Assembly: GCA_944470555.2 (NCBI GenBank)
Contig: OX104127.1
Location: 98,418,708 to 98,482,707 of the forward strand
DNA length: 64,000 nucleotides
Direction of reading: 5' to 3'
DNA from: Heterobilharzia americana
Taxonomy: Eukaryota; Platyhelminthes; Trematoda; Strigeidida; Schistosomatidae
Shown here: one piece after another, positions 1-64,000 of the stretch
Position numbering within the stretch: position 1 is the stretch's first letter
Layout: the number at the start of each line of letters is the position of its first letter
Made by a program: the position numbers and the translations under genes
Notes under the pieces: model-generated
What the model was told of the DNA's origin: nothing
What the model saw: only the letters and a program-made list of their open reading frames with translations
The model's database searches: none

Positions 1-1060
1 TTAAGCCAGGAAATGATCTGCTATTTTCTATCCTTTTCGCCGCATATTCACGAATAGACAGATAAGATGGTGATTTCTTTGCGAAATGAAATTCTTTGCC
101 TCCATCGTCTGTACTTTCTATCTCACTCCACAGCTTCTTGAAATGTTAAGAAAAAAAATATCAAGTCTGGTGTAGACTTTCAGGAGGGCAGCATTTGTCG
201 AGACAGAATCTGAAATAACTCGCGACACTTGTGATAGTGTTATCTAAAACTTCATCAAAAAATGTGTGCCAGTCTGTTTCTTTAGGTATGTTTCTCAAAC
301 GTAGTATATTTTTCAGTGAGTAGCTTCTGCATTGAACTTATTTGAGAAGACATCCAAATGCTTTCTTATGTAACTTGACGTATACTTTGAGCGAAGGGGA
401 TGAAATACAGTCGTTATTCTTCAGTGGAGCTTGTTTACGAGCCTCAAATATGTCAAAGCCATTTGTGAACACTCTGTTGTCTGTTTTCAAGACAAGCAGA
501 AAAGCTAAACATCCTTTCATGATCGAATGATACCAGGAAACTGCAGTCTTAGGAATCGAAATCTCAACAGACTATAGACAAAGAGATACTTAGAATTGGA
601 GCAGTAAAGTCAGTAAACTTTTCATCAAAAGTTGACAGATCAAAGAAACTACAGTCAGGTGTGACATAAATGTTTGTTATGTATATCTGTTTGTATTTAC
701 TCAGATGTTAAGAACGATATTTATTGGTAATGCACTCAATTTTTTCGTTTGAGAAGCTAAAGCATAAAAAGTTAGAGGTAGACCAGTTCGTATTGATAAA
801 TGTTGCTACACCACCATATTTCTCCTTGGGAAAACATTGATCTTTTCGAAATAACTTGAAACAATTTAGACAAACTGAATCATCATCCTCATCATAAAGG
901 TTAAGAAGTCATGTTTCCTGCAGCATTGCTACGCCTGCTAAATATTTGTAGATGAGAGTGACTGAAGGTGACCAACTTTCTTCGTCAAAAGCCGGCAGTT
1001 TGTTCTCCGTATTTCGAGAATAATCGTTTAATATCAGGTCATACGCTTGACAGCCTGTTG
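1..1060 (-). mobile_element. Degenerate non-LTR retrotransposon, endonuclease region and start of RT linker (runs off left edge)
   Basis: Read from about 1050 down to 1 on the - strand, broken frames give a recognisable apurinic-endonuclease-type domain of a non-LTR retrotransposon. In order: an LQET motif followed by an in-frame stop where Trp is usual (about 905-920), GGVATFIN (about 800-825), IYITNIYVTPDCS (about 645-690), and an APLKNNDC stretch (about 430) where family members have APLG-SDH. Further left are two linker blocks, LRLRNIPKETDWHTFFDE (about 240-310) and KKLWSEIE (about 115-140), open for about 46 codons each. At least three in-frame stops and several frame changes show that it is dead. 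The reverse transcriptase would lie left of position 1. The motif wording differs from the RTE-like element at 16.8-20.0 kb, so this is another family, perhaps CR1-like. The clade is inference. Confidence 0.6.
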
Positions 1061-3139
1061 CCATGCACCATTAGACTTTTTCCTAATTTTTCTCAACCTG
1101 TAAAGAGGTAACTTGCAGTGATTTTAAAAATACGGGAGGGTATACAATGAGATCAAATGGCATTAATAAATTATTAAAAAAGAAAAGAAAGATGTTTCAT
1201 GCCATATATTTCGTGTTAAGAAGAGGTAACGCAAAGTTAAAGAAGGCTACCAAAGTCTAGTTGATAGCAGAAGAAAGAAATAACGTGAAATCATGTTCTA
1301 CCAAATATGTGGTTCCTGCTTTCCTAAGAAAACGTTTCTGAACTGAATTTGTATTCATGAGTTACTTTTCAACTGGGAAACCTAATAGTACTTTGTGACG
1401 ACGAAAGAAAGATTTTTTTGAAAACATTATTCAGTAAACAGCTCTTTAAGTGTATGATTTATCTAACAGGAGTACTTAAACTGTTTTATATCGTAGCAAG
1501 TTATGTACTTTTTGAAAATCTGTTTTATTGGGTAATGCGAAAATAATTTCAGTAATTGTCCTCGCCATAAATTCGGTAAGCGTCATCTTATGCAGTCGCA
1601 TAGCTTACATGGTATAGTGCCAAAAACATAACCACCAAGTTGGAGATATTTGACTCACAAATTTATGAGTATCTGTGTGCTGGACTGTCTAAGAAGATAT
1701 GAAAAACATAAAAAGTAACACTGAAGAAACTATCCTATACGAGTGCATAAATTTTAACACTCTAATGGTTTGAGTGTAGTTCAGAGTATTTTCACGCGAC
1801 CAGACAAATAACCTACATGAAATGACGACCAGTTGGACATATGAATGTAATTGTTTGAGGTTCAAAAGACCATGTATTACAGAATAAAAAGAGTCTCCAG
1901 TTAAGAAACTTGGTTTTAGTGGCATCATTGAAAAACACCGATGAAATCACCGTTGAATTATATTCGAGTGCGGTATGCAAAGGTCGACGTGCATAGCAAA
2001 CTAATAACTTTCAACCTGCTTTTGCAGGTAAATCATTGAGGAATAGAAGTGGTCCGAGAGACCCCGAAGTATTTATTAGTTCATATTGGTAACTGTGATA
2101 AAATAGGTTTGAGTTAAAGTTCAGCAATTAAGTGTTTAAAGTAGTCAATCAATCGGAGGATAGAAAAATTAGAATCTGGGTTTAAAAAATGGTGTAATAG
2201 CAAGAAAAATGGAGAAAGGGTAGTTACGCCTAAAACTGGGATGGCTGAGAATTAAAAGGGAATACGTACAGTAAAAATACACATGAAATTCGCTTCTGGA
2301 TGCAATTCTAGTTTTCATTTTTATATTGTCGAAATATGCGTTGCAAAAGCAACTGCTTACACTTGCATATAGAAAAATGGAAAATAAACAGACTGTAGTA
2401 GAGTGGTGTAATATACAGTTTCCACTGTTTCTCACTCTGTCTTGAATGCTACCTTTATAACCATAAAATAGTCTTAAATACGCTTGCACTAGCTAATTAG
2501 TTTTAATTTATTTTCTGTGATATTACGTATGAATGTGGAGCTTTTGAAATAAAACCGTTGTAGAGTAGATGTTCTACAGTTTTACACTTTGTCAGTATGT
2601 TTTAATACGAACGTTTCCCACTTATATTTATAGTGTTTCCTACGCGTAATTTTCCTAGTAGGATATAACTTCTACTGCCTAATTAACGATCCTAATGCTT
2701 TGGTAATTTTCGCCTACTAGATACTTTTATATGTCGGGAACCTAAACCTCAAAACTACTCAGTAAGTTAGTCCACTGCTTACAGCACGTTCTTTTATATA
2801 TTGATTTTGCACAGAAAATCTAGATTTTGTTCAGAATTTATCGAATTAAAAATTGTTAGGGTGGGGTCATATGTTTCTTGTTTACTGATCGTTTAATAAA
2901 ACCGCCGAAATTACTCAGTACTCGATCATCAGCTAGAGGGCATTCGTAAAACATTTCTGTCTTTTAATGGTCAACATCAGTTATTTCAGCTATAATGCGT
3001 CGATTGTCTCCAGCTATTCTATTTTAAGGATGCGATTTTTACTGGTTATTCAATTTACCCAATGTTTTTATTGATTTTCTGTATAGAATATAAAGGCATG
3101 TTGAATGTATGCGGTAAATTTTCTAAAGAAATACAGAAA
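1061..3139. other. 5' flank of the micro-exon gene, no gene recognised
   Basis: AT-rich sequence. The longest ORFs (79 and 106 codons, - strand) have no motif and are within chance expectation. An in-frame TAA at 2993-2995 bounds the reading frame that enters the first coding exon. The only regulatory signal I can point to is the TATA-like box at 3089. Confidence 0.5.
3089..3096 (+). promoter_or_regulatory. TATA-like box (TATAAAGG)
   Basis: TATAAAGG lies 51 nt upstream of the preferred ATG at 3140. Initiation about 30 nt downstream (near 3120) would give a 5' UTR of about 20 nt and would exclude the in-frame ATGs at 3062 and 3098. In AT-rich DNA such a match can be chance. A spliced-leader acceptor (TTTTCTGTATAG ending at 3086) is the alternative explanation of the 5' end. 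Confidence 0.35.
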
Positions 3140-3154
3140 ATGCGTGAAGTTAAC
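3140..3154 (+). CDS. Exon 1 coding part: start of signal peptide (MREVN)
   Basis: ATG followed by four codons, then the donor AAC|gtgagt. Unspliced, the frame hits TGA within nine codons, so a splice is required. Two upstream in-frame ATGs (3062, 3098) exist. I chose 3140 because it places an Arg-containing n-region directly before the hydrophobic core in exon 2 and fits the TATA-like box. Use of an upstream ATG would give an N-terminal extension and a signal-anchor-like protein. Confidence 0.5.
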
Positions 3155-3206
3155 GTGAGTGGTATTTGATTCGATTTGTTCACTGTGTATTTCATCTTTC
3201 CACTAG
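3155..3206 (+). other. 52-nt intron splitting the signal peptide
   Basis: Starts gtgagt and ends ttcatctttccactag. It is very short compared with the kilobase introns downstream. Very short 5' introns are known in schistosome genes. Confidence 0.55.
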
Positions 3207-3267
3207 GCCTTCCTGTACACTGCGGTTCTGATGTGTTTTTATTTATCTACCGTGTACAGTCAAACAG
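3207..3267 (+). CDS. Exon 2: hydrophobic core and cleavage region of signal peptide
   Basis: 61 nt, entering in phase 0 and leaving in phase 1, donor CAG|gtgagt, acceptor with a strong pyrimidine tract. It encodes AFLYTAVLMCFYL, a 13-residue hydrophobic core, followed by STVYS-QT, a good signal-peptidase site with small residues at -3 and -1. With MREVN from exon 1 this is a textbook signal peptide of about 23 residues, so the mature protein would start QT(G/E). Being the only exon with asymmetric phase, it sets the phase-1 rule for all that follow. Confidence 0.7.
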
Positions 3268-6200
3268 GTGAGTTATTCAAATAAATCAAACTTGTTTAGT
3301 ATACGATTTTACATCTCATAGAGTTGATTTTATCACAAGCTTCATTGGTTAGTTCAACAACATCTAAGTGATATGCCTAAATAAAATGTAACGGAAAGAA
3401 GTTGATTTGTTATTCAGATGTAGATTTGATGTGTGGAATACACCTTATACTGGATATCATTTAGTGATTTTGTATGGTTTTGATTTCTTTGTATTTAACA
3501 TCATATCCTAAGTCTATCTTATGAATTTCTGGCCGACTCGAACTTAAGGGAACTGTATACAAATCTTTTTGATGAAAAAAGAAAGCTGGGATACTTAGGG
3601 CGGACTGAATCCTACTAGATCTTTCGAGAGGTAAACCATCATTTTGACTGATTACATTTAAGACAACATGACATTCACACATGAAGACTTTCATCAACCG
3701 ATCAGTATTTAACGGTGAGGTTATGATAAGTATTTACGACCTGTTGTGCTATTCCTAGATCACTTGGAATGCCTAAGCATGAGTTATAGTTCTTGTCACG
3801 TTCTCTTATTGAAATTAGCATATAAATGTATACATTTATTTATTAGGATATGACTGAGAAAGATTTAACTCGAAGATATTTAGGCTGTATAATAATAGCT
3901 CAAAAACTACGGCGACAATGGAAAAGAGTGAAAAATTACTTCAGTGATACTTTTTGTTGTAAATGGTCTGTATGACATTAATCTACAGGCTCCCAACTAA
4001 TGCAGGTAGACGCATATCTCATACAACTTGAAATCATTAGATGGATGTTCACCTGACACTATACAGTTAGCAACTGCCTATAAGTGGGATGCCAATAAGA
4101 AAGCATCATGGCAGGGAATTCAAAAAACTATGATATGTAGAAACCCCTCCGAAAGAAATGAGTTAATCGATTGAAATTTCCGATATTTTCATGGAAAGAT
4201 GTCACTGACCCGTCACTACTTCGGCTTAGGTACTCAACGGGAAATTTGCAGATATTTTTCGAGTTTTGGTACTGAATAAGTGAATCAGATTACTTTAAAG
4301 TGAACTTAAACCTGAGGATTCTATTTTGATTATACTGACTTGCTGTATATCTTTCGTGATTTTGTTTTATTACTACTTTAAGAATGGGTCAATTAGTATG
4401 GCTTTCTGATACAAACGTCTTGTTCACCCACCAAATAAAAACTTTAAGAAAAACAACTTATGCTCAGAACTGACTAGTATTTTCAGTAACTCATGCATAT
4501 CAAACATTAAAATAAACAAGGACATGATCTGTCTTTGTTTGTATTACAACCAACCAAAAAAACAGTAAAAGGCCTTCAGCGAAGTCATTACCAATTTAAT
4601 ATTCCCTACCTTTTGGTTTGTTTGATTTACGACACTAGCCAACTATAACTATCTGATTAACACCCTTCATCCAATGAATTGATTGGGGCAGCGAATAAGT
4701 CAATTTTGAAGTAATATGGAAGGCTGGTGTGTGGTTTTCGGTGATCAAAAAAAAATCATAGTGAGAAGAACCATTGTAGTTCATTATCTAATTTCTTTTT
4801 TTAAGTAAACCAAGTATATGTTTTCAGACTAACTCGAATTATTTTCTCAGAACCACACTGTAGGTTTTCTTGAGTCCCCTTCATATGCGATTTTATGAGG
4901 ATTTCCATATCATACGAAATCTGACTTCAACAGTTAAACATACTAAAGAAATCAGTGGAAAATATACAGCATGAGAGTTATTGCATCTACGTAACAATAT
5001 CCTTTAAGCAGTAATCAAAAGTGGACTAGATTAATCTGATTTCACTTTGTGATTGAATAATGAATAACATTTTTCATAATCTTTGTTCATAAATGTAGAT
5101 CCCAAACCATATAAGTTTATTAATTTTGTCCCATTATGCAAAGAAATTTGATGCATTACATTTCAATAGATAAGGTTGGAATAAAGTGTTGAATAGTTTG
5201 AAAAAAGGTCTAGAATTGGGTATATGATATTTATTATTTTGGCTATTTTATTTCTCAATGAATGTAGAACTAAACAAATTTGTTTTAACCATCGTTTCAC
5301 TACTTATTGTTAGTAGCTTTACCAAAGGTATAGTTATACCACTTTGATAAAACTATTAGCATCAACTAGCAAAACTCCAGTTGAAACAAATTTAATTTGT
5401 CCTAAATTTGTTGGGAAATACAAATATCATAACAATAAAGCGTTAAATATTCACACTGATATTGATGCAGACAAAATCGCTCATTGTTTCTCAAATAGCT
5501 ACTAGAGCTTCAATTCGAATGTAGTGTGCGGCTACGTGACTGACTCATCAGTCACTAGCCATTTTGTATTCTAGCCAGTTTTGACTTCTGAAAGTGGCTA
5601 TCGAAATGGGTAGCGTAATAAGTGCATCACGAAAATAGTTCGTATTCTGATGGAGTTATTTTAAGAACTGCAAGTGCGTATGCAAAAATGTCAGTTGTGC
5701 CTCAGATTTACCTAGATATGTGTGAAATTGATCATCTCGAAGTTAATTTTTAATGAAATTTCTGAATCAGTTTGCATTCAGTTAATTCCGTCTGCAAAAG
5801 AATGAAGTAGAAACTTTGAACTCCTTAATGTTTGAGATAGAGAAAAGGCTTTAAATACTTTTCTTTCTTTTAGTGTGTAGCGAAAAAGAGCCACTGAAGA
5901 CTTTAGTAAATAAATCTGTTAATTGAAAACAACTCAGTGACACACATTATAGTCACTGAACTTTTTAGTTTCTGAAGGATTTAATGCTTCATCAAAGTTC
6001 ATGCTCTAAACAAAACATAGACCTTAGTAAATGATAGTGCGTAGTCAGAATGAACTTTTTAACCAGAATACAGTTTGAAGTCCACTGGTTTGCTTTAATA
6101 CAGACTGAGTAGTTTGTGTACAAATGAGTCCCTAGATTCAACAAACCAATGGGATGCCTGCTAGCAGAACAATGATGAAATTGAAATGATGACTTGGAAC

Positions 6201-8271
6201 CTGATTAAGCTTAGTATCGTAATATAAATTCAACTCTTCTTAGAGAATGATGGATAAGAATAACTTACAAGGAAAGTAGAAGTTGGACATACAAGTGAGT
6301 TATGGCCTGATCTAACTGCAAGATACGTGATAAATCTAAGCTCTTAAAGTACTTCTGTGAACTGAAGGAATTCAGCGGAAACGTGAACCCAGCATATGGC
6401 ACCAAACTGAACGTATGAAATAACTGATTACGTCTGTTCCTCCTAATTTAGGAACGTACTACTTTGATTTCTGTTACACCTGTAGAGCAGTTGCAGAATT
6501 ATTTGCTAGTAGTCCTTTGATTATAAGTTAGTTAGCTGGTATCGCATGGTAACTTTGAATAAAAAGTAATCAGTAGTCTAGAGAATTTAACGAAGCTTTA
6601 AATTAGGATGGCTCAGGAAGATGGTTTAAAAACTAGAAAAAGAGAAGACTACTCGTTAAAAGTGAATATTGTCAGGAAACTCTAGTGTGATAATCAGCAA
6701 TGATAAAACGATGTCCAAAGGAATATTTTTTTTGATTGTAAAACTATGAACCAGTTATTAGTTGTTTTATCGAAGATTCTGACCTATAATTATTTCGTGA
6801 TCTTTTATATACAGTACCACATCAAGCATTCTTTTCTAGAGTGGAAAGACTAATTTGACAAATTTCTTTAGAAAGACCTGTGATTTCAGCTGCCGTTTTC
6901 TCGAAAAAGTTTTCTTCGGTAATTATCCCCTAAGCCTTTGTTACTGCCAGGTTTTTAATTCACGCTGTGGATAACTGTTTACTTTCATTTCGCCTTGCTT
7001 ATTGTTCAACTTGCATTAAACAAAAAGTACATTCATTTCACAAGAATTATATAAACGAAGCGATCAAAAGCAGATGTAAATAACAAAAATTGTATAAAGG
7101 ATCGCTTCTCTACAAAAATCCGTCGACTGGTGAGATCCTTGATCGAAAAATTCATTATTAATTACAGTAAATGAATAACATCTTGAAGAACATGTACTTT
7201 TTAAACTGATCTTTGAAGACCACGTCGAAACGTTGTTATGTTCTGAGTAACTAGATATGTCATTTTTACTAAAACTGTTGAATAAACAAATACAGAGGCG
7301 TTTTATGCCGCCGATTTAATGAGTTATGGATAAACATCTTTTTGTACTTTGACTATCAAACGCCGTTATCTAGTGACTCTGATACCATTGGGTTATTGTG
7401 CCTAATAAGAATTTTTAAACGAATTTCAAATGCAAAACTTTTTGTTCCTATGTTGTTAGCTTCGAGGAATTAATATTTTACATCGAAATCGCTGGTGAAT
7501 GCTGTAAAAGAGTGAGGAATAAGTTAGTTGGAAAGTGGTCGTAAATTAAACGTTTACTGATGCTGTCTAGAATTTCGTATTTATTTGAAAGCCTAGTCAT
7601 CCTATCAATCAGCATTTGAGGTGTAAAGCGTTAAGTATTTCGACGCCTACTTAAGTAACTGATATTTTTACTTATATACATTCTTTTCTATTACTTAGTA
7701 TAGTCTTAATTGTGAGCGTTGTGAACTGTAGTGTTCTGGCATTTTCAATGTCACTTACTACCAACAGTCAAAAAACCTAGCTGTATTTAGAATCCGTGTA
7801 AATGTACTTCAAACTTATTATGGGAAAGTCTACTAATGATTCATAAGAAGGTTGTAGTTAGTGTGACTGATATTCAGGCTCAAGAACTCACCCAATGAAA
7901 AACTTTACAGGCTAAAAGTTTTTGTGGACACAACTAGAAGGGATAACCAAATCTGTCAAATACTATAGAATAACAGACAGGTTAACAACATACGTCCAGG
8001 CCAGCCACGATGGAATGTAAAAATACAGTAGTGTCAGTGGTTCATCTTACCCATACATATAAAGAACGCCTAGTACTAAGAAGCAAAATGAATCACTAAA
8101 CTCCTTGGAAGACAATTTTTGAAAGGGTTTTGTGAATATACGATCAAGAGTCATACTGCTTGGGTGGGAGTGACTGATAATAGCAAATGAATCATTTCCT
8201 AGGTTGAAAATTTTTATTTTAGCACCTCTGGTCATTCTGAACATTATTTGCATATTGTTATTTATTTGCAG
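3268..8271 (+). other. Intron, 5.0 kb, nothing recognised inside
   Basis: AT-rich, without an ORF above 78 codons, mobile-element motif or tandem repeat that I could identify. One pseudo-exon (6244-6294) was examined and rejected. Confidence 0.5.
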
Positions 8272-8316
8272 AGACATTTGAAAAACCTAAAGATACACCT
8301 TTACAACAAAAAGACA
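8272..8316 (+). CDS. Micro-exon 3, 45 nt
   Basis: Acceptor ttgttatttatttgcag, donor ACA|gtaagt. In phase 1 it reads TFEKPKDTPLQQKD and joins exon 2 through a GAG (Glu) codon. Phase 2 contains a stop; phase 0 is open too. The peptide is polar and Lys-rich, right behind the predicted cleavage site. Confidence 0.72.
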
Positions 8317-10044
8317 GTAAGTTTTCCGTGAATACGTAAGTTCTCCATTTGTTTGCATTACTGGCTATTTGGAAATGCTGTCGTGCCTAAGTGAAGCAAC
8401 TGTAATTTGCAAAACTGACTTGCTTTTTTCACATATGCAAATAAGTAGAATCAAAATCTTTATTCGAATTGGGTACTTTGAAAATTTAGCGGATATTTGC
8501 AATCATAAAAACAGGAAAATAAATTATGGATAATTGGATTCATAGTCACTCCGTAAATTTCACGTGTGCTGGATAATGTCCACACAGATTATTTTATGAA
8601 GCATAAAATTTCAGAGATTGAGTTATGCAAATTTACTTCCAAGGTTGTTCATTGAGATCTTGATGTCTATCCCATTCAAATCCAAGTGTCGAGTAAACCA
8701 TATCAATTCATACTCATTTGACAGATGCAACATACTTGAGGAAATATGTTTGAATAAACAGTTATTCCTATCTGTAGACTTTTGTAAAAATTATTTAGCT
8801 TTCTTAGTAGGCACTATTAAGGGCAGTTGGTAAAAGATAACACTCTTTAGGGCGTTCGTGGTACACAGTACAAATCATCGTGCTAGATGACTTACTAACT
8901 AACTATCATCATTCACGTAGTATTAATCACTGAGGACTGGCATGTGATCTATTATTGCCCTGAAGAAATCTATTTTAAATATTTTCACGATAGCTGATCC
9001 TAAACAGTCATCTCAAAAGATAAAAAGAATCCAAGAACTTTGAATATCTAGTCCATAGCTGTTACGAATGTCGTGGAAGAATATGAGAGCCAAGACTGAT
9101 ATGTTCATCATGAAAGTAAGTTTCAGTTTAGTTCCAGCGTGTTTATAAAATGAAGACATGGATTTCTTGAATATTTCGCTGTTTATATCATCACGTCTAT
9201 AGAAAAGTGTTGGAGGGTGTGGCATATACAGCAAAATGTTCAGAAAACTTTGTCTTGATTTCACAAACACAATAGGACTGTATTCAAACTTACGTTCTTA
9301 AGTGGTGAAATTTCTGACAGACGTAACTCAAAAACACGAAAGTTCACTCTTTTGAAAGACGTTCGAAATCCAAGACCAAACTCATTTATGAAGGCTGTTG
9401 TAGGTAATACTATGTCAGACTTCGGTTGATAGGAAAGTATTACTATTCACATTACTGATGCCCCATAAGTTGCACATTAATAGATAAAAGTGGGTAGATT
9501 ACATCGTTTTTAATTTTGTTTGTATGGAAATAAGAGAGCTAATAATTAAATGCATCAATGTACAGTAATTGATGCCCGCTGTATAAAAGATGACTCGCTG
9601 GATTCAGCAGATTAGAGGATAACTCTTTCGGGTTTGAAGTGTTGAGTGCTGAGTTCCAGTCACACTTTGAACGTAATAACTCACTAGGATGTAAGCACAT
9701 GAGGATTACAAGTTAGAAATAGTAAAAAATGCACGTCCTGAATTTTCTCTGACAGCCGTCAGCCAGTGAATTACACAAACAGCTGGTAATCAGTGACTAC
9801 AACATTCCTCAGATATTTTCGCAAATGTAGCCAAAATTGTGTACAAAATTTGACCGCATCATACGCAGGAGGATTCTGAAAGGCGTTTCTGTTGAAAGGT
9901 TATACAAAGCGAATGAATTTGCCAATGTTTAGGTTTTTCAAAATTTGGAGAGTTTTCATTACTACTTTTAAAATTATTCAGAACAGCAACGTAGTAGTTC
10001 AACAGTATTTATAGGTTTGCAAGTAATATTCATGAAAAAGGCAG

Positions 10045-10067
10045 TATATATATATATATATATATAT
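10045..10067. repeat. (TA)n microsatellite
   Basis: Uninterrupted TA dinucleotides, about 11 copies. A second, shorter TA run near 10495 is likewise followed by AGTTTAA within about 20 nt. Confidence 0.9.
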
Positions 10068-10319
10068 GTCTACATGTAAGTTTAAAAGGATTATTACATG
10101 AACGTGCCCATAAGAGGAGGCTATAAATAAAAGAGCGATTCGACTTGTTATTTCATCGTCAAACAATCAAGCGGCAAAAATAAAAGATCATACAACACTG
10201 GCAGGAGAAATAGCCCGTGACATATGTTAAAACAAGAGACTAGAATGGGAGTTCTAAGAAAAACATCTAGAAAACTATCGGGAGAATAGACATATAAGAA
10301 GCCATAAAAATATTTCGAA

Positions 10320-10480
10320 TGAAATAAATGGGAATTTGAGGGGGAAATATTGCACGAAAGTGGAAAAAATAGAAATGGAAGTGTGGAAAGAAGATGAGAG
10401 GGAGGGAGAAATCAACTAAATATAACAGGAAAGAAATCGGAGGGAAGACGAAACCAAAAGTAGAAATCCGTGAAGAAACA
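10320..10480 (+). repeat. Purine-rich low-complexity block
   Basis: About 160 nt dominated by A and G (GGAAA, GAGGGAG, AAGAAATCGGAGGG). No coding sense. It lies between the two TA runs. Confidence 0.6.
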
Positions 10481-11001
10481 TTCCAATGTATATGTATATA
10501 TATATAAGTTTAAGAGCGAAAAAGGTGAAGGATACACTATTAGCATGTAACGTCAGCAAATTCTCATAGAAAAAGATTGGTCTTGAAGTGCGAACTACTG
10601 AGGAATTGCTTCACAGCTCAGGATGTTTGCCACATGGTTATGGGCTAGTGTTGTTGTTTTATACAGGGTAATATACATTGCTTCACATTTCCATTGAAAC
10701 TAATGCAGTGAGTCTGGTTGTGCTGAATTCAGAGTACCGCCTTTCAAATCGTTTTGTGATGGGTGTCTACACGCACAAGTTTGACCCCGGAGAGGCCAGT
10801 CAAATATGCATGTTCAGTGCTGCATTGTTGCCTTTTGAAATTACTGGGAATACACATACTTTTCAAACTACCATTCTGTGGATAATTTGGATTGCCCGAA
10901 TGCAAGCTACAACAAATGTAGTAAAAAGTAGTTATCAAATCAAATCTCAGTCGGAGAGATCATTCGAAAACCTTTGTTTTTGTATTTGTGTTTATTGACA
11001 G

Positions 11002-11049
11002 ATTCAACAGTGAATCCAGTGAATGTGGCAGCCTCTCTGACAAACAGCA
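11002..11049 (+). CDS. Micro-exon 4, 48 nt
   Basis: Strong acceptor (gtatttgtgtttattgacag), donor GCA|gtgagt. Phase 1 reads STVNPVNVAASLTNS. The junction codon with exon 3 is AAT (Asn), creating an N-S-T glycosylation sequon across the splice. Phase 0 has a stop; phase 2 is open. Ser/Thr/Asn-rich, as expected for a secreted glycoprotein. Confidence 0.75.
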
Positions 11050-11815
11050 GTGAGTTCAAGTATAATAGAATGATTGTTACAAGGTTACAGCTTGGAGGAT
11101 GTCGCCTTAGACAAATAAATATCTCGCCAGACGAGTGACTTGTGTCCATGTGAACTTATGAGTGACACCAGTCAGGTCTCGTTTTCGCAAACCCTGACAT
11201 ATCCAATATGTGCTACATTTGTTCGTTTTTGTCCACTCGACTCACATGTTTCGGTGATTACATGCTGCTTGACAGCTAAGCATGAACTGTTTCTTAGGTA
11301 TCATGTGGTAGTTTACTAGAATAAACTAGACATTCCGGAATGAGGTATTCATGCGATTTGCATCAATCTTATGTTGAGGGTTGTAGAAAGTTGGTTGACA
11401 TTCTCTCGATAATGATGAATCGACAACTGTGAAGTTAATGACTGTGCACAAAAATAAGCACAGGGAGATCAATGTTCATGTCTATGAAACACTTTTTCTG
11501 TGAAGTTTGTGCTGAAGGTGTCAAACAGTGTATGTCCGCCGAAAATTCATTTCAAACTGTCCTAGCCTCTTTGTGTTCACTGGGAATAACTAGGATAACA
11601 AACACTTCCACTAACTATGAGAATAAAACCAAGTTGGTCTTGCATTGCATGATCGCAAATGTTTCAGAAGGAGGAAGTCGATGAATCGCGTTTAGTTCTG
11701 AGTTAGACAGCGAGATGACTTGTTGTTAATGACTTTATTCAGTATACTGAACTGTTACTTACTGATTGTGTGGTAGTGGATAGTGAGCCTATTTGTATTT
11801 TCTCTAAATTTTCAG
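11050..11815 (+). other. Intron, 766 nt, nothing recognised
   Basis: Unique-looking AT-rich sequence between micro-exons 4 and 5. Confidence 0.5.
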
Positions 11816-11827
11816 GTCAGCGATCAG
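11816..11827 (+). CDS. Micro-exon 5, 12 nt
   Basis: GTCAGCGATCAG between a good acceptor (ttttctctaaattttcag) and a perfect donor (gtgagt). It adds Ser at the junction plus QRS. Too short for frame evidence; the call rests on both splice sites being strong, the length being a multiple of three, and the position in the series. Confidence 0.5.
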
Positions 11828-14800
11828 GTGAGTCTCGTTTACGAATATTCTTAAATTGACACTTGGTTATTATCGGTGAACGCGATGCATACTGAGTTGG
11901 GTGGTATTTTTACGCATGTGAAGCAAACTGGCGACCTTGGACAGATGAGTGAGTACTAAAGGGCATGAGCGTGTGTTCACGTTGTAGATAAATGTAGTAT
12001 CAATATATGCTGATGTACGGTAGGTTGTGGCGACAGAGGGTGCAATTGAATTCTCAGTTGTGATTCACTGGTGGAACTGGTAACGGACAGTGCCATATAC
12101 TTGATGACACCACAAGAACCACAGTATCTGATGACACCAAGGTGACTGTCTTGGTTAGCAAGGATATTGAATCAGTTGTGTATATCAATCATACTGACAC
12201 GCATCAAAACGAGTCAACTTCAGTATCACACTCCTGACAGTATTTCGAGTTTCCGTGGTTTCCTGGTTTTGTTTGATGGCTGACGACTGCCACAACCACC
12301 ACTTTTGCAGCTAGCTGCTGACAGCATCATGAATCCAATATGTGTGAATGGGTTTGATGAAGGTAGCTTTTGTTGAGCGTGACTGATGTGTCAGGTGAAT
12401 GTTTCTGTGAGAAGAAATTAGTTCCTCTGTCACTGTTCTTCATTTGCAGTCGCTCCGAATTTCAGAGTGATAAATACGACCCAATCCAACGCTAATTGAT
12501 TTAAGATGATCCATTGCAATTCTAAAATATATGTTCATTACATAAATGTATTTCTGTCTGTGGTTCTACATTTTATCGTTTGGTTTGGCATTTTGTTAGG
12601 TGTGATGTTTTTCCACTCTGCTTTGTGCTTTTGTTTGTCCTGCTGTTTTTGGAGTTTTCTCTTTTTTTCTTATTTCTCTTGGTTCCCACTCTGCTTCTTA
12701 TCTTTTCACTTTCCGCTTCCTTGAAGTTAGCAATGTCATTTTGATTTTGACTTTCGTCCACTATTTCTCTTTGCCTCACACTTCCTGTTCTTCTGTATCC
12801 TACACTTGAAATGTTCCTGTTGAAACTTTGCTTTATTTAAGCTGATGGCCCATTTGGTAAATATGTTCGCTATTTTATCACTCAGACATTTTTAGGATGG
12901 TTTCTGTTTAACTAATCTACTGTTTTCTATTTTGATGATTTTTCTTTTTCATGGCTCTTGGTTGCTCGCATCAGTTGCTAGTTGTCCCTTGTTTTGATGA
13001 ATTTCTAATCGGTTGATCACATTTTTGCGAGTGTACTGTTCGGTTTTCGCATCGAATTCGCTGGTTGATAGATACTTATGTCTCTTAGTGAACACTGGTT
13101 ACGTAGTAACTGAACTGACACTTCGGTGATGAATACTGGCAATTTAGAATTCAAAGCACTACGGTTCTTGTCGATTCAGTGCTGAGATATATTATTAATA
13201 GGCGATTTTCCGTAGCATCGCTTCATTCATCCTAGCGACCGGGATGCAGATTTACAAGTTAAGTTTCCGTTTGTATTCAGCTCACAAGACATACACAGCA
13301 GGGTCCACAACAAGCCAGTGACTGATTTGTCGTTCATGGTCTACATTGACGACGAATGTTTATTTTACAGCTCACGTATGGAATTACTGTTTTGTTCATC
13401 ATGACAAGATTAGCAGTGATTTTCAGTCATGAGCAGTAGTTGCGAGATTCTAAACAATAGTTTACAATCTTCCTTTTTGGACTGCGGAAGGATCATTTGT
13501 ATGTTCAGAGATAAATACCTAAACTCTGAATAGCATAAAATATGCTTCACATAGAACTTCTTTAATTGTATGTGGACGATTAAAATGCGAACTAAGGAAC
13601 ATAATTCCGGCTGATATGTATCTACCTCTAATCAATAGGATGCTGAATGTGATTTAATTTCATTCCCCTACTTATAGATTCAAATGTAGGACGCAGGGTA
13701 ACAGGACCAATGGCCTATCGAAATCGTGAGTTCAGGTGGAATAATCTTGATAACGTCTTTTTTGTTGATACAATATCAAGTTGGTACTGATGGAGATTTG
13801 CAGTTTGAATTATTGAGATTTCCTCACGAAAAGTATAATATACATCTACTTTGCATAGCCCTATCATGTCTCATTGATTGAAATCAATTCACCCGTATAA
13901 ACTTTCCAGTTGAAATAAGGAATTGTTTTAAAGTTTACAGTAAACATTTGGTACTGTTAAATCCCCCAGTTATTTTATTCGTATGGGTAGAACAGATCAT
14001 AAAACATTGGTCATACTTTTCGAAGTACAGTTTACAGATATGCCATTGTTAGTTGATAAACTGAGGAATACAGTGTCTTGGAATGCTGCTAAATAAGAAG
14101 ATTACTGTCTTCGGAATAGACATTTTCGACATTGTATCTAGGTTGTAGGCTTTACTGAAAGGAACTTAATCCAGACATACAATCGAATCGATGCAAAATA
14201 TATTGACGGCTTGTGAAGTGGATATTTCATGTAATAAGCAACATTTACAAAGATCAGAAGGCGACAACCTACTTTTGTCAATTCACTGTGAACATTTGAT
14301 TTGGTTAAAGATGGTCAAAAAATGTCATTTAAGAAAACTTCTGAGTAAATAATCTAAACAGAACAGTCTGTTACATATAACGGACTTGCGGAGCTATCGG
14401 CAATTTACTAAGCAAGCCCATGCTAAGCATCTCAACAAGTAATGTGATATTATTTTTCGACTATGATAGAGTTTTATGTTTTGAATGATGTCATAGTTGT
14501 AATTCTTTGATTTATGTGAATCTTAGTCAACATCCGTCACGGTGGTTTCATAGATATTCGGCGTCAAGTGAAAACGTGACATTAGATATGTTATATTTGA
14601 ACAAATCTCAACGTGTTTGAGGTAAGAAATTGCAACCTTCAGCATGGAAGTCTTGCCCGAGTTTATCCAGGGAAAAAATTAAGATTTACATTATCGTGTA
14701 TTTATGTACCAGGTCACAAACTGTATAGCTTCTGTCACTGTCTTGTCATGCTTGGATTATAATTGATTTTCAATGAGCCTATTAGTTGTTTTTTGACGCC

Positions 14801-15880
14801 ATAGCTAATGATTAATCCTGTCTTTGCTACGACCAGAATGATCGGTCATCATTAGCACTTCGACTGCAGTGCAGATGACTCGGTAAACTAAGCTGGGACT
14901 ATTGGTGGATAATGACTAGCACTGGATTTCAAGATACTCCTCTCATCTTGTTTGAGATTCGTCAGCTGAGTGTATTTGGATTTCAAGAGTGCGGGTTTTC
15001 CGACTGTAGCTTGAACATCTGGACGGTTGAAGCGATTGGTCAAGTCTCAGTGGAAACGAAGTCACTTACTGGGTGGTATTCCAATCAAGCTGATGCGATC
15101 AACTTGAAGAAAACGAGACATCTGGATTGAACTTCTATCCGTTACTCACTGTTGTTTGTGGCCTGGAATTTCTGCCTTGTAATAGTGATACAAAGTCTAC
15201 GTTACTTACTCATTCGTAAATCGACACAATAGCTTGAATAAAAACTCCCTAACTTCACCTATGACAAAATCAGTTCTCTCAATATGGTACTTTAATCCAG
15301 TGAAAACGTCTCAGCTGAGACTCATTCTCTTCAATCTTGTAACTATTCAAATTATTTATACTTGTGTTTACTTGCTTCAGTATAAGTAAAATACTTACAT
15401 TCTTTTAAATATCAAAATATCCATCATCCAAAATGTGCCTTGAATAATATCCCAGAGTTACGAACACAGTGATGCATTTTGATGATGTGGATGAAAGCAT
15501 GTTAAACAAACGCTACTATTATGTTGAAGGTGGCACTGGTATCACAGGAAGCATAAAGCAGAACTTTATCTGGTTTGCTGCATTACCGTATGTGGTAACT
15601 CACTATGTCTAACTACTTCAGTTGTGCTTGGGTTTCTTTCGTAGAATAATGAGACGTGATTTTTTATCTCGACTGTGGCCTTAGCAGCGTTCGAAGTCAC
15701 CCTTTTTATATCACTTTTGTGATAATGCCGAACTTAGTCTCTTTTTGCGTATCCAATTACGAACAATCTACCCACAGACTAGACGACAGGCTTTTAAAGA
15801 CTAGTCATTACAACTTATCTGCATCTTAGTAAACCGAATTATTTATTTTAAATTTCGCTAGTAACGTTTGCTTTCTACAG
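11828..15880 (+). other. Intron, 4.1 kb
   Basis: Contains a T/C-rich stretch at about 12560-12840, whose complement gives a spurious Lys/Arg-rich 68-codon ORF, and a slightly more GC-rich patch at about 14870-15130 that may be an old repeat. An exon-like segment at 12311-12362 was rejected because it is open only in phase 0. Confidence 0.5.
12560..12840. repeat. Pyrimidine-rich low-complexity block
   Basis: Long runs of T with interspersed C on the + strand. Short ORFs on either strand here are composition artefacts. Confidence 0.6.
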
Positions 15881-15928
15881 GTTCAAAACTCAGAACTGCG
15901 AACACAACAGGAGTGACGTCTATGAAAC
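15881..15928 (+). CDS. Micro-exon 6, 48 nt
   Basis: Acceptor gtttgctttctacag, donor AAC|gtgagt. Phase 1 reads SKLRTANTTGVTSMK with an N-T-T sequon. Phase 0 is closed by TGA. The junction codon with exon 5 is GGT (Gly). Confidence 0.72.
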
Positions 15929-16761
15929 GTGAGTTATAGATAACAACATTTGTACCGAAAGGACTTTGAAACCTGTTTTTTTCGGTTAGGCTGTCGGCAG
16001 AAAGCACATTTATGGGGAAATAATCGAAAATGCCTCTTCACTCATGCATATCTGTATACCAAACATAACTGTGTGGCGCAAAATATCTTAAATGATCAAA
16101 TGTGTTTGATGAGGAGGAGAAAAATGAGGTGGATGCAGATTATCCTTCTGATAACATATATGCCTGTGGTAGGTATTAGGCAGCTTGCCTAAACTCTGGG
16201 CAACAAGAAATTCTCCATCGAATACATGACATCAAATTCCTTCTTCTTAAAATCTGTTTCAACTTGTTAAATATGTCTCTTAAGCGCATCATGTACTCTT
16301 GCACAATTTTGAAATGATTTGAAACTACCGTTTTTCCAGCTAACAACAAAGCAAAGAAAAAACGATATGCCTGTAAGAGATGGGATTATAGAGGCACAGA
16401 AACACAGTTCTTCACCATTCCTTGGATAACTATGTCGAACTACATATTTTGGTACTGACTCAATCAACTACCACCATCAAAATGACACTCAATTTTCTAC
16501 TCATTCACAAGTGCAAACAAGACACTAATGTAATATCAGGTGCCTGTTTCTCACTGTGGTTTATATCACTGTTATTATTGACATTATTCAAATGCAGTGA
16601 TTATTTCGCTTAAAGATGTTGTGGAGGGAATGAATTTGTTGAAGTATTACATGCTGAGAATTCCATACTGTACCACACGTATTGATTGAAATAAAGCCGT
16701 TATTGTTACTATTACTGATATTATTACAAACATGAAGTGAAATTTATGCTAAGACGATAAC

Positions 16762-16777
16762 TAAACAAAGGCAGAAA
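16762..16777. repeat. Target-site duplication, right-end copy relative to the element's 3' tail
   Basis: TAAACAAAGGCAGAAA, identical to 19999-20014 at the other end of the element. 16/16 matches. Confidence 0.9.
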
Positions 16778-19700
16778 TTATTATTATTATTATTATTAGT
16801 CCCTTGGGTTCCTAGTGGAACATAGGGCTTCAGTAGCACGCCTCCAGTGACCTCTGTTCTCTGAGATCTTTTGAACCTGGTCCCACGACAGCCCAGAAGC
16901 TCTCATTTCCTGCTCGCACGACCTCCTCCATGTCACCCTCGGACGTCCAACTCGTCGCTTCCCATGGGGATTCCACTCGAGGGCCTGACGCGTGATGTCC
17001 TCCGTCGGCCTTCTCAGTGCATGGCCAATCCATCTCCACTTCTTCCTGCATATTTGTTGCGTGATAGGTTCTTGGTTGGTTCGTTCCCAGAGTTCCTTGT
17101 TGCTTATTTTTTCTGGCCATCTGATCTTCAGCAGCGAGCGTAAGCAGTTGTTGATGAATGTCTGTAGTTTATTGGAAATACCTTTCGTGACGCGCCAAGT
17201 CTCTGAGCCATACAAGAGCACTGACTTGACGTTGGTGTTGAAAATCCGTATCTTGTTCCGCATGCTGAGTGCAGAAGATCTCCACACTGGTTTCAGGCTA
17301 ATGAACGCCTGTCTTGCTTTTCCGATTCTGACTTTGACGTCCTCGTCCGTCCCGCCTGTAGTTGAAACAGTGCTTCCTAGATAAGTGAAGGAGGTTACTT
17401 CCTTTAAGTTTCTCCCGTTGACGGTGATTGGAGTTTGTTGTTGTTGTTGTTGATGGTGGTGGTGCGGTATCTTCATCACTTCTGTCTTCTCTATATTCAC
17501 CTGAAGTCCCGTCTTCGCTGCCCTCTTCTATCAACTTGTTAGTTTTTGCCTGCAGATCTTCAAGTTTATGTGACATTAGGCATAAGTCATCGGCGAAATC
17601 CAAGTCTTCTAGGTTCTTTTCCGTCGTCCAGTGTATCCCCCTCTTCTCGCTGCCTACTGTTTGCTGCATGATCCAGTCCACCACAATCAAGAATATCATG
17701 GGGGATAGTAGGCAACCTTGTTTCACTCCTGTCTTCACTTCAAAGGCATCACTGAGCTTCCCATTGTGGATTACTTGGCATGTGGCATCTTCATATAGTT
17801 GTTGAATGAGGCGGATAAAGGTTTGCGGTACTCCGTAGTATTGAAGCAGTTTCCAAATTACTTCTCGGTCGACGCTGTCAAAGGCCTTCTCAAAGTCGAT
17901 GAAGTTGAGGTGGAGAGGTGATTGCCATTCTATGCTCTGTTCTATGATGATACGAAGCGTTGCAATTTGGTCTGCACATGATTTGTACTTCCTGAAGCCT
18001 GCCTGTTCCGGTCGTAGTTTTGAATCCAGTGCATCCCTTAGCCTCTCCAGGATGATGCGGCTTAATATTTTACTTGGGGTGGACAGGAGAGTGATTCCGC
18101 GCCAGTTCTTGCAAGCACTGAGGTCTCCCTTCTTCGGCAGTTTGACAAGGTAACCCTTCTTCCAATCGTCAGGTACCTTCTCTTCCTTCCACACCTTCTG
18201 CAATAGTGGTGTGAGCATGGCCGCTGTTGTCTCTGCATCTGTTTTCAGTGCTTCTGGCGGTATTCCATCTGGTCCTGCTGCTTTCCCGCATTTCAGTAGC
18301 TTTATGGCGTTCAGGACTTCCATTTTCGTTGGGGGATTAATGTTCACTTGTAGTTCAGCGGCTGCAGGTGGTATTTCTGGACGAAGTGCAGGTGGTGGTC
18401 GATTCAAGAGCTTCTTGAAGTGGTCGGCCCATCGTTTCCTCTGTTTCTCTTCTTTCGTAATTAAATTTCCTTCTTCATCTTTTATTGGTTTCATCTGTGT
18501 TGGTCTCTTCCCTGATAGCAACCTGGTTATTTGATACAATGTCGTCAGGTCTCTCTTACCTGCAGCCTGTTCTGCTTCACTTGCCAGTGTTTCGTAGAAG
18601 TGTCTTTTGTCTTTGCGTGCACTCTTCTTCACTTCTTTGTCCAGTGTTTTATACATTGTGCTCAGTTCCTCTTGTCGTTGAGCATCCTTGCACTGGTTTA
18701 TCTTCTGCTTCACCATCCTCCTCTCCTCTATCAGCTTCCAGGTATCCGTCGAGATCCATTCCTTGTCTTCTTTCTTCTTCCTTCCTAATACTGTTGTGCA
18801 GGTTTCTTTCCACATAGCTTTCAAAGACTTCCAGTGTTCTTCCACACAGGTTTCTTCAGGGATGTCCCTCGACGTCTCCCATTTTGTCTTGATGGCTGCC
18901 TTGAAGATCTCCTTTGTAGTTTCATCCTTCAGTTTCCGAGTGTTGTACTTGGGTTGAGGTCTATCACCAGCTTCCTTGAAGGCTTTTAACTTGATTTGGA
19001 AGGTTCCTTGCACTAGGTAGTGGTCTGAACCTACATCTGCTCCTCTTCTTGACCTTGTGTTAAGTAGACTGCGTCTCCATTTTCTTGAGATTGAGATAAA
19101 GTCGATTTGATTTTTAGTGTGTCCATCTGGTGAAATCCATGTCGCTTTGTGGATATCTTTGTGCCTGAACACACTGCCTCCAATCACCAAATCGTTGAAT
19201 GCGCAGAATTCTGCAAACAATTCTCCATTCTCATTCATTTCACCTAGTGCCTCTCGACCCATGGTTAGTTCTCTTCCCGTGTTGTCCCCTCCCAGTTTGG
19301 CATTCATGTCGCCCATTAGAATTTTGATATCGCCAACTGACGTCTTGTCCAGTGTTGATTGAAGTTGTCTGTAGAATTCCTCCTTTTTCTCTTGCTCTGC
19401 ATTATTTGTAGGTGCATAACATTGTATGATTGTGACCTTTCTTCCTTTTGAGTTGAATCTTGCTGTCATGATCCTGGAGGAGATTGGTTCCCACTGCATG
19501 AGAGCCTTCGATGCTCTTGAGGACATCATGATAGCCACTCCCTCAGTGTGCTCGTGGTTGGCGTCTGGGTGACCGGAGTAGATTATTGATTCTCCAGTTG
19601 ACAGTTTGGAGAGTCCACTCCCATTCCATCTGCTTTCGCAAATCCCAAGCACTTCGATGTTATACCTTCTCATCTCCTTTGCAATCTGGGCTGCCTTACT

Positions 19701-19998
19701 GGGTTCAAACATCGTGCGGACATTCCATGTCCCCACGTTTACTTTCGCTTTCATCGAGAGAAGACACATCGGCCAATTGGCTTCCCGAAGGCTTTCACCA
19801 ACTGGCGTCATTTCGCCTCTCCGATTCCAGCGGGGAATAAGTTTGTTTTCATTTTTTATATTTTGTTTGTGCTTTGAAGTTTCTTTAGCGGTTAGATTTG
19901 TTTTACGGGGTAGGGTTGCTAGCCCTATGCCCAACCTTCCCTCTTTACCCGGGCTTAGGACCGGCTAGTAACTAGTAAACTAGTTAACCAGGCGAGGT
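16778..19998 (-). mobile_element. Full-length RTE-like non-LTR retrotransposon
   Basis: 3.22 kb, bounded by a perfect 16-bp duplication. The 5' end (at 19998, - strand) begins ACCTCGCCTGG, the same terminus as the copy at 48371, so it is a true end. One ORF for endonuclease plus reverse transcriptase ends directly at a (TAA)n tail (16778-16799) with almost no 3' UTR. Single ORF, N-terminal endonuclease, short 3' end and trinucleotide tail are RTE-clade traits (SR2-type elements in schistosomes). Exact duplications and a single frameshift indicate a fairly recent insertion. It lies antisense to the host gene, wholly within an intron. Confidence 0.88.
16796..19934 (-). pseudogene. RTE-like endonuclease/reverse transcriptase polyprotein with one frameshift
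   Basis: Cuts a genomic target and copies its own RNA into it (target-primed reverse transcription). Residues about 66-310 form the endonuclease: GTWNVRTM near 68-75, ICESRWNGSG near 98-107, GDMNAKLG near 208-215, GSDHYLVQG near 302-310. Residues about 595-790 form the reverse transcriptase: KNWRGITLL, AGFRKYKSC, FIDFEKAFDS (catalytic Asp), GVKQGCLLSP, and FADD as the catalytic box near 780. The first frame drifts off after about residue 805. The C-terminal 230 residues (YLGSTVSTTGG, LLYGSETWRVT, RRPTEDI) continue in another frame from about 17520 and end at 16796. The single frameshift, near a His/Gln repeat, probably inactivates it. The start is the first in-frame Met at 19934; Met61, just ahead of the endonuclease, is an alternative. 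Confidence 0.88.
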
Positions 19999-20014
19999 TA
20001 AACAAAGGCAGAAA
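19999..20014. repeat. Target-site duplication, copy at the element's 5' end
   Basis: Identical to 16762-16777. Confidence 0.9.
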
Positions 20015-20125
20015 AGCTTCAGGTATCTCTAGTTTGTTAATAACGCCATGTTTTGTTCATCCGTATATATTGTGTTGTTCAAATCTGTATTCAGTGTAAA
20101 TTGATTTCACTTTGTTATCTTGCAG

Positions 20126-20152
20126 CGACCAACAGGTTCTATAAAGACAAAG
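20126..20152 (+). CDS. Micro-exon 7, 27 nt
   Basis: Acceptor tttgttatcttgcag, donor AAAG|gtgaga. Phase 1 reads TNRFYKDK, joined to exon 6 by CCG (Pro). Phase 0 is also open (RPTGSIKTK); phase 2 has a stop. It lies only 111 nt from the 5' end of the retrotransposon. A possible companion exon at 20216-20234 does not fit the phase. Confidence 0.62.
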
Positions 20153-21805
20153 GTGAGAGTTTCCTAAAGTTGTAAATATTGTTTGTCATCTCTATTCTAT
20201 TGCTCTTAACTTCAGGGTGAGTTGGATTTTAACGGTGAGAAGTACAAGTACTGACTAAAAATATTTTTCTAATTATTCTGTGTCATTTTGTGAAGATATC
20301 ACAAGAGAGAGTGGAATAATCACTTCATACCGAATTTCGATAAATATGAGTGTGTTGTATTCAGTCATATATGTGTACTTATGTTTAACTTGACAAGTAT
20401 ATTTGTCGTTTATGCTAGGGATGTCCACACTGAGTTGTTCTCTGAGCTGGGGATTCAGTTGTGAGATGTTTCAATGTCATGCCTGATATGGTCATCAGTT
20501 CATCAGAGCTGCACAAGGGAGTGGGGGGGGCTCGCTGTGCATTGATATCCACACAGTGTCACTTTAAATGAGTCCATTCTGATCGTATGTTTGGTGTCTA
20601 ACCGTTGAAGTAATGCAACCCATTATAAATACGTAATGCCCTGATGACTATGCTAAGTGTGATACCGAAACATCTACCAACCCAAATCATGGCCGGAAAA
20701 CAACTCACTCTGAACAGTCTTCATGTCAGCAGGTGCTCTGAATCACGTTGCCGTTTTTGGGCACCTAAATTACACACTCTAACATTCAAAACTCTACTTC
20801 TCCTGCTTGCTTAAAACTAATACTTGGACTATGTACGATGAATTGTGCGATAGTTTTCAACGGAAACTCAAAACCTCTGACTATGTTATGCATGAAGTAT
20901 TTTGATGGTTATATTTGTTACTTGAAGCACTCTTTTACATCATTCAGTAAAACTGAATCACCTATGCTATGAAATCAATGTACTATCATTGAGTGAAATT
21001 AGATATTTATTCTGTCAAATAACAATGTAATTTCTGTCTAACCTAAATTGTTTAAACCAGAGATATAAGTATCACTTAAAGTTTCGATCCCCCTACTATT
21101 CTTGAATGTATTGAGTATTAAGGGGTTAAATGCCTTATTGATGTAGTTCAATAGTAACTGTTGCCTGACAACAGTGAACAACGGTGCTGGAATTCCATTG
21201 CCATAATAAAGAGACAATTAAGAGTGTGCATCTGAGAAAACAGTGTATCGCATATTAAAAATATATCGAAAACACTGCTGCATTGCGAATGCATAGGTTA
21301 GCTTAATTACTTATTATTCCCGTTAATAAATCATAAGTGGGTTCGGCTTTCTGAAATGAGAGTGTGAATACCTAATCAAAAAGCAATTTCACCAATGTTC
21401 TAGATAATCCGGTTTCTTATGAAGAAGGATATAACAGAATGTGTTTTGCATATTTGCCACAAGTATGCAGAAGATTTACGGTGAACATTATTTTCGGTCG
21501 ATTTGATGAGTGATGTGAACAGAATATGGTTTATAACCTTGGAATAAAACCTAATTTATCGTTGACAGTATTCATTCTTATTGATTCATATCACATAATA
21601 CAACCAGTTTATAACTGAATACCACGCTACATTCTCTGATAAATATATTGGCAGTAATAATAACGTATACGTTTGATAATTTCTTTTTAAAACAATATGC
21701 AACCAACGGCCTCCTAAGATTGGGTAGAAAAGAGATTTTAAAATATTCGTAAATTTTGTTGAAGTTAATCACTTAATGAAACTGATTTCTGTTTAGTTTT
21801 CATAG
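20153..21805 (+). other. Intron, 1.65 kb, nothing certain inside
   Basis: The more GC-rich patch at 20400-20720 looks like an old repeat that I cannot classify. It includes CTGATGA and CGAAAC about 20 nt apart (20640-20670), reminiscent of a hammerhead core, but no stem II forms. Confidence 0.45.
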
Positions 21806-21844
21806 CGAAAGTCAGAAATGCAACCCTGAATAGACAGAAACGAC
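21806..21844 (+). CDS. Micro-exon 8, 39 nt
   Basis: Acceptor ctgtttagttttcatag, donor CGAC|gtaagt. Only phase 1 is free of stops: KVRNATLNRQKR, with an N-A-T sequon and a basic end (RQKR). Junction codon GCG (Ala). The basic run resembles a proprotein-convertase site, an inference only. Confidence 0.75.
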
Positions 21845-23162
21845 GTAAGTATTTACACGCGTGACTGCCTTAACATGTGCGTTTTATCTGAATGTTAATA
21901 GACCATTTAGAGGTTTAAATGAAACATGTATTAAACCTATATGTTTGAACCGATAGTACTTGAACAATAAAAGAATACAAGTGAGACTGCTCACAAAATG
22001 TTGACAGACTTACAGTTTTTGTTCCGTTCAACCTAATATAAAACAAACAACTTTCACGACCTTATCATGTAATATGGATGTTGGCATTGGAGATTCTGGC
22101 AGAAAGTATTCCATATCAGATTAATCTACATGATGCAGCATACGACGATACATTAGTAATTGCTAGATTAGTTTTTGAGTAGTTTGCAACTCAGTCTCAT
22201 CACACGACTTCCTGAATTAGCAATAATAGTCATACTGTCTTTTCACTTGATTGTACTGATGTACATTCAATTAATGCAATCAGTTGTCAGTCACTTGGGA
22301 AGATGAATGGTGAAACTAGACTTTTTACAATGCTCCAGCAACTGTCGAATGACCTGAAATTAAGGTTTTTTATATTGAGTGATTATGTAGTCGTTCCACG
22401 CAGCTTCAAATTGTCAAACAGATTTCCTGATCATACATTGGCTTACGCGGGAATTCGATGATGATAAACTTGACTAGATTGCAATGAATTTCTTCCCATT
22501 TGATTATATCACACTATCTGTTAACTCCAGAGAGATTTTCACGTTCATCTACTTCCTATGAAAGACATACTCATGAACACTGAAGTATGTTTCACGTGGC
22601 ATGCCTCAAAATCAAATCGAAATCTCTATTCTAACCCCATTAACCCTATCACTTAATTCCAAGCAGGATTGTAGTATCGATCAGGTCATGAAGTAGCAAG
22701 CAATCGATGAGTAGGTAATCTTTCTTAGACAGAAAGAAATAGTCAAACGTATATGCATTTCTAAACATCGTTGAAAACTATATCTACTTCAGTTTACCAA
22801 CACTTGTTTATCAAGCGTTGCGAAGAAACAACCGTTTGCGTTTTTATTGGTGTGTTGAAGATACTTTTAAAGTCATCAATGATGTGATATTGTCAGATTC
22901 CACCAGGTGAAGTAATTTCAGAGAACATACAGTCTTCTTTCCTCGTGACAGGTCTGCATGTTTTCTGATGTGTCAGTGGAGTCGGCTGTTTGAAAGCAGA
23001 CTGTGGAAGGCATTTACGTGTTGAGTGATAGCCAGTGGAAAGCGTCTGATCATGACTTGTTGTCATTAAATTCAATGAAATAGTTGATTGATTAGAGTTT
23101 ATTTAAATAGTTAGGTGAATTTTATTCAAATGACGAAAGTTACTTATTGTTGATTTGTACAG
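21845..23162 (+). other. Intron, 1.3 kb, nothing recognised
   Basis: AT-rich, no repeat or ORF of note. Confidence 0.5.
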
Positions 23163-23189
23163 GTTCTAAATCTGCAGGCTCCACAATCT
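23163..23189 (+). CDS. Micro-exon 9, 27 nt
   Basis: Acceptor attgttgatttgtacag, donor TCT|gtaagt. Phase 1 reads SKSAGSTI; phase 2 has a stop. The junction codon with exon 8 is CGT (Arg). Confidence 0.7.
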
Positions 23190-23767
23190 GTAAGTCAGTT
23201 GACAGTTATGTTTCAAAGCTAACAGTAATTTCAGTGCAATCGAAACTAGTGGGTAACTTTCGACACCTCAACCTACTTTGCAAATGAGACTGATTACTAT
23301 CGCTATCTTATTCTTTCTGAAGAATGAAGGATTAACTTCACTCATTTCGTCGCATTGCCTACTTGAATGTTTGCAGATCAAGGATGGTTAGTGCGTCACA
23401 CATCAGGAGTTAGTCAGTAGGATACCGTAGGCTTAAGTTTCCCGTTTGTCACCACCCTTCAGTGAAGCGTGTTTGCGAACAGGAAAAATTGCATATCCCT
23501 TCAGGGAATAAATTTTGTATCACTCAGTATTGTAGTTATGGATCTAATCACTTATGTATTCTCCTTTTCTCATCAACTTATAATTCATGAGTTATAGATC
23601 ACTAATCACTTTTGCAGTAGTGTCTCGCTGCTCCCTATGGACAAGAATCGCATATAGGTTCAAATCTACACAGTGATTGAATCCTCACATTAGGAATTCG
23701 ATAGATTGAACCACTGTGCCAAGTCACAGTAAGTTAACCACTTGCAAACATCACTCATAGTCTTCAG

Positions 23768-23797
23768 CTAATCACATAGGATTTGTCAGCGATATCC
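23768..23797 (+). CDS. Candidate micro-exon, 30 nt (weak donor)
   Basis: Acceptor cactcatagtcttcag, donor ATCC|gtaact. Open only in phase 1 (NHIGFVSDI). The donor deviates from GTRAGT at one position. May be alternative or spurious. Confidence 0.28.
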
Positions 23798-24981
23798 GTA
23801 ACTAGTCTCTGATCAATTGACAACGGTCATTGTCCCCATCAAGTTGCGTGTAAATACTACCAGGATCTATTTGTGAGCATTGGTCTGAAGACTAGTGTTA
23901 ATGCTAACTTGTGTGTATATTTCATTATGAGAATTCTTAAAGAGGGTAGCACACTGCACTGATTTGTGAAAACACTTCTTCCTGTGGCAGGCAGGGAAAT
24001 GTTGTCAGAAATGGAAGACATGTAACTGAAGTGCATTTGAATGTCTACGAAAACACTTGCTTTTATCATATCGATGTTCTGTATGAAGCGTAGCACACCG
24101 GGATATCTAGAACGCCAAGTATCATAATGTTGTAAGAGGTGAAATTTCAGTTACCTACATTTTAGTCTTTGGCACAGATAATTTCCTATCTTCTCACAGT
24201 AAAATGATGATAACTGACTTCTATTTTTCATCTCAATGCTGAAGTGAAGCAGATGTTGTGTTTGAACATAGGTTCAACAAGAAAGGCAACTCATTTTCTC
24301 TTAATCTCTTTTTCAGATACTCGGAGATGGCCATTCTACACTCTACAGATGAAACAAGTATTCGGTTGTCTTGTACCTATCGCTGTCACGCGCCTTCTTC
24401 TTGCTTAGAAAAAACAATATTTGTTTTCAAATACATTTTCTTCGAAAGGATTATAATTCTGATAATGTATGTAACTGAGAAAGTGTAGTTTTCGCTTCAG
24501 AACATATATTTTCCCATTCTGAAGAACAATTATTTTATTATACCAATATTCATTTATTGTCAGAATATATTCTATATCATAAAATACTTTGTTTTTTGTA
24601 TTTGCGAAACATGGGGAAAACTATTCATTGTATGTCTTATGGTGCGAATCAAGAAATATTTCACACTTACTAACAAGCATTCAGTGGAGTGCAGATAAGA
24701 AAATGTGAGGCTTATACTTTCGTGTCTCTGTTTCATAAAGATTAAGCAAGCAACTGTTGTTGTATCCCGGAAGTAAATAGAAGGTCTATTTTAATTTGCA
24801 GAAGCATTCGAAATGAATATGTGAGGCTTACACTTTCTCATGTTGTGCCCCAGGAGTAAATATGAGGTCTATGTTAATTTGTGGAATCATTCAAAATGAA
24901 CGAAACAATTCAGGAATAACATTCAGTTTCGCTTATTAGTTCACTAGTTGCACATGTTTTTGGGCAATGTTTATTTGACAG

Positions 24982-24990
24982 CACATTGCT
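24982..24990 (+). CDS. Candidate micro-exon, 9 nt
   Basis: CACATTGCT between ggcaatgtttatttgacag and the perfect donor gtgagt. Adds Ser at the junction, then His-Cys, in phase 1. Nine-nt exons cannot be supported by frame alone. Confidence 0.32.
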
Positions 24991-26452
24991 GTGAGTTTGA
25001 AAGGTGAAGTAACTCTCCAGTCTGAAACCTACTAGTTAAAAGTCGCTTACAAACAATGACGTACTGTGAGTCAACAATTTTCAAATTTAATCCAATACAA
25101 TACCATCTGAAAAGACAACGGAATATTTTAATACAGAAATCAGCGCAAACATAAATACAAACTATAACCTCTGTTTGAAGACACGTTTCATCGAACACAA
25201 AACATTCAGTGTTCAGCTTGATTTGAGATGGACAATTTTCGAAAGCTGACAAAGATGGGGTTGTTTTAATCAGTTGATTTTAGAGCTGGTAGCTGTACCT
25301 ATTTGCCCGACTCATTTGTCTGTGAACAAGGTATAAACATGTATTTCACATGAATTCATGTCAAGACATTATTGAGTGGATATGAGTGGAATTAAGCGTC
25401 AGGGTAATTTGTCTCATATGTCAGTGAATGTGAAATATCATGCACAAGGTTTCGACTTTGAAGATATCCAGACTTGAGACAGACAAGGTATAAATAATAC
25501 CGGAGAGTCCTTAGAAGGGTGGAATTCAGATAAATTGGTTACCATAAGAAGTGTGTACAGAAGTGCACGAAATATATCAAGAAATAGTGAAAATGGCAAA
25601 TAAGTACAAGGTCAGGATTGCACTCAATGATGCGATGATCTTGCGAGACGACCAACTACAGACCACTTGGTCAGGTCGGGAAAACTACTGGGACACCTAT
25701 GAAGGAATCCCTGTAGCTGACATCTTGAAACCATTTTTCTTTCTAACTGAAGAAGCAGTGGACGAATAATTGGATGAGAGGAAAAACGGAAGATGTTTTC
25801 CAAACAAATAGATCTGTGAGTTAGGAATTAACGCACTCTCCGCAAGTGTTCCAAATTAAATGATACCTGTGTTGTGAAATAGTCTGCCTATTTCGAAAAA
25901 CTCTTGAACATCAGGACGGGCTCTCAATTTACCGAGTGTTGCTGCATATACGGAACCACCTGTTATTTCAGCCGAGTCCACACCAAATTTTATTTCGTGA
26001 ACGAGATAGTTTCGGTGTGAGCTACTCCAAAAACAAGTGAATAGGAGTGTGATAATTAATGGCATTTGCAAGTGTTTGTGAACTGTATTTGTCAAGTACA
26101 AATATTCTCGAAGCGATGAAACGCATTTCAGTGTCGTTTTGTAAGTTAAATCTGTGAATGATATGGGCATTTATGAATGGATCAATTTATTAGAAGTGAA
26201 TTTAAAATCAATGTTTGAACAACGTTTTCCGGTCTCTAGGTTTCTGGTACTGTTTCGAGCAAATAGGCTTCCGGTGATCACATCAATGGTTGAAATTTTA
26301 TTCTTGAACAATACGTTGGCTCAAAATGTAACTAAGTCACTGTGTGTGATATATTCTGTTTTTGGAATTTCAGAGTGATTCAATATGCAAAATAGCCACT
26401 TGGGAGACTAGTTTAGCTGAATGTCGTTCAGTTTGTCTCTTGCTTCATACAG

Positions 26453-26512
26453 TTTCCTGTAACACTCACATGAAGCCTTGGAGATTCAGCAGTTACATCG
26501 AAATCTCTGTAG
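26453..26512 (+). CDS. Candidate exon, 60 nt, Cys/Trp-containing
   Basis: Strong acceptor (tttgtctcttgcttcatacag), donor GTAG|gtaaac. Open only in phase 1: SCNTHMKPWRFSSYIEISV. An earlier acceptor at 26374 gives a longer exon (139 nt) in the same frame containing ECRSVC, but entering in phase 0, which breaks the series. The length matches the mucin exon but the sequence is unrelated. Confidence 0.38.
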
Positions 26513-28231
26513 GTAAACGAAAAATGGTTATCACAATGAATCAGTCTTATGCTCAACAAATTCAAGGTACTTACAAGACCACTTTTCACATCATATTCAT
26601 TAGTCCGCTTCATTCTGTTTAACAAAATATTTTATTAGTCAACAATCACTTTATTTTGTCAGCGTTATTTGTTTGCGTACTTAATGTCAATTTGAAACAT
26701 CCCACTTTCCACCTCTATCCCATATAGTTTTGAACTCTGTAGTATCACTCAACCTTGTGCTCTGACAATCTATTTTCTACTGGGAAATAATAACGAAGGC
26801 ATAAGTACGTCTAGTAAATTACACAGCGTTGTGAGACGTCGATCATAATTTTAAATATGTGGTGTGTCAGCGCTATGCATTTCGAATAAGCTGGTGACAC
26901 ATTTACTGTCGAACTGTCGACATGAAAATGCAAAATAGTCAATTATGTCAGTGGCTAAGATTAAAACAGGAACAGTGAGAATTACATTTGATACTTTTGA
27001 TTCAGCATGGAACTTTAAGCACACGAAATTGCAACAAACTTACTTCTTGCAAAATATTTTTGAATACTATCTAGTGACACTTATAGCAAAAATATTATAG
27101 GCGATAATGTGTGAGGAAGGACTATTGTCAGGTTATCATGTTGTCTCAGTGTATGTCGTTTCAGAGGAGGAGGAATAGTTGAAGTTCATTGAAACTGCCC
27201 GAAAATCTGCAAACAATTGAATGACTCTGGGCTATTCATTGGTGCTGAATTGGCGATGAAGTCATTGGTAGTTTTTACCTGGAACGACGAAATGTGTCTC
27301 ACCGCAAAGCATCTAGCCTAAAGAATGCATCTCATGCGGTATCGTCCAAATATTTTACATACATGTTTCAGCGTTTTTGTCCGTGTTTTATTTATGCAAG
27401 AAATCCAATCGACCTCACACTGTTTGAGGTAATACACTTGATAATCACTGCAGGACACTCATATTTTTTATGTATTTTGATGCTATTTCAAAGTGAGATG
27501 CTGACTGAATGAAAATAACAGGTAGACCAACAGGTATTTTTTTATTTATTGATAGATATTGTGGTGTTAGTATGCTATCGGCGACTAATGCCTGTTAGTC
27601 GTATGCCTTAAGTTGCACGACTATTTAGCGAGACGTGCGATGATTAGAAACGTTGAAATTAATTTTTATTTGGTGATAAACTGCTCCAGACAAAACTGCA
27701 TGGTATTTTCGGCATCTGTAATGGCATTCACGAAACAGTCATTAAGATGATAATTGGAAAATCGAATGCTGCGGACAATAATGAGTCTGAATAAACTAAT
27801 CTGTGGATAAGTAAATTCAGGAAATAATATGAATTTAGGATTATGTTACTTGAATAACCTTATTCACTGACTCAGCTTCAGTGTTTTGAAATTTCCTCAC
27901 TTCTTTCATGGAATGTGATAAGCTATGACTACTGGTGAAGAAATTTCAGTCTAATTAGTTGTGCGAAATACTAAAATATTCCCAAGTACTTATGTTGCAT
28001 TTGATAATTCGGCATGTCGACGAAGTATCCAACCTGTTTTATAAAACAAAAACGTTTTACTGGAGGCATGAGCAGTTCAGTCACTCAAGGGATGCAATTG
28101 GTGTTGGTGATAAATTTTGACCAATACACAATGGTGACTAATAGCTCTAGGATCTGATACATCCAGAGTGCAGTCATGAGAACCTGTAGAAATCCTGACT
28201 CCTTCCAGATACCTGCTCACTGGTTGGCAAA

Positions 28232-29390
28232 TCGATGGATACATTTGAGTTTGCACAGAAAATAGACAAAACTAGTGTTATTAACGGACCGAAGAGTTTT
28301 TATGATATATCACCATTGTTTATCAACATGCCACTGGAGGAAACAGTAGATATGGTCTGTCTTTACTCAGATGAAATATGCATGTCGGAGATGGTATTCA
28401 AGAAACTGTTGCTTCGTGTACCGAAATCACGGAACTGCAGTTCGACAACAGATTCTACCGATGAATAGATGGATTAGTGGTGGGAGTTTCTTTCGGACTC
28501 ATTATAGCCGTCATATTTGTTGTCAGTCTGAAGAGTTAAATTAGCTCTACCTATTAGTCAAACCATAATACATAACAAGTGTGTTAACGAGGTGCTTGTT
28601 TTATGTTACCACCAGGATGATGCAACAAAACTGACAGAAGTGTCTAATAAGGGGCATGTAGATGTTGAGTTTATCATGGAATATGAGAACATGAATGAAT
28701 TTCATGTCTCGTTCTCAGAGCTTTGGCAAAGAATAGATGACACTGACAGAGAGCGGTTTGCAGAAAAGAATCACCGAGTAGACGGTATCTTCATTTTAAC
28801 AGTTCCTGCCGCTTGAGTTGTAGGCAATGATTAGTTGAAATGATTTGTCATAGCGACAGGAATTTCGTCCATCATACAAGCTAAGTGAAAGAAATCAGTT
28901 CATCAAGAGCTGTCTAAAAGAAAACGGCTGCCCTCAGAGGTTCATGGATGAAGTCAAAACGAAAGAAGTGAATGGCCTTGATACTGCCGAAAAAAGTCAG
29001 TTTCTCACTGTGTTTGACTTTCAGGGAGAATGAAACGATGAACAAGGAAGATAGAAGAATTAGAACAGCATTCAAACTCAATTTTTCAACCAGCATATTG
29101 AGTTCTATAGGTAAAAACAAAGTCTTATCACAAGAATTACGTGTCAACAGGTTCCCGACTTCAGTCACCTCAACTCACATTTGCCAATTCACGTGTAAAT
29201 GTCAGAGGAAATATATCGAGGGGACAGAAACGAGAGCTGAAATTCGGTTTCATGTACAAGTTCAAACTAAGTTGATCATGATGGAGGCGAATTTTGATAA
29301 AAGACCGTTTGCTAAGCTTTCGATGATTACAGAACATGACGTCCAGATCTGGAATGCAATTAAAGATTGGCAGAATCAACTGCTATGAGC
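28232..29390 (+). mobile_element. Degenerate Penelope-like element (RT and GIY-YIG-type region)
   Basis: Broken frames give Penelope-family landmarks in order. FYDISPLFINMPLEETVDM (28295-28355) corresponds to the family's FDV-SLFT-xP block. A frame change and stop follow, at ELQFDNRFYR-stop-IDG (28432-28475), the block that reads Y-RQ-DG-AMGSP in intact elements. Next come CYHQDDATKL (28605-28635), the damaged catalytic aspartate box, and DVEFIMEYEN-MNEFHVSF (28665-28710). Near 29175-29235 HICQFTCKCQRKYIEGTE resembles the CxC...YIGRTER start of the GIY-YIG nuclease domain. At least two frameshifts and stops mean it is dead. The 5' part of RT is missing. On the same strand as the host gene. 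Confidence 0.7.
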
Positions 29391-31690
29391 AAAATATAAA
29401 TGAACTTGTTCTTCGAAAAGAAGCAGTTCGCCTTCATATTTGATGGTAGAAATTGTTTTGTTTTGCTGTTCACATCACTTCTTTTAAATATTGATGTGGC
29501 TTTTTTCTTTACACCTTTTAACAACTGATTTTATATTCGGTTCGTATATTATCTTCATAATTTTACTGAATAACTCAAACTGTTTTGCCTCAACTCATTA
29601 TCTGTTTGTAATCTTGGGTCTTTATTATTTGCATATGACGTGCACTTACGCAATCTTCTCTGTTCCGTGCTCGTCTTGACGCATGTAGAGAATAACAATC
29701 TAATGACATAAACAGTGGAAAACTCTGACTTCAGTTTCAATTATGTATTTTATCTGGATTTGTTGAATCCATATAGTCCCTTTTATTATTTTCCGCTAAC
29801 AGTCCATCTTCTGCACAATCAATAAGACATGTGGACATTATTTCTTTTTAACTACCTCATAGCATGTACGCAGTTGAAGTTAGGGCAACGAAATACAATG
29901 ATATCACTCATTTCTTTTGCTTCGTTGAAATTTTCGAAGGGAACCAGTTGTATGAAATTACTTTAGTGCTATTCTTTTGTTTGCTATTTACTTAAGATTA
30001 ATAAGAGACTGTTCATGTATGTAACGATATTATATGCTCAGCAGTTGTGCTCGGTGTTTCATAAAATTCATTTATTTATTTCACCTGTACTTGTTTGCTT
30101 TATTCTGAAAAGATGGGATAGATTTCATTTTATCTATGAGTTAATATGCCTACCTAACTAGGTATCTGCCGACAAATGAGAACTGAAGTTTGTTACATTC
30201 ACTTGAGGATAGGATATTTTATGGCAACCAGGTGAGAAACTCTTAGGTGTGAACTAGGTTGTTGAATGAAGATTCAGTCGAAGAGGTATTATCTGTAATA
30301 TGCTTACGCAAAAAACAGAAAAATCGATCATTTTCCACTACGTTTTTGAATGCATAGATAAAAATTCGATAAGGAGCAGTTTTACGAAATGGAATAAGGA
30401 GAAGTTGATCAAACAGATATCACTTCAGCTTAGCTAGTAAGAAGAAATCGAAGATGAGTAGGCACTCACCTTCGATAGTGACTAACAACGTCATTTTTCT
30501 ATGCACGGAATAATTTTCGTGACCGACCTCGTTTCAGCTGATGTCGAAAACACTAGTCTCTCAACATCCTTCTTACTTCACTGACACGTAAAATAGTGAG
30601 TCTGTCTACACTTTCATAAATAGGATTCGTCGTAGGAGGAAATGAGATTTCATGTCGTAGATAATAAATACTAAACTGTAGCTGCTACTAACCGTCATTC
30701 AACAGCCATTTGATTTAGTAAAGAGCGTATGTCAGGGTAGTGAATGTAGTAGTAGGAATAGTGTAAGGCGAAGATTTCTCAATTGTTTTCTTAGTGCATA
30801 AGTGTTCTTAGTAGAGATAATGTCTGGTTCTTTGACTGGATTGAAAATATAAAATGCTGTTAGATAAGTTCAGGTTTACTCTTTTCTGAGACCAAATAGG
30901 TAACTATAAGTTTCAGTGTCAGGGAAATTGCATGACACCTCATAATGTCACCAGTTGAAGTTGGTCAAACAAATTACACAGATAAGCTTTACATTAGGTC
31001 ATTAGCAGAAATTCGTCCATTATTTTGTTGACTATACTAAAATGATTAAGAAAGTTCACTTTTCTCAGGAAATTGAGCAATATTTCAAACGTTTCTGTGA
31101 GCTGTATGGCAAACTACACAGAAAAGCATATCATTCAGTCCACAAACAATTTCAAATGTTTTAAATGCTATTCACAGTCGGTTTACTATTATTGGCTGCA
31201 CAGATAAATGTCTTATTTCAGTGTAGAGAAACAGGATTTTGTTCACGATCCTAAATCCAATGTAACATTTATCTCAACCGGAAGACTTGGAAAGAATCTT
31301 CAATCATTACTTCATGATGTAGTTTCCAGTATGCATTTTTCCAAAGTAAGAACAACCGACATCGTAGGAAGAATCGAATTCATTTCATGTTCTCCAAATC
31401 TTTCACAAACACTCTCGATTGAAATTGGTGAACAATCAGCTGCCAGTATCAAATATAAGCAGTTCAGTTTGCAGGTTTTTGAAACTGATTGTTTCCACAG
31501 TAGTACTGATCATGAGCTGCCGTCGTCTGGAGAATCATGAAAAGCTTGGGGGAACTGGATATCTGTTTCGTCTGAGTACATTCACGACCTCCACCACATT
31601 CTGAAATCAGGAGCATCAGGTTTCTCATCAAGCACCTTACAATCCAACTACTGAGTCAGAATTTTTCCACCAGTTCCGGATAAAGCACAG

Positions 31691-31756
31691 TCAGTAGCAC
31701 GTCTCCAGTGACCTCTGTTCTCTGAGATCTTTTGAACCTGGTTCCACGACAGTCCA
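31691..31756 (-). mobile_element. 66-nt internal fragment of the RTE-like element
   Basis: Matches 16830-16895 of the full-length element at 63 of 66 positions by eye. It has no (TAA)n tail and no 5' end, so it is not a normal retrotransposition product; more likely filler DNA or a deletion remnant. Confidence 0.8.
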
Positions 31757-32932
31757 AATCATCTTCACATGTGATTTCATTATTCATGCAGGTAACGGCT
31801 TCTCAAACACAGTTGTTTTACTTGCATCAGTAAGACCATCATCGAATACGTCCTTCACATATACACACCTATATATATACATTTTTTAAGATAAAGCAAT
31901 TGTGGTTTGTGATGATGGTTCAGGTGAGTCGGAAATCTAGTTTTTGGGAGAATATTACGGTGGTTGTACAAAGCGAATGACATTAACGTTGGACAGAAAT
32001 GGACATGCCGTGAACCACCACCACAGAAATACGATGGATTAAAGCAAACTGAAAATGAAGAGAATATTGATAATGTTGGGGGATGATATGTCAGACAGTG
32101 AGGTGAATGATAAGAACGAAAACAGTAAGTAAAGCTTAGGGAAAAACTTTTCGTCAAAATGATGCAAGATAAACTAAAACTTTCCTATTGTACACATACA
32201 TTCATTTTCAAAGAATAGATTGCTTCTACTTCTGCAAAACGCATCAGTCTACCATTACTTTTTCCATTTGTAGCGTAAAAAGCTGCGTTGGAGTCAGCAG
32301 CAAGGATGTGGAAATCAGCAACATCGCTAGATAGTCTCGCACCGACCAGTGATACACTTTTCGGTACATGTTAAGAGGTTCTTTCAGCAAAGACTCTCTC
32401 ACTTCTTCCAAGACATATGCATTCCTAAGTACAAATAAATAAAAGGACACGGATAGGGTTAAAACAACTTTTGAATCAAGTGTATATATGTAAGTGTTAG
32501 AGCACTCAACGTAAATTGTCTTCACTCTAACTCATTCAAACGAAACATTCGTGGTTATTATACCAAAATCATTTGAATTTCAGGACTACTTCTATCTGAT
32601 CCACCAGAACTTTGAGATTTGTATTTCACTTCAGATAAGTGGCAATGAAGTGAGAATCTGGGGATAAGTTTCCATTTTTTGGAAGCAGTGTGTTGGTAAA
32701 GAGTTCCATGAATTGTACATCATGATATGTTTTGTACTGTTGGGTAGTTGAGGCAGTTTCCTCAGTTAATTAACGAAAGATTATTCATTCCCTGAAACAG
32801 TAGGTTTGTAAAACATTTCAATGAGTTGTGCTATTTTAATGTTGTCTCAGTTCAAGTCACTGTTATAAAAACCTTAGTGGCATAAAACACAACTAAGATT
32901 TACCTGTCTTAGTTCATTGTACTCTTTGTTTC

Positions 32933-32943
32933 AAAGTTAATGA
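32933..32943. repeat. Imperfect target-site duplication, tail side
   Basis: AAAGTTAATGA, against AAAGTCAATGA at 33354-33364 (10 of 11 identical). Confidence 0.65.
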
Positions 32944-33353
32944 TTATTATTATTGTTATTTTTCCATTGGGTTCCTAGTGAAACACAGGGCTTCAGTAGC
33001 ACGCCTCCATCCAGCCCTGTTCTCTGAAATCTTTTGAACCTGGCGCCACGACTGCCCACAAGTTTTCACTTCTTCCTCACATGGTCTCCTCCATGTCATC
33101 CTCGCCTCGGACGCCCAACTTGTCGTTTCTCGTCTGTATTCCACTCGAGTGCCTGACCTGATGCATGATGTTCCCAATCGGCCTTCTCAGTGTATGCTCA
33201 ATCTAATCCGACCCCGCTTTCTTCTGCATATTTGTTGGGCGATGATTGTTTTTAGTATGTTGGAAGTGCTTTTTGTGACACGCCAAGTTTCTGAACCACA
33301 AGAAGCACTGACTTGAGTGAATTGGTGTTGAAAATCTGGATCTTGTTCTGTGT
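32944..33353 (-). mobile_element. 5'-truncated RTE-like copy (3' end only)
   Basis: Starts with the trinucleotide-type tail (TTATTATTATTGTTATTTTT on the + strand). It encodes the extreme C-terminus of the polyprotein in a broken frame (WASEARMTW, QKISENRAGWRRATEALC). 5' truncation at about 33353, flanked by an 11-bp near-match duplication, is the standard outcome of incomplete target-primed reverse transcription. Confidence 0.8.
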
Positions 33354-33364
33354 AAAGTCAATGA
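33354..33364. repeat. Imperfect target-site duplication, truncated-end side
   Basis: See 32933-32943. Confidence 0.65.
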
Positions 33365-36300
33365 AAGAGGTGCATTATTGATTTCATAAAGATATCTTCA
33401 CCTCGATTGGCGCTAGTAAGTGCGTGATAATAGGCAATATTCTTCTGTTCTGTTGAATCCCACACAGAATCCAACAATCTTTACAGTATACACAATGTTA
33501 GCAAACACTTGGGAATAAATGTATACACGGAAAAGGAAACTGTAAAGTGCAGTACTGGTAGTCTGGATATCTTCGAAGTTTATTTCCCTTTTATTAATGT
33601 TAGGAAATTGTTACTTGTCAACATTTCATGAATTTTTTGGGTGTTACAAGATTGAATATAGTGTATAGCCATCCAATAGTAGGTTTGTCTATTTGATATA
33701 GCGCATAATGATGCAGTAACAATTACTTTGTGATTTTTCAAGGATAAATTATCATATTATATGGTCATGAAAAATGACTTATGGCGAAAACGACATCAAG
33801 TAAATTAGTCTGTCACTGTGTTATATAAAATGCAGGAATCTAATACGGAATTACAGGCTACCACAGAGATCAATGTCTACGTCGATATTGACAAAATCTG
33901 GAATCACCAAGTCTGAGGGAGATAACTTCTGGATCGGTACTTCAAACAGTGACGAATTATGTCACCACATGTGTACAGGATGAACAAGCTTAATGTAGTT
34001 GTCTTAAAATATTTAAAGAGCTTCTAAAAAACCTTGACATGTTTTTCATTGTAAGCTTTTAAAAACGTTTAGCATATCTTCACAAAATAAAGTTGTAATG
34101 AAACATGCTTACTGAAGACAAACCACCATACCTTGTATTTATTCTCCTTATAAAATTTGTTCACACTGACAAACTTCTCATTGTGTGATAAACCTGAACT
34201 CTTGCAACAACTGTCTACAAGAAATCGTTTCATCTACCCATTGAAACAGTCTCCCTAAGTTCAAGCTAGTTTGATGATGAATAGGTGTGTGAAACTTATT
34301 CAAAGCTGATCGGATAAGCCTAAAGATTTTGATACGGTGCTTGGCATGAGTTAAATGTTAGCCTGTTTATCAGTTGTTTCGCTTGAGTATTTACTGGTTT
34401 TCTTTATAAAGGTATGCTGAAATCTGAAAACAAAGAGACAGGTCAAAAGATGACAAGCATTTCGGAAAATACGTTTCTATGTTGAGTGTTTCTTTTGAAA
34501 TCTACACACAGGGATTTAGTTGGCGTCTCTACTCTGTTTCTTTGAAATATCACTGCTTTTGTGTTTTGTAGATACAACGATGACACAGTGATTTACTTAG
34601 AGAAATATGAAACACCTAAGTCAGTCCATTTCGAGCCCAATTTGTTTCTAAAGTGCGAATATTCTGGTAATCTAATAATTCTTCTGAGAAATCTATGGCT
34701 AACACAGTTAACATCTCACTTTGTTTAGGCATGTTAGGATAGTCTGAGAAGTAATTTTTACAACTTGAAGGTTTATTTGCTTCATGTGACTTCACATAGA
34801 AGTGCATAGTGGCTGTGTATTTGTGAGGTGTTGTCGCAATACTTTAAAGCATGTCGTGTTCACACTAACAGTTCACACTTTAAAGGTGAAATTCCTATAA
34901 CCCTTCAAACGACTTTTTGCCAAGGTGTTATGAGCATTGGAAAATGATTGTTGTTGCTAGGTCTATCGCTAATTGAAGCCTAAATCAGATAATCAATTAT
35001 CATGATCAAATTCATATCGAATTAAAACTAAGTGGTTAGTTTAGTGATTGATTCATCTATGCTGAGGGTTTAGAAAATATCAGTCGATTTCAGCTAACAG
35101 ATATCTGATTCATTGCCTTTCATGGTGTCACTGAACAACATGACTAGTTTTTGCATAATACATAGGAGTTTCTTCCTTATATGCATTTATGGGACAAGCA
35201 GACATGAGAAAGTGAAGACGAATGACACACTGCAAGATTGTTGTTATGACTTCCAGATATATAACTAGTGGAAGCCATCGGTGTGGCGTATAGATGTTGT
35301 TCCAGGGAATCAGTGATTTTGGATGCCTTACTAGTAAATAATTGTATTTGGTAGGCTTTAAAAAATTATTAAATTTCTTTAGGAACAAATTTTGCAGCCG
35401 CTAACAAGCTATCAATTGTCAAATAGTCCAACTAATTTGGGTTACCGTAATTTATAAATAAAAACTCATAGTTGATAGAAAATTATTAGGAAAGTTTTAA
35501 ATATTAGGGTTAGAGTAGAATACTTGGCTTTGTAGATGCTATACATGAAGCTGGTATGTTAATTCTATGATCACTTGCAAAAGTTAGGAAACGGACAATT
35601 ATCAAAATGGCAAAAAATAATTTTACGATGAAGTCGTGTATAAATAAAAGAGTTCCTGTCAATACTGAAATAGAAAGAAAAAATAGTTAACACAGTTATT
35701 TGAGCCATTCAATTTTCTGATACGAAAATTTCCTAATGTGTCCAAGAACGTGGGTAGCACCCTGTCCGTCTGCCTTTCCTCTCTACTATCCTAAGAAAAT
35801 ACAAGTACTTTGACAGCTGCAATTTAGCGTGATATGAGATATATAATTATCTACTATTATTTTGATTATTATGGTGACAAGTTTTGCTGTGAGAAATAAG
35901 TTACTAAGTAAGACCTTCCATTGTCGATCAAATTGTTGTTACTTGTCAATTTTGAATGTTAGACTGATTAACACTGACTCATTTCCAACCGATAAGCCGA
36001 ATACTTTAACTGCTGAAATATATCCACTAGGGGTTTCTCTGAGACGGATATTACTGCGAAACATTCCACCATGTCATCATGTGAATACAAGATCCGGGAG
36101 GTTAAAGGCATCTCCAATCTCGTCGACAAAATGCTTGAATGTGTCAGCTCTGTCGATTCACTTCTTGTAGTTTGGATTTCAGGTCATTCATTCAAGTAAA
36201 ATGATGAATTTAGGGTAAGTGGCTGCTTACCTCAGCAATTCAGCGTAATCAGAAGGCAGTAGGAACAAAAGCGAACATTGAAAGATTTCATATTATATGC

Positions 36301-36854
36301 ATGCAAGTGCCTTTAACACCTCGTAATTATGTTTGGTACACAAATCTGAAACTTCGGTCCTGACAAAGACAGCGTTTCCTTTCAGTGGGCACTATATAAA
36401 TGTTTCCAGAATCGGTTTACTCATATTTTGACACTTATAATATACAGGTGTGTAGGTGAACCAGAAAGTCAGACAAATTTTGTGGGTGCTAAATGATCTG
36501 AACATAATTTCGTTTGTCAAGAGACAGTCTAGCGACAATAAACTGATATTCCGATATTAAAAATGAACTCACTCTTCAAGGTTTCCGTCAGCTGCAGTGA
36601 CATTATTCCAAATTATTGATAAAAACTGAAAGAGGAGTAATATTTTTCAAGACTAATGGGAAACATTATTATTTGCTGATATTTGTAACTCCCGTTGTTA
36701 TACTGGATCGAATAGGTTGAACTTTGTCAGCATATGTGCTTTCTTGTGGATACCGATAGAGTTCAATCATTTCGATCCAGTGAAACAATAGGGAGTTAAA
36801 GTTTCAAAAATGGTAATCACTAATGCATGTTGTACAGAAAGCGGTTACCTTTCC

Positions 36855-37030
36855 TGAGTGACCCAGTGGATAGTGACTTGGCATTTGAAGCATTCAGCAA
36901 AGGGTTGGACTCTCACTGGGAATAGCACCACTCACTGAGGTGCAGGCACGTCCATCTGACGAGTCCCGAATAGGAGGCAAAATGTGCATCCTGAACTCCA
37001 ATGCTGGCTCTAACCAAGTTGGTTAATACG
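36855..37030 (+). mobile_element. SMalpha-like tRNA-derived retroposon (degenerate)
   Basis: A pol III-like front half with a B-box-like GGTTGGACTCT (36903-36913, two mismatches to GGTTCGANTCC) is followed by a hammerhead ribozyme relic. This combination is characteristic of the SMalpha family of schistosomes. No clear target duplication was found. It sits in the giant intron, + strand. Confidence 0.6.
36941..37005 (+). ncRNA. Hammerhead ribozyme relic
   Basis: The order of conserved blocks matches the schistosome hammerhead: GCACGTCCAT (stem I 5' strand), CTGACGAG (canonical CTGATGAG, one change), TCCC-GAATA-GGA (stem II and loop), GGCAAA where CGAAA is required, then GCATCCTGAACTCCAATGC (stem I 3' strand). 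The T-to-C change in the CUGAUGA box and loss of the GAAA box predict no self-cleavage. The resemblance is by eye against the remembered family layout. Confidence 0.65.
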
Positions 37031-38053
37031 AAGTAGTTGATTTAAATTTCAGCTGTAGGTAATTTCCATTTCAAACTGTCTCCTGTTCAAATCTGTCAAC
37101 ACTTGCATGTGTTATTCAATGGTAATGAGTTCTCATAACGGAAGACGAACACTTGTCACAGTAGTGAACTAAAGTGAGACTCACTGACACTGAATAAGTT
37201 CAGAGATGAAGACAAACTAAAATGAATAAACACAGAGATGAAGTGCTCTGTGTATAATAATTTTTATACGAATGGCTTATTAAGTCTTTCTTGCACAAGT
37301 TCATGTATTCTTCTCCGTATCAAATGCTACACTGTTTGATGCTTACTCAGTGAATTTCATAAAATGAGTGAATCGTCTTAGGACAGACAACAGAGGTAAA
37401 ATAACTGTGGCAATTTTAACTCCTAATTTAAAGGAGACCGAGTTGTGCTGAGGTATTCTATGTTATTTGGTGCTTTTTTGGAATAGGTAGATACAAGCAA
37501 CAAAAATATTTAAAATACAACGACTGGTTTTTTGAAAGTCTACATCAAAAATTGCGTGCTGACATTATACTATGGAAAGGATTTTCATTGTCATGAATCA
37601 GTTAGCTGGAGAGATATTTCTACGTAGTCTCTGAATGAATAGGACTAGTTTTAGTATATTACAGATCACTTGGATATCCTTGAAAAATAAGGCTCAATGT
37701 TTCATCATTCCCCACTTTAAAAGTTTTGTTCCGCATGGATATCCTAAAGTATCTTCAGTGAGTTACCATCACTCTTTTCTTGCTAATTGTAAGTCAGTAG
37801 TCAAGCCTCTTCCAGTAATATTCTGAGCTGTATCTGTCGACAGCAATGCTTAAATGGTAACAGTAATAATAGCAATAATAATACTAGTGTCAATAACAGC
37901 GAAAAACACATTACAGAACACTATGGTGTAACCATCAGGTGACAATTAGGTTTTTTATAAATTTTCTCAAAGTCGGACGGTCAATCCATTTTGCAAAACG
38001 TCAATACTCTGTTTTTGCATATAAATACCATGGGACAATCTATTTTTACACAG

Positions 38054-38086
38054 CCAGCTAATCATCAAGAAATGAATAAACTTCTG
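38054..38086 (+). other. Exon-like segment, 33 nt, open only in phase 0
   Basis: Acceptor caatctatttttacacag and a perfect donor (CTG|gtaagt), length a multiple of three. Phase 1 hits TAA and only phase 0 is open (PANHQEMNKLL), so it cannot join the main series in frame. Either spurious, a poison exon, or part of another transcript. Confidence 0.25.
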
Positions 38087-40804
38087 GTAAGTAATGCCTT
38101 GAGATACATACTTAATGTTGTGTTTATTATAGATATTAGTACTCATTGTGTTTCTGCAATGCTGTTATTCAAAAATTGTCTACACAGATAGTAAGTAATA
38201 GTGTGATGATTTGAGAATATGAAGAATGCAGCATGAACAATTAATCCATATTAGTACTAAAGTTATATTTCAATAGAAGTAAACAGGCTATGTCAAGGAG
38301 CCTGAGCTAATTGAATTGTTGACATTTGTTTGATAAAAAGCCTAACATGAAATTAGATAGAACACAGATTCCTGAAGACTGCTAATTAACCTAATTCACA
38401 GTGAGAATTCTGCTTGACTCTTGTGAATGCTGGTTATTTATTTACTGTTACAGGAGATGTTCTGAATTCGGAATGCAACGTCAATGCATAGTTCCATAGA
38501 ATTTGTTGAAGTGAATGATACTACCAGTTAAGTAATACCACAAGCATTTGACTGTTCAGAGCTTTAATTTGTGAAATTCCAAAAGGATACCACTTCAGTT
38601 GTGAAATTAAAGCAGTGGAGTAGTAGTAAAATTTTCACGCAAATATAAAGCGAATAACTAATCGCAAGATAATAAAGTAAGTAGATTGGACACAAAAGAC
38701 AAAATGTATGCAATAATCGTTGACCGAATAAGTGGATCTACATTTACTGCATCATATGAGAAATATGCATAGTTGACTTACAAACAATTGGTTTAGAGAA
38801 ACTGGGTCACTGACTACTATTTTGTTTACACTCAGTCAACCGAGAAGCAATTTTTTTATCTTCAACCATCTAAAAACTGTTTCAGAGTGAGGGAACACTT
38901 AGTTGTAGCTGCGAATGAAGTAGCTGTTCATTGTCATTCAACGTAATGCCTTCGTTACACAAATCACATTATTATTTCTACGTAAAATATTCATAGTCAT
39001 TATTTGCATTCTGAGATTAGCAGACCTTTAATCCGTAAATTTAACTCATACACAACAGAAGCTCAGGGAAGAAGTTACAAGTTATTTTACACTGGTGTGT
39101 CACCAGTGGACAATTATTAATTATTCCATTTCGTGTTGTTTCGTCAGCAACTTTGAATTATGCATCACAGTGGTTATTGTGTAGCACTTCATCCATCATA
39201 TAACGAAAATTATGCACTCCTCCGCGGTCATGTATACAGTGTGTTTGTAAGTGACGTTTCTGCCGTAAAATTTGAGGATCGTGTGGACATAAATAAACCT
39301 AAACAGCCAAGGAATTTTCAAATACAATCGAATAGTGTGTGACTGCAGATATTCATTGATTGGGTAAAATTCGAGCAGCTCATCAATATACCTTCGGGTT
39401 TTCATTTAGTTGGGTACTGAACACTACATTAGCTGTTAACAGACAGTTTATCACCTTGCAGACGTAAACCCATACTGTTTGGTTTTCACGGCTACTTGAA
39501 GTAACATGTATACTTCTTAATTTATTTGAAATGTTGACTGACATGCATATCATACTTGAAACAGCAGGCGAGATAAGAATGTCACAACAGGTTTAAGTAA
39601 CTGATTATCGCCAATGAGAATTGACCGCCAATCTAAGCTAGTGTCAGATTTTGACTGGTATTGGGAAGACTGTTCAAGAAACAAAGCATTCAACTCATCG
39701 ACCTCATTAGTATCTTTCTGGAAATATTCTTCTTTGAGATAGTTTTGTTTAGTGGAGCTTATTTATTTGAATATATTCTACACTTTCCAAATCATTGTCT
39801 TGTAAAATGTCGTGAGGACCACGAGACAGAAATAATGCTTGGGAGGTTAGTTTTGTAAGGTGTTCGCACTGCTGACGGCTAATCTAAAAATATCTTTGGA
39901 AGAATGAAACATTTCTCAGTGACATTTCCTATTGCAACGCTGTTAGTCCTTCGAAACATATACATGAGATCTAGTGTCAGTTCCTGTTGTACTTGGTGCT
40001 TAGATTGTGGCTTCATCTATGGTAATTATTTTTATTTACAGGAAACGTTGACTTGTAACGTCAGAATGTCAAACTTCAGGTTCTTATAGGATTTCAAAAA
40101 GGAAGCTACATGTCGAATACCTAAATAAACGCACAAACCAACGTTTGATCAACAGTTTCTTTCTGAAAAACATTGAAAGGAATCAGTTTTACGAAAATAA
40201 CATTGTAGCTGTTCATATTAAGGAATGAAAATTATAGGACGAATAGCTACAATGCTTGCTTTCCCACAACCATGAGGGATACCTTGATTAGATAGTCAGG
40301 CTTCATAGCGATGATAAGCAATCACTATGCTATTATAGGCTCAAAGTTTGCGGAAAGATTTTGTTACCAGTACAGTGTAACAAATTATTAATATCTTTGC
40401 ATCAAGCGGCTCAGTGTAAGTCTTTCTCCAGTACGTGGTTTCTGCAAGTAAGCAAAATTATGGTTTGCGATAGCTGAACTATGTCCTTTCATCTTGACTG
40501 CACACACTGACTTTAGAACGACTGTTTTAATGTCTATGTGAATATTTATAGAGAAACTACTTTCAGCCAATAGCACAAACAACATTTTTCGACAGTAAGT
40601 TACATGAAAGTACTCTTCGAGAAAATGTATGGTTAGAAATCCTTTATATATTTGCCAACTTTTCTTTGTAATCATCTTGTGATTTGTTGGTGTTAAATGT
40701 TTACCACATTTTAATTCATGTGACTGTGGTTGTTTATTTATGCTAACACGACACTACGCATTACTTGTATAAAATGTTGTGCAACTGCATTTTTACCTTT
40801 TTAG

Positions 40805-40846
40805 CCTGGGAAGACTTTCAGACAGATCCTGTCATCATAAGACGAG
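40805..40846 (+). CDS. Micro-exon 10, 42 nt
   Basis: Strong acceptor (gcatttttacctttttag), donor CGAG|gtaaga. Phase 1 reads WEDFQTDPVIIRR; phase 0 has a stop. If it follows exon 9 directly, the junction codon is TCC (Ser). The only confident exon with Trp. Confidence 0.78.
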
Positions 40847-41235
40847 GTAAGATTATGAACTGTGAATATCACTCACTAGTAGTTAATGAGGAATGTGAAA
40901 ACTGACTCAAACATCTCAATCATTTTAATAATGACATTTTCTCATCAGAACATTGAATATTTTTTCACTGAATTATAACTGACATATATATTCACAATGC
41001 ATTTATCGTCTTCACTGAAAACGACACATCCTTAAAACAGTAAATAGCGAAAGTTTACTTTCCAGTGGAGAATGCTGATTGTAACGCGACAACTAAATGC
41101 CAGTTTCCCTGTTTTGTCATCAGCAACATCTTTTAGGGAGTTAAGCTTGTTCACATTTTGGTTTCAGAGACCTGGAGTGATGTTTGGACCTGCTACCTAT
41201 CTGTTGAACGACGTGCAATTAAATTATAGACACAT

Positions 41236-41437
41236 AACAGCCAAAAAATTAGATCAAGAAGAAGTGATTGTGAATGTTGGGCGAAATAAAAGTTGTACAG
41301 TGTAATAAGGACAGGATAATGCTTCCTTTTTATAACACCACTATCCACGTGAAAATGTGGTTTATAAATATATTTTTCGTAGTTTCTTTGTCAATTGCCT
41401 TTGAATTTTGACAATGATATGCAGCCACTACCTTTTG
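41236..41437 (+). repeat. Diverged direct repeat, left copy
   Basis: Aligns with 42039-42240 at a constant offset of 803 nt, clearly for the first 110 nt or so and weakly beyond. The left copy ends an unassigned frame with TAKKLDQEEVIVN and a double stop (TAATAA). The right copy keeps the same frame and stop (TAKKLGQGEAIVN). Confidence 0.65.
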
Positions 41438-42040
41438 ACGAGGATGTCATAACCAGGTTCAGAGAAGAGAGACAGGCTTTCTTTCACTAATCCGATATCA
41501 GTGTAGAGACCTACTGCATTCCACTCAGCTTAACGCGTGGAAAACATCCGGATTTTCAATACCAATGTCAAGTCAATGCTAGCAGAAGGTTCAGAGACTT
41601 GGCGTATCACGAAAATCACTTCCAACATACTACAGACATCCAACAACAACTGCCTACACTCGATACTGAATATCAGATGGCCAGAACAATAAGAATAAGC
41701 AACAGGGAACTCACTCTGGCCTGGAAACGAACCAACCAAGAACCTACCACTTAACAAATATGCAGGAGAAAGTGGAGATGGATTAGATTGGGCACACACT
41801 GAGAAAGCCATTCGGAGACATCACGTGCCATGCCTCTCAGTGGAATCCAGAGGGGGAACGATGAGTTGGGCGTCCGAGGCAAGAGTGACATGGAGGAGAC
41901 CATGTTAGGATGAGGTGAAAGCTTGTGGGCAGTCGTGGCACCAGGTTTTGAAGACTGCAGAGAACAGAGTGGAATGGGGGCGTGCTATTGAAGCCATATA
42001 TTTCACCAGGAACACAAGGGAAAAATAATAATAATAATAA
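41438..42040 (+). mobile_element. 5'-truncated, decayed RTE-like copy
   Basis: Begins in the C-terminal part of the polyprotein (GACGAGGATGTCA, then AGACAGGC) and ends with ATATTTCACCAGGAACACAAGGG and an (ATA)n tail. More diverged from the full-length copy than the copy at 32.9 kb, thus probably older. Confidence 0.75.
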
Positions 42041-42240
42041 CAGCCAAAAAATTAGGTCAAGGAGAAGCGATTGTGAATGGTGAGCGAAATAAAAGTTATG
42101 CAGTATAAAGGAGATAGGATAATGCTTTCTTTCAATAACACCACTACGGACCCGAAAAGTCATTCAAAATATTTTTTTCTCGTAATTGCTATATCAATAT
42201 ATTTTCGAACTGCATAAGACTTTATGATGAAGAAATATAA
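42039..42240 (+). repeat. Diverged direct repeat, right copy
   Basis: See 41236-41437. Confidence 0.65.
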
Positions 42241-42858
42241 CGGTCACTTTCCTTAAAGTGTATTTTAAAGTAATTTCAAATGCAGATATCCGGACAAACA
42301 AAAATAACACAGTGAGACACATTTGACACTGAATGATCCTGGTTACGATATCCAAGGGAAAACGTCATGTTTATTCCCACTTTTGTTTAAGACAGACAGG
42401 TTTCGACTCGCCCTTGCAAATTTGACGAAAAATGGTGAAATTCAGGCAGTGACACATATCACTGATAAATCTTCACAGGCCAGAAACGAATCCAATGGAT
42501 TCACATTTCGAATTCACAGATTTTACGAATCACCTGTCTACAAGCTGAAAGAATCTTCCTAATGTGATAGTCACACTTCACTCCTTTCAGAGTACAAACT
42601 TTATTAATACACAAACAGAATAATGGACAAATATGCCTCTTTAGGATGCGAGTCTTCAATTTCATTTGCAATTTGAGACAACTGTGAAGCAATAATGACC
42701 ACCTATGTACACCAGCACTCATGATCTTGGATATTACTAAACGAAATTAGTCAGAAAAAAATGCTCAATTGACCTGGTTTCATTGCATTGTTTTAAAAAT
42801 TAACACATTTCGACGGAAAATTTCAGTTTCATTCATTTCCTCTCAACTTATTTTGCAG

Positions 42859-42885
42859 CTTATAAGACAGTGAACAAAAGACTTC
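42859..42885 (+). CDS. Micro-exon 11, 27 nt
   Basis: Acceptor ctcaacttattttgcag, donor CTTC|gtaagt. Only phase 1 is open (YKTVNKRL). Junction codon GCT (Ala). Confidence 0.77.
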
Positions 42886-43769
42886 GTAAGTACTCTTTCA
42901 TTAAACTGCTATGTAAAATTTACTTTCGAGATACCATAAATGTGCAATAGTATGGAGTTGAACTATAAATCTCCCTGTCTAGATAAATTGTGATGTCATA
43001 TTCTCAAACTGAATGATAATACTGAGAGAATGAAACCATCCTCTTTTAGTACACACAGACATAATTTACAGATATGAAGTTAAGTCCTCAGTGTGTTTCG
43101 TAAACAGACAGGCATTTGTACGGCATCGTAGAAAATAGTTTCGACGGCTGCCTTCAAAAATAAACCCTAGTGACTTCAGTGAATACTTTTTTGGAGATAA
43201 ATGATAGGAAATAATTCCAATTCAATACTAAAAACTGATCAGTCTTCTATTATGTTGTCAACAAATTTTTTATCATGCATTGTCATGTGAGAAGCTTTAC
43301 TTCACAGTAACCAACTTATCAAAACTTTGAGCTTCGATAAGTAAATACATCTTTATATCAGTCAGATCTCTGTAAAGTAAGAGGTGGTGAAATAAGCATC
43401 AATGAATTATAAACAGTTGACCTTATGAGTTCTGGATATTGTTGGATATCATTTCAAGATCCTTCATCATCATCGTATTTGTTGACGCGTACTTTGGAAT
43501 GCTTATATGATTATCAGAGTACAAAAGGAATTTGACACCTCTGAACAGCCAGTGTGTTTCATAAGTTTTGCATCTGCGTGTTATAATGCGTTAGAAAACC
43601 TGTAGAAATTGTCACAAAATCAATTCAGACAGGCAATCATTCAATCACATCCTTTTAAAGATTCTATAGTTGTCTCAAAATATCCCTTTTTAACATCATC
43701 TCATATTCTGGATACAAAATGCATATTACTCAATAATGTAAATCTTATCTTCTACCTTGACACTGACAG
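42886..43769 (+). other. Intron, 884 nt, nothing recognised
   Basis: AT-rich sequence. Confidence 0.5.
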
Positions 43770-43802
43770 GTTTGCCAGGTGAAAAATCAAATGAAGGTGA
43801 AC
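43770..43802 (+). CDS. Micro-exon 12, 33 nt
   Basis: Acceptor accttgacactgacag after a long pyrimidine-rich stretch, donor GAAC|gtaagt. Phase 1 reads LPGEKSNEGE. The junction codon with exon 11 is CGT (Arg). First of three 33-nt exons in a row, all acidic/basic and hydrophilic. Confidence 0.76.
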
Positions 43803-46800
43803 GTAAGTACTTGACTTTTCAAAATTTGAATAGCAGCTATAGAGGCAAAAGGAAGCTAATGAACCTTAAATAGGTCATATTGTTTCATTACTATTGAGAG
43901 ACAATCAGCTTACTGAGACAAGCAGATATCATTTTAACGTTGACATTATTCCAATAAACTCTTTATTTTGGAATACACAAATACAGTTTCACAATGTACA
44001 TTTCTAATTATCATTCACCGACCTATCTTAAACAGAGCACAAAATATTGCTCCACCTGATATCTTTAAAGCTCTTATAACCAAATTATAGTAAACAAATG
44101 CCCTTGAGAACGCAAACAATTGAGTGGGAAACTAAACTTAGAATCATTTTATTTATTTTTGTGTTGAATTTTAATCCATGAATATATGTAGAAATGAATC
44201 ACATGAAATTTGTTTGCAAATCCTCGTTTTGTAGCCAATTATTTAGAAACTTAGAGTATTTGTAGTTCATTGAGTACCAACAGGTTGTAGTTCTCATCCA
44301 AAATCACTGCGTATTTGTCCTTGACAAGTCAGAAGAAATGATGCTTAGTTATGTTGCTAAAGAAACAGATTTCATCACGTAACATTTTGTGACAAGATCA
44401 CTTATCCATGATTTAATAATCTTATACAAACTGTAGTGAACATGTTAGGCCTCACGTTGAACCACAAGCAATGAGTGCGCTAGTATTCATGTTAAGATAT
44501 ATACAAACATCGAATCCGAGTAGAACTAAGGAACTCGTATTAATTAGTTTTCCAGTCAGAGGCTTAGACATTACATATGCAGAGGATGAAGTTAAATTAC
44601 TGCACCCACTTGCACAATCTAGCCATGAGTGATGAAATTATGACTTATAAGCAATAGAAAATTTTGTAGTTACACAGTAATCATGAATAAAGGAGAGCGA
44701 CAGATCTGATTAATAAGCAGGTGGATGAAGTCATCAGCATGTAGAAGTCAAACCTTACTAGTAGATAGAAGGAAAACATTCAGGAAAGTATGGAAGCGAA
44801 TTGGTGAAGAGTGAAGTCATTCATTTTTTAATGAACAGTAGTCGAGTTAACCAACTATAGTTTAAATCAAAACTGGCATAGGCTTTCTGAAGACTGATCT
44901 TATTGTGCAAATGGAACAGGTGCTGATGAAAGCAAATAAGAATATTCCTTTGGAATTCCACTAAAAGCCAGTGAACTCAACATTTGAAAACAGTGGCGTA
45001 ATTAAATCGATTGGAAGCAGTATATGCCAGTAGGTAGGAATGAAATTGTTATTTCAAAGTGGTGTTAGTCTCAGATTGACATGAGTTGAAGCACTATTGC
45101 AAAACTGATAGTACTGGATGGCTATGTGCTAGCAGAATGTCACTTCGAGAATTGATTACACGTGTTACATATCGAGTCCAGGACCACCAGCAATCAGAGT
45201 GACACATCATGGTCCAGCCATTGGGTTTGAATCAAATGGCTTACTGAATCCGATCACCGGAGAGTCGCAAACCACTACAAGACAGTTGTCCAATCCACCC
45301 CTTTACTTAATGACCTGTGACTGTTGTTGGTCCACGTTAGCACTATCCTGAAATCAGTCAATCCCAATAAGCCAAGAAGTGAATCACTGGCTGGTATTCT
45401 CCAGTGGCATACCCCGACATGGATTTCTCGAAAATCTAATGAGAGGGCATTATTTGCGGGATCAACTAAATTCGGCATGGGGTGAAATACTAGCCGATAA
45501 CATCAGATGGCGAATGCTTTGTATCCCAAATTTAAAACTTTTGAAATCACGAAACGGTGGATGATAAACTGTTGACTGAATACCAGTCAGTGTGTTTGCT
45601 GTGTTCATGACTGTCCTCGGTACGATCCATAGTGGGGTTGACGTACGTTATACTGAAGAGCCCCAAACTAGGATATCATAGGTATTTAGTGCTCCTAGGT
45701 TTCCAGTGTTTATTGAAATGATGTCAGTTCACGAAGTATAATATCTTGGAGTCAATAGGTCCTCATTAAAAATCATGTGACTACTGTAATTATGCGAACA
45801 CATGGACCTCATGTTTGCTTTACCCAAATATAAAGGGAGTGAGCCGTGTTTTAAGCCTTGGGCTTTGGTGAAGTGCTGAAATGTAGAATGCATGATGCTT
45901 TCAACCTCATAACATGTAGAAAAGAAAGACAATTTTAACGATCAGAATGCACGACGACTTCGGAACACCCTCACAAAAGGGACTATATGTAGAAGAAATT
46001 CACAATTAATAGTAATTCAGTAAGAGTGAAAACTTTCCATTAATTAGGGAAATATCAGAAAGTGTTTAGCTCGAGTAAAATTGATCACTTGAAAATGAGT
46101 AAAGAAATCTTCCTAAAGTCGAAAATCCTAGAAGTTCACACTGACGATGGTAATAAATGTTGTGGAAGAAAGCAGTGTGACTAGAAATTGTCGTAATCCA
46201 CTGTCTTTCAAAACTGGTGATGTTGCTATGACAGTGTGTGTTGAGGTTGAACTTACAAGTCTTCATTCTGAATTTAACGACGATAAAGTCATTTAATTTA
46301 TTATGTATTCGTCACTGGTGCCTAGAGCTGTGTAACTTTTGTATGCTGCAAAGACTATTCGCAATCACAAATCGTCAATTCAAAGGTTCAATTGGCTGCA
46401 ACTCACATTTTATTCGTCAAAATGAATACTATATAATCAGACGAATAAAAGTGTAAGGATTTGTTACGAAAACAGTGAGAAACACCAAATTTATGTAAAT
46501 GACAGATTCTTCACTTTACATTTGAGGCACGAAATATAACTTTTCGAATCATATTAGTTTCGTAACATTAGTGTGTAAATGATTTTCTCAAAGGGTGAAG
46601 TCTGCTCCCCTGACATACTACATCTTATTTCTAACACATCACTCTCATGGATTTTACCCACATGATTATTGAGATCCTACTACTGGTCTTGAGTTGAACA
46701 TAATTTATTTATAGTGGGATTAGTTACCGACTGAATGTTGACCATGATTAGCTAGATTGTATGAGCTGGTCAGAAAGTGGACTGTTATATCCTGAACTGA

Positions 46801-47780
46801 CGTCTGCTGGATAACCTCTGAAATCCTGTCTGGACTAGGTGACTGTCTAATCCTGTTTGAGGACCCTCATTCAGTAAATACCTATGATTTGATGAGCAAT
46901 GAGATATGAAACTGTAAGGACTCGCGAATGAAATTATATAATTTCATCAGTTTTTTTCAATATGACATATCATATCTTCCAACTAATTTTTCGCTGGCGG
47001 CAGATTGCAGCCAGAATACAATGACATTGGAGTTTTTCTCCTTCCTTCCTACCCGACTGAATCCACAATAACGTTCAGGTAAAAATGTTCTCAATATGAA
47101 ACTTGGTGGTGCTGAATATGTTCTGCCACTAAATTATGAGTGTGTGATGTGTTTTTCATGAGTTTCTAACTGGAACGAGAAAGCTATTTATATTTATTTA
47201 TACTAGAGTAATGTCTGAATTGATCCAACTGAAAAGCAATAACAATCTCTAACATATCTTGACATAATTTCAAAACAGGAATTTTTAACAGTTTTAAGTT
47301 TGCAAATGGATAACATTTCATTTATATTTTCAAGGTTACTTTGCCTTAAATGATGAGAAAGTCATATTACTGACGAACTAGCCGAATTTTTCATTATCTC
47401 AGTTCGTACCAGACATATATATCAAAATTATTTCAATTATTTACATCCTCTCCTTGAACGTAATACACTGGTTGGCTACATCGAGATACTGTGTGTTTTT
47501 GGAATAAAACGATGTGTACTGATTGTTCAAACTCATATTTGAGTGCACATATGTTGGTCATAAGGTGGTCACAAAACATCTTTTGTTGCATGAATATGTT
47601 TCACTTTCTGCATTTGAAATTTTTGTAAAACATTTTTCGAAACTTCATGGTTATTAAATGTTATGCTACTAAAGACAGAAGAAACAGTTGCTTCGTACTT
47701 GAATACTTTTCATACATTTTGAGTGATATCTCATACTGGGAAGAGATATGTTCTAATTACTTTTTACCATTCATTCACAG
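43803..47780 (+). other. Intron, 4.0 kb, with an unclassified repeat-like patch
   Basis: At about 45060-45760 the composition shifts to higher GC with stretches such as AGTGCTCCTAGGTTTCCAG that read like decayed repetitive DNA. I cannot name the family. No exon fitting the phase rule was found. Confidence 0.45.
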
Positions 47781-47813
47781 CAGAAAACAAACCGGAAAAG
47801 AAAATAATCAAAT
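47781..47813 (+). CDS. Micro-exon 13, 33 nt
   Basis: Acceptor ttaccattcattcacag, donor AAAT|gtaaga. Phase 1 reads ENKPEKKIIK; phase 0 has a stop. Junction codon CCA (Pro). Lys-rich, like exon 3. Confidence 0.76.
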
Positions 47814-48360
47814 GTAAGAAATTAGCTTGAATTTTCATAATTTACACCATATCGTAAATTTGGTGCAAACCAAGATTATCACAAATATTTGAGTTCTGAA
47901 TAAGACAGGATGAATACATGAATATGAAGAATGCAGAAATGTATTTGAATACTGAACCACATTCTGAAGATGTGTCTTATTAGATGTTGACTATTTTCTT
48001 GGTTTCTACACACCGTTAGCTAGTTGAAAATGAAACCTGGGAGAGACGTATAAACGCTCGTATTATGAGAAAAAGATGTTAACTCCCAAAAGTTTTAACC
48101 GTGGGACTAACTTCATTGTTCCTTTGTGTCCGAAATAAGTAGTCCATACAGAGCAAATGATTATTAATTCAGTGTTTTATTCACAGTTTATCGGTAGTTT
48201 ATATTGCAGTTACTCAAATGATTCAACCTCTGAGTCATAATCTAAGTGTGGCAAGGATAAAAGTTTGCAAATGAGGTAATGTGCTGGTGGATCTGAACGA
48301 CGCACAGTAAACTTATGTAACTATGATAAACCTATAGTGTGAAATTAATAATATTATCAA

Positions 48361-48369
48361 CAGCTGCTC
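48361..48369. repeat. Target-site duplication, 5' side
   Basis: CAGCTGCTC, repeated at 50162-50170 directly after the element's tail. Confidence 0.75.
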
Positions 48370-48370
48370 T

Positions 48371-50161
48371 ACCTCGCCTGGTTAACTAGTTCACTAGTTA
48401 CTAGCCGGTCCTAAGCCCGGGTAAAGAGGGAAGGTTGTGCATGAGGCTAGCAACCCTACCCCGTAAAACAAATCTAACCGCTAAAGAAACTTCAAAGCAC
48501 AAACAAAATATAAAAAATAAAAACAAAATTGTTCCTCGCTGGAATCGGAGAGACGAAATGACGCCTGTTAGTGAAAGCCTTCAGGAAGCCAATCGGTCAA
48601 TGTGTCATAAAGCTACTGAAATGAGGGAAAGCAGCTGGACCGGATGGGATCCCGCCAGAAGCATTGAGAACAGACGCAGAGATAACAGCGGACATGCTCA
48701 CACCACTATTGCAGAAGGTGTGGAAGGAAGGAAAGGTACCTGGCCACTGATTGGAAGAAAGGCTATCTTGTCAAACTTTCGAAGAAGGGCAACCTAAGTC
48801 TTTGCAAGAACTGGTGCGGAATCACTTTCCTGTCCAACCAATGCAAGCAAAATGTTAAGCTGCATCATCTTGGATGCACTGGATTCAAAACTATGACCGG
48901 AACAGGCTGATTGACTGGATTCAAGAAGTACAAATCATGCGGGGATCAAATTGCAACGCTACACTTAGCATCATCATAGAACAGAGCGTAGAATGGCAGT
49001 CAACTCTACACCTCAACTTTATCGACTTTGAGAAGACCTTTGACAGCGTCGACCGAGATGTAATTTGGAAGCTGCTTCAATACTACGGAATACCACAAAC
49101 CTTTATCAGCCTCATTCAACAACTATATGAAGACGACACATGCCAGCCAAGTAATTCACAGTGGGAGGCTCAGTGATGCTTTCGAAGTGAAGACAGGAGT
49201 GAAACAAGGTTACCGCCTACTATCACCCATGATATTCCTGATTGTGGTCGACTGGACTGGATCATGCAGAAACAGTGAGGAGCGAGAAGAGGGGGATACA
49301 CTGGCTGGACTGCGGAAAAGAACCTAGAAGATCTGGATTTCGCCGATGACTTGTGTCTGATGTCACACAAACTTGAAGATCTACATGCGAGAACTAACAA
49401 GTTAGCAGAAGAGGTAGGGCAGCGAAGACAGGACATCACCCAGGAGAACGTAGAAAAGACAGAGGTGATGAAGATACCCAACCAACAACATCAACAAACT
49501 CTAATCACCATCAGTGGGAGAAACTTAAATGAAGTAGCTTCTTTCATCTCTCTAGGCAGCACTGTTTCAACTACAGGTGGCGGCATAGACGAGGATGTCA
49601 AAGTCAGAATCATAAAAGCGAGACAGGCGTTCATTGGCCTGAAGCCAGTGTGGAGATCTTCTGCACTCAGTATAAAGCATGAACATAATACGAATTTTCA
49701 ACACCAACATCAAGTCAGTGCTTCTGTATGGTTCAAAGGCTTGGCGCGTTACGAAAAGGATTTCCAACAGATTGCAGACATTCATCACAACCTGCTTACG
49801 CTCGCTACTGAAGATCAGATGGCCGAAAGGAACAAGTAACAAGGAACTCTGGAGACGAACCAACCAAGAACCTATCACTGAACAAATATGCACTGTAAGG
49901 AAGCAGAGATGGATTGGACATACGCTGAGAAGGCTGACTCGGGACATCACACGTCAAGCCAGGCCATCGAGTGGAACCCAAAAGGGAAACAACAAGTTGG
50001 GCGTCCGTGGTGATGTTGACATGGAGGAGATCGTGCGAGGAGGAAACGACAGCTTGCCGCCTGTAGTGGAGCCATGTTCAAAAGTTTTCAGAGAACAGAG
50101 CGTGCTACTGAAGCCCTGTGTTTCATTAGGAACCCAAGAGACAAATCATAATAATGATAAT
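48371..50161 (+). mobile_element. RTE-like copy with large internal deletion
   Basis: Shares the exact 5' terminus of the full-length element (ACCTCGCCTGG) and its 3' tail (AATCATAATAATGATAA), and has a 9-bp target duplication. About 1.45 kb is missing at about 48606: sequence matching 19762 of the full-length copy jumps to sequence matching 18306, removing the whole endonuclease and the front of the RT. What remains reads, with frameshifts, through FIDFEKTFDSVD, LDFADDLCLMSH and the C-terminal domain. It cannot move on its own. Both termini are intact, so it was probably full-length when inserted. Confidence 0.85.
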
Positions 50162-50170
50162 CAGCTGCTC
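50162..50170. repeat. Target-site duplication, 3' side
   Basis: See 48361-48369. Confidence 0.75.
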
Positions 50171-50639
50171 ATTAGTTCAATATGTTTAACAGATCATGTC
50201 ATGTACACCTGAGATCATCAACTCCAGTTGGTGTCTTTGGTGTTATCAATTTACCCATCATTGTATACTCATTTCATCATAGTAAGGATAACAGTAAAAT
50301 AAGGCAATAAATCATAATAATGAAGTGATGCAGTGCTGTTTATAAGATGATATTTTGAGCAAACGTTTGTTGTCCACAATCATATCAAGATAACGACACA
50401 ACTTCCAACACCTGATTCTTATGCTCCTGACAAATTTTGCTACTGAGCATGGGAGTTTGATTCTACACTAGTTTCCATCTTGTTAAGAATGCCACGTAAG
50501 GCTTCTAATGTCCCCTCTTTGCGTTTTTGCCACTACGGAGACTTTCATTTTCCTCCTACATGTGTATCAACCTCTATTCACTTTGCTATAAATTGCTTTC
50601 TTATCTGATCTCATACGCTTGTGAATAAATGAAATGAAA

Positions 50640-51480
50640 TGAATAAATGAAAAATTCTACATTAGAACTGTTTGTTAAGAAGTTTCGTTCCACTATTTAG
50701 TTCCTTCGATTTACTAACCGAATTTTTGGCTCGACCACTTAGAAAACTGTTTAAACATTCTCTAACTAACTTTGGGTGAACTTGAACTGATTTCTGGATA
50801 TCTGTTAGAATGTGTTGATTTTTATGTAGACTGTGGTATGCAAACCACCACCATCTTTCCTTCATCTAACTTTGAGATCTTATATGGTTAATCCTCTTTG
50901 TTCGTCTTCTGACTCGTGATTGAACTGGAGTGCATCGACTACTGAGTTAATATGTGTAAAGAAACCCGGAATATCTCCTGATTTTGACACTGTGAGTGCG
51001 TTGTTCAAGTGTCTTCACGATACCTAGGAGAAGGGGTAGGACTGAATGTCCTTTAAGCCATGCGTTGTCAGCCATTCATAAATGTGTCTGCTAAGAAAGG
51101 AGATATTTGTGATCCAACTGCAGTTCCATCCGCCTGTCTGTATATTTTCTCTTGTAATTTGAAGAATGTTATGATCAGGTGTAGATGGGCCTCGAACATG
51201 CTTTCTTCAGTCTGTACTCTTGTTCTATTAGTGAATTCGGAATCAGTGTTAAGCTCATTTCTGACAACCTCTAGAACCACACTGATCAGCGTATTGTTTG
51301 AACGCTTGTGACACAGAAGTTAACCAGTTTTCTATCCATTTCTGTATGTAGGTCCTCAAACTGCAGTTCTAGTTCATAAGAATTGGTTAGTTTTGAAGTT
51401 GAATGAATCCTAAGAGGATATAGAGTATTTAGACACTTTGTAAGTAAATAATACTGTTTCACTGTGTGTCGTATCAAGCA
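50640..51480 (-). mobile_element. Degenerate Penelope-like element, RT region
   Basis: On the - strand, in order: VNFCVTSVQTI (about 51300, the FDV-SLFT-IP block, degraded), VLEVVRNEL, then FKLQEKIYRQADGTAVGSQI (about 51160-51100, the Y-RQ-DG-AMGSP-SP catalytic block), PFLADTFM, GFFTHINSV (about 50960), and a last block with HILTDIQ and SGRAKNSVS (about 50810-50710). Interrupted by stops and frame changes. The wording differs from the remnant at 28.2 kb, so the two come from different subfamilies or ages. Antisense to the host gene. Confidence 0.68.
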
Positions 51481-51668
51481 AACTTATTGAATATAGAATT
51501 ATACTCTGTCACAGTATCCAAATTTTACTCTCACATTAGTGAAACTGAGAACGTTTCCGTCATGAGAAAGTCTTCTTTGCTGTTGGTAGATATATTTATG
51601 TTTTATACGATGGTGATGATTACAATTATTCACCAACACTTCTATAATCTCTTTTCATGAATTCACAG

Positions 51669-51701
51669 CTAATGATGAACACGGAAACACTTCCATCAAA
51701 A
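51669..51701 (+). CDS. Micro-exon 14, 33 nt
   Basis: Acceptor ctcttttcatgaattcacag, donor AAAA|gtgagt. Phase 1 reads NDEHGNTSIK with an N-T-S sequon; phase 2 has a stop. It joins exon 13 by TCT (Ser) and leads into the repeat exons by AGC (Ser), the same Ser that links repeat to repeat. Confidence 0.76.
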
Positions 51702-53639
51702 GTGAGTTGACAGCTTTGGCAGTACCTAATAAATAAGTGGAGATGGGGTACAGGATTAACTTATTTATCAAAAATTATGTGCAGAAGCGTTTTCTCATGC
51801 AACCGATTTGTTTAAATAACTGATGGACTATACTGACATTGTTCGAAACTGTTATGCCTTCATTTCCTGTTGGATGCAAAGTGAAAAGTTTGTTTGAATG
51901 TGCATTTCAAAATGACTAGATGTCAGTTAAGGAAATTCTTGAAACATGTAAACCACGAACATGGAGGAAGGCCAAATCAGTGGTTCATTTCTAGTCAGGA
52001 GCACCTTGATAATGTGTGGATGACTTGATGTATTCAGGAGTCTATAGTCTTCAGGTTGTGCTGTGTGTTACATCTAAAACAATGATTGGCAAAACTCATT
52101 TTTATTTATCGTAAGTGGTTGGATGGACCGATGTATGCGTTTTATCTTATGGTTACCAGATTCACAAAATACTTACCAGTGAACACCTAACCGGCTGCTG
52201 TATACTCTGTGAGGGATATAAAATTTGTCATTAGACACTGGCTATGTTGTTCTTCGTCTTCTCAAACGTGTGAGAAATTTATTCAACTTCACGACTGACT
52301 GTATTTTCACAATGACTGATTTTTCATCACCTTATATCAGTTTAGTTGTAATGCACAGCCAGTCTAGTTATTTGGTGTGACCAAAATTTTTTGGCTGAGT
52401 CAGATATTTGCAATGTTATTGTTAATGGCTTTTGTAGAACTCCTCCTTATATCACTACGTTTCTGAAGCAGAGAATGAGATGAATATTTTGAAACTGATA
52501 CCTGAAATTCTGGAAAAGATATCAGAACTACGTTCTTACCCTTCACAGTTGAATTAGTTTTTTCATGCATAATTAATTTGAAATAAATACGCAGACATAC
52601 TACTTCAAGTAATTGTTTTCATATATATTCTGTTTAGTTGGATTTGCTGCCTTTTTCGATCTCCTCTTCAAAGACATCTACTTTAATGGTTATGTAAGAT
52701 ATTCTGCAAAGCTGAAATCGCCTTACAGGCAAGGGGAAGAAAAATTTACACTGAAATTCGAAGTTCTCTGTTGATTCTGTTCTACTGATGTTTTGATAAC
52801 TAGATTTTTTGAATGATCCGTTTAAGTGCAAAACTTTGCTGTTATTCAGTGAAATCAAGTTAATATAGGGATAAAAAAATGAATTCTGAGATAATTCATA
52901 AGCACATTGGTTGATCACTTGACAGCAACCAAATTCATGTTACTTACTCCTGACTGCTGACTTGATTCTACCAATATATACGAAAGTCAGCCCTAAAGCT
53001 TCTTACCCATTTCATTCATTAAACTAACATAAATCATAAGTGTTAGCTAGCCTATCAGGGTGATATGGCGTCTGGTAGCACTGTAGAATTTAACAAGTGA
53101 AAACGCTGTGATTTATGCAAATAAGAATTCTTTTAAACATTATTTAGTATAGCACCACACTTTAGTACATGCTGAATGAAAAAAATCAAACTAAAATATA
53201 GCATATTGAAGTCAGTTTGGTTCGAGGGTCTCCTAAATTATATTTTCATCTGAGTTATACGATATTTCAAGCAGGTGATAGGCACGTGTTATCATTAAAT
53301 AATATAATGTCAGTGTCGATTATTTCACATCTTTTAATTAATTAAATGTTGTACAATCTTTTTCTTCAACTAGAAATACGGTGGCGAAAGGTTAGGAAAA
53401 GTACGTTAAATATCAAAAATTAAACGTTTTAAAGTATGCTTTAAAAACACCTATTCTTTGAAACACTATATATGGTAAAAGAAGTAGTCAAAATATACAT
53501 AAAACTTGCTTGCAAAGAGGCAAGGATTTAATTAAAGGCTTGGGTAAAAAAAATTAAGAAATTAAGGTGGGTGCGTAAATTCCTTCCTATAAAATTACTA
53601 TCCCGTAAACGTAATGGTATTGATCAAAGTAAATATTTA

Positions 53640-54120
53640 GTAAATACAGAGAATATATGGAAAAAAATGAAGAAAACGTCAGCAAAAAAACATTAAAAAA
53701 CACTTAAGGGCAATATATTGTATCCGGAAAGAAAGAGAGCAATATAAAAAACCAAACAAAAAAAGAATATAAGAAAGAGTTGCGAAGAAAAACACACAAA
53801 AGAAGAAGCACGATTGAAACACATAAAACAGAAAACAAAAAATAAAAAAGGAAGAAAATACAGCAAAAAACCAGAAAAAAACGGTCGGAAAAAAGAAATA
53901 AAAATTACAAGATGAGAAAAAAACAGCAAAATAAAAACATAGCAAAAAACTAAGCAGAAAGGGAAGAAAAACAGAGAAGAAAAAGTAAAATAGAAAACAA
54001 AAAAGTGTAAAATGAAATAAAAAAAAGCAAAAAAGCAGAAAAAAAAGGCGAAAAAACACGACAACCAAATACATAATAGCAAAAAAGACTAAATAAAAAA
54101 ACAGCAAAAAAAAACTCTAT
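53640..54120. repeat. A-rich low-complexity block at the array boundary
   Basis: About 480 nt of AAAAA runs broken by G and C (AAGAAAAAC, GCAAAAAAGC patterns). It creates a spurious Phe-rich 142-codon ORF on the - strand. It ends within 20 nt of the first tandem unit. Confidence 0.8.
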
Positions 54121-54876
54121 CCTAAAATCGCAAATAGGAGCGATGAACCCTAACCAGACAGTAAGTCAAAACCTCTGCCCATCCGTACTTGTCGACCCAC
54201 AGATGCAGCCTCAAATTTGAATGAACGATGCACGATATCGAAGTGTCGATTACTTGCGCGAGGTTTCCTCCTTAACTCACGTGCGATATACGGATATGTT
54301 ACACATGTGTTCACTATGCTTCTCATTTCACTGCAACATCTGACACCACTGTGTCCAGTGTCACTTATCCAGCAACTAGCCATTTTAGCAGAACCTCCAC
54401 TTGTCCTCAGCCTAGTGAGATTCTTAACCAGACGAATCCCACACAGCTCTGTTAAGCATCCTGTAAAGCGTTCCTCAGTAGTCGTGTTTCTTCTTCATAA
54501 CCAGTTTGCTCAGGAGTGACTCAATAGTGTTTGTCTGCCGAGTTCGGTTGTCAGTTCTTACTGACAGTTTGGTGGATTTTGCACGCACACTTTCATGTGC
54601 ATTGCGGTTGGACTACTAATCATCGGTATTCAGGTTGTTATGCTCTCTTTTCCGCACTTCGTTGTAGCAGTGATTAGTGGCATGAGGTAGGTATCATCTG
54701 TGCACTTCTGCCTACCAAAGTTACTGTCACACTTCACACTAGTCAACCTGAATGCATTCATCTTCTGCAGATTAGATGTGGCCTCTGTGTACTTTCACCC
54801 ACACTCTGCATGCTATCATGAATCTCAGGTAGACAAGCTGTATCCAGGGGTCTCAACGACTCACGTACAAGCGAGT

Positions 54877-54911
54877 AAGCAAGCAAGCAAGCAAGCACAC
54901 ACACACACACC
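54877..54911. repeat. (AAGC)n(CA)n microsatellite inside unit 1
   Basis: Present in every unit. Unit 1 has an uninterrupted short CA run, units 2-6 have CACACAAACACACA with variable length. This tract accounts for the 1563/1571/1575 length classes. Confidence 0.9.
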
Positions 54912-55018
54912 ATACACAGTGACCGATGTCGATTCACCGTTACTCGTTAACTCACATCACTGACTACTTCAACATACACACTCTCTCATTCTCGTCATGT
55001 TTCCTCCTCTTTCCACAG

Positions 55019-55078
55019 GCACCACTGTGAAGCCCGCCACAACCACAAGCACAACCACCACGAAGAAGGCTGAACCAA
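55019..55078 (+). CDS. Repeat exon R1, 60 nt, mucin-type repeat
   Basis: Acceptor ctcctctttccacag, donor CCAA|gtgagt. Phase 1 reads TTVKPATTTSTTTTKKAEP, plus a Ser (A|GC) at each junction: a 20-residue period with nine Thr, two Ser, two Pro and three Lys. Thr-rich, Pro-containing tandem repeats are the hallmark of O-glycosylated mucin domains. Flanking intron codons in the longer ORF are not expected in the protein, because both splice sites are near consensus and the frame closes 3' of the exon. Confidence 0.85.
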
Positions 55079-56589
55079 GTGAGTTCAATCATGATTTTTG
55101 CCAATTATGCATCATTTGGAGTCAGCACACTAGCATGCTTTTGTCGAGTATTTTCGAGACGAGTAGTCACACCAACGGCTCACATTTTGCCACAGCCAGT
55201 CTACACACCCATGCTAAATATGCACACAGTGTGCATATATTACTCTCACTGAGGTTGTTGGGAGAGATGTGCATGCTGTTCGACTCTATGTGTTCAGTGG
55301 AGTCCAGCCCGTCTATCTTTGCTGAGCCTTTTCCCACGAATAGCATAAGTGCACAAACGGTCCACTCTCTGCATAAAAATCACTGTGAATAGCTCCACGT
55401 GACTACTTCCACAAACACAGCAAGTGTTTGGTTGAGCATTGTGGCAAGCAGACAGACAGACAGACAGGCAGGCAGACGGAAGCATCAAACATGTGCAATC
55501 TGTCCTACATCCTGTATACGGAGTCCACTGCTGTGCTTGCGAACGTGAACACGATCATTTGACGGAGTCCAGTGTAGCCTGATGTGGTCGTCCTTCGTCA
55601 GTCTGTGAGAGAAAACACCAGTGTTCCAGCATCTCTGTCATGTACCAATCAACCTAATCGGCAGTCCAAAACAACCACCGCTTCCCTCACTCGTTTATGT
55701 GAGCGATGAACCCTAACCAGACAGTAAGTCAAAACCTCTACCCATCCGTACTTGTCGACCCACAGATGCAGCCTCAAATTTGAATGAACGATGCACGATA
55801 TCGAAGTGTCGATTACTTGCGCGAGGTTTCCTCCTTAACTCACGTGCGATATACGGATATGTTACACATGTGTTCACTATGCTTCTCATTTCACTGCAAC
55901 ATCTGACACCACTGTGTCCAGTGTCACTTATCCAGCAACTAGCCATTTTAGCAGAACCTCCACTTGTCCTCAGCCTAGTGAGATTCTTAACCAGACGAAT
56001 CCCACACAGCTCTGTTAAGCATCCTGTAAAGCGTTCCTCAGTAGTCGTGTTTCTTCTTCATAACCAGTTTGCTCAGGAGTGACTCAATAGTGTTTGTCTG
56101 CCGAGTTCGGTTGTCAGTTCTTACTGACAGTTTGGTGGATTTTGCACGCACACTTTCATGTGCATTGCGGTTGGACTACTAATCATCGGTATTCAGGTTG
56201 TTATGCTCTCTTTTCCGCACTTCGTTGTAGCAGTGATTAGTGGCATGAGGTAGGTATCATCTGTGCACTTCTGCCTACCAAAGTTACTGTCACACTTCAC
56301 ACTAGTCAACCTGAATGCATTCATCTTCTGCAGATTAGATGTGGCCTCTGTGTACTTTCACCCACACTCTGCATGCTATCATGAATCTCAGGTAGACAAG
56401 CTGTATCCAGGGGTCTCAACGACTCACGTACAAGCGAGTAAGCAAGCAAGCAAGCAAGCACACACAAACACACACACACACCATACACAGTGACCGATGT
56501 CGATTCACCGTTACTCGTTAACTCACATCACTGACTACTTCAACATACACACTCTCTCATTCTCGTCATGTTTCCTCCTCTTTCCACAG

Positions 56590-56649
56590 GCACCACTGTG
56601 AAGCCCGCCACAACCACAAGCACAACCACCACGAAGAAGGCTGAACCAA
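56590..56649 (+). CDS. Repeat exon R2, 60 nt
   Basis: Identical to R1 in sequence and splice sites, 1571 nt downstream. Confidence 0.85.
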
Positions 56650-58160
56650 GTGAGTTCAATCATGATTTTTGCCAATTATGCATCATTTGGAGTCAGCACA
56701 CTAGCATGCTTTTGTCGAGTATTTTCGAGACGAGTAGTCACACCAACGGCTCACATTTTGCCACAGCCAGTCTACACACCCATGCTAAATATGCACACAG
56801 TGTGCATATATTACTCTCACTGAGGTTGTTGGGAGAGATGTGCATGCTGTTCGACTCTATGTGTTCAGTGGAGTCCAGCCCGTCTATCTTTGCTGAGCCT
56901 TTTCCCACGAATAGCATAAGTGCACAAACGGTCCACTCTCTGCATAAAAATCACTGTGAATAGCTCCACGTGACTACTTCCACAAACACAGCAAGTGTTT
57001 GGTTGAGCATTGTGGCAAGCAGACAGACAGACAGACAGGCAGGCAGACGGAAGCATCAAACATGTGCAATCTGTCCTACATCCTGTATACGGAGTCCACT
57101 GCTGTGCTTGCGAACGTGAACACGATCATTTGACGGAGTCCAGTGTAGCCTGATGTGGTCGTCCTTCGTCAGTCTGTGAGAGAAAACACCAGTGTTCCAG
57201 CATCTCTGTCATGTACCAATCAACCTAATCGGCAGTCCAAAACAACCACCGCTTCCCTCACTCGTTTATGTGAGCGATGAACCCTAACCAGACAGTAAGT
57301 CAAAACCTCTGCCCATCCGTACTTGTCGACCCACAGATGCAGCCTCAAATTTGAATGAACGATGCACGATATCGAAGTGTCGATTACTTGCGCGAGGTTT
57401 CCTCCTTAACTCACGTGCGATATACGGATATGTTACACATGTGTTCACTATGCTTCTCATTTCACTGCAACATCTGACACCACTGTGTCCAGTGTCACTT
57501 ATCCAGCAACTAGCCATTTTAGCAGAACCTCCACTTGTCCTCAGCCTAGTGAGATTCTTAACCAGACGAATCCCACACAGCTCTGTTAAGCATCCTGTAA
57601 AGCGTTCCTCAGTAGTCGTGTTTCTTCTTCATAACCAGTTTGCTCAGGAGTGACTCAATAGTGTTTGTCTGCCGAGTTCGGTTGTCAGTTCTTACTGACA
57701 GTTTGGTGGATTTTGCACGCACACTTTCATGTGCATTGCGGTTGGACTACTAATCATCGGTATTCAGGTTGTTATGCTCTCTTTTCCGCACTTCGTTGTA
57801 GCAGTGATTAGTGGCATGAGGTAGGTATCATCTGTGCACTTCTGCCTACCAAAGTTACTGTCACACTTCACACTAGTCAACCTGAATGCATTCATCTTCT
57901 GCAGATTAGATGTGGCCTCTGTGTACTTTCACCCACACTCTGCATGCTATCATGAATCTCAGGTAGACAAGCTGTATCCAGGGGTCTCAACGACTCACGT
58001 ACAAGCGAGTAAGCAAGCAAGCAAGCAAGCACACACAAACACACACACACACCATACACAGTGACCGATGTCGATTCACCGTTACTCGTTAACTCACATC
58101 ACTGACTACTTCAACATACACACTCTCTCATTCTCGTCATGTTTCCTCCTCTTTCCACAG

Positions 58161-58220
58161 GCACCACTGTGAAGCCCGCCACAACCACAAGCACAACCAC
58201 CACGAAGAAGGCTGAACCAA
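58161..58220 (+). CDS. Repeat exon R3, 60 nt
   Basis: Identical to R1, 1571 nt after R2. Confidence 0.85.
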
Positions 58221-59735
58221 GTGAGTTCAATCATGATTTTTGCCAATTATGCATCATTTGGAGTCAGCACACTAGCATGCTTTTGTCGAGTATTTTCGAG
58301 ACGAGTAGTCACACCAACGGCTCACATTTTGCCACAGCCAGTCTACACACCCATGCTAAATATGCACACAGTGTGCATATATTACTCTCACTGAGGTTGT
58401 TGGGAGAGATGTGCATGCTGTTCGACTCTATGTGTTCAGTGGAGTCCAGCCCGTCTATCTTTGCTGAGCCTTTTCCCACGAATAGCATAAGTGCACAAAC
58501 GGTCCACTCTCTGCATAAAAATCACTGTGAATAGCTCCACGTGACTACTTCCACAAACACAGCAAGTGTTTGGTTGAGCATTGTGGCAAGCAGACAGACA
58601 GACAGACAGGCAGGCAGACGGAAGCATCAAACATGTGCAATCTGTCCTACATCCTGTATACGGAGTCCACTGCTGTGCTTGCGAACGTGAACACGATCAT
58701 TTGACGGAGTCCAGTGTAGCCTGATGTGGTCGTCCTTCGTCAGTCTGTGAGAGAAAACACCAGTGTTCCAGCATCTCTGTCATGTACCAATCAACCTAAT
58801 CGGCAGTCCAAAACAACCACCGCTTCCCTCACTCGTTTATGTGAGCGATGAACCCTAACCAGACAGTAAGTCAAAACCTCTGCCCATCCGTACTTGTCGA
58901 CCCACAGATGCAGCCTCAAATTTGAATGAACGATGCACGATATCGAAGTGTCGATTACTTGCGCGAGGTTTCCTCCTTAACTCACGTGCGATATACGGAT
59001 ATGTTACACATGTGTTCACTATGCTTCTCATTTCACTGCAACATCTGACACCACTGTGTCCAGTGTCACTTATCCAGCAACTAGCCATTTTAGCAGAACC
59101 TCCACTTGTCCTCAGCCTAGTGAGATTCTTAACCAGACGAATCCCACACAGCTCTGTTAAGCATCCTGTAAAGCGTTCCTCAGTAGTCGTGTTTCTTCTT
59201 CATAACCAGTTTGCTCAGGAGTGACTCAATAGTGTTTGTCTGCCGAGTTCGGTTGTCAGTTCTTACTGACAGTTTGGTGGATTTTGCACGCACACTTTCA
59301 TGTGCATTGCGGTTGGACTACTAATCATCGGTATTCAGGTTGTTATGCTCTCTTTTCCGCACTTCGTTGTAGCAGTGATTAGTGGCATGAGGTAGGTATC
59401 ATCTGTGCACTTCTGCCTACCAAAGTTACTGTCACACTTCACACTAGTCAACCTGAATGCATTCATCTTCTGCAGATTAGATGTGGCCTCTGTGTACTTT
59501 CACCCACACTCTGCATGCTATCATGAATCTCAGGTAGACAAGCTGTATCCAGGGGTCTCAACGACTCACGTACAAGCGAGTAAGCAAGCAAGCAAGCAAG
59601 CACACACAAACACACACACACACACACCATACACAGTGACCGATGTCGATTCACCGTTACTCGTTAACTCACATCACTGACTACTTCAACATACACACTC
59701 TCTCATTCTCGTCATGTTTCCTCCTCTTTCCACAG

Positions 59736-59795
59736 GCACCACTGTGAAGCCCGCCACAACCACAAGCACAACCACCACGAAGAAGGCTGAACCAA
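59736..59795 (+). CDS. Repeat exon R4, 60 nt
   Basis: Identical to R1, 1575 nt after R3 owing to a longer CA tract in the intron. Confidence 0.85.
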
Positions 59796-61310
59796 GTGAG
59801 TTCAATCATGATTTTTGCCAATTATGCATCATTTGGAGTCAGCACACTAGCATGCTTTTGTCGAGTATTTTCGAGACGAGTAGTCACACCAACGGCTCAC
59901 ATTTTGCCACAGCCAGTCTACACACCCATGCTAAATATGCACACAGTGTGCATATATTACTCTCACTGAGGTTGTTGGGAGAGATGTGCATGCTGTTCGA
60001 CTCTATGTGTTCAGTGGAGTCCAGTCCGTCTATCTTTGCTGAGCCTTTTCCCACGAATAGCATAAGTGCACAAACGGTCCACTCTCTGCATAAAAATCAC
60101 TGTGAATAGCTCCACGTGACTACTTCCACAAACACAGCAAGTGTTTGGTTGAGCATTGTGGCAAGCAGACAGACAGACAGACAGGCAGGCAGACGGAAGC
60201 ATCAAACATGTGCAATCTGTCCTACATCCTGTATACGGAGTCCACTGCTGTGCTTGCGAACGTGAACACGATCATTTGACGGAGTCCAGTGTAGCCTGAT
60301 GTGGTCGTCCTTCGTCAGTCTGTGAGAGAAAACACCAGTGTTCCAGCATCTCTGTCATGTACCAATCAACCTAATCGGCAGTCCAAAACAACCACCGCTT
60401 CCCTCACTCGTTTATGTGAGCGATGAACCCTAACCAGACAGTAAGTCAAAACCTCTGCCCATCCGTACTTGTCGACCCACAGATGCAGCCTCAAATTTGA
60501 ATGAACGATGCACGATATCGAAGTGTCGATTACTTGCGCGAGGTTTCCTCCTTAACTCACGTGCGATATACGGATATGTTACACATGTGTTCACTATGCT
60601 TCTCATTTCACTGCAACATCTGACACCACTGTGTCCAGTGTCACTTATCCAGCAACTAGCCATTTTAGCAGAACCTCCACTTGTCCTCAGCCTAGTGAGA
60701 TTCTTAACCAGACGAATCCCACACAGCTCTGTTAAGCATCCTGTAAAGCGTTCCTCAGTAGTCGTGTTTCTTCTTCATAACCAGTTTGCTCAGGAGTGAC
60801 TCAATAGTGTTTGTCTGCCGAGTTCGGTTGTCAGTTCTTACTGACAGTTTGGTGGATTTTGCACGCACACTTTCATGTGCATTGCGGTTGGACTACTAAT
60901 CATCGGTATTCAGGTTGTTATGCTCTCTTTTCCGCACTTCGTTGTAGCAGTGATTAGTGGCATGAGGTAGGTATCATCTGTGCACTTCTGCCTACCAAAG
61001 TTACTGTCACACTTCACACTAGTCAACCTGAATGCATTCATCTTCTGCAGATTAGATGTGGCCTCTGTGTACTTTCACCCACACTCTGCATGCTATCATG
61101 AATCTCAGGTAGACAAGCTGTATCCAGGGGTCTCAACGACTCACGTACAAGCGAGTAAGCAAGCAAGCAAGCAAGCACACACAAACACACACACACACAC
61201 ACCATACACAGTGACCGATGTCGATTCACCGTTACTCGTTAACTCACATCACTGACTACTTCAACATACACACTCTCTCATTCTCGTCATGTTTCCTCCT
61301 CTTTCCACAG

Positions 61311-61370
61311 GCACCACTGTGAAGCCCGCCACAACCACAAGCACAACCACCACGAAGAAGGCTGAACCAA
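61311..61370 (+). CDS. Repeat exon R5, 60 nt
   Basis: Identical to R1, 1575 nt after R4. Confidence 0.85.
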
Positions 61371-62881
61371 GTGAGTTCAATCATGATTTTTGCCAATTAT
61401 GCATCATTTGGAGTCAGCACACTAGCATGCTTTTGTCGAGTATTTTCGAGACGAGTAGTCACACCAACGGCTCACATTTTGCCACAGCCAGTCTACACAC
61501 CCATGCTAAATATGCACACAGTGTGCATATATTACTCTCACTGAGGTTGTTGGGAGAGATGTGCATGCTGTTCGACTCTATGTGTTCAGTGGAGTCCAGC
61601 CCGTCTATCTTTGCTGAGCCTTTTCCCACGAATAGCATAAGTGCACAAACGGTCCACTCTCTGCATAAAAATCACTGTGAATAGCTCCACGTGACTACTT
61701 CCACAAACACAGCAAGTGTTTGGTTGAGCATTGTGGCAAGCAGACAGACAGACAGACAGGCAGGCAGACGGAAGCATCAAACATGTGCAATCTGTCCTAC
61801 ATCCTGTATACGGAGTCCACTGCTGTGCTTGCGAACGTGAACACGATCATTTGACGGAGTCCAGTGTAGCCTGATGTGGTCGTCCTTCGTCAGTCTGTGA
61901 GAGAAAACACCAGTGTTCCAGCATCTCTGTCATGTACCAATCAACCTAATCGGCAGTCCAAAACAACCACCGCTTCCCTCACTCGTTTATGTGAGCGATG
62001 AACCCTAACCAGACAGTAAGTCAAAACCTCTGCCCATCCGTACTAGTCGACCCACAGATGCAGCCTCAAATTTGAATGAACGATGCACGATATCGAAGTG
62101 TCGATTACTTGCGCGAGGTTTCCTCCTTAACTCACGTGCGATATACGGATATGTTACACATGTGTTCACTATGCTTCTCATTTCACTGCAACATCTGACA
62201 CCACTGTGTCCAGTGTCACTTATCCAGCAACTAGCCATTTTAGCAGAACCTCCACTTGTCCTCAGCCTAGTGAGATTCTTAACCAGACGAATCCCACACA
62301 GCTCTGTTAAGCATCCTGTAAAGCGTTCCTCAGTAGTCGTGTTTCTTCTTCATAACCAGTTTGCTCAGGAGTGACTCAATAGTGTTTGTCTGCCGAGTTC
62401 GGTTGTCAGTTCTTACTGACAGTTTGGTGGATTTTGCACGCACACTTTCATGTGCATTGCGGTTGGACTACTAATCATCGGTATTCAGGTTGTTATGCTC
62501 TCTTTTCCGCACTTCGTTGTAGCAGTGATTAGTGGCATGAGGTAGGTATCATCTGTGCACTTCTGCCTACCAAAGTTACTGTCACACTTCACACTAGTCA
62601 ACCTGAATGCATTCATCTTCTGCAGATTAGATGTGGCCTCTGTGTACTTTCACCCACACTCTGCATGCTATCATGAATCTCAGGTAGACAAGCTGTATCC
62701 AGGGGTCTCAACGACTCACGTACAAGCGAGTAAGCAAGCAAGCAAGCAAGCACACACAAACACACACACACACCATACACAGTGACCGATGTCGATTCAC
62801 CGTTACTCGTTAACTCACATCACTGACTACTTCAACATACACACTCTCTCATTCTCGTCATGTTTCCTCCTCTTTCCACAG

Positions 62882-62941
62882 GCACCACTGTGAAGCCCGC
62901 CACAACCACAAGCACAACCACCACGAAGAAGGCTGAACCAA
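62882..62941 (+). CDS. Repeat exon R6, 60 nt (last one inside the window)
   Basis: Identical to R1, 1571 nt after R5. The next repeat exon is expected near 64453, outside the window. Confidence 0.85.
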
Positions 62942-64000
62942 GTGAGTTCAATCATGATTTTTGCCAATTATGCATCATTTGGAGTCAGCACACTAGCATG
63001 CTTTTGTCGAGTATTTTCGAGACGAGTAGTCACACCAACGGCTCACATTTTGCCACAGCCAGTCTACACACCCATGCTAAATATGCACACAGTGTGCATA
63101 TATTACTCTCACTGAGGTTGTTGGGAGAGATGTGCATGCTGTTCGACTCTATGTGTTCAGTGGAGTCCAGCCCGTCTATCTTTGCTGAGCCTTTTCCCAC
63201 GAATAGCATAAGTGCACAAACGGTCCACTCTCTGCATAAAAATCACTGTGAATAGCTCCACGTGACTACTTCCACAAACACAGCAAGTGTTTGGTTGAGC
63301 ATTGTGGCAAGCAGACAGACAGACAGACAGGCAGGCAGACGAAAGCATCAAACATGTGCAATCTGTCCTACATCCTGTATACGGAGTCCACTGCTGTGCT
63401 TGCGAACGTGAACACGATCATTTGACGGAGTCCAGTGTAGCCTGATGTGGTCGTCCTTCGTCAGTCTGTGAGAGAAAACACCAGTGTTCCAGCATCTCTG
63501 TCATGTACCAATCAACCTAATCGGCAGTCCAAAACAACCACCGCTTCCCTCACTCGTTTATGTGAGCGATGAACCCTAACCAGACAGTAAGTCAAAACCT
63601 CTGCCCATCCGTACTTGTCGACCCACAGATGCAGCCTCAAATTTGAATGAACGATGCACGATATCGAAGTGTCGATTACTTGCGCGAGGTTTCCTCCTTA
63701 ACTCACGTGCGATATACGGATATGTTACACATGTGTTCACTATGCTTCTCATTTCACTGCAACATCTGACACCACTGTGTCCAGTGTCACTTATCCAGCA
63801 ACTAGCCATTTTAGCAGAACCTCCACTTGTCCTCAGCCTAGTGAGATTCTTAACCAGACGAATCCCACACAGCTCTGTTAAGCATCCTGTAAAGCGTTCC
63901 TCAGTAGTCGTGTTTCTTCTTCATAACCAGTTTGCTCAGGAGTGACTCAATAGTGTTTGTCTGCCGAGTTCGGTTGTCAGTTCTTACTGACAGTTTGGTG

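What the first reader, a model, noticed from the sequence alone, without database searches (positions are those of the whole stretch)
3140..62941. A hidden 60-kb micro-exon gene: one signal peptide and at least 18 symmetric exons in a single phase
Seen: 13 distinct internal exon types (12, 27, 33, 39, 42, 45, 48 and 60 nt), all multiples of three, all phase 1-1, nearly all with GTRAGT-like donors and pyrimidine-rich acceptors, following a convincing signal peptide. For micro-exons 8 and 11 phase 1 is the only open frame. Known: schistosome micro-exon genes encode secreted proteins in just this way. Inferred: any subset of exons can be spliced together in frame, so one locus could yield very many secreted variants. 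Caveat: after the first few exons I searched for phase-1 exons, so the match is partly by selection.
Basis: partly seen in the sequence, partly recalled or inferred. Interest (0 to 1): 0.92.

Follow-up and report, generated by a model that had tools for sequence, protein, structure and literature searches.

The report
Fluke micro-exon gene with amplified mucin exon
A blood-fluke chromosome segment very probably holds one long gene cut into many tiny interchangeable exons that encodes a secreted, sugar-ready protein, with one threonine-rich exon copied at least six times; this is a design already known from schistosomes, here in a gene for which no relative was found.

Summary
On the + strand, a candidate signal-peptide exon pair (3140-3267) is followed by 14 single micro-exons of 12-48 nt (8272-51701). 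A 60-nt exon then appears six times in near-identical 1.57-kb tandem units that run off the window. All internal exons are multiples of three and phase 1-1. The excess is real: 25 symmetric, phase-1-open segments on + against 5 on -, and 0 of 450 Markov controls reach 25. A frame-blind ranking by splice score agrees for its top 24, weakly at 32. The peptides are hydrophilic and none of 120 ordered exon joins makes a stop. Individual exons remain predictions: three of 14 score weakly, and no RNA was available. The host is a schistosomatid; the LINE is closest to Trichobilharzia regenti (80% identity).

It missed the closest precedents for the repeated exon: MEG-4.1/Ag10.3 (tandem 81-base exons) and SmPoMuc (27-bp exon in ~1-kb repeats). 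'Any subset of exons' is allowed by frame, not shown to occur. Family is open: no homologue found, and the 3' end lies outside the window. A new member of a known kind.

The parts
3089..3095 (+). TATA-like motif TATAAAG, starting 51 nt before the start codon
   Evidence: sequence; function inferred
3140..3154 (+). Exon 1, MREVN, ends in phase 0; donor GTGAGT. An in-frame ATG lies upstream at 3098
3207..3267 (+). Exon 2, 61 nt, signal-peptide core, ends in phase 1; donor GTGAGT
8272..8316 (+). Micro-exon 45 nt, TFEKPKDTPLQQKD
11002..11049 (+). Micro-exon 48 nt, STVNPVNVAASLTNS
11816..11827 (+). Micro-exon 12 nt, QRS, CAG acceptor and GTGAGT donor
13678..13725 (+). Micro-exon 48 nt, SNVGRRVTGPMAYRN
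15881..15928 (+). Micro-exon 48 nt, SKLRTANTTGVTSMK
16340..16372 (+). Micro-exon 33 nt, NNKAKKKRYA
20126..20152 (+). Micro-exon 27 nt, TNRFYKDK, just past a LINE
21806..21844 (+). Micro-exon 39 nt, KVRNATLNRQKR, phase 1 only; an alternative acceptor (exon start 21797) is also symmetric
23163..23189 (+). Micro-exon 27 nt, SKSAGSTI (weak score)
40805..40846 (+). Micro-exon 42 nt, WEDFQTDPVIIRR
42859..42885 (+). Micro-exon 27 nt, YKTVNKRL, phase 1 only (weak score)
43770..43802 (+). Micro-exon 33 nt, LPGEKSNEGE
47781..47813 (+). Micro-exon 33 nt, ENKPEKKIIK (weak score)
51669..51701 (+). Micro-exon 33 nt, NDEHGNTSIK
54138..64000 (+). Tandem array of 1563-1575 bp units, 6 full and a 7th cut by the window end; 0-3 substitutions between pairs of full units; length differs at an AC microsatellite
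55019..55078 (+). 60-nt exon copy 1, TTVKPATTTSTTTTKKAEP plus junction S, phase 1 only
56590..56649 (+). 60-nt exon copy 2, identical
58161..58220 (+). 60-nt exon copy 3, identical
59736..59795 (+). 60-nt exon copy 4, identical
61311..61370 (+). 60-nt exon copy 5, identical
62882..62941 (+). 60-nt exon copy 6, identical

Best explanation
This is the 5' part of a schistosomatid micro-exon gene, probably from an avian schistosome (Trichobilharzia or a near relative). Predicted: a short first exon and a signal-peptide exon send the product to secretion. A run of at least 14 tiny symmetric phase 1-1 exons then encodes a very basic, cysteine-free, hydrophilic stretch with six N-glycosylation sequons. 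A 60-nt exon carried on a recently amplified 1.57-kb DNA unit adds a tandem mucin-like stretch (11 of 20 residues Ser/Thr). Because every internal exon starts and ends in the same phase and no order-preserving junction makes a stop, skipping any exon, or changing the number of array units, keeps the reading frame. The protein can therefore vary by alternative splicing and by exon copy number. Inferred function: a secreted, heavily glycosylated, disordered protein acting at the host-facing surface (oesophageal or other glands, or tegument), like MEG-4.1 or MEG-14. Seen directly: exon anatomy, phase, array. Inferred: transcription, splicing, secretion, glycosylation, function.
For: Symmetric phase-1 excess on one strand only. 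Peptide composition without hand selection: 21 distinct + strand donors against a mean of 6.8 and a maximum of 17 in 150 controls; GRAVY -1.01 against 0.01 (sd 0.47); hydrophobic fraction 0.23 against 0.43 (sd 0.08). The 14 single internal exons are 17.8% T against 34-38% in their flanks. No stop in 120 ordered joins. The exon of the array unit is unlikely by chance: 6 of 1500 simulated units had an equally strong symmetric phase-1 segment. Predicted mature product pI 10.45, no Cys. The host lineage is right: the two best LINE hits are T. regenti, and MEG transcripts are reported in T. regenti and T. szidati (PMC6362228, passages).
Against: No RNA evidence. No homologue among about 5.8 billion proteins for a 231-aa or a 104-aa query, and none in Pfam or PDB for the 211-aa version. 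Three accepted exons (23163, 42859, 47781) drop out of a splice-score chain; 11 of that chain's 23 segments are not in my model and three of them lie inside LINE copies. In that chain test the phase-1 peptides (GRAVY -0.51) are no more hydrophilic than the phase-2 ones on the same strand (-0.52), and phase 0 also scores well above the other strand. The 17.6-kb gap 23190-40804 has no firm exon. The signal peptide is only modestly unusual. Part of the exon choice was conditioned on phase 1.
Confidence: 0.8

Rival explanations
1. Two unrelated things: a real MEG in the first ~50 kb, and a separate satellite-like tandem array whose 60-nt 'exon' is fortuitous or belongs to another gene.
For: The array is GC-rich (45-47% in 2-kb steps from 54 kb on, against 31-38% in most earlier steps), near-identical between units, carries AC and GCAA microsatellites, begins abruptly after an A-rich tract, and a unit finds no match in the window's first 54 kb. 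No transcript joins it to the upstream exons.
Against: The 60-nt exon has among the best splice scores in the window, is symmetric, open in phase 1 only, encodes a Ser/Thr/Pro/Lys mucin-like unit and joins the upstream exons in phase. Equal strength occurs in 6 of 1500 simulated units. SmPoMuc has the same arrangement of a small exon in ~1-kb tandem repeats (PMC2576457, section 20).
Confidence: 0.15
2. A decayed or silent MEG copy (pseudogene) invaded by LINEs.
For: Two LINE copies and several LINE fragments lie in the introns; a 17.6-kb intron; no homologue or annotated protein found.
Against: All 15 exon types keep open phase-1 frames and intact GT/AG sites (partly by selection), and none overlaps the five repeat intervals that I listed. 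TE enrichment near MEGs is reported for S. mansoni (PMC4350168, passages).
Confidence: 0.08
3. No gene at all: chance symmetric segments picked by eye.
Against: 0 of 450 Markov controls reach the + strand count; the frame-blind ranking agrees; composition is shifted; the other strand is at or below background.
Confidence: 0.04

Closest known systems
MEG-4.1 / antigen 10.3 of Schistosoma mansoni and S. japonicum
   Same: Signal peptide, then a hydrophilic region of Thr/Pro-rich repeats with many predicted O-glycosylation sites (PMC3723592, passages). In S. [quoted passage not shown] MEG-4 orthologues are reported in T. regenti (PMC5825161, passages).
   Different: Unit is 60 nt/20 aa, not 81 nt, and the repeat peptide looks different by eye. 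Here six N-glycosylation sequons precede the repeats, whereas none were predicted in Sm/SjMEG-4.1. The conserved hydrophobic C-terminal motif would lie beyond the window and could not be tested.
SmPoMuc polymorphic mucins of S. mansoni
   Same: A single small exon sits on a long, nearly identical genomic unit repeated in tandem (27-bp exon, ~1-kb unit, over 93% identity, microsatellites, up to ~20 units), signal peptide, many small exons, intronic hammerhead (PMC2576457, passages, section 18 part 1 and section 20).
   Different: Repeated exon is 60 nt in a 1.57-kb unit, and follows at least 14 micro-exons, whereas in SmPoMuc it is exon 2. Introns are mostly kilobases, not ~550 bp on average.
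MEG-14
   Same: Signal peptide and repeated central region with many predicted O-glycosylation sites (PMC3723592, passages).
   Different: Has a predicted C-terminal membrane anchor; cannot be tested here.
MEG-1 (Smp_122630) of S. mansoni
   Same: MEG with many isoforms (18 in PMC4015677, passages; 14 in PMC10526429, section 5).
   Different: No sequence link could be tested.

Membership tests
Schistosome micro-exon genes (MEGs) | Most of the coding region in very small symmetric exons | tested here: met
   15 internal exon types, 12-60 nt, all multiples of 3, phase 1-1, above chance; prediction, not cDNA, and only for the part inside the window
Schistosome micro-exon genes (MEGs) | Signal peptide / secreted product | tested here: inconclusive
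   12-residue core with mean hydropathy 2.01 and V-Y-S before a plausible cleavage site, but 266 of 4830 (5.5%) random open 20-aa segments are as hydrophobic; no SignalP available
Schistosome micro-exon genes (MEGs) | Long introns between micro-exons | tested here: met
   411 to 17,615 bp between internal exon types; the longest exceeds the ~5 kb given for S. mansoni
Schistosome micro-exon genes (MEGs) | Alternative splicing by exon skipping in transcripts | not testable with these tools
   No RNA; only frame compatibility shown
Schistosome micro-exon genes (MEGs) | Sequence similarity to a numbered MEG family | tested here: inconclusive
   No hit for 231-aa and 104-aa queries; the search needs shared exact 5-residue words and similar length
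MEG-4 | Conserved hydrophobic C-terminal motif | not testable with these tools
   3' end of the gene is outside the window; the genome search could not be reached
MEG-4 | Thr/Pro-rich repeats from tandemly repeated exons (MEG-4.1) | tested here: met
   60-nt exon x6, 11/20 Ser/Thr, 2 Pro; a likeness of architecture, not of sequence
SmPoMuc | 27-bp repeat exon (r1, r1', r2) as exon 2 | tested here: not met
   60-nt exon after at least 14 other internal exons
SmPoMuc | Repeat exon on a ~1-kb near-identical tandem genomic unit with microsatellite | tested here: met
   1563-1575 bp units, 0-3 substitutions, length change at AC microsatellite; unit is longer than in SmPoMuc

The most novel reading that the evidence does not exclude
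One avian-schistosome gene combines two diversification devices that the papers seen here describe in separate genes: MEG-style combinatorial skipping of at least 14 single cassette micro-exons, and SmPoMuc-style copy-number amplification of a mucin exon on a long homogenised DNA unit. Individual worms would then differ both in isoform repertoire and in mucin length.
Probability: 0.35. Interest if true: 0.6.

Novelty: new member of a known kind. Interest (0 to 1): 0.42.

Why it matters
MEGs and polymorphic mucins are candidates for how schistosomes vary what they show to their hosts, yet they are hard to annotate because the exons are tiny and the arrays are hard to assemble. A locus with a clear array, an intact phase-1 exon train and no matching annotated product found here gives a concrete case for testing whether exon copy number and cassette splicing vary between individuals. 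If the host is Trichobilharzia, it also extends the repeated-exon design to a bird-infecting lineage in a gene not matched to a named family.

Tried and rejected
Homology: a 231-aa predicted product gave 430 word-sharing candidates, none at E <= 10; a 104-aa N-terminal piece gave no candidate. Pfam (E <= 0.1) and PDB (E <= 1) gave nothing for the 211-aa product. Only proteins of 0.55-1.75 times the query length are examined, so longer or shorter products could be missed. Six peptide words from the prediction occur in none of the 5.39 million papers searched.

A phase-aware chain of best-scoring exons gave phase 1 on + the highest score (69.6; 60 controls: mean 20.0, max 40.6). Phase 0 on + scored 53.6 and phase 2 34.6, because many exons are open in two frames; the - strand scored 8.5-14.6. 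Only 12 of the chain's 23 segments are in my model, three of the other 11 lie inside LINE copies, and its phase-1 peptides are no more hydrophilic than its phase-2 ones, so I did not use the chain as the gene model. Strong candidates left out: 31891-31923 (perfect donor, weak AAG acceptor), 38054-38086 (open in phase 0 only), 6244-6294 (stops in all frames), 54373-54414 (a possible second exon in each array unit, weak). tRNA search: none. The tandem-repeat finder misses the array because its longest period is 500.
Full report
WHAT THE WINDOW IS. The window is schistosomatid DNA. An antisense non-LTR retrotransposon at 16796-19964 carries endonuclease and reverse-transcriptase domains. Queried as 17299-19964, its two best protein relatives are Trichobilharzia regenti (80% and 76% identity), while the Schistosoma proteins among the 120 listed of 661 hits reach 51-52%. 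A type I hammerhead ribozyme match, just above Rfam's cut-off (34.2 against 34), lies at 36950-36996 on +. The species itself is not established; Trichobilharzia or a near relative is most likely.

THE OBSERVATION. E1 3140-3154 and E2 3207-3267 join in phase 0 to MREVNAFLYTAVLMCFYLSTVYSQT. E2 ends in phase 1, and from there every exon of the model is symmetric and phase 1-1: 8272-8316, 11002-11049, 11816-11827, 13678-13725, 15881-15928, 16340-16372, 20126-20152, 21806-21844, 23163-23189, 40805-40846, 42859-42885, 43770-43802, 47781-47813, 51669-51701, and the 60-nt exon six times between 55019 and 62941. Donors are GTGAGT (6), GTAAGT (5), GTAAGA (3) or GTGAGA (1) over the 15 types; acceptors are CAG (12) or TAG (3).

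IS IT MORE THAN CHANCE? With a fixed consensus over 3001-55500, the + strand has 73 segments, 36 of length divisible by three and 25 of those open in phase 1; the - strand has 42, 10 and 5. Of 450 Markov sequences (150 each of order 1, 2 and 3) none reaches 25 (means 8.9, 7.8, 9.7; maxima 24, 15, 22). Other measures in the same call are less extreme: 73 segments are reached by 8, 3 and 22 of 150, and the 7 segments open in phase 1 only by 2, 1 and 6 of 150. Ranking non-overlapping segments by splice score alone, without regard to length or frame, the best 8 on + include 7 symmetric and 6 phase-1-open, against a phase-1 mean of 1.3 and maximum of 4 in 100 controls, and 1 and 0 on -. The advantage weakens further down: at 32 segments 11 are phase-1-open, with 1 of 100 controls as high, and the 13 symmetric ones are matched by 22 of 100 controls. 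This is what one expects if about a dozen real exons are mixed with background.

INDEPENDENT SIGNS. Counting one exon per donor, 21 phase-1 segments on + (controls: mean 6.8, maximum 17 of 150; - strand 3) translate to a set with GRAVY -1.01 and 23% hydrophobic residues, against 0.01 (sd 0.47) and 43% (sd 8%). A looser set of segments does not show this: there the phase-1 peptides (-0.51) are no more hydrophilic than the phase-2 ones (-0.52). The 14 single internal exons contain 17.8% T, their flanks 34-38%. None of the 120 ordered joins between the 16 exons from E2 to the 60-nt exon creates a stop codon, against 266 of 3515 (7.6%) joins between control segments. The signal peptide by itself is weak evidence: 266 of 4830 random open 20-residue segments have an equally hydrophobic core.

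THE ARRAY. From 54138 the sequence is a tandem array of units of 1563-1575 bp, six complete and a seventh cut by the window's end. Pairs of full units differ by 0-3 substitutions; the length differences lie at an AC microsatellite. Each full unit carries one identical 60-nt exon, open in phase 1 only, encoding TTVKPATTTSTTTTKKAEP plus a junction serine, 11 of 20 residues Ser or Thr. In 1500 simulated units only 6 held a symmetric phase-1 segment with equal splice scores. The near-identity of the units points to recent amplification or homogenisation. It also means the array gives no test of selection on the exon.

MECHANISM. The predicted mature product, with six repeat copies, is very basic (pI 10.45), cysteine-free and hydrophilic (GRAVY -1.18), with six N-X-S/T sequons before the repeats. 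The most likely reading is a secreted, disordered, glycosylated protein whose sequence can be varied by skipping cassette exons and whose mucin-like stretch depends on the number of array units. Exon phase, array and stop-free joins are shown; transcription, splicing, secretion, glycosylation and host-interface function are inferred from MEG biology.

AGAINST WHAT IS KNOWN. MEGs are described as genes of many small exons (3-81 bp), mostly multiples of three, with long introns and secreted products, with 35 genes in S. mansoni (PMC10526429, abstract and section 5 part 1; symmetric exons also in PMC4350168, passages). A repeated micro-exon is not new. S. mansoni MEG-4.1 (antigen 10.3) has Thr/Pro-rich repeats and a signal peptide and is heavily O-glycosylated (PMC3723592, passages); tandemly repeated exons encoding 81-base repeats are the title of Davis 1988, seen only as a cited title. 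SmPoMuc genes place a 27-bp exon on ~1-kb near-identical tandem units with microsatellites and have an intronic hammerhead (PMC2576457, passages, section 18 part 1 and section 20). MEG-4 relatives are transcribed in T. regenti (PMC4749378 and PMC5825161, passages), and some Trichobilharzia MEG transcripts are not closely related to known S. mansoni MEGs (PMC6362228, passages). The present locus works like both precedents. It fails one defining feature of SmPoMuc (a 27-bp repeat exon as exon 2). For MEG-4 the decisive C-terminal motif lies outside the window. I therefore file it as a MEG by architecture, family unassigned.

NOVELTY AND LIMITS. I saw no earlier description of this gene in the listings and passages from the paper searches made here, which cover open-licence papers only, and found no homologue; but the kind is known. 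The limits are: no RNA, no neighbouring genome sequence (genome search did not complete), three weakly supported exons (23163, 42859, 47781), and a 17.6-kb gap that may hide more exons.

Noticed in passing
36950-36996 (+): Type I hammerhead ribozyme match, barely above Rfam's cut-off (34.2 against 34), in the 17.6-kb intron and on the gene's strand; SmPoMuc genes also carry an intronic hammerhead (PMC2576457).
   Followed up: partly
16796-19964 (-): LINE with endonuclease and reverse-transcriptase domains, split over two frames, inserted between micro-exons 16340-16372 and 20126-20152; closest to Trichobilharzia regenti proteins.
   Followed up: partly
48371-50165 (+): A second, more broken copy of the same kind of LINE in the opposite orientation.
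   Followed up: no
31691-33203 and 41543-42040: Further fragments related to the 3' part of the LINE.
   Followed up: no
41234-41395 and 42037-42198: A direct repeat pair of 162 nt, 77% alike, flanking a LINE fragment.
   Followed up: no
53660-54137: A-rich purine tract (64% A, 78% purine) directly before the tandem array; SmPoMuc units are said to be separated by polypurine tracts.
   Followed up: no
54373-54414 and the same place in the other units: A possible second symmetric phase-1 exon (42 nt, TSHFSRTSTCPQP) in the array unit, with weaker splice signals.
   Followed up: no
31891-31923 (+): Symmetric 33-nt segment with a perfect GTGAGT donor but an AAG acceptor; could be a missed exon in the 17.6-kb gap.
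   Followed up: no
28972-29388 (+): A 138-aa open frame (stop to stop) inside the 17.6-kb gap, not searched further.
   Followed up: no
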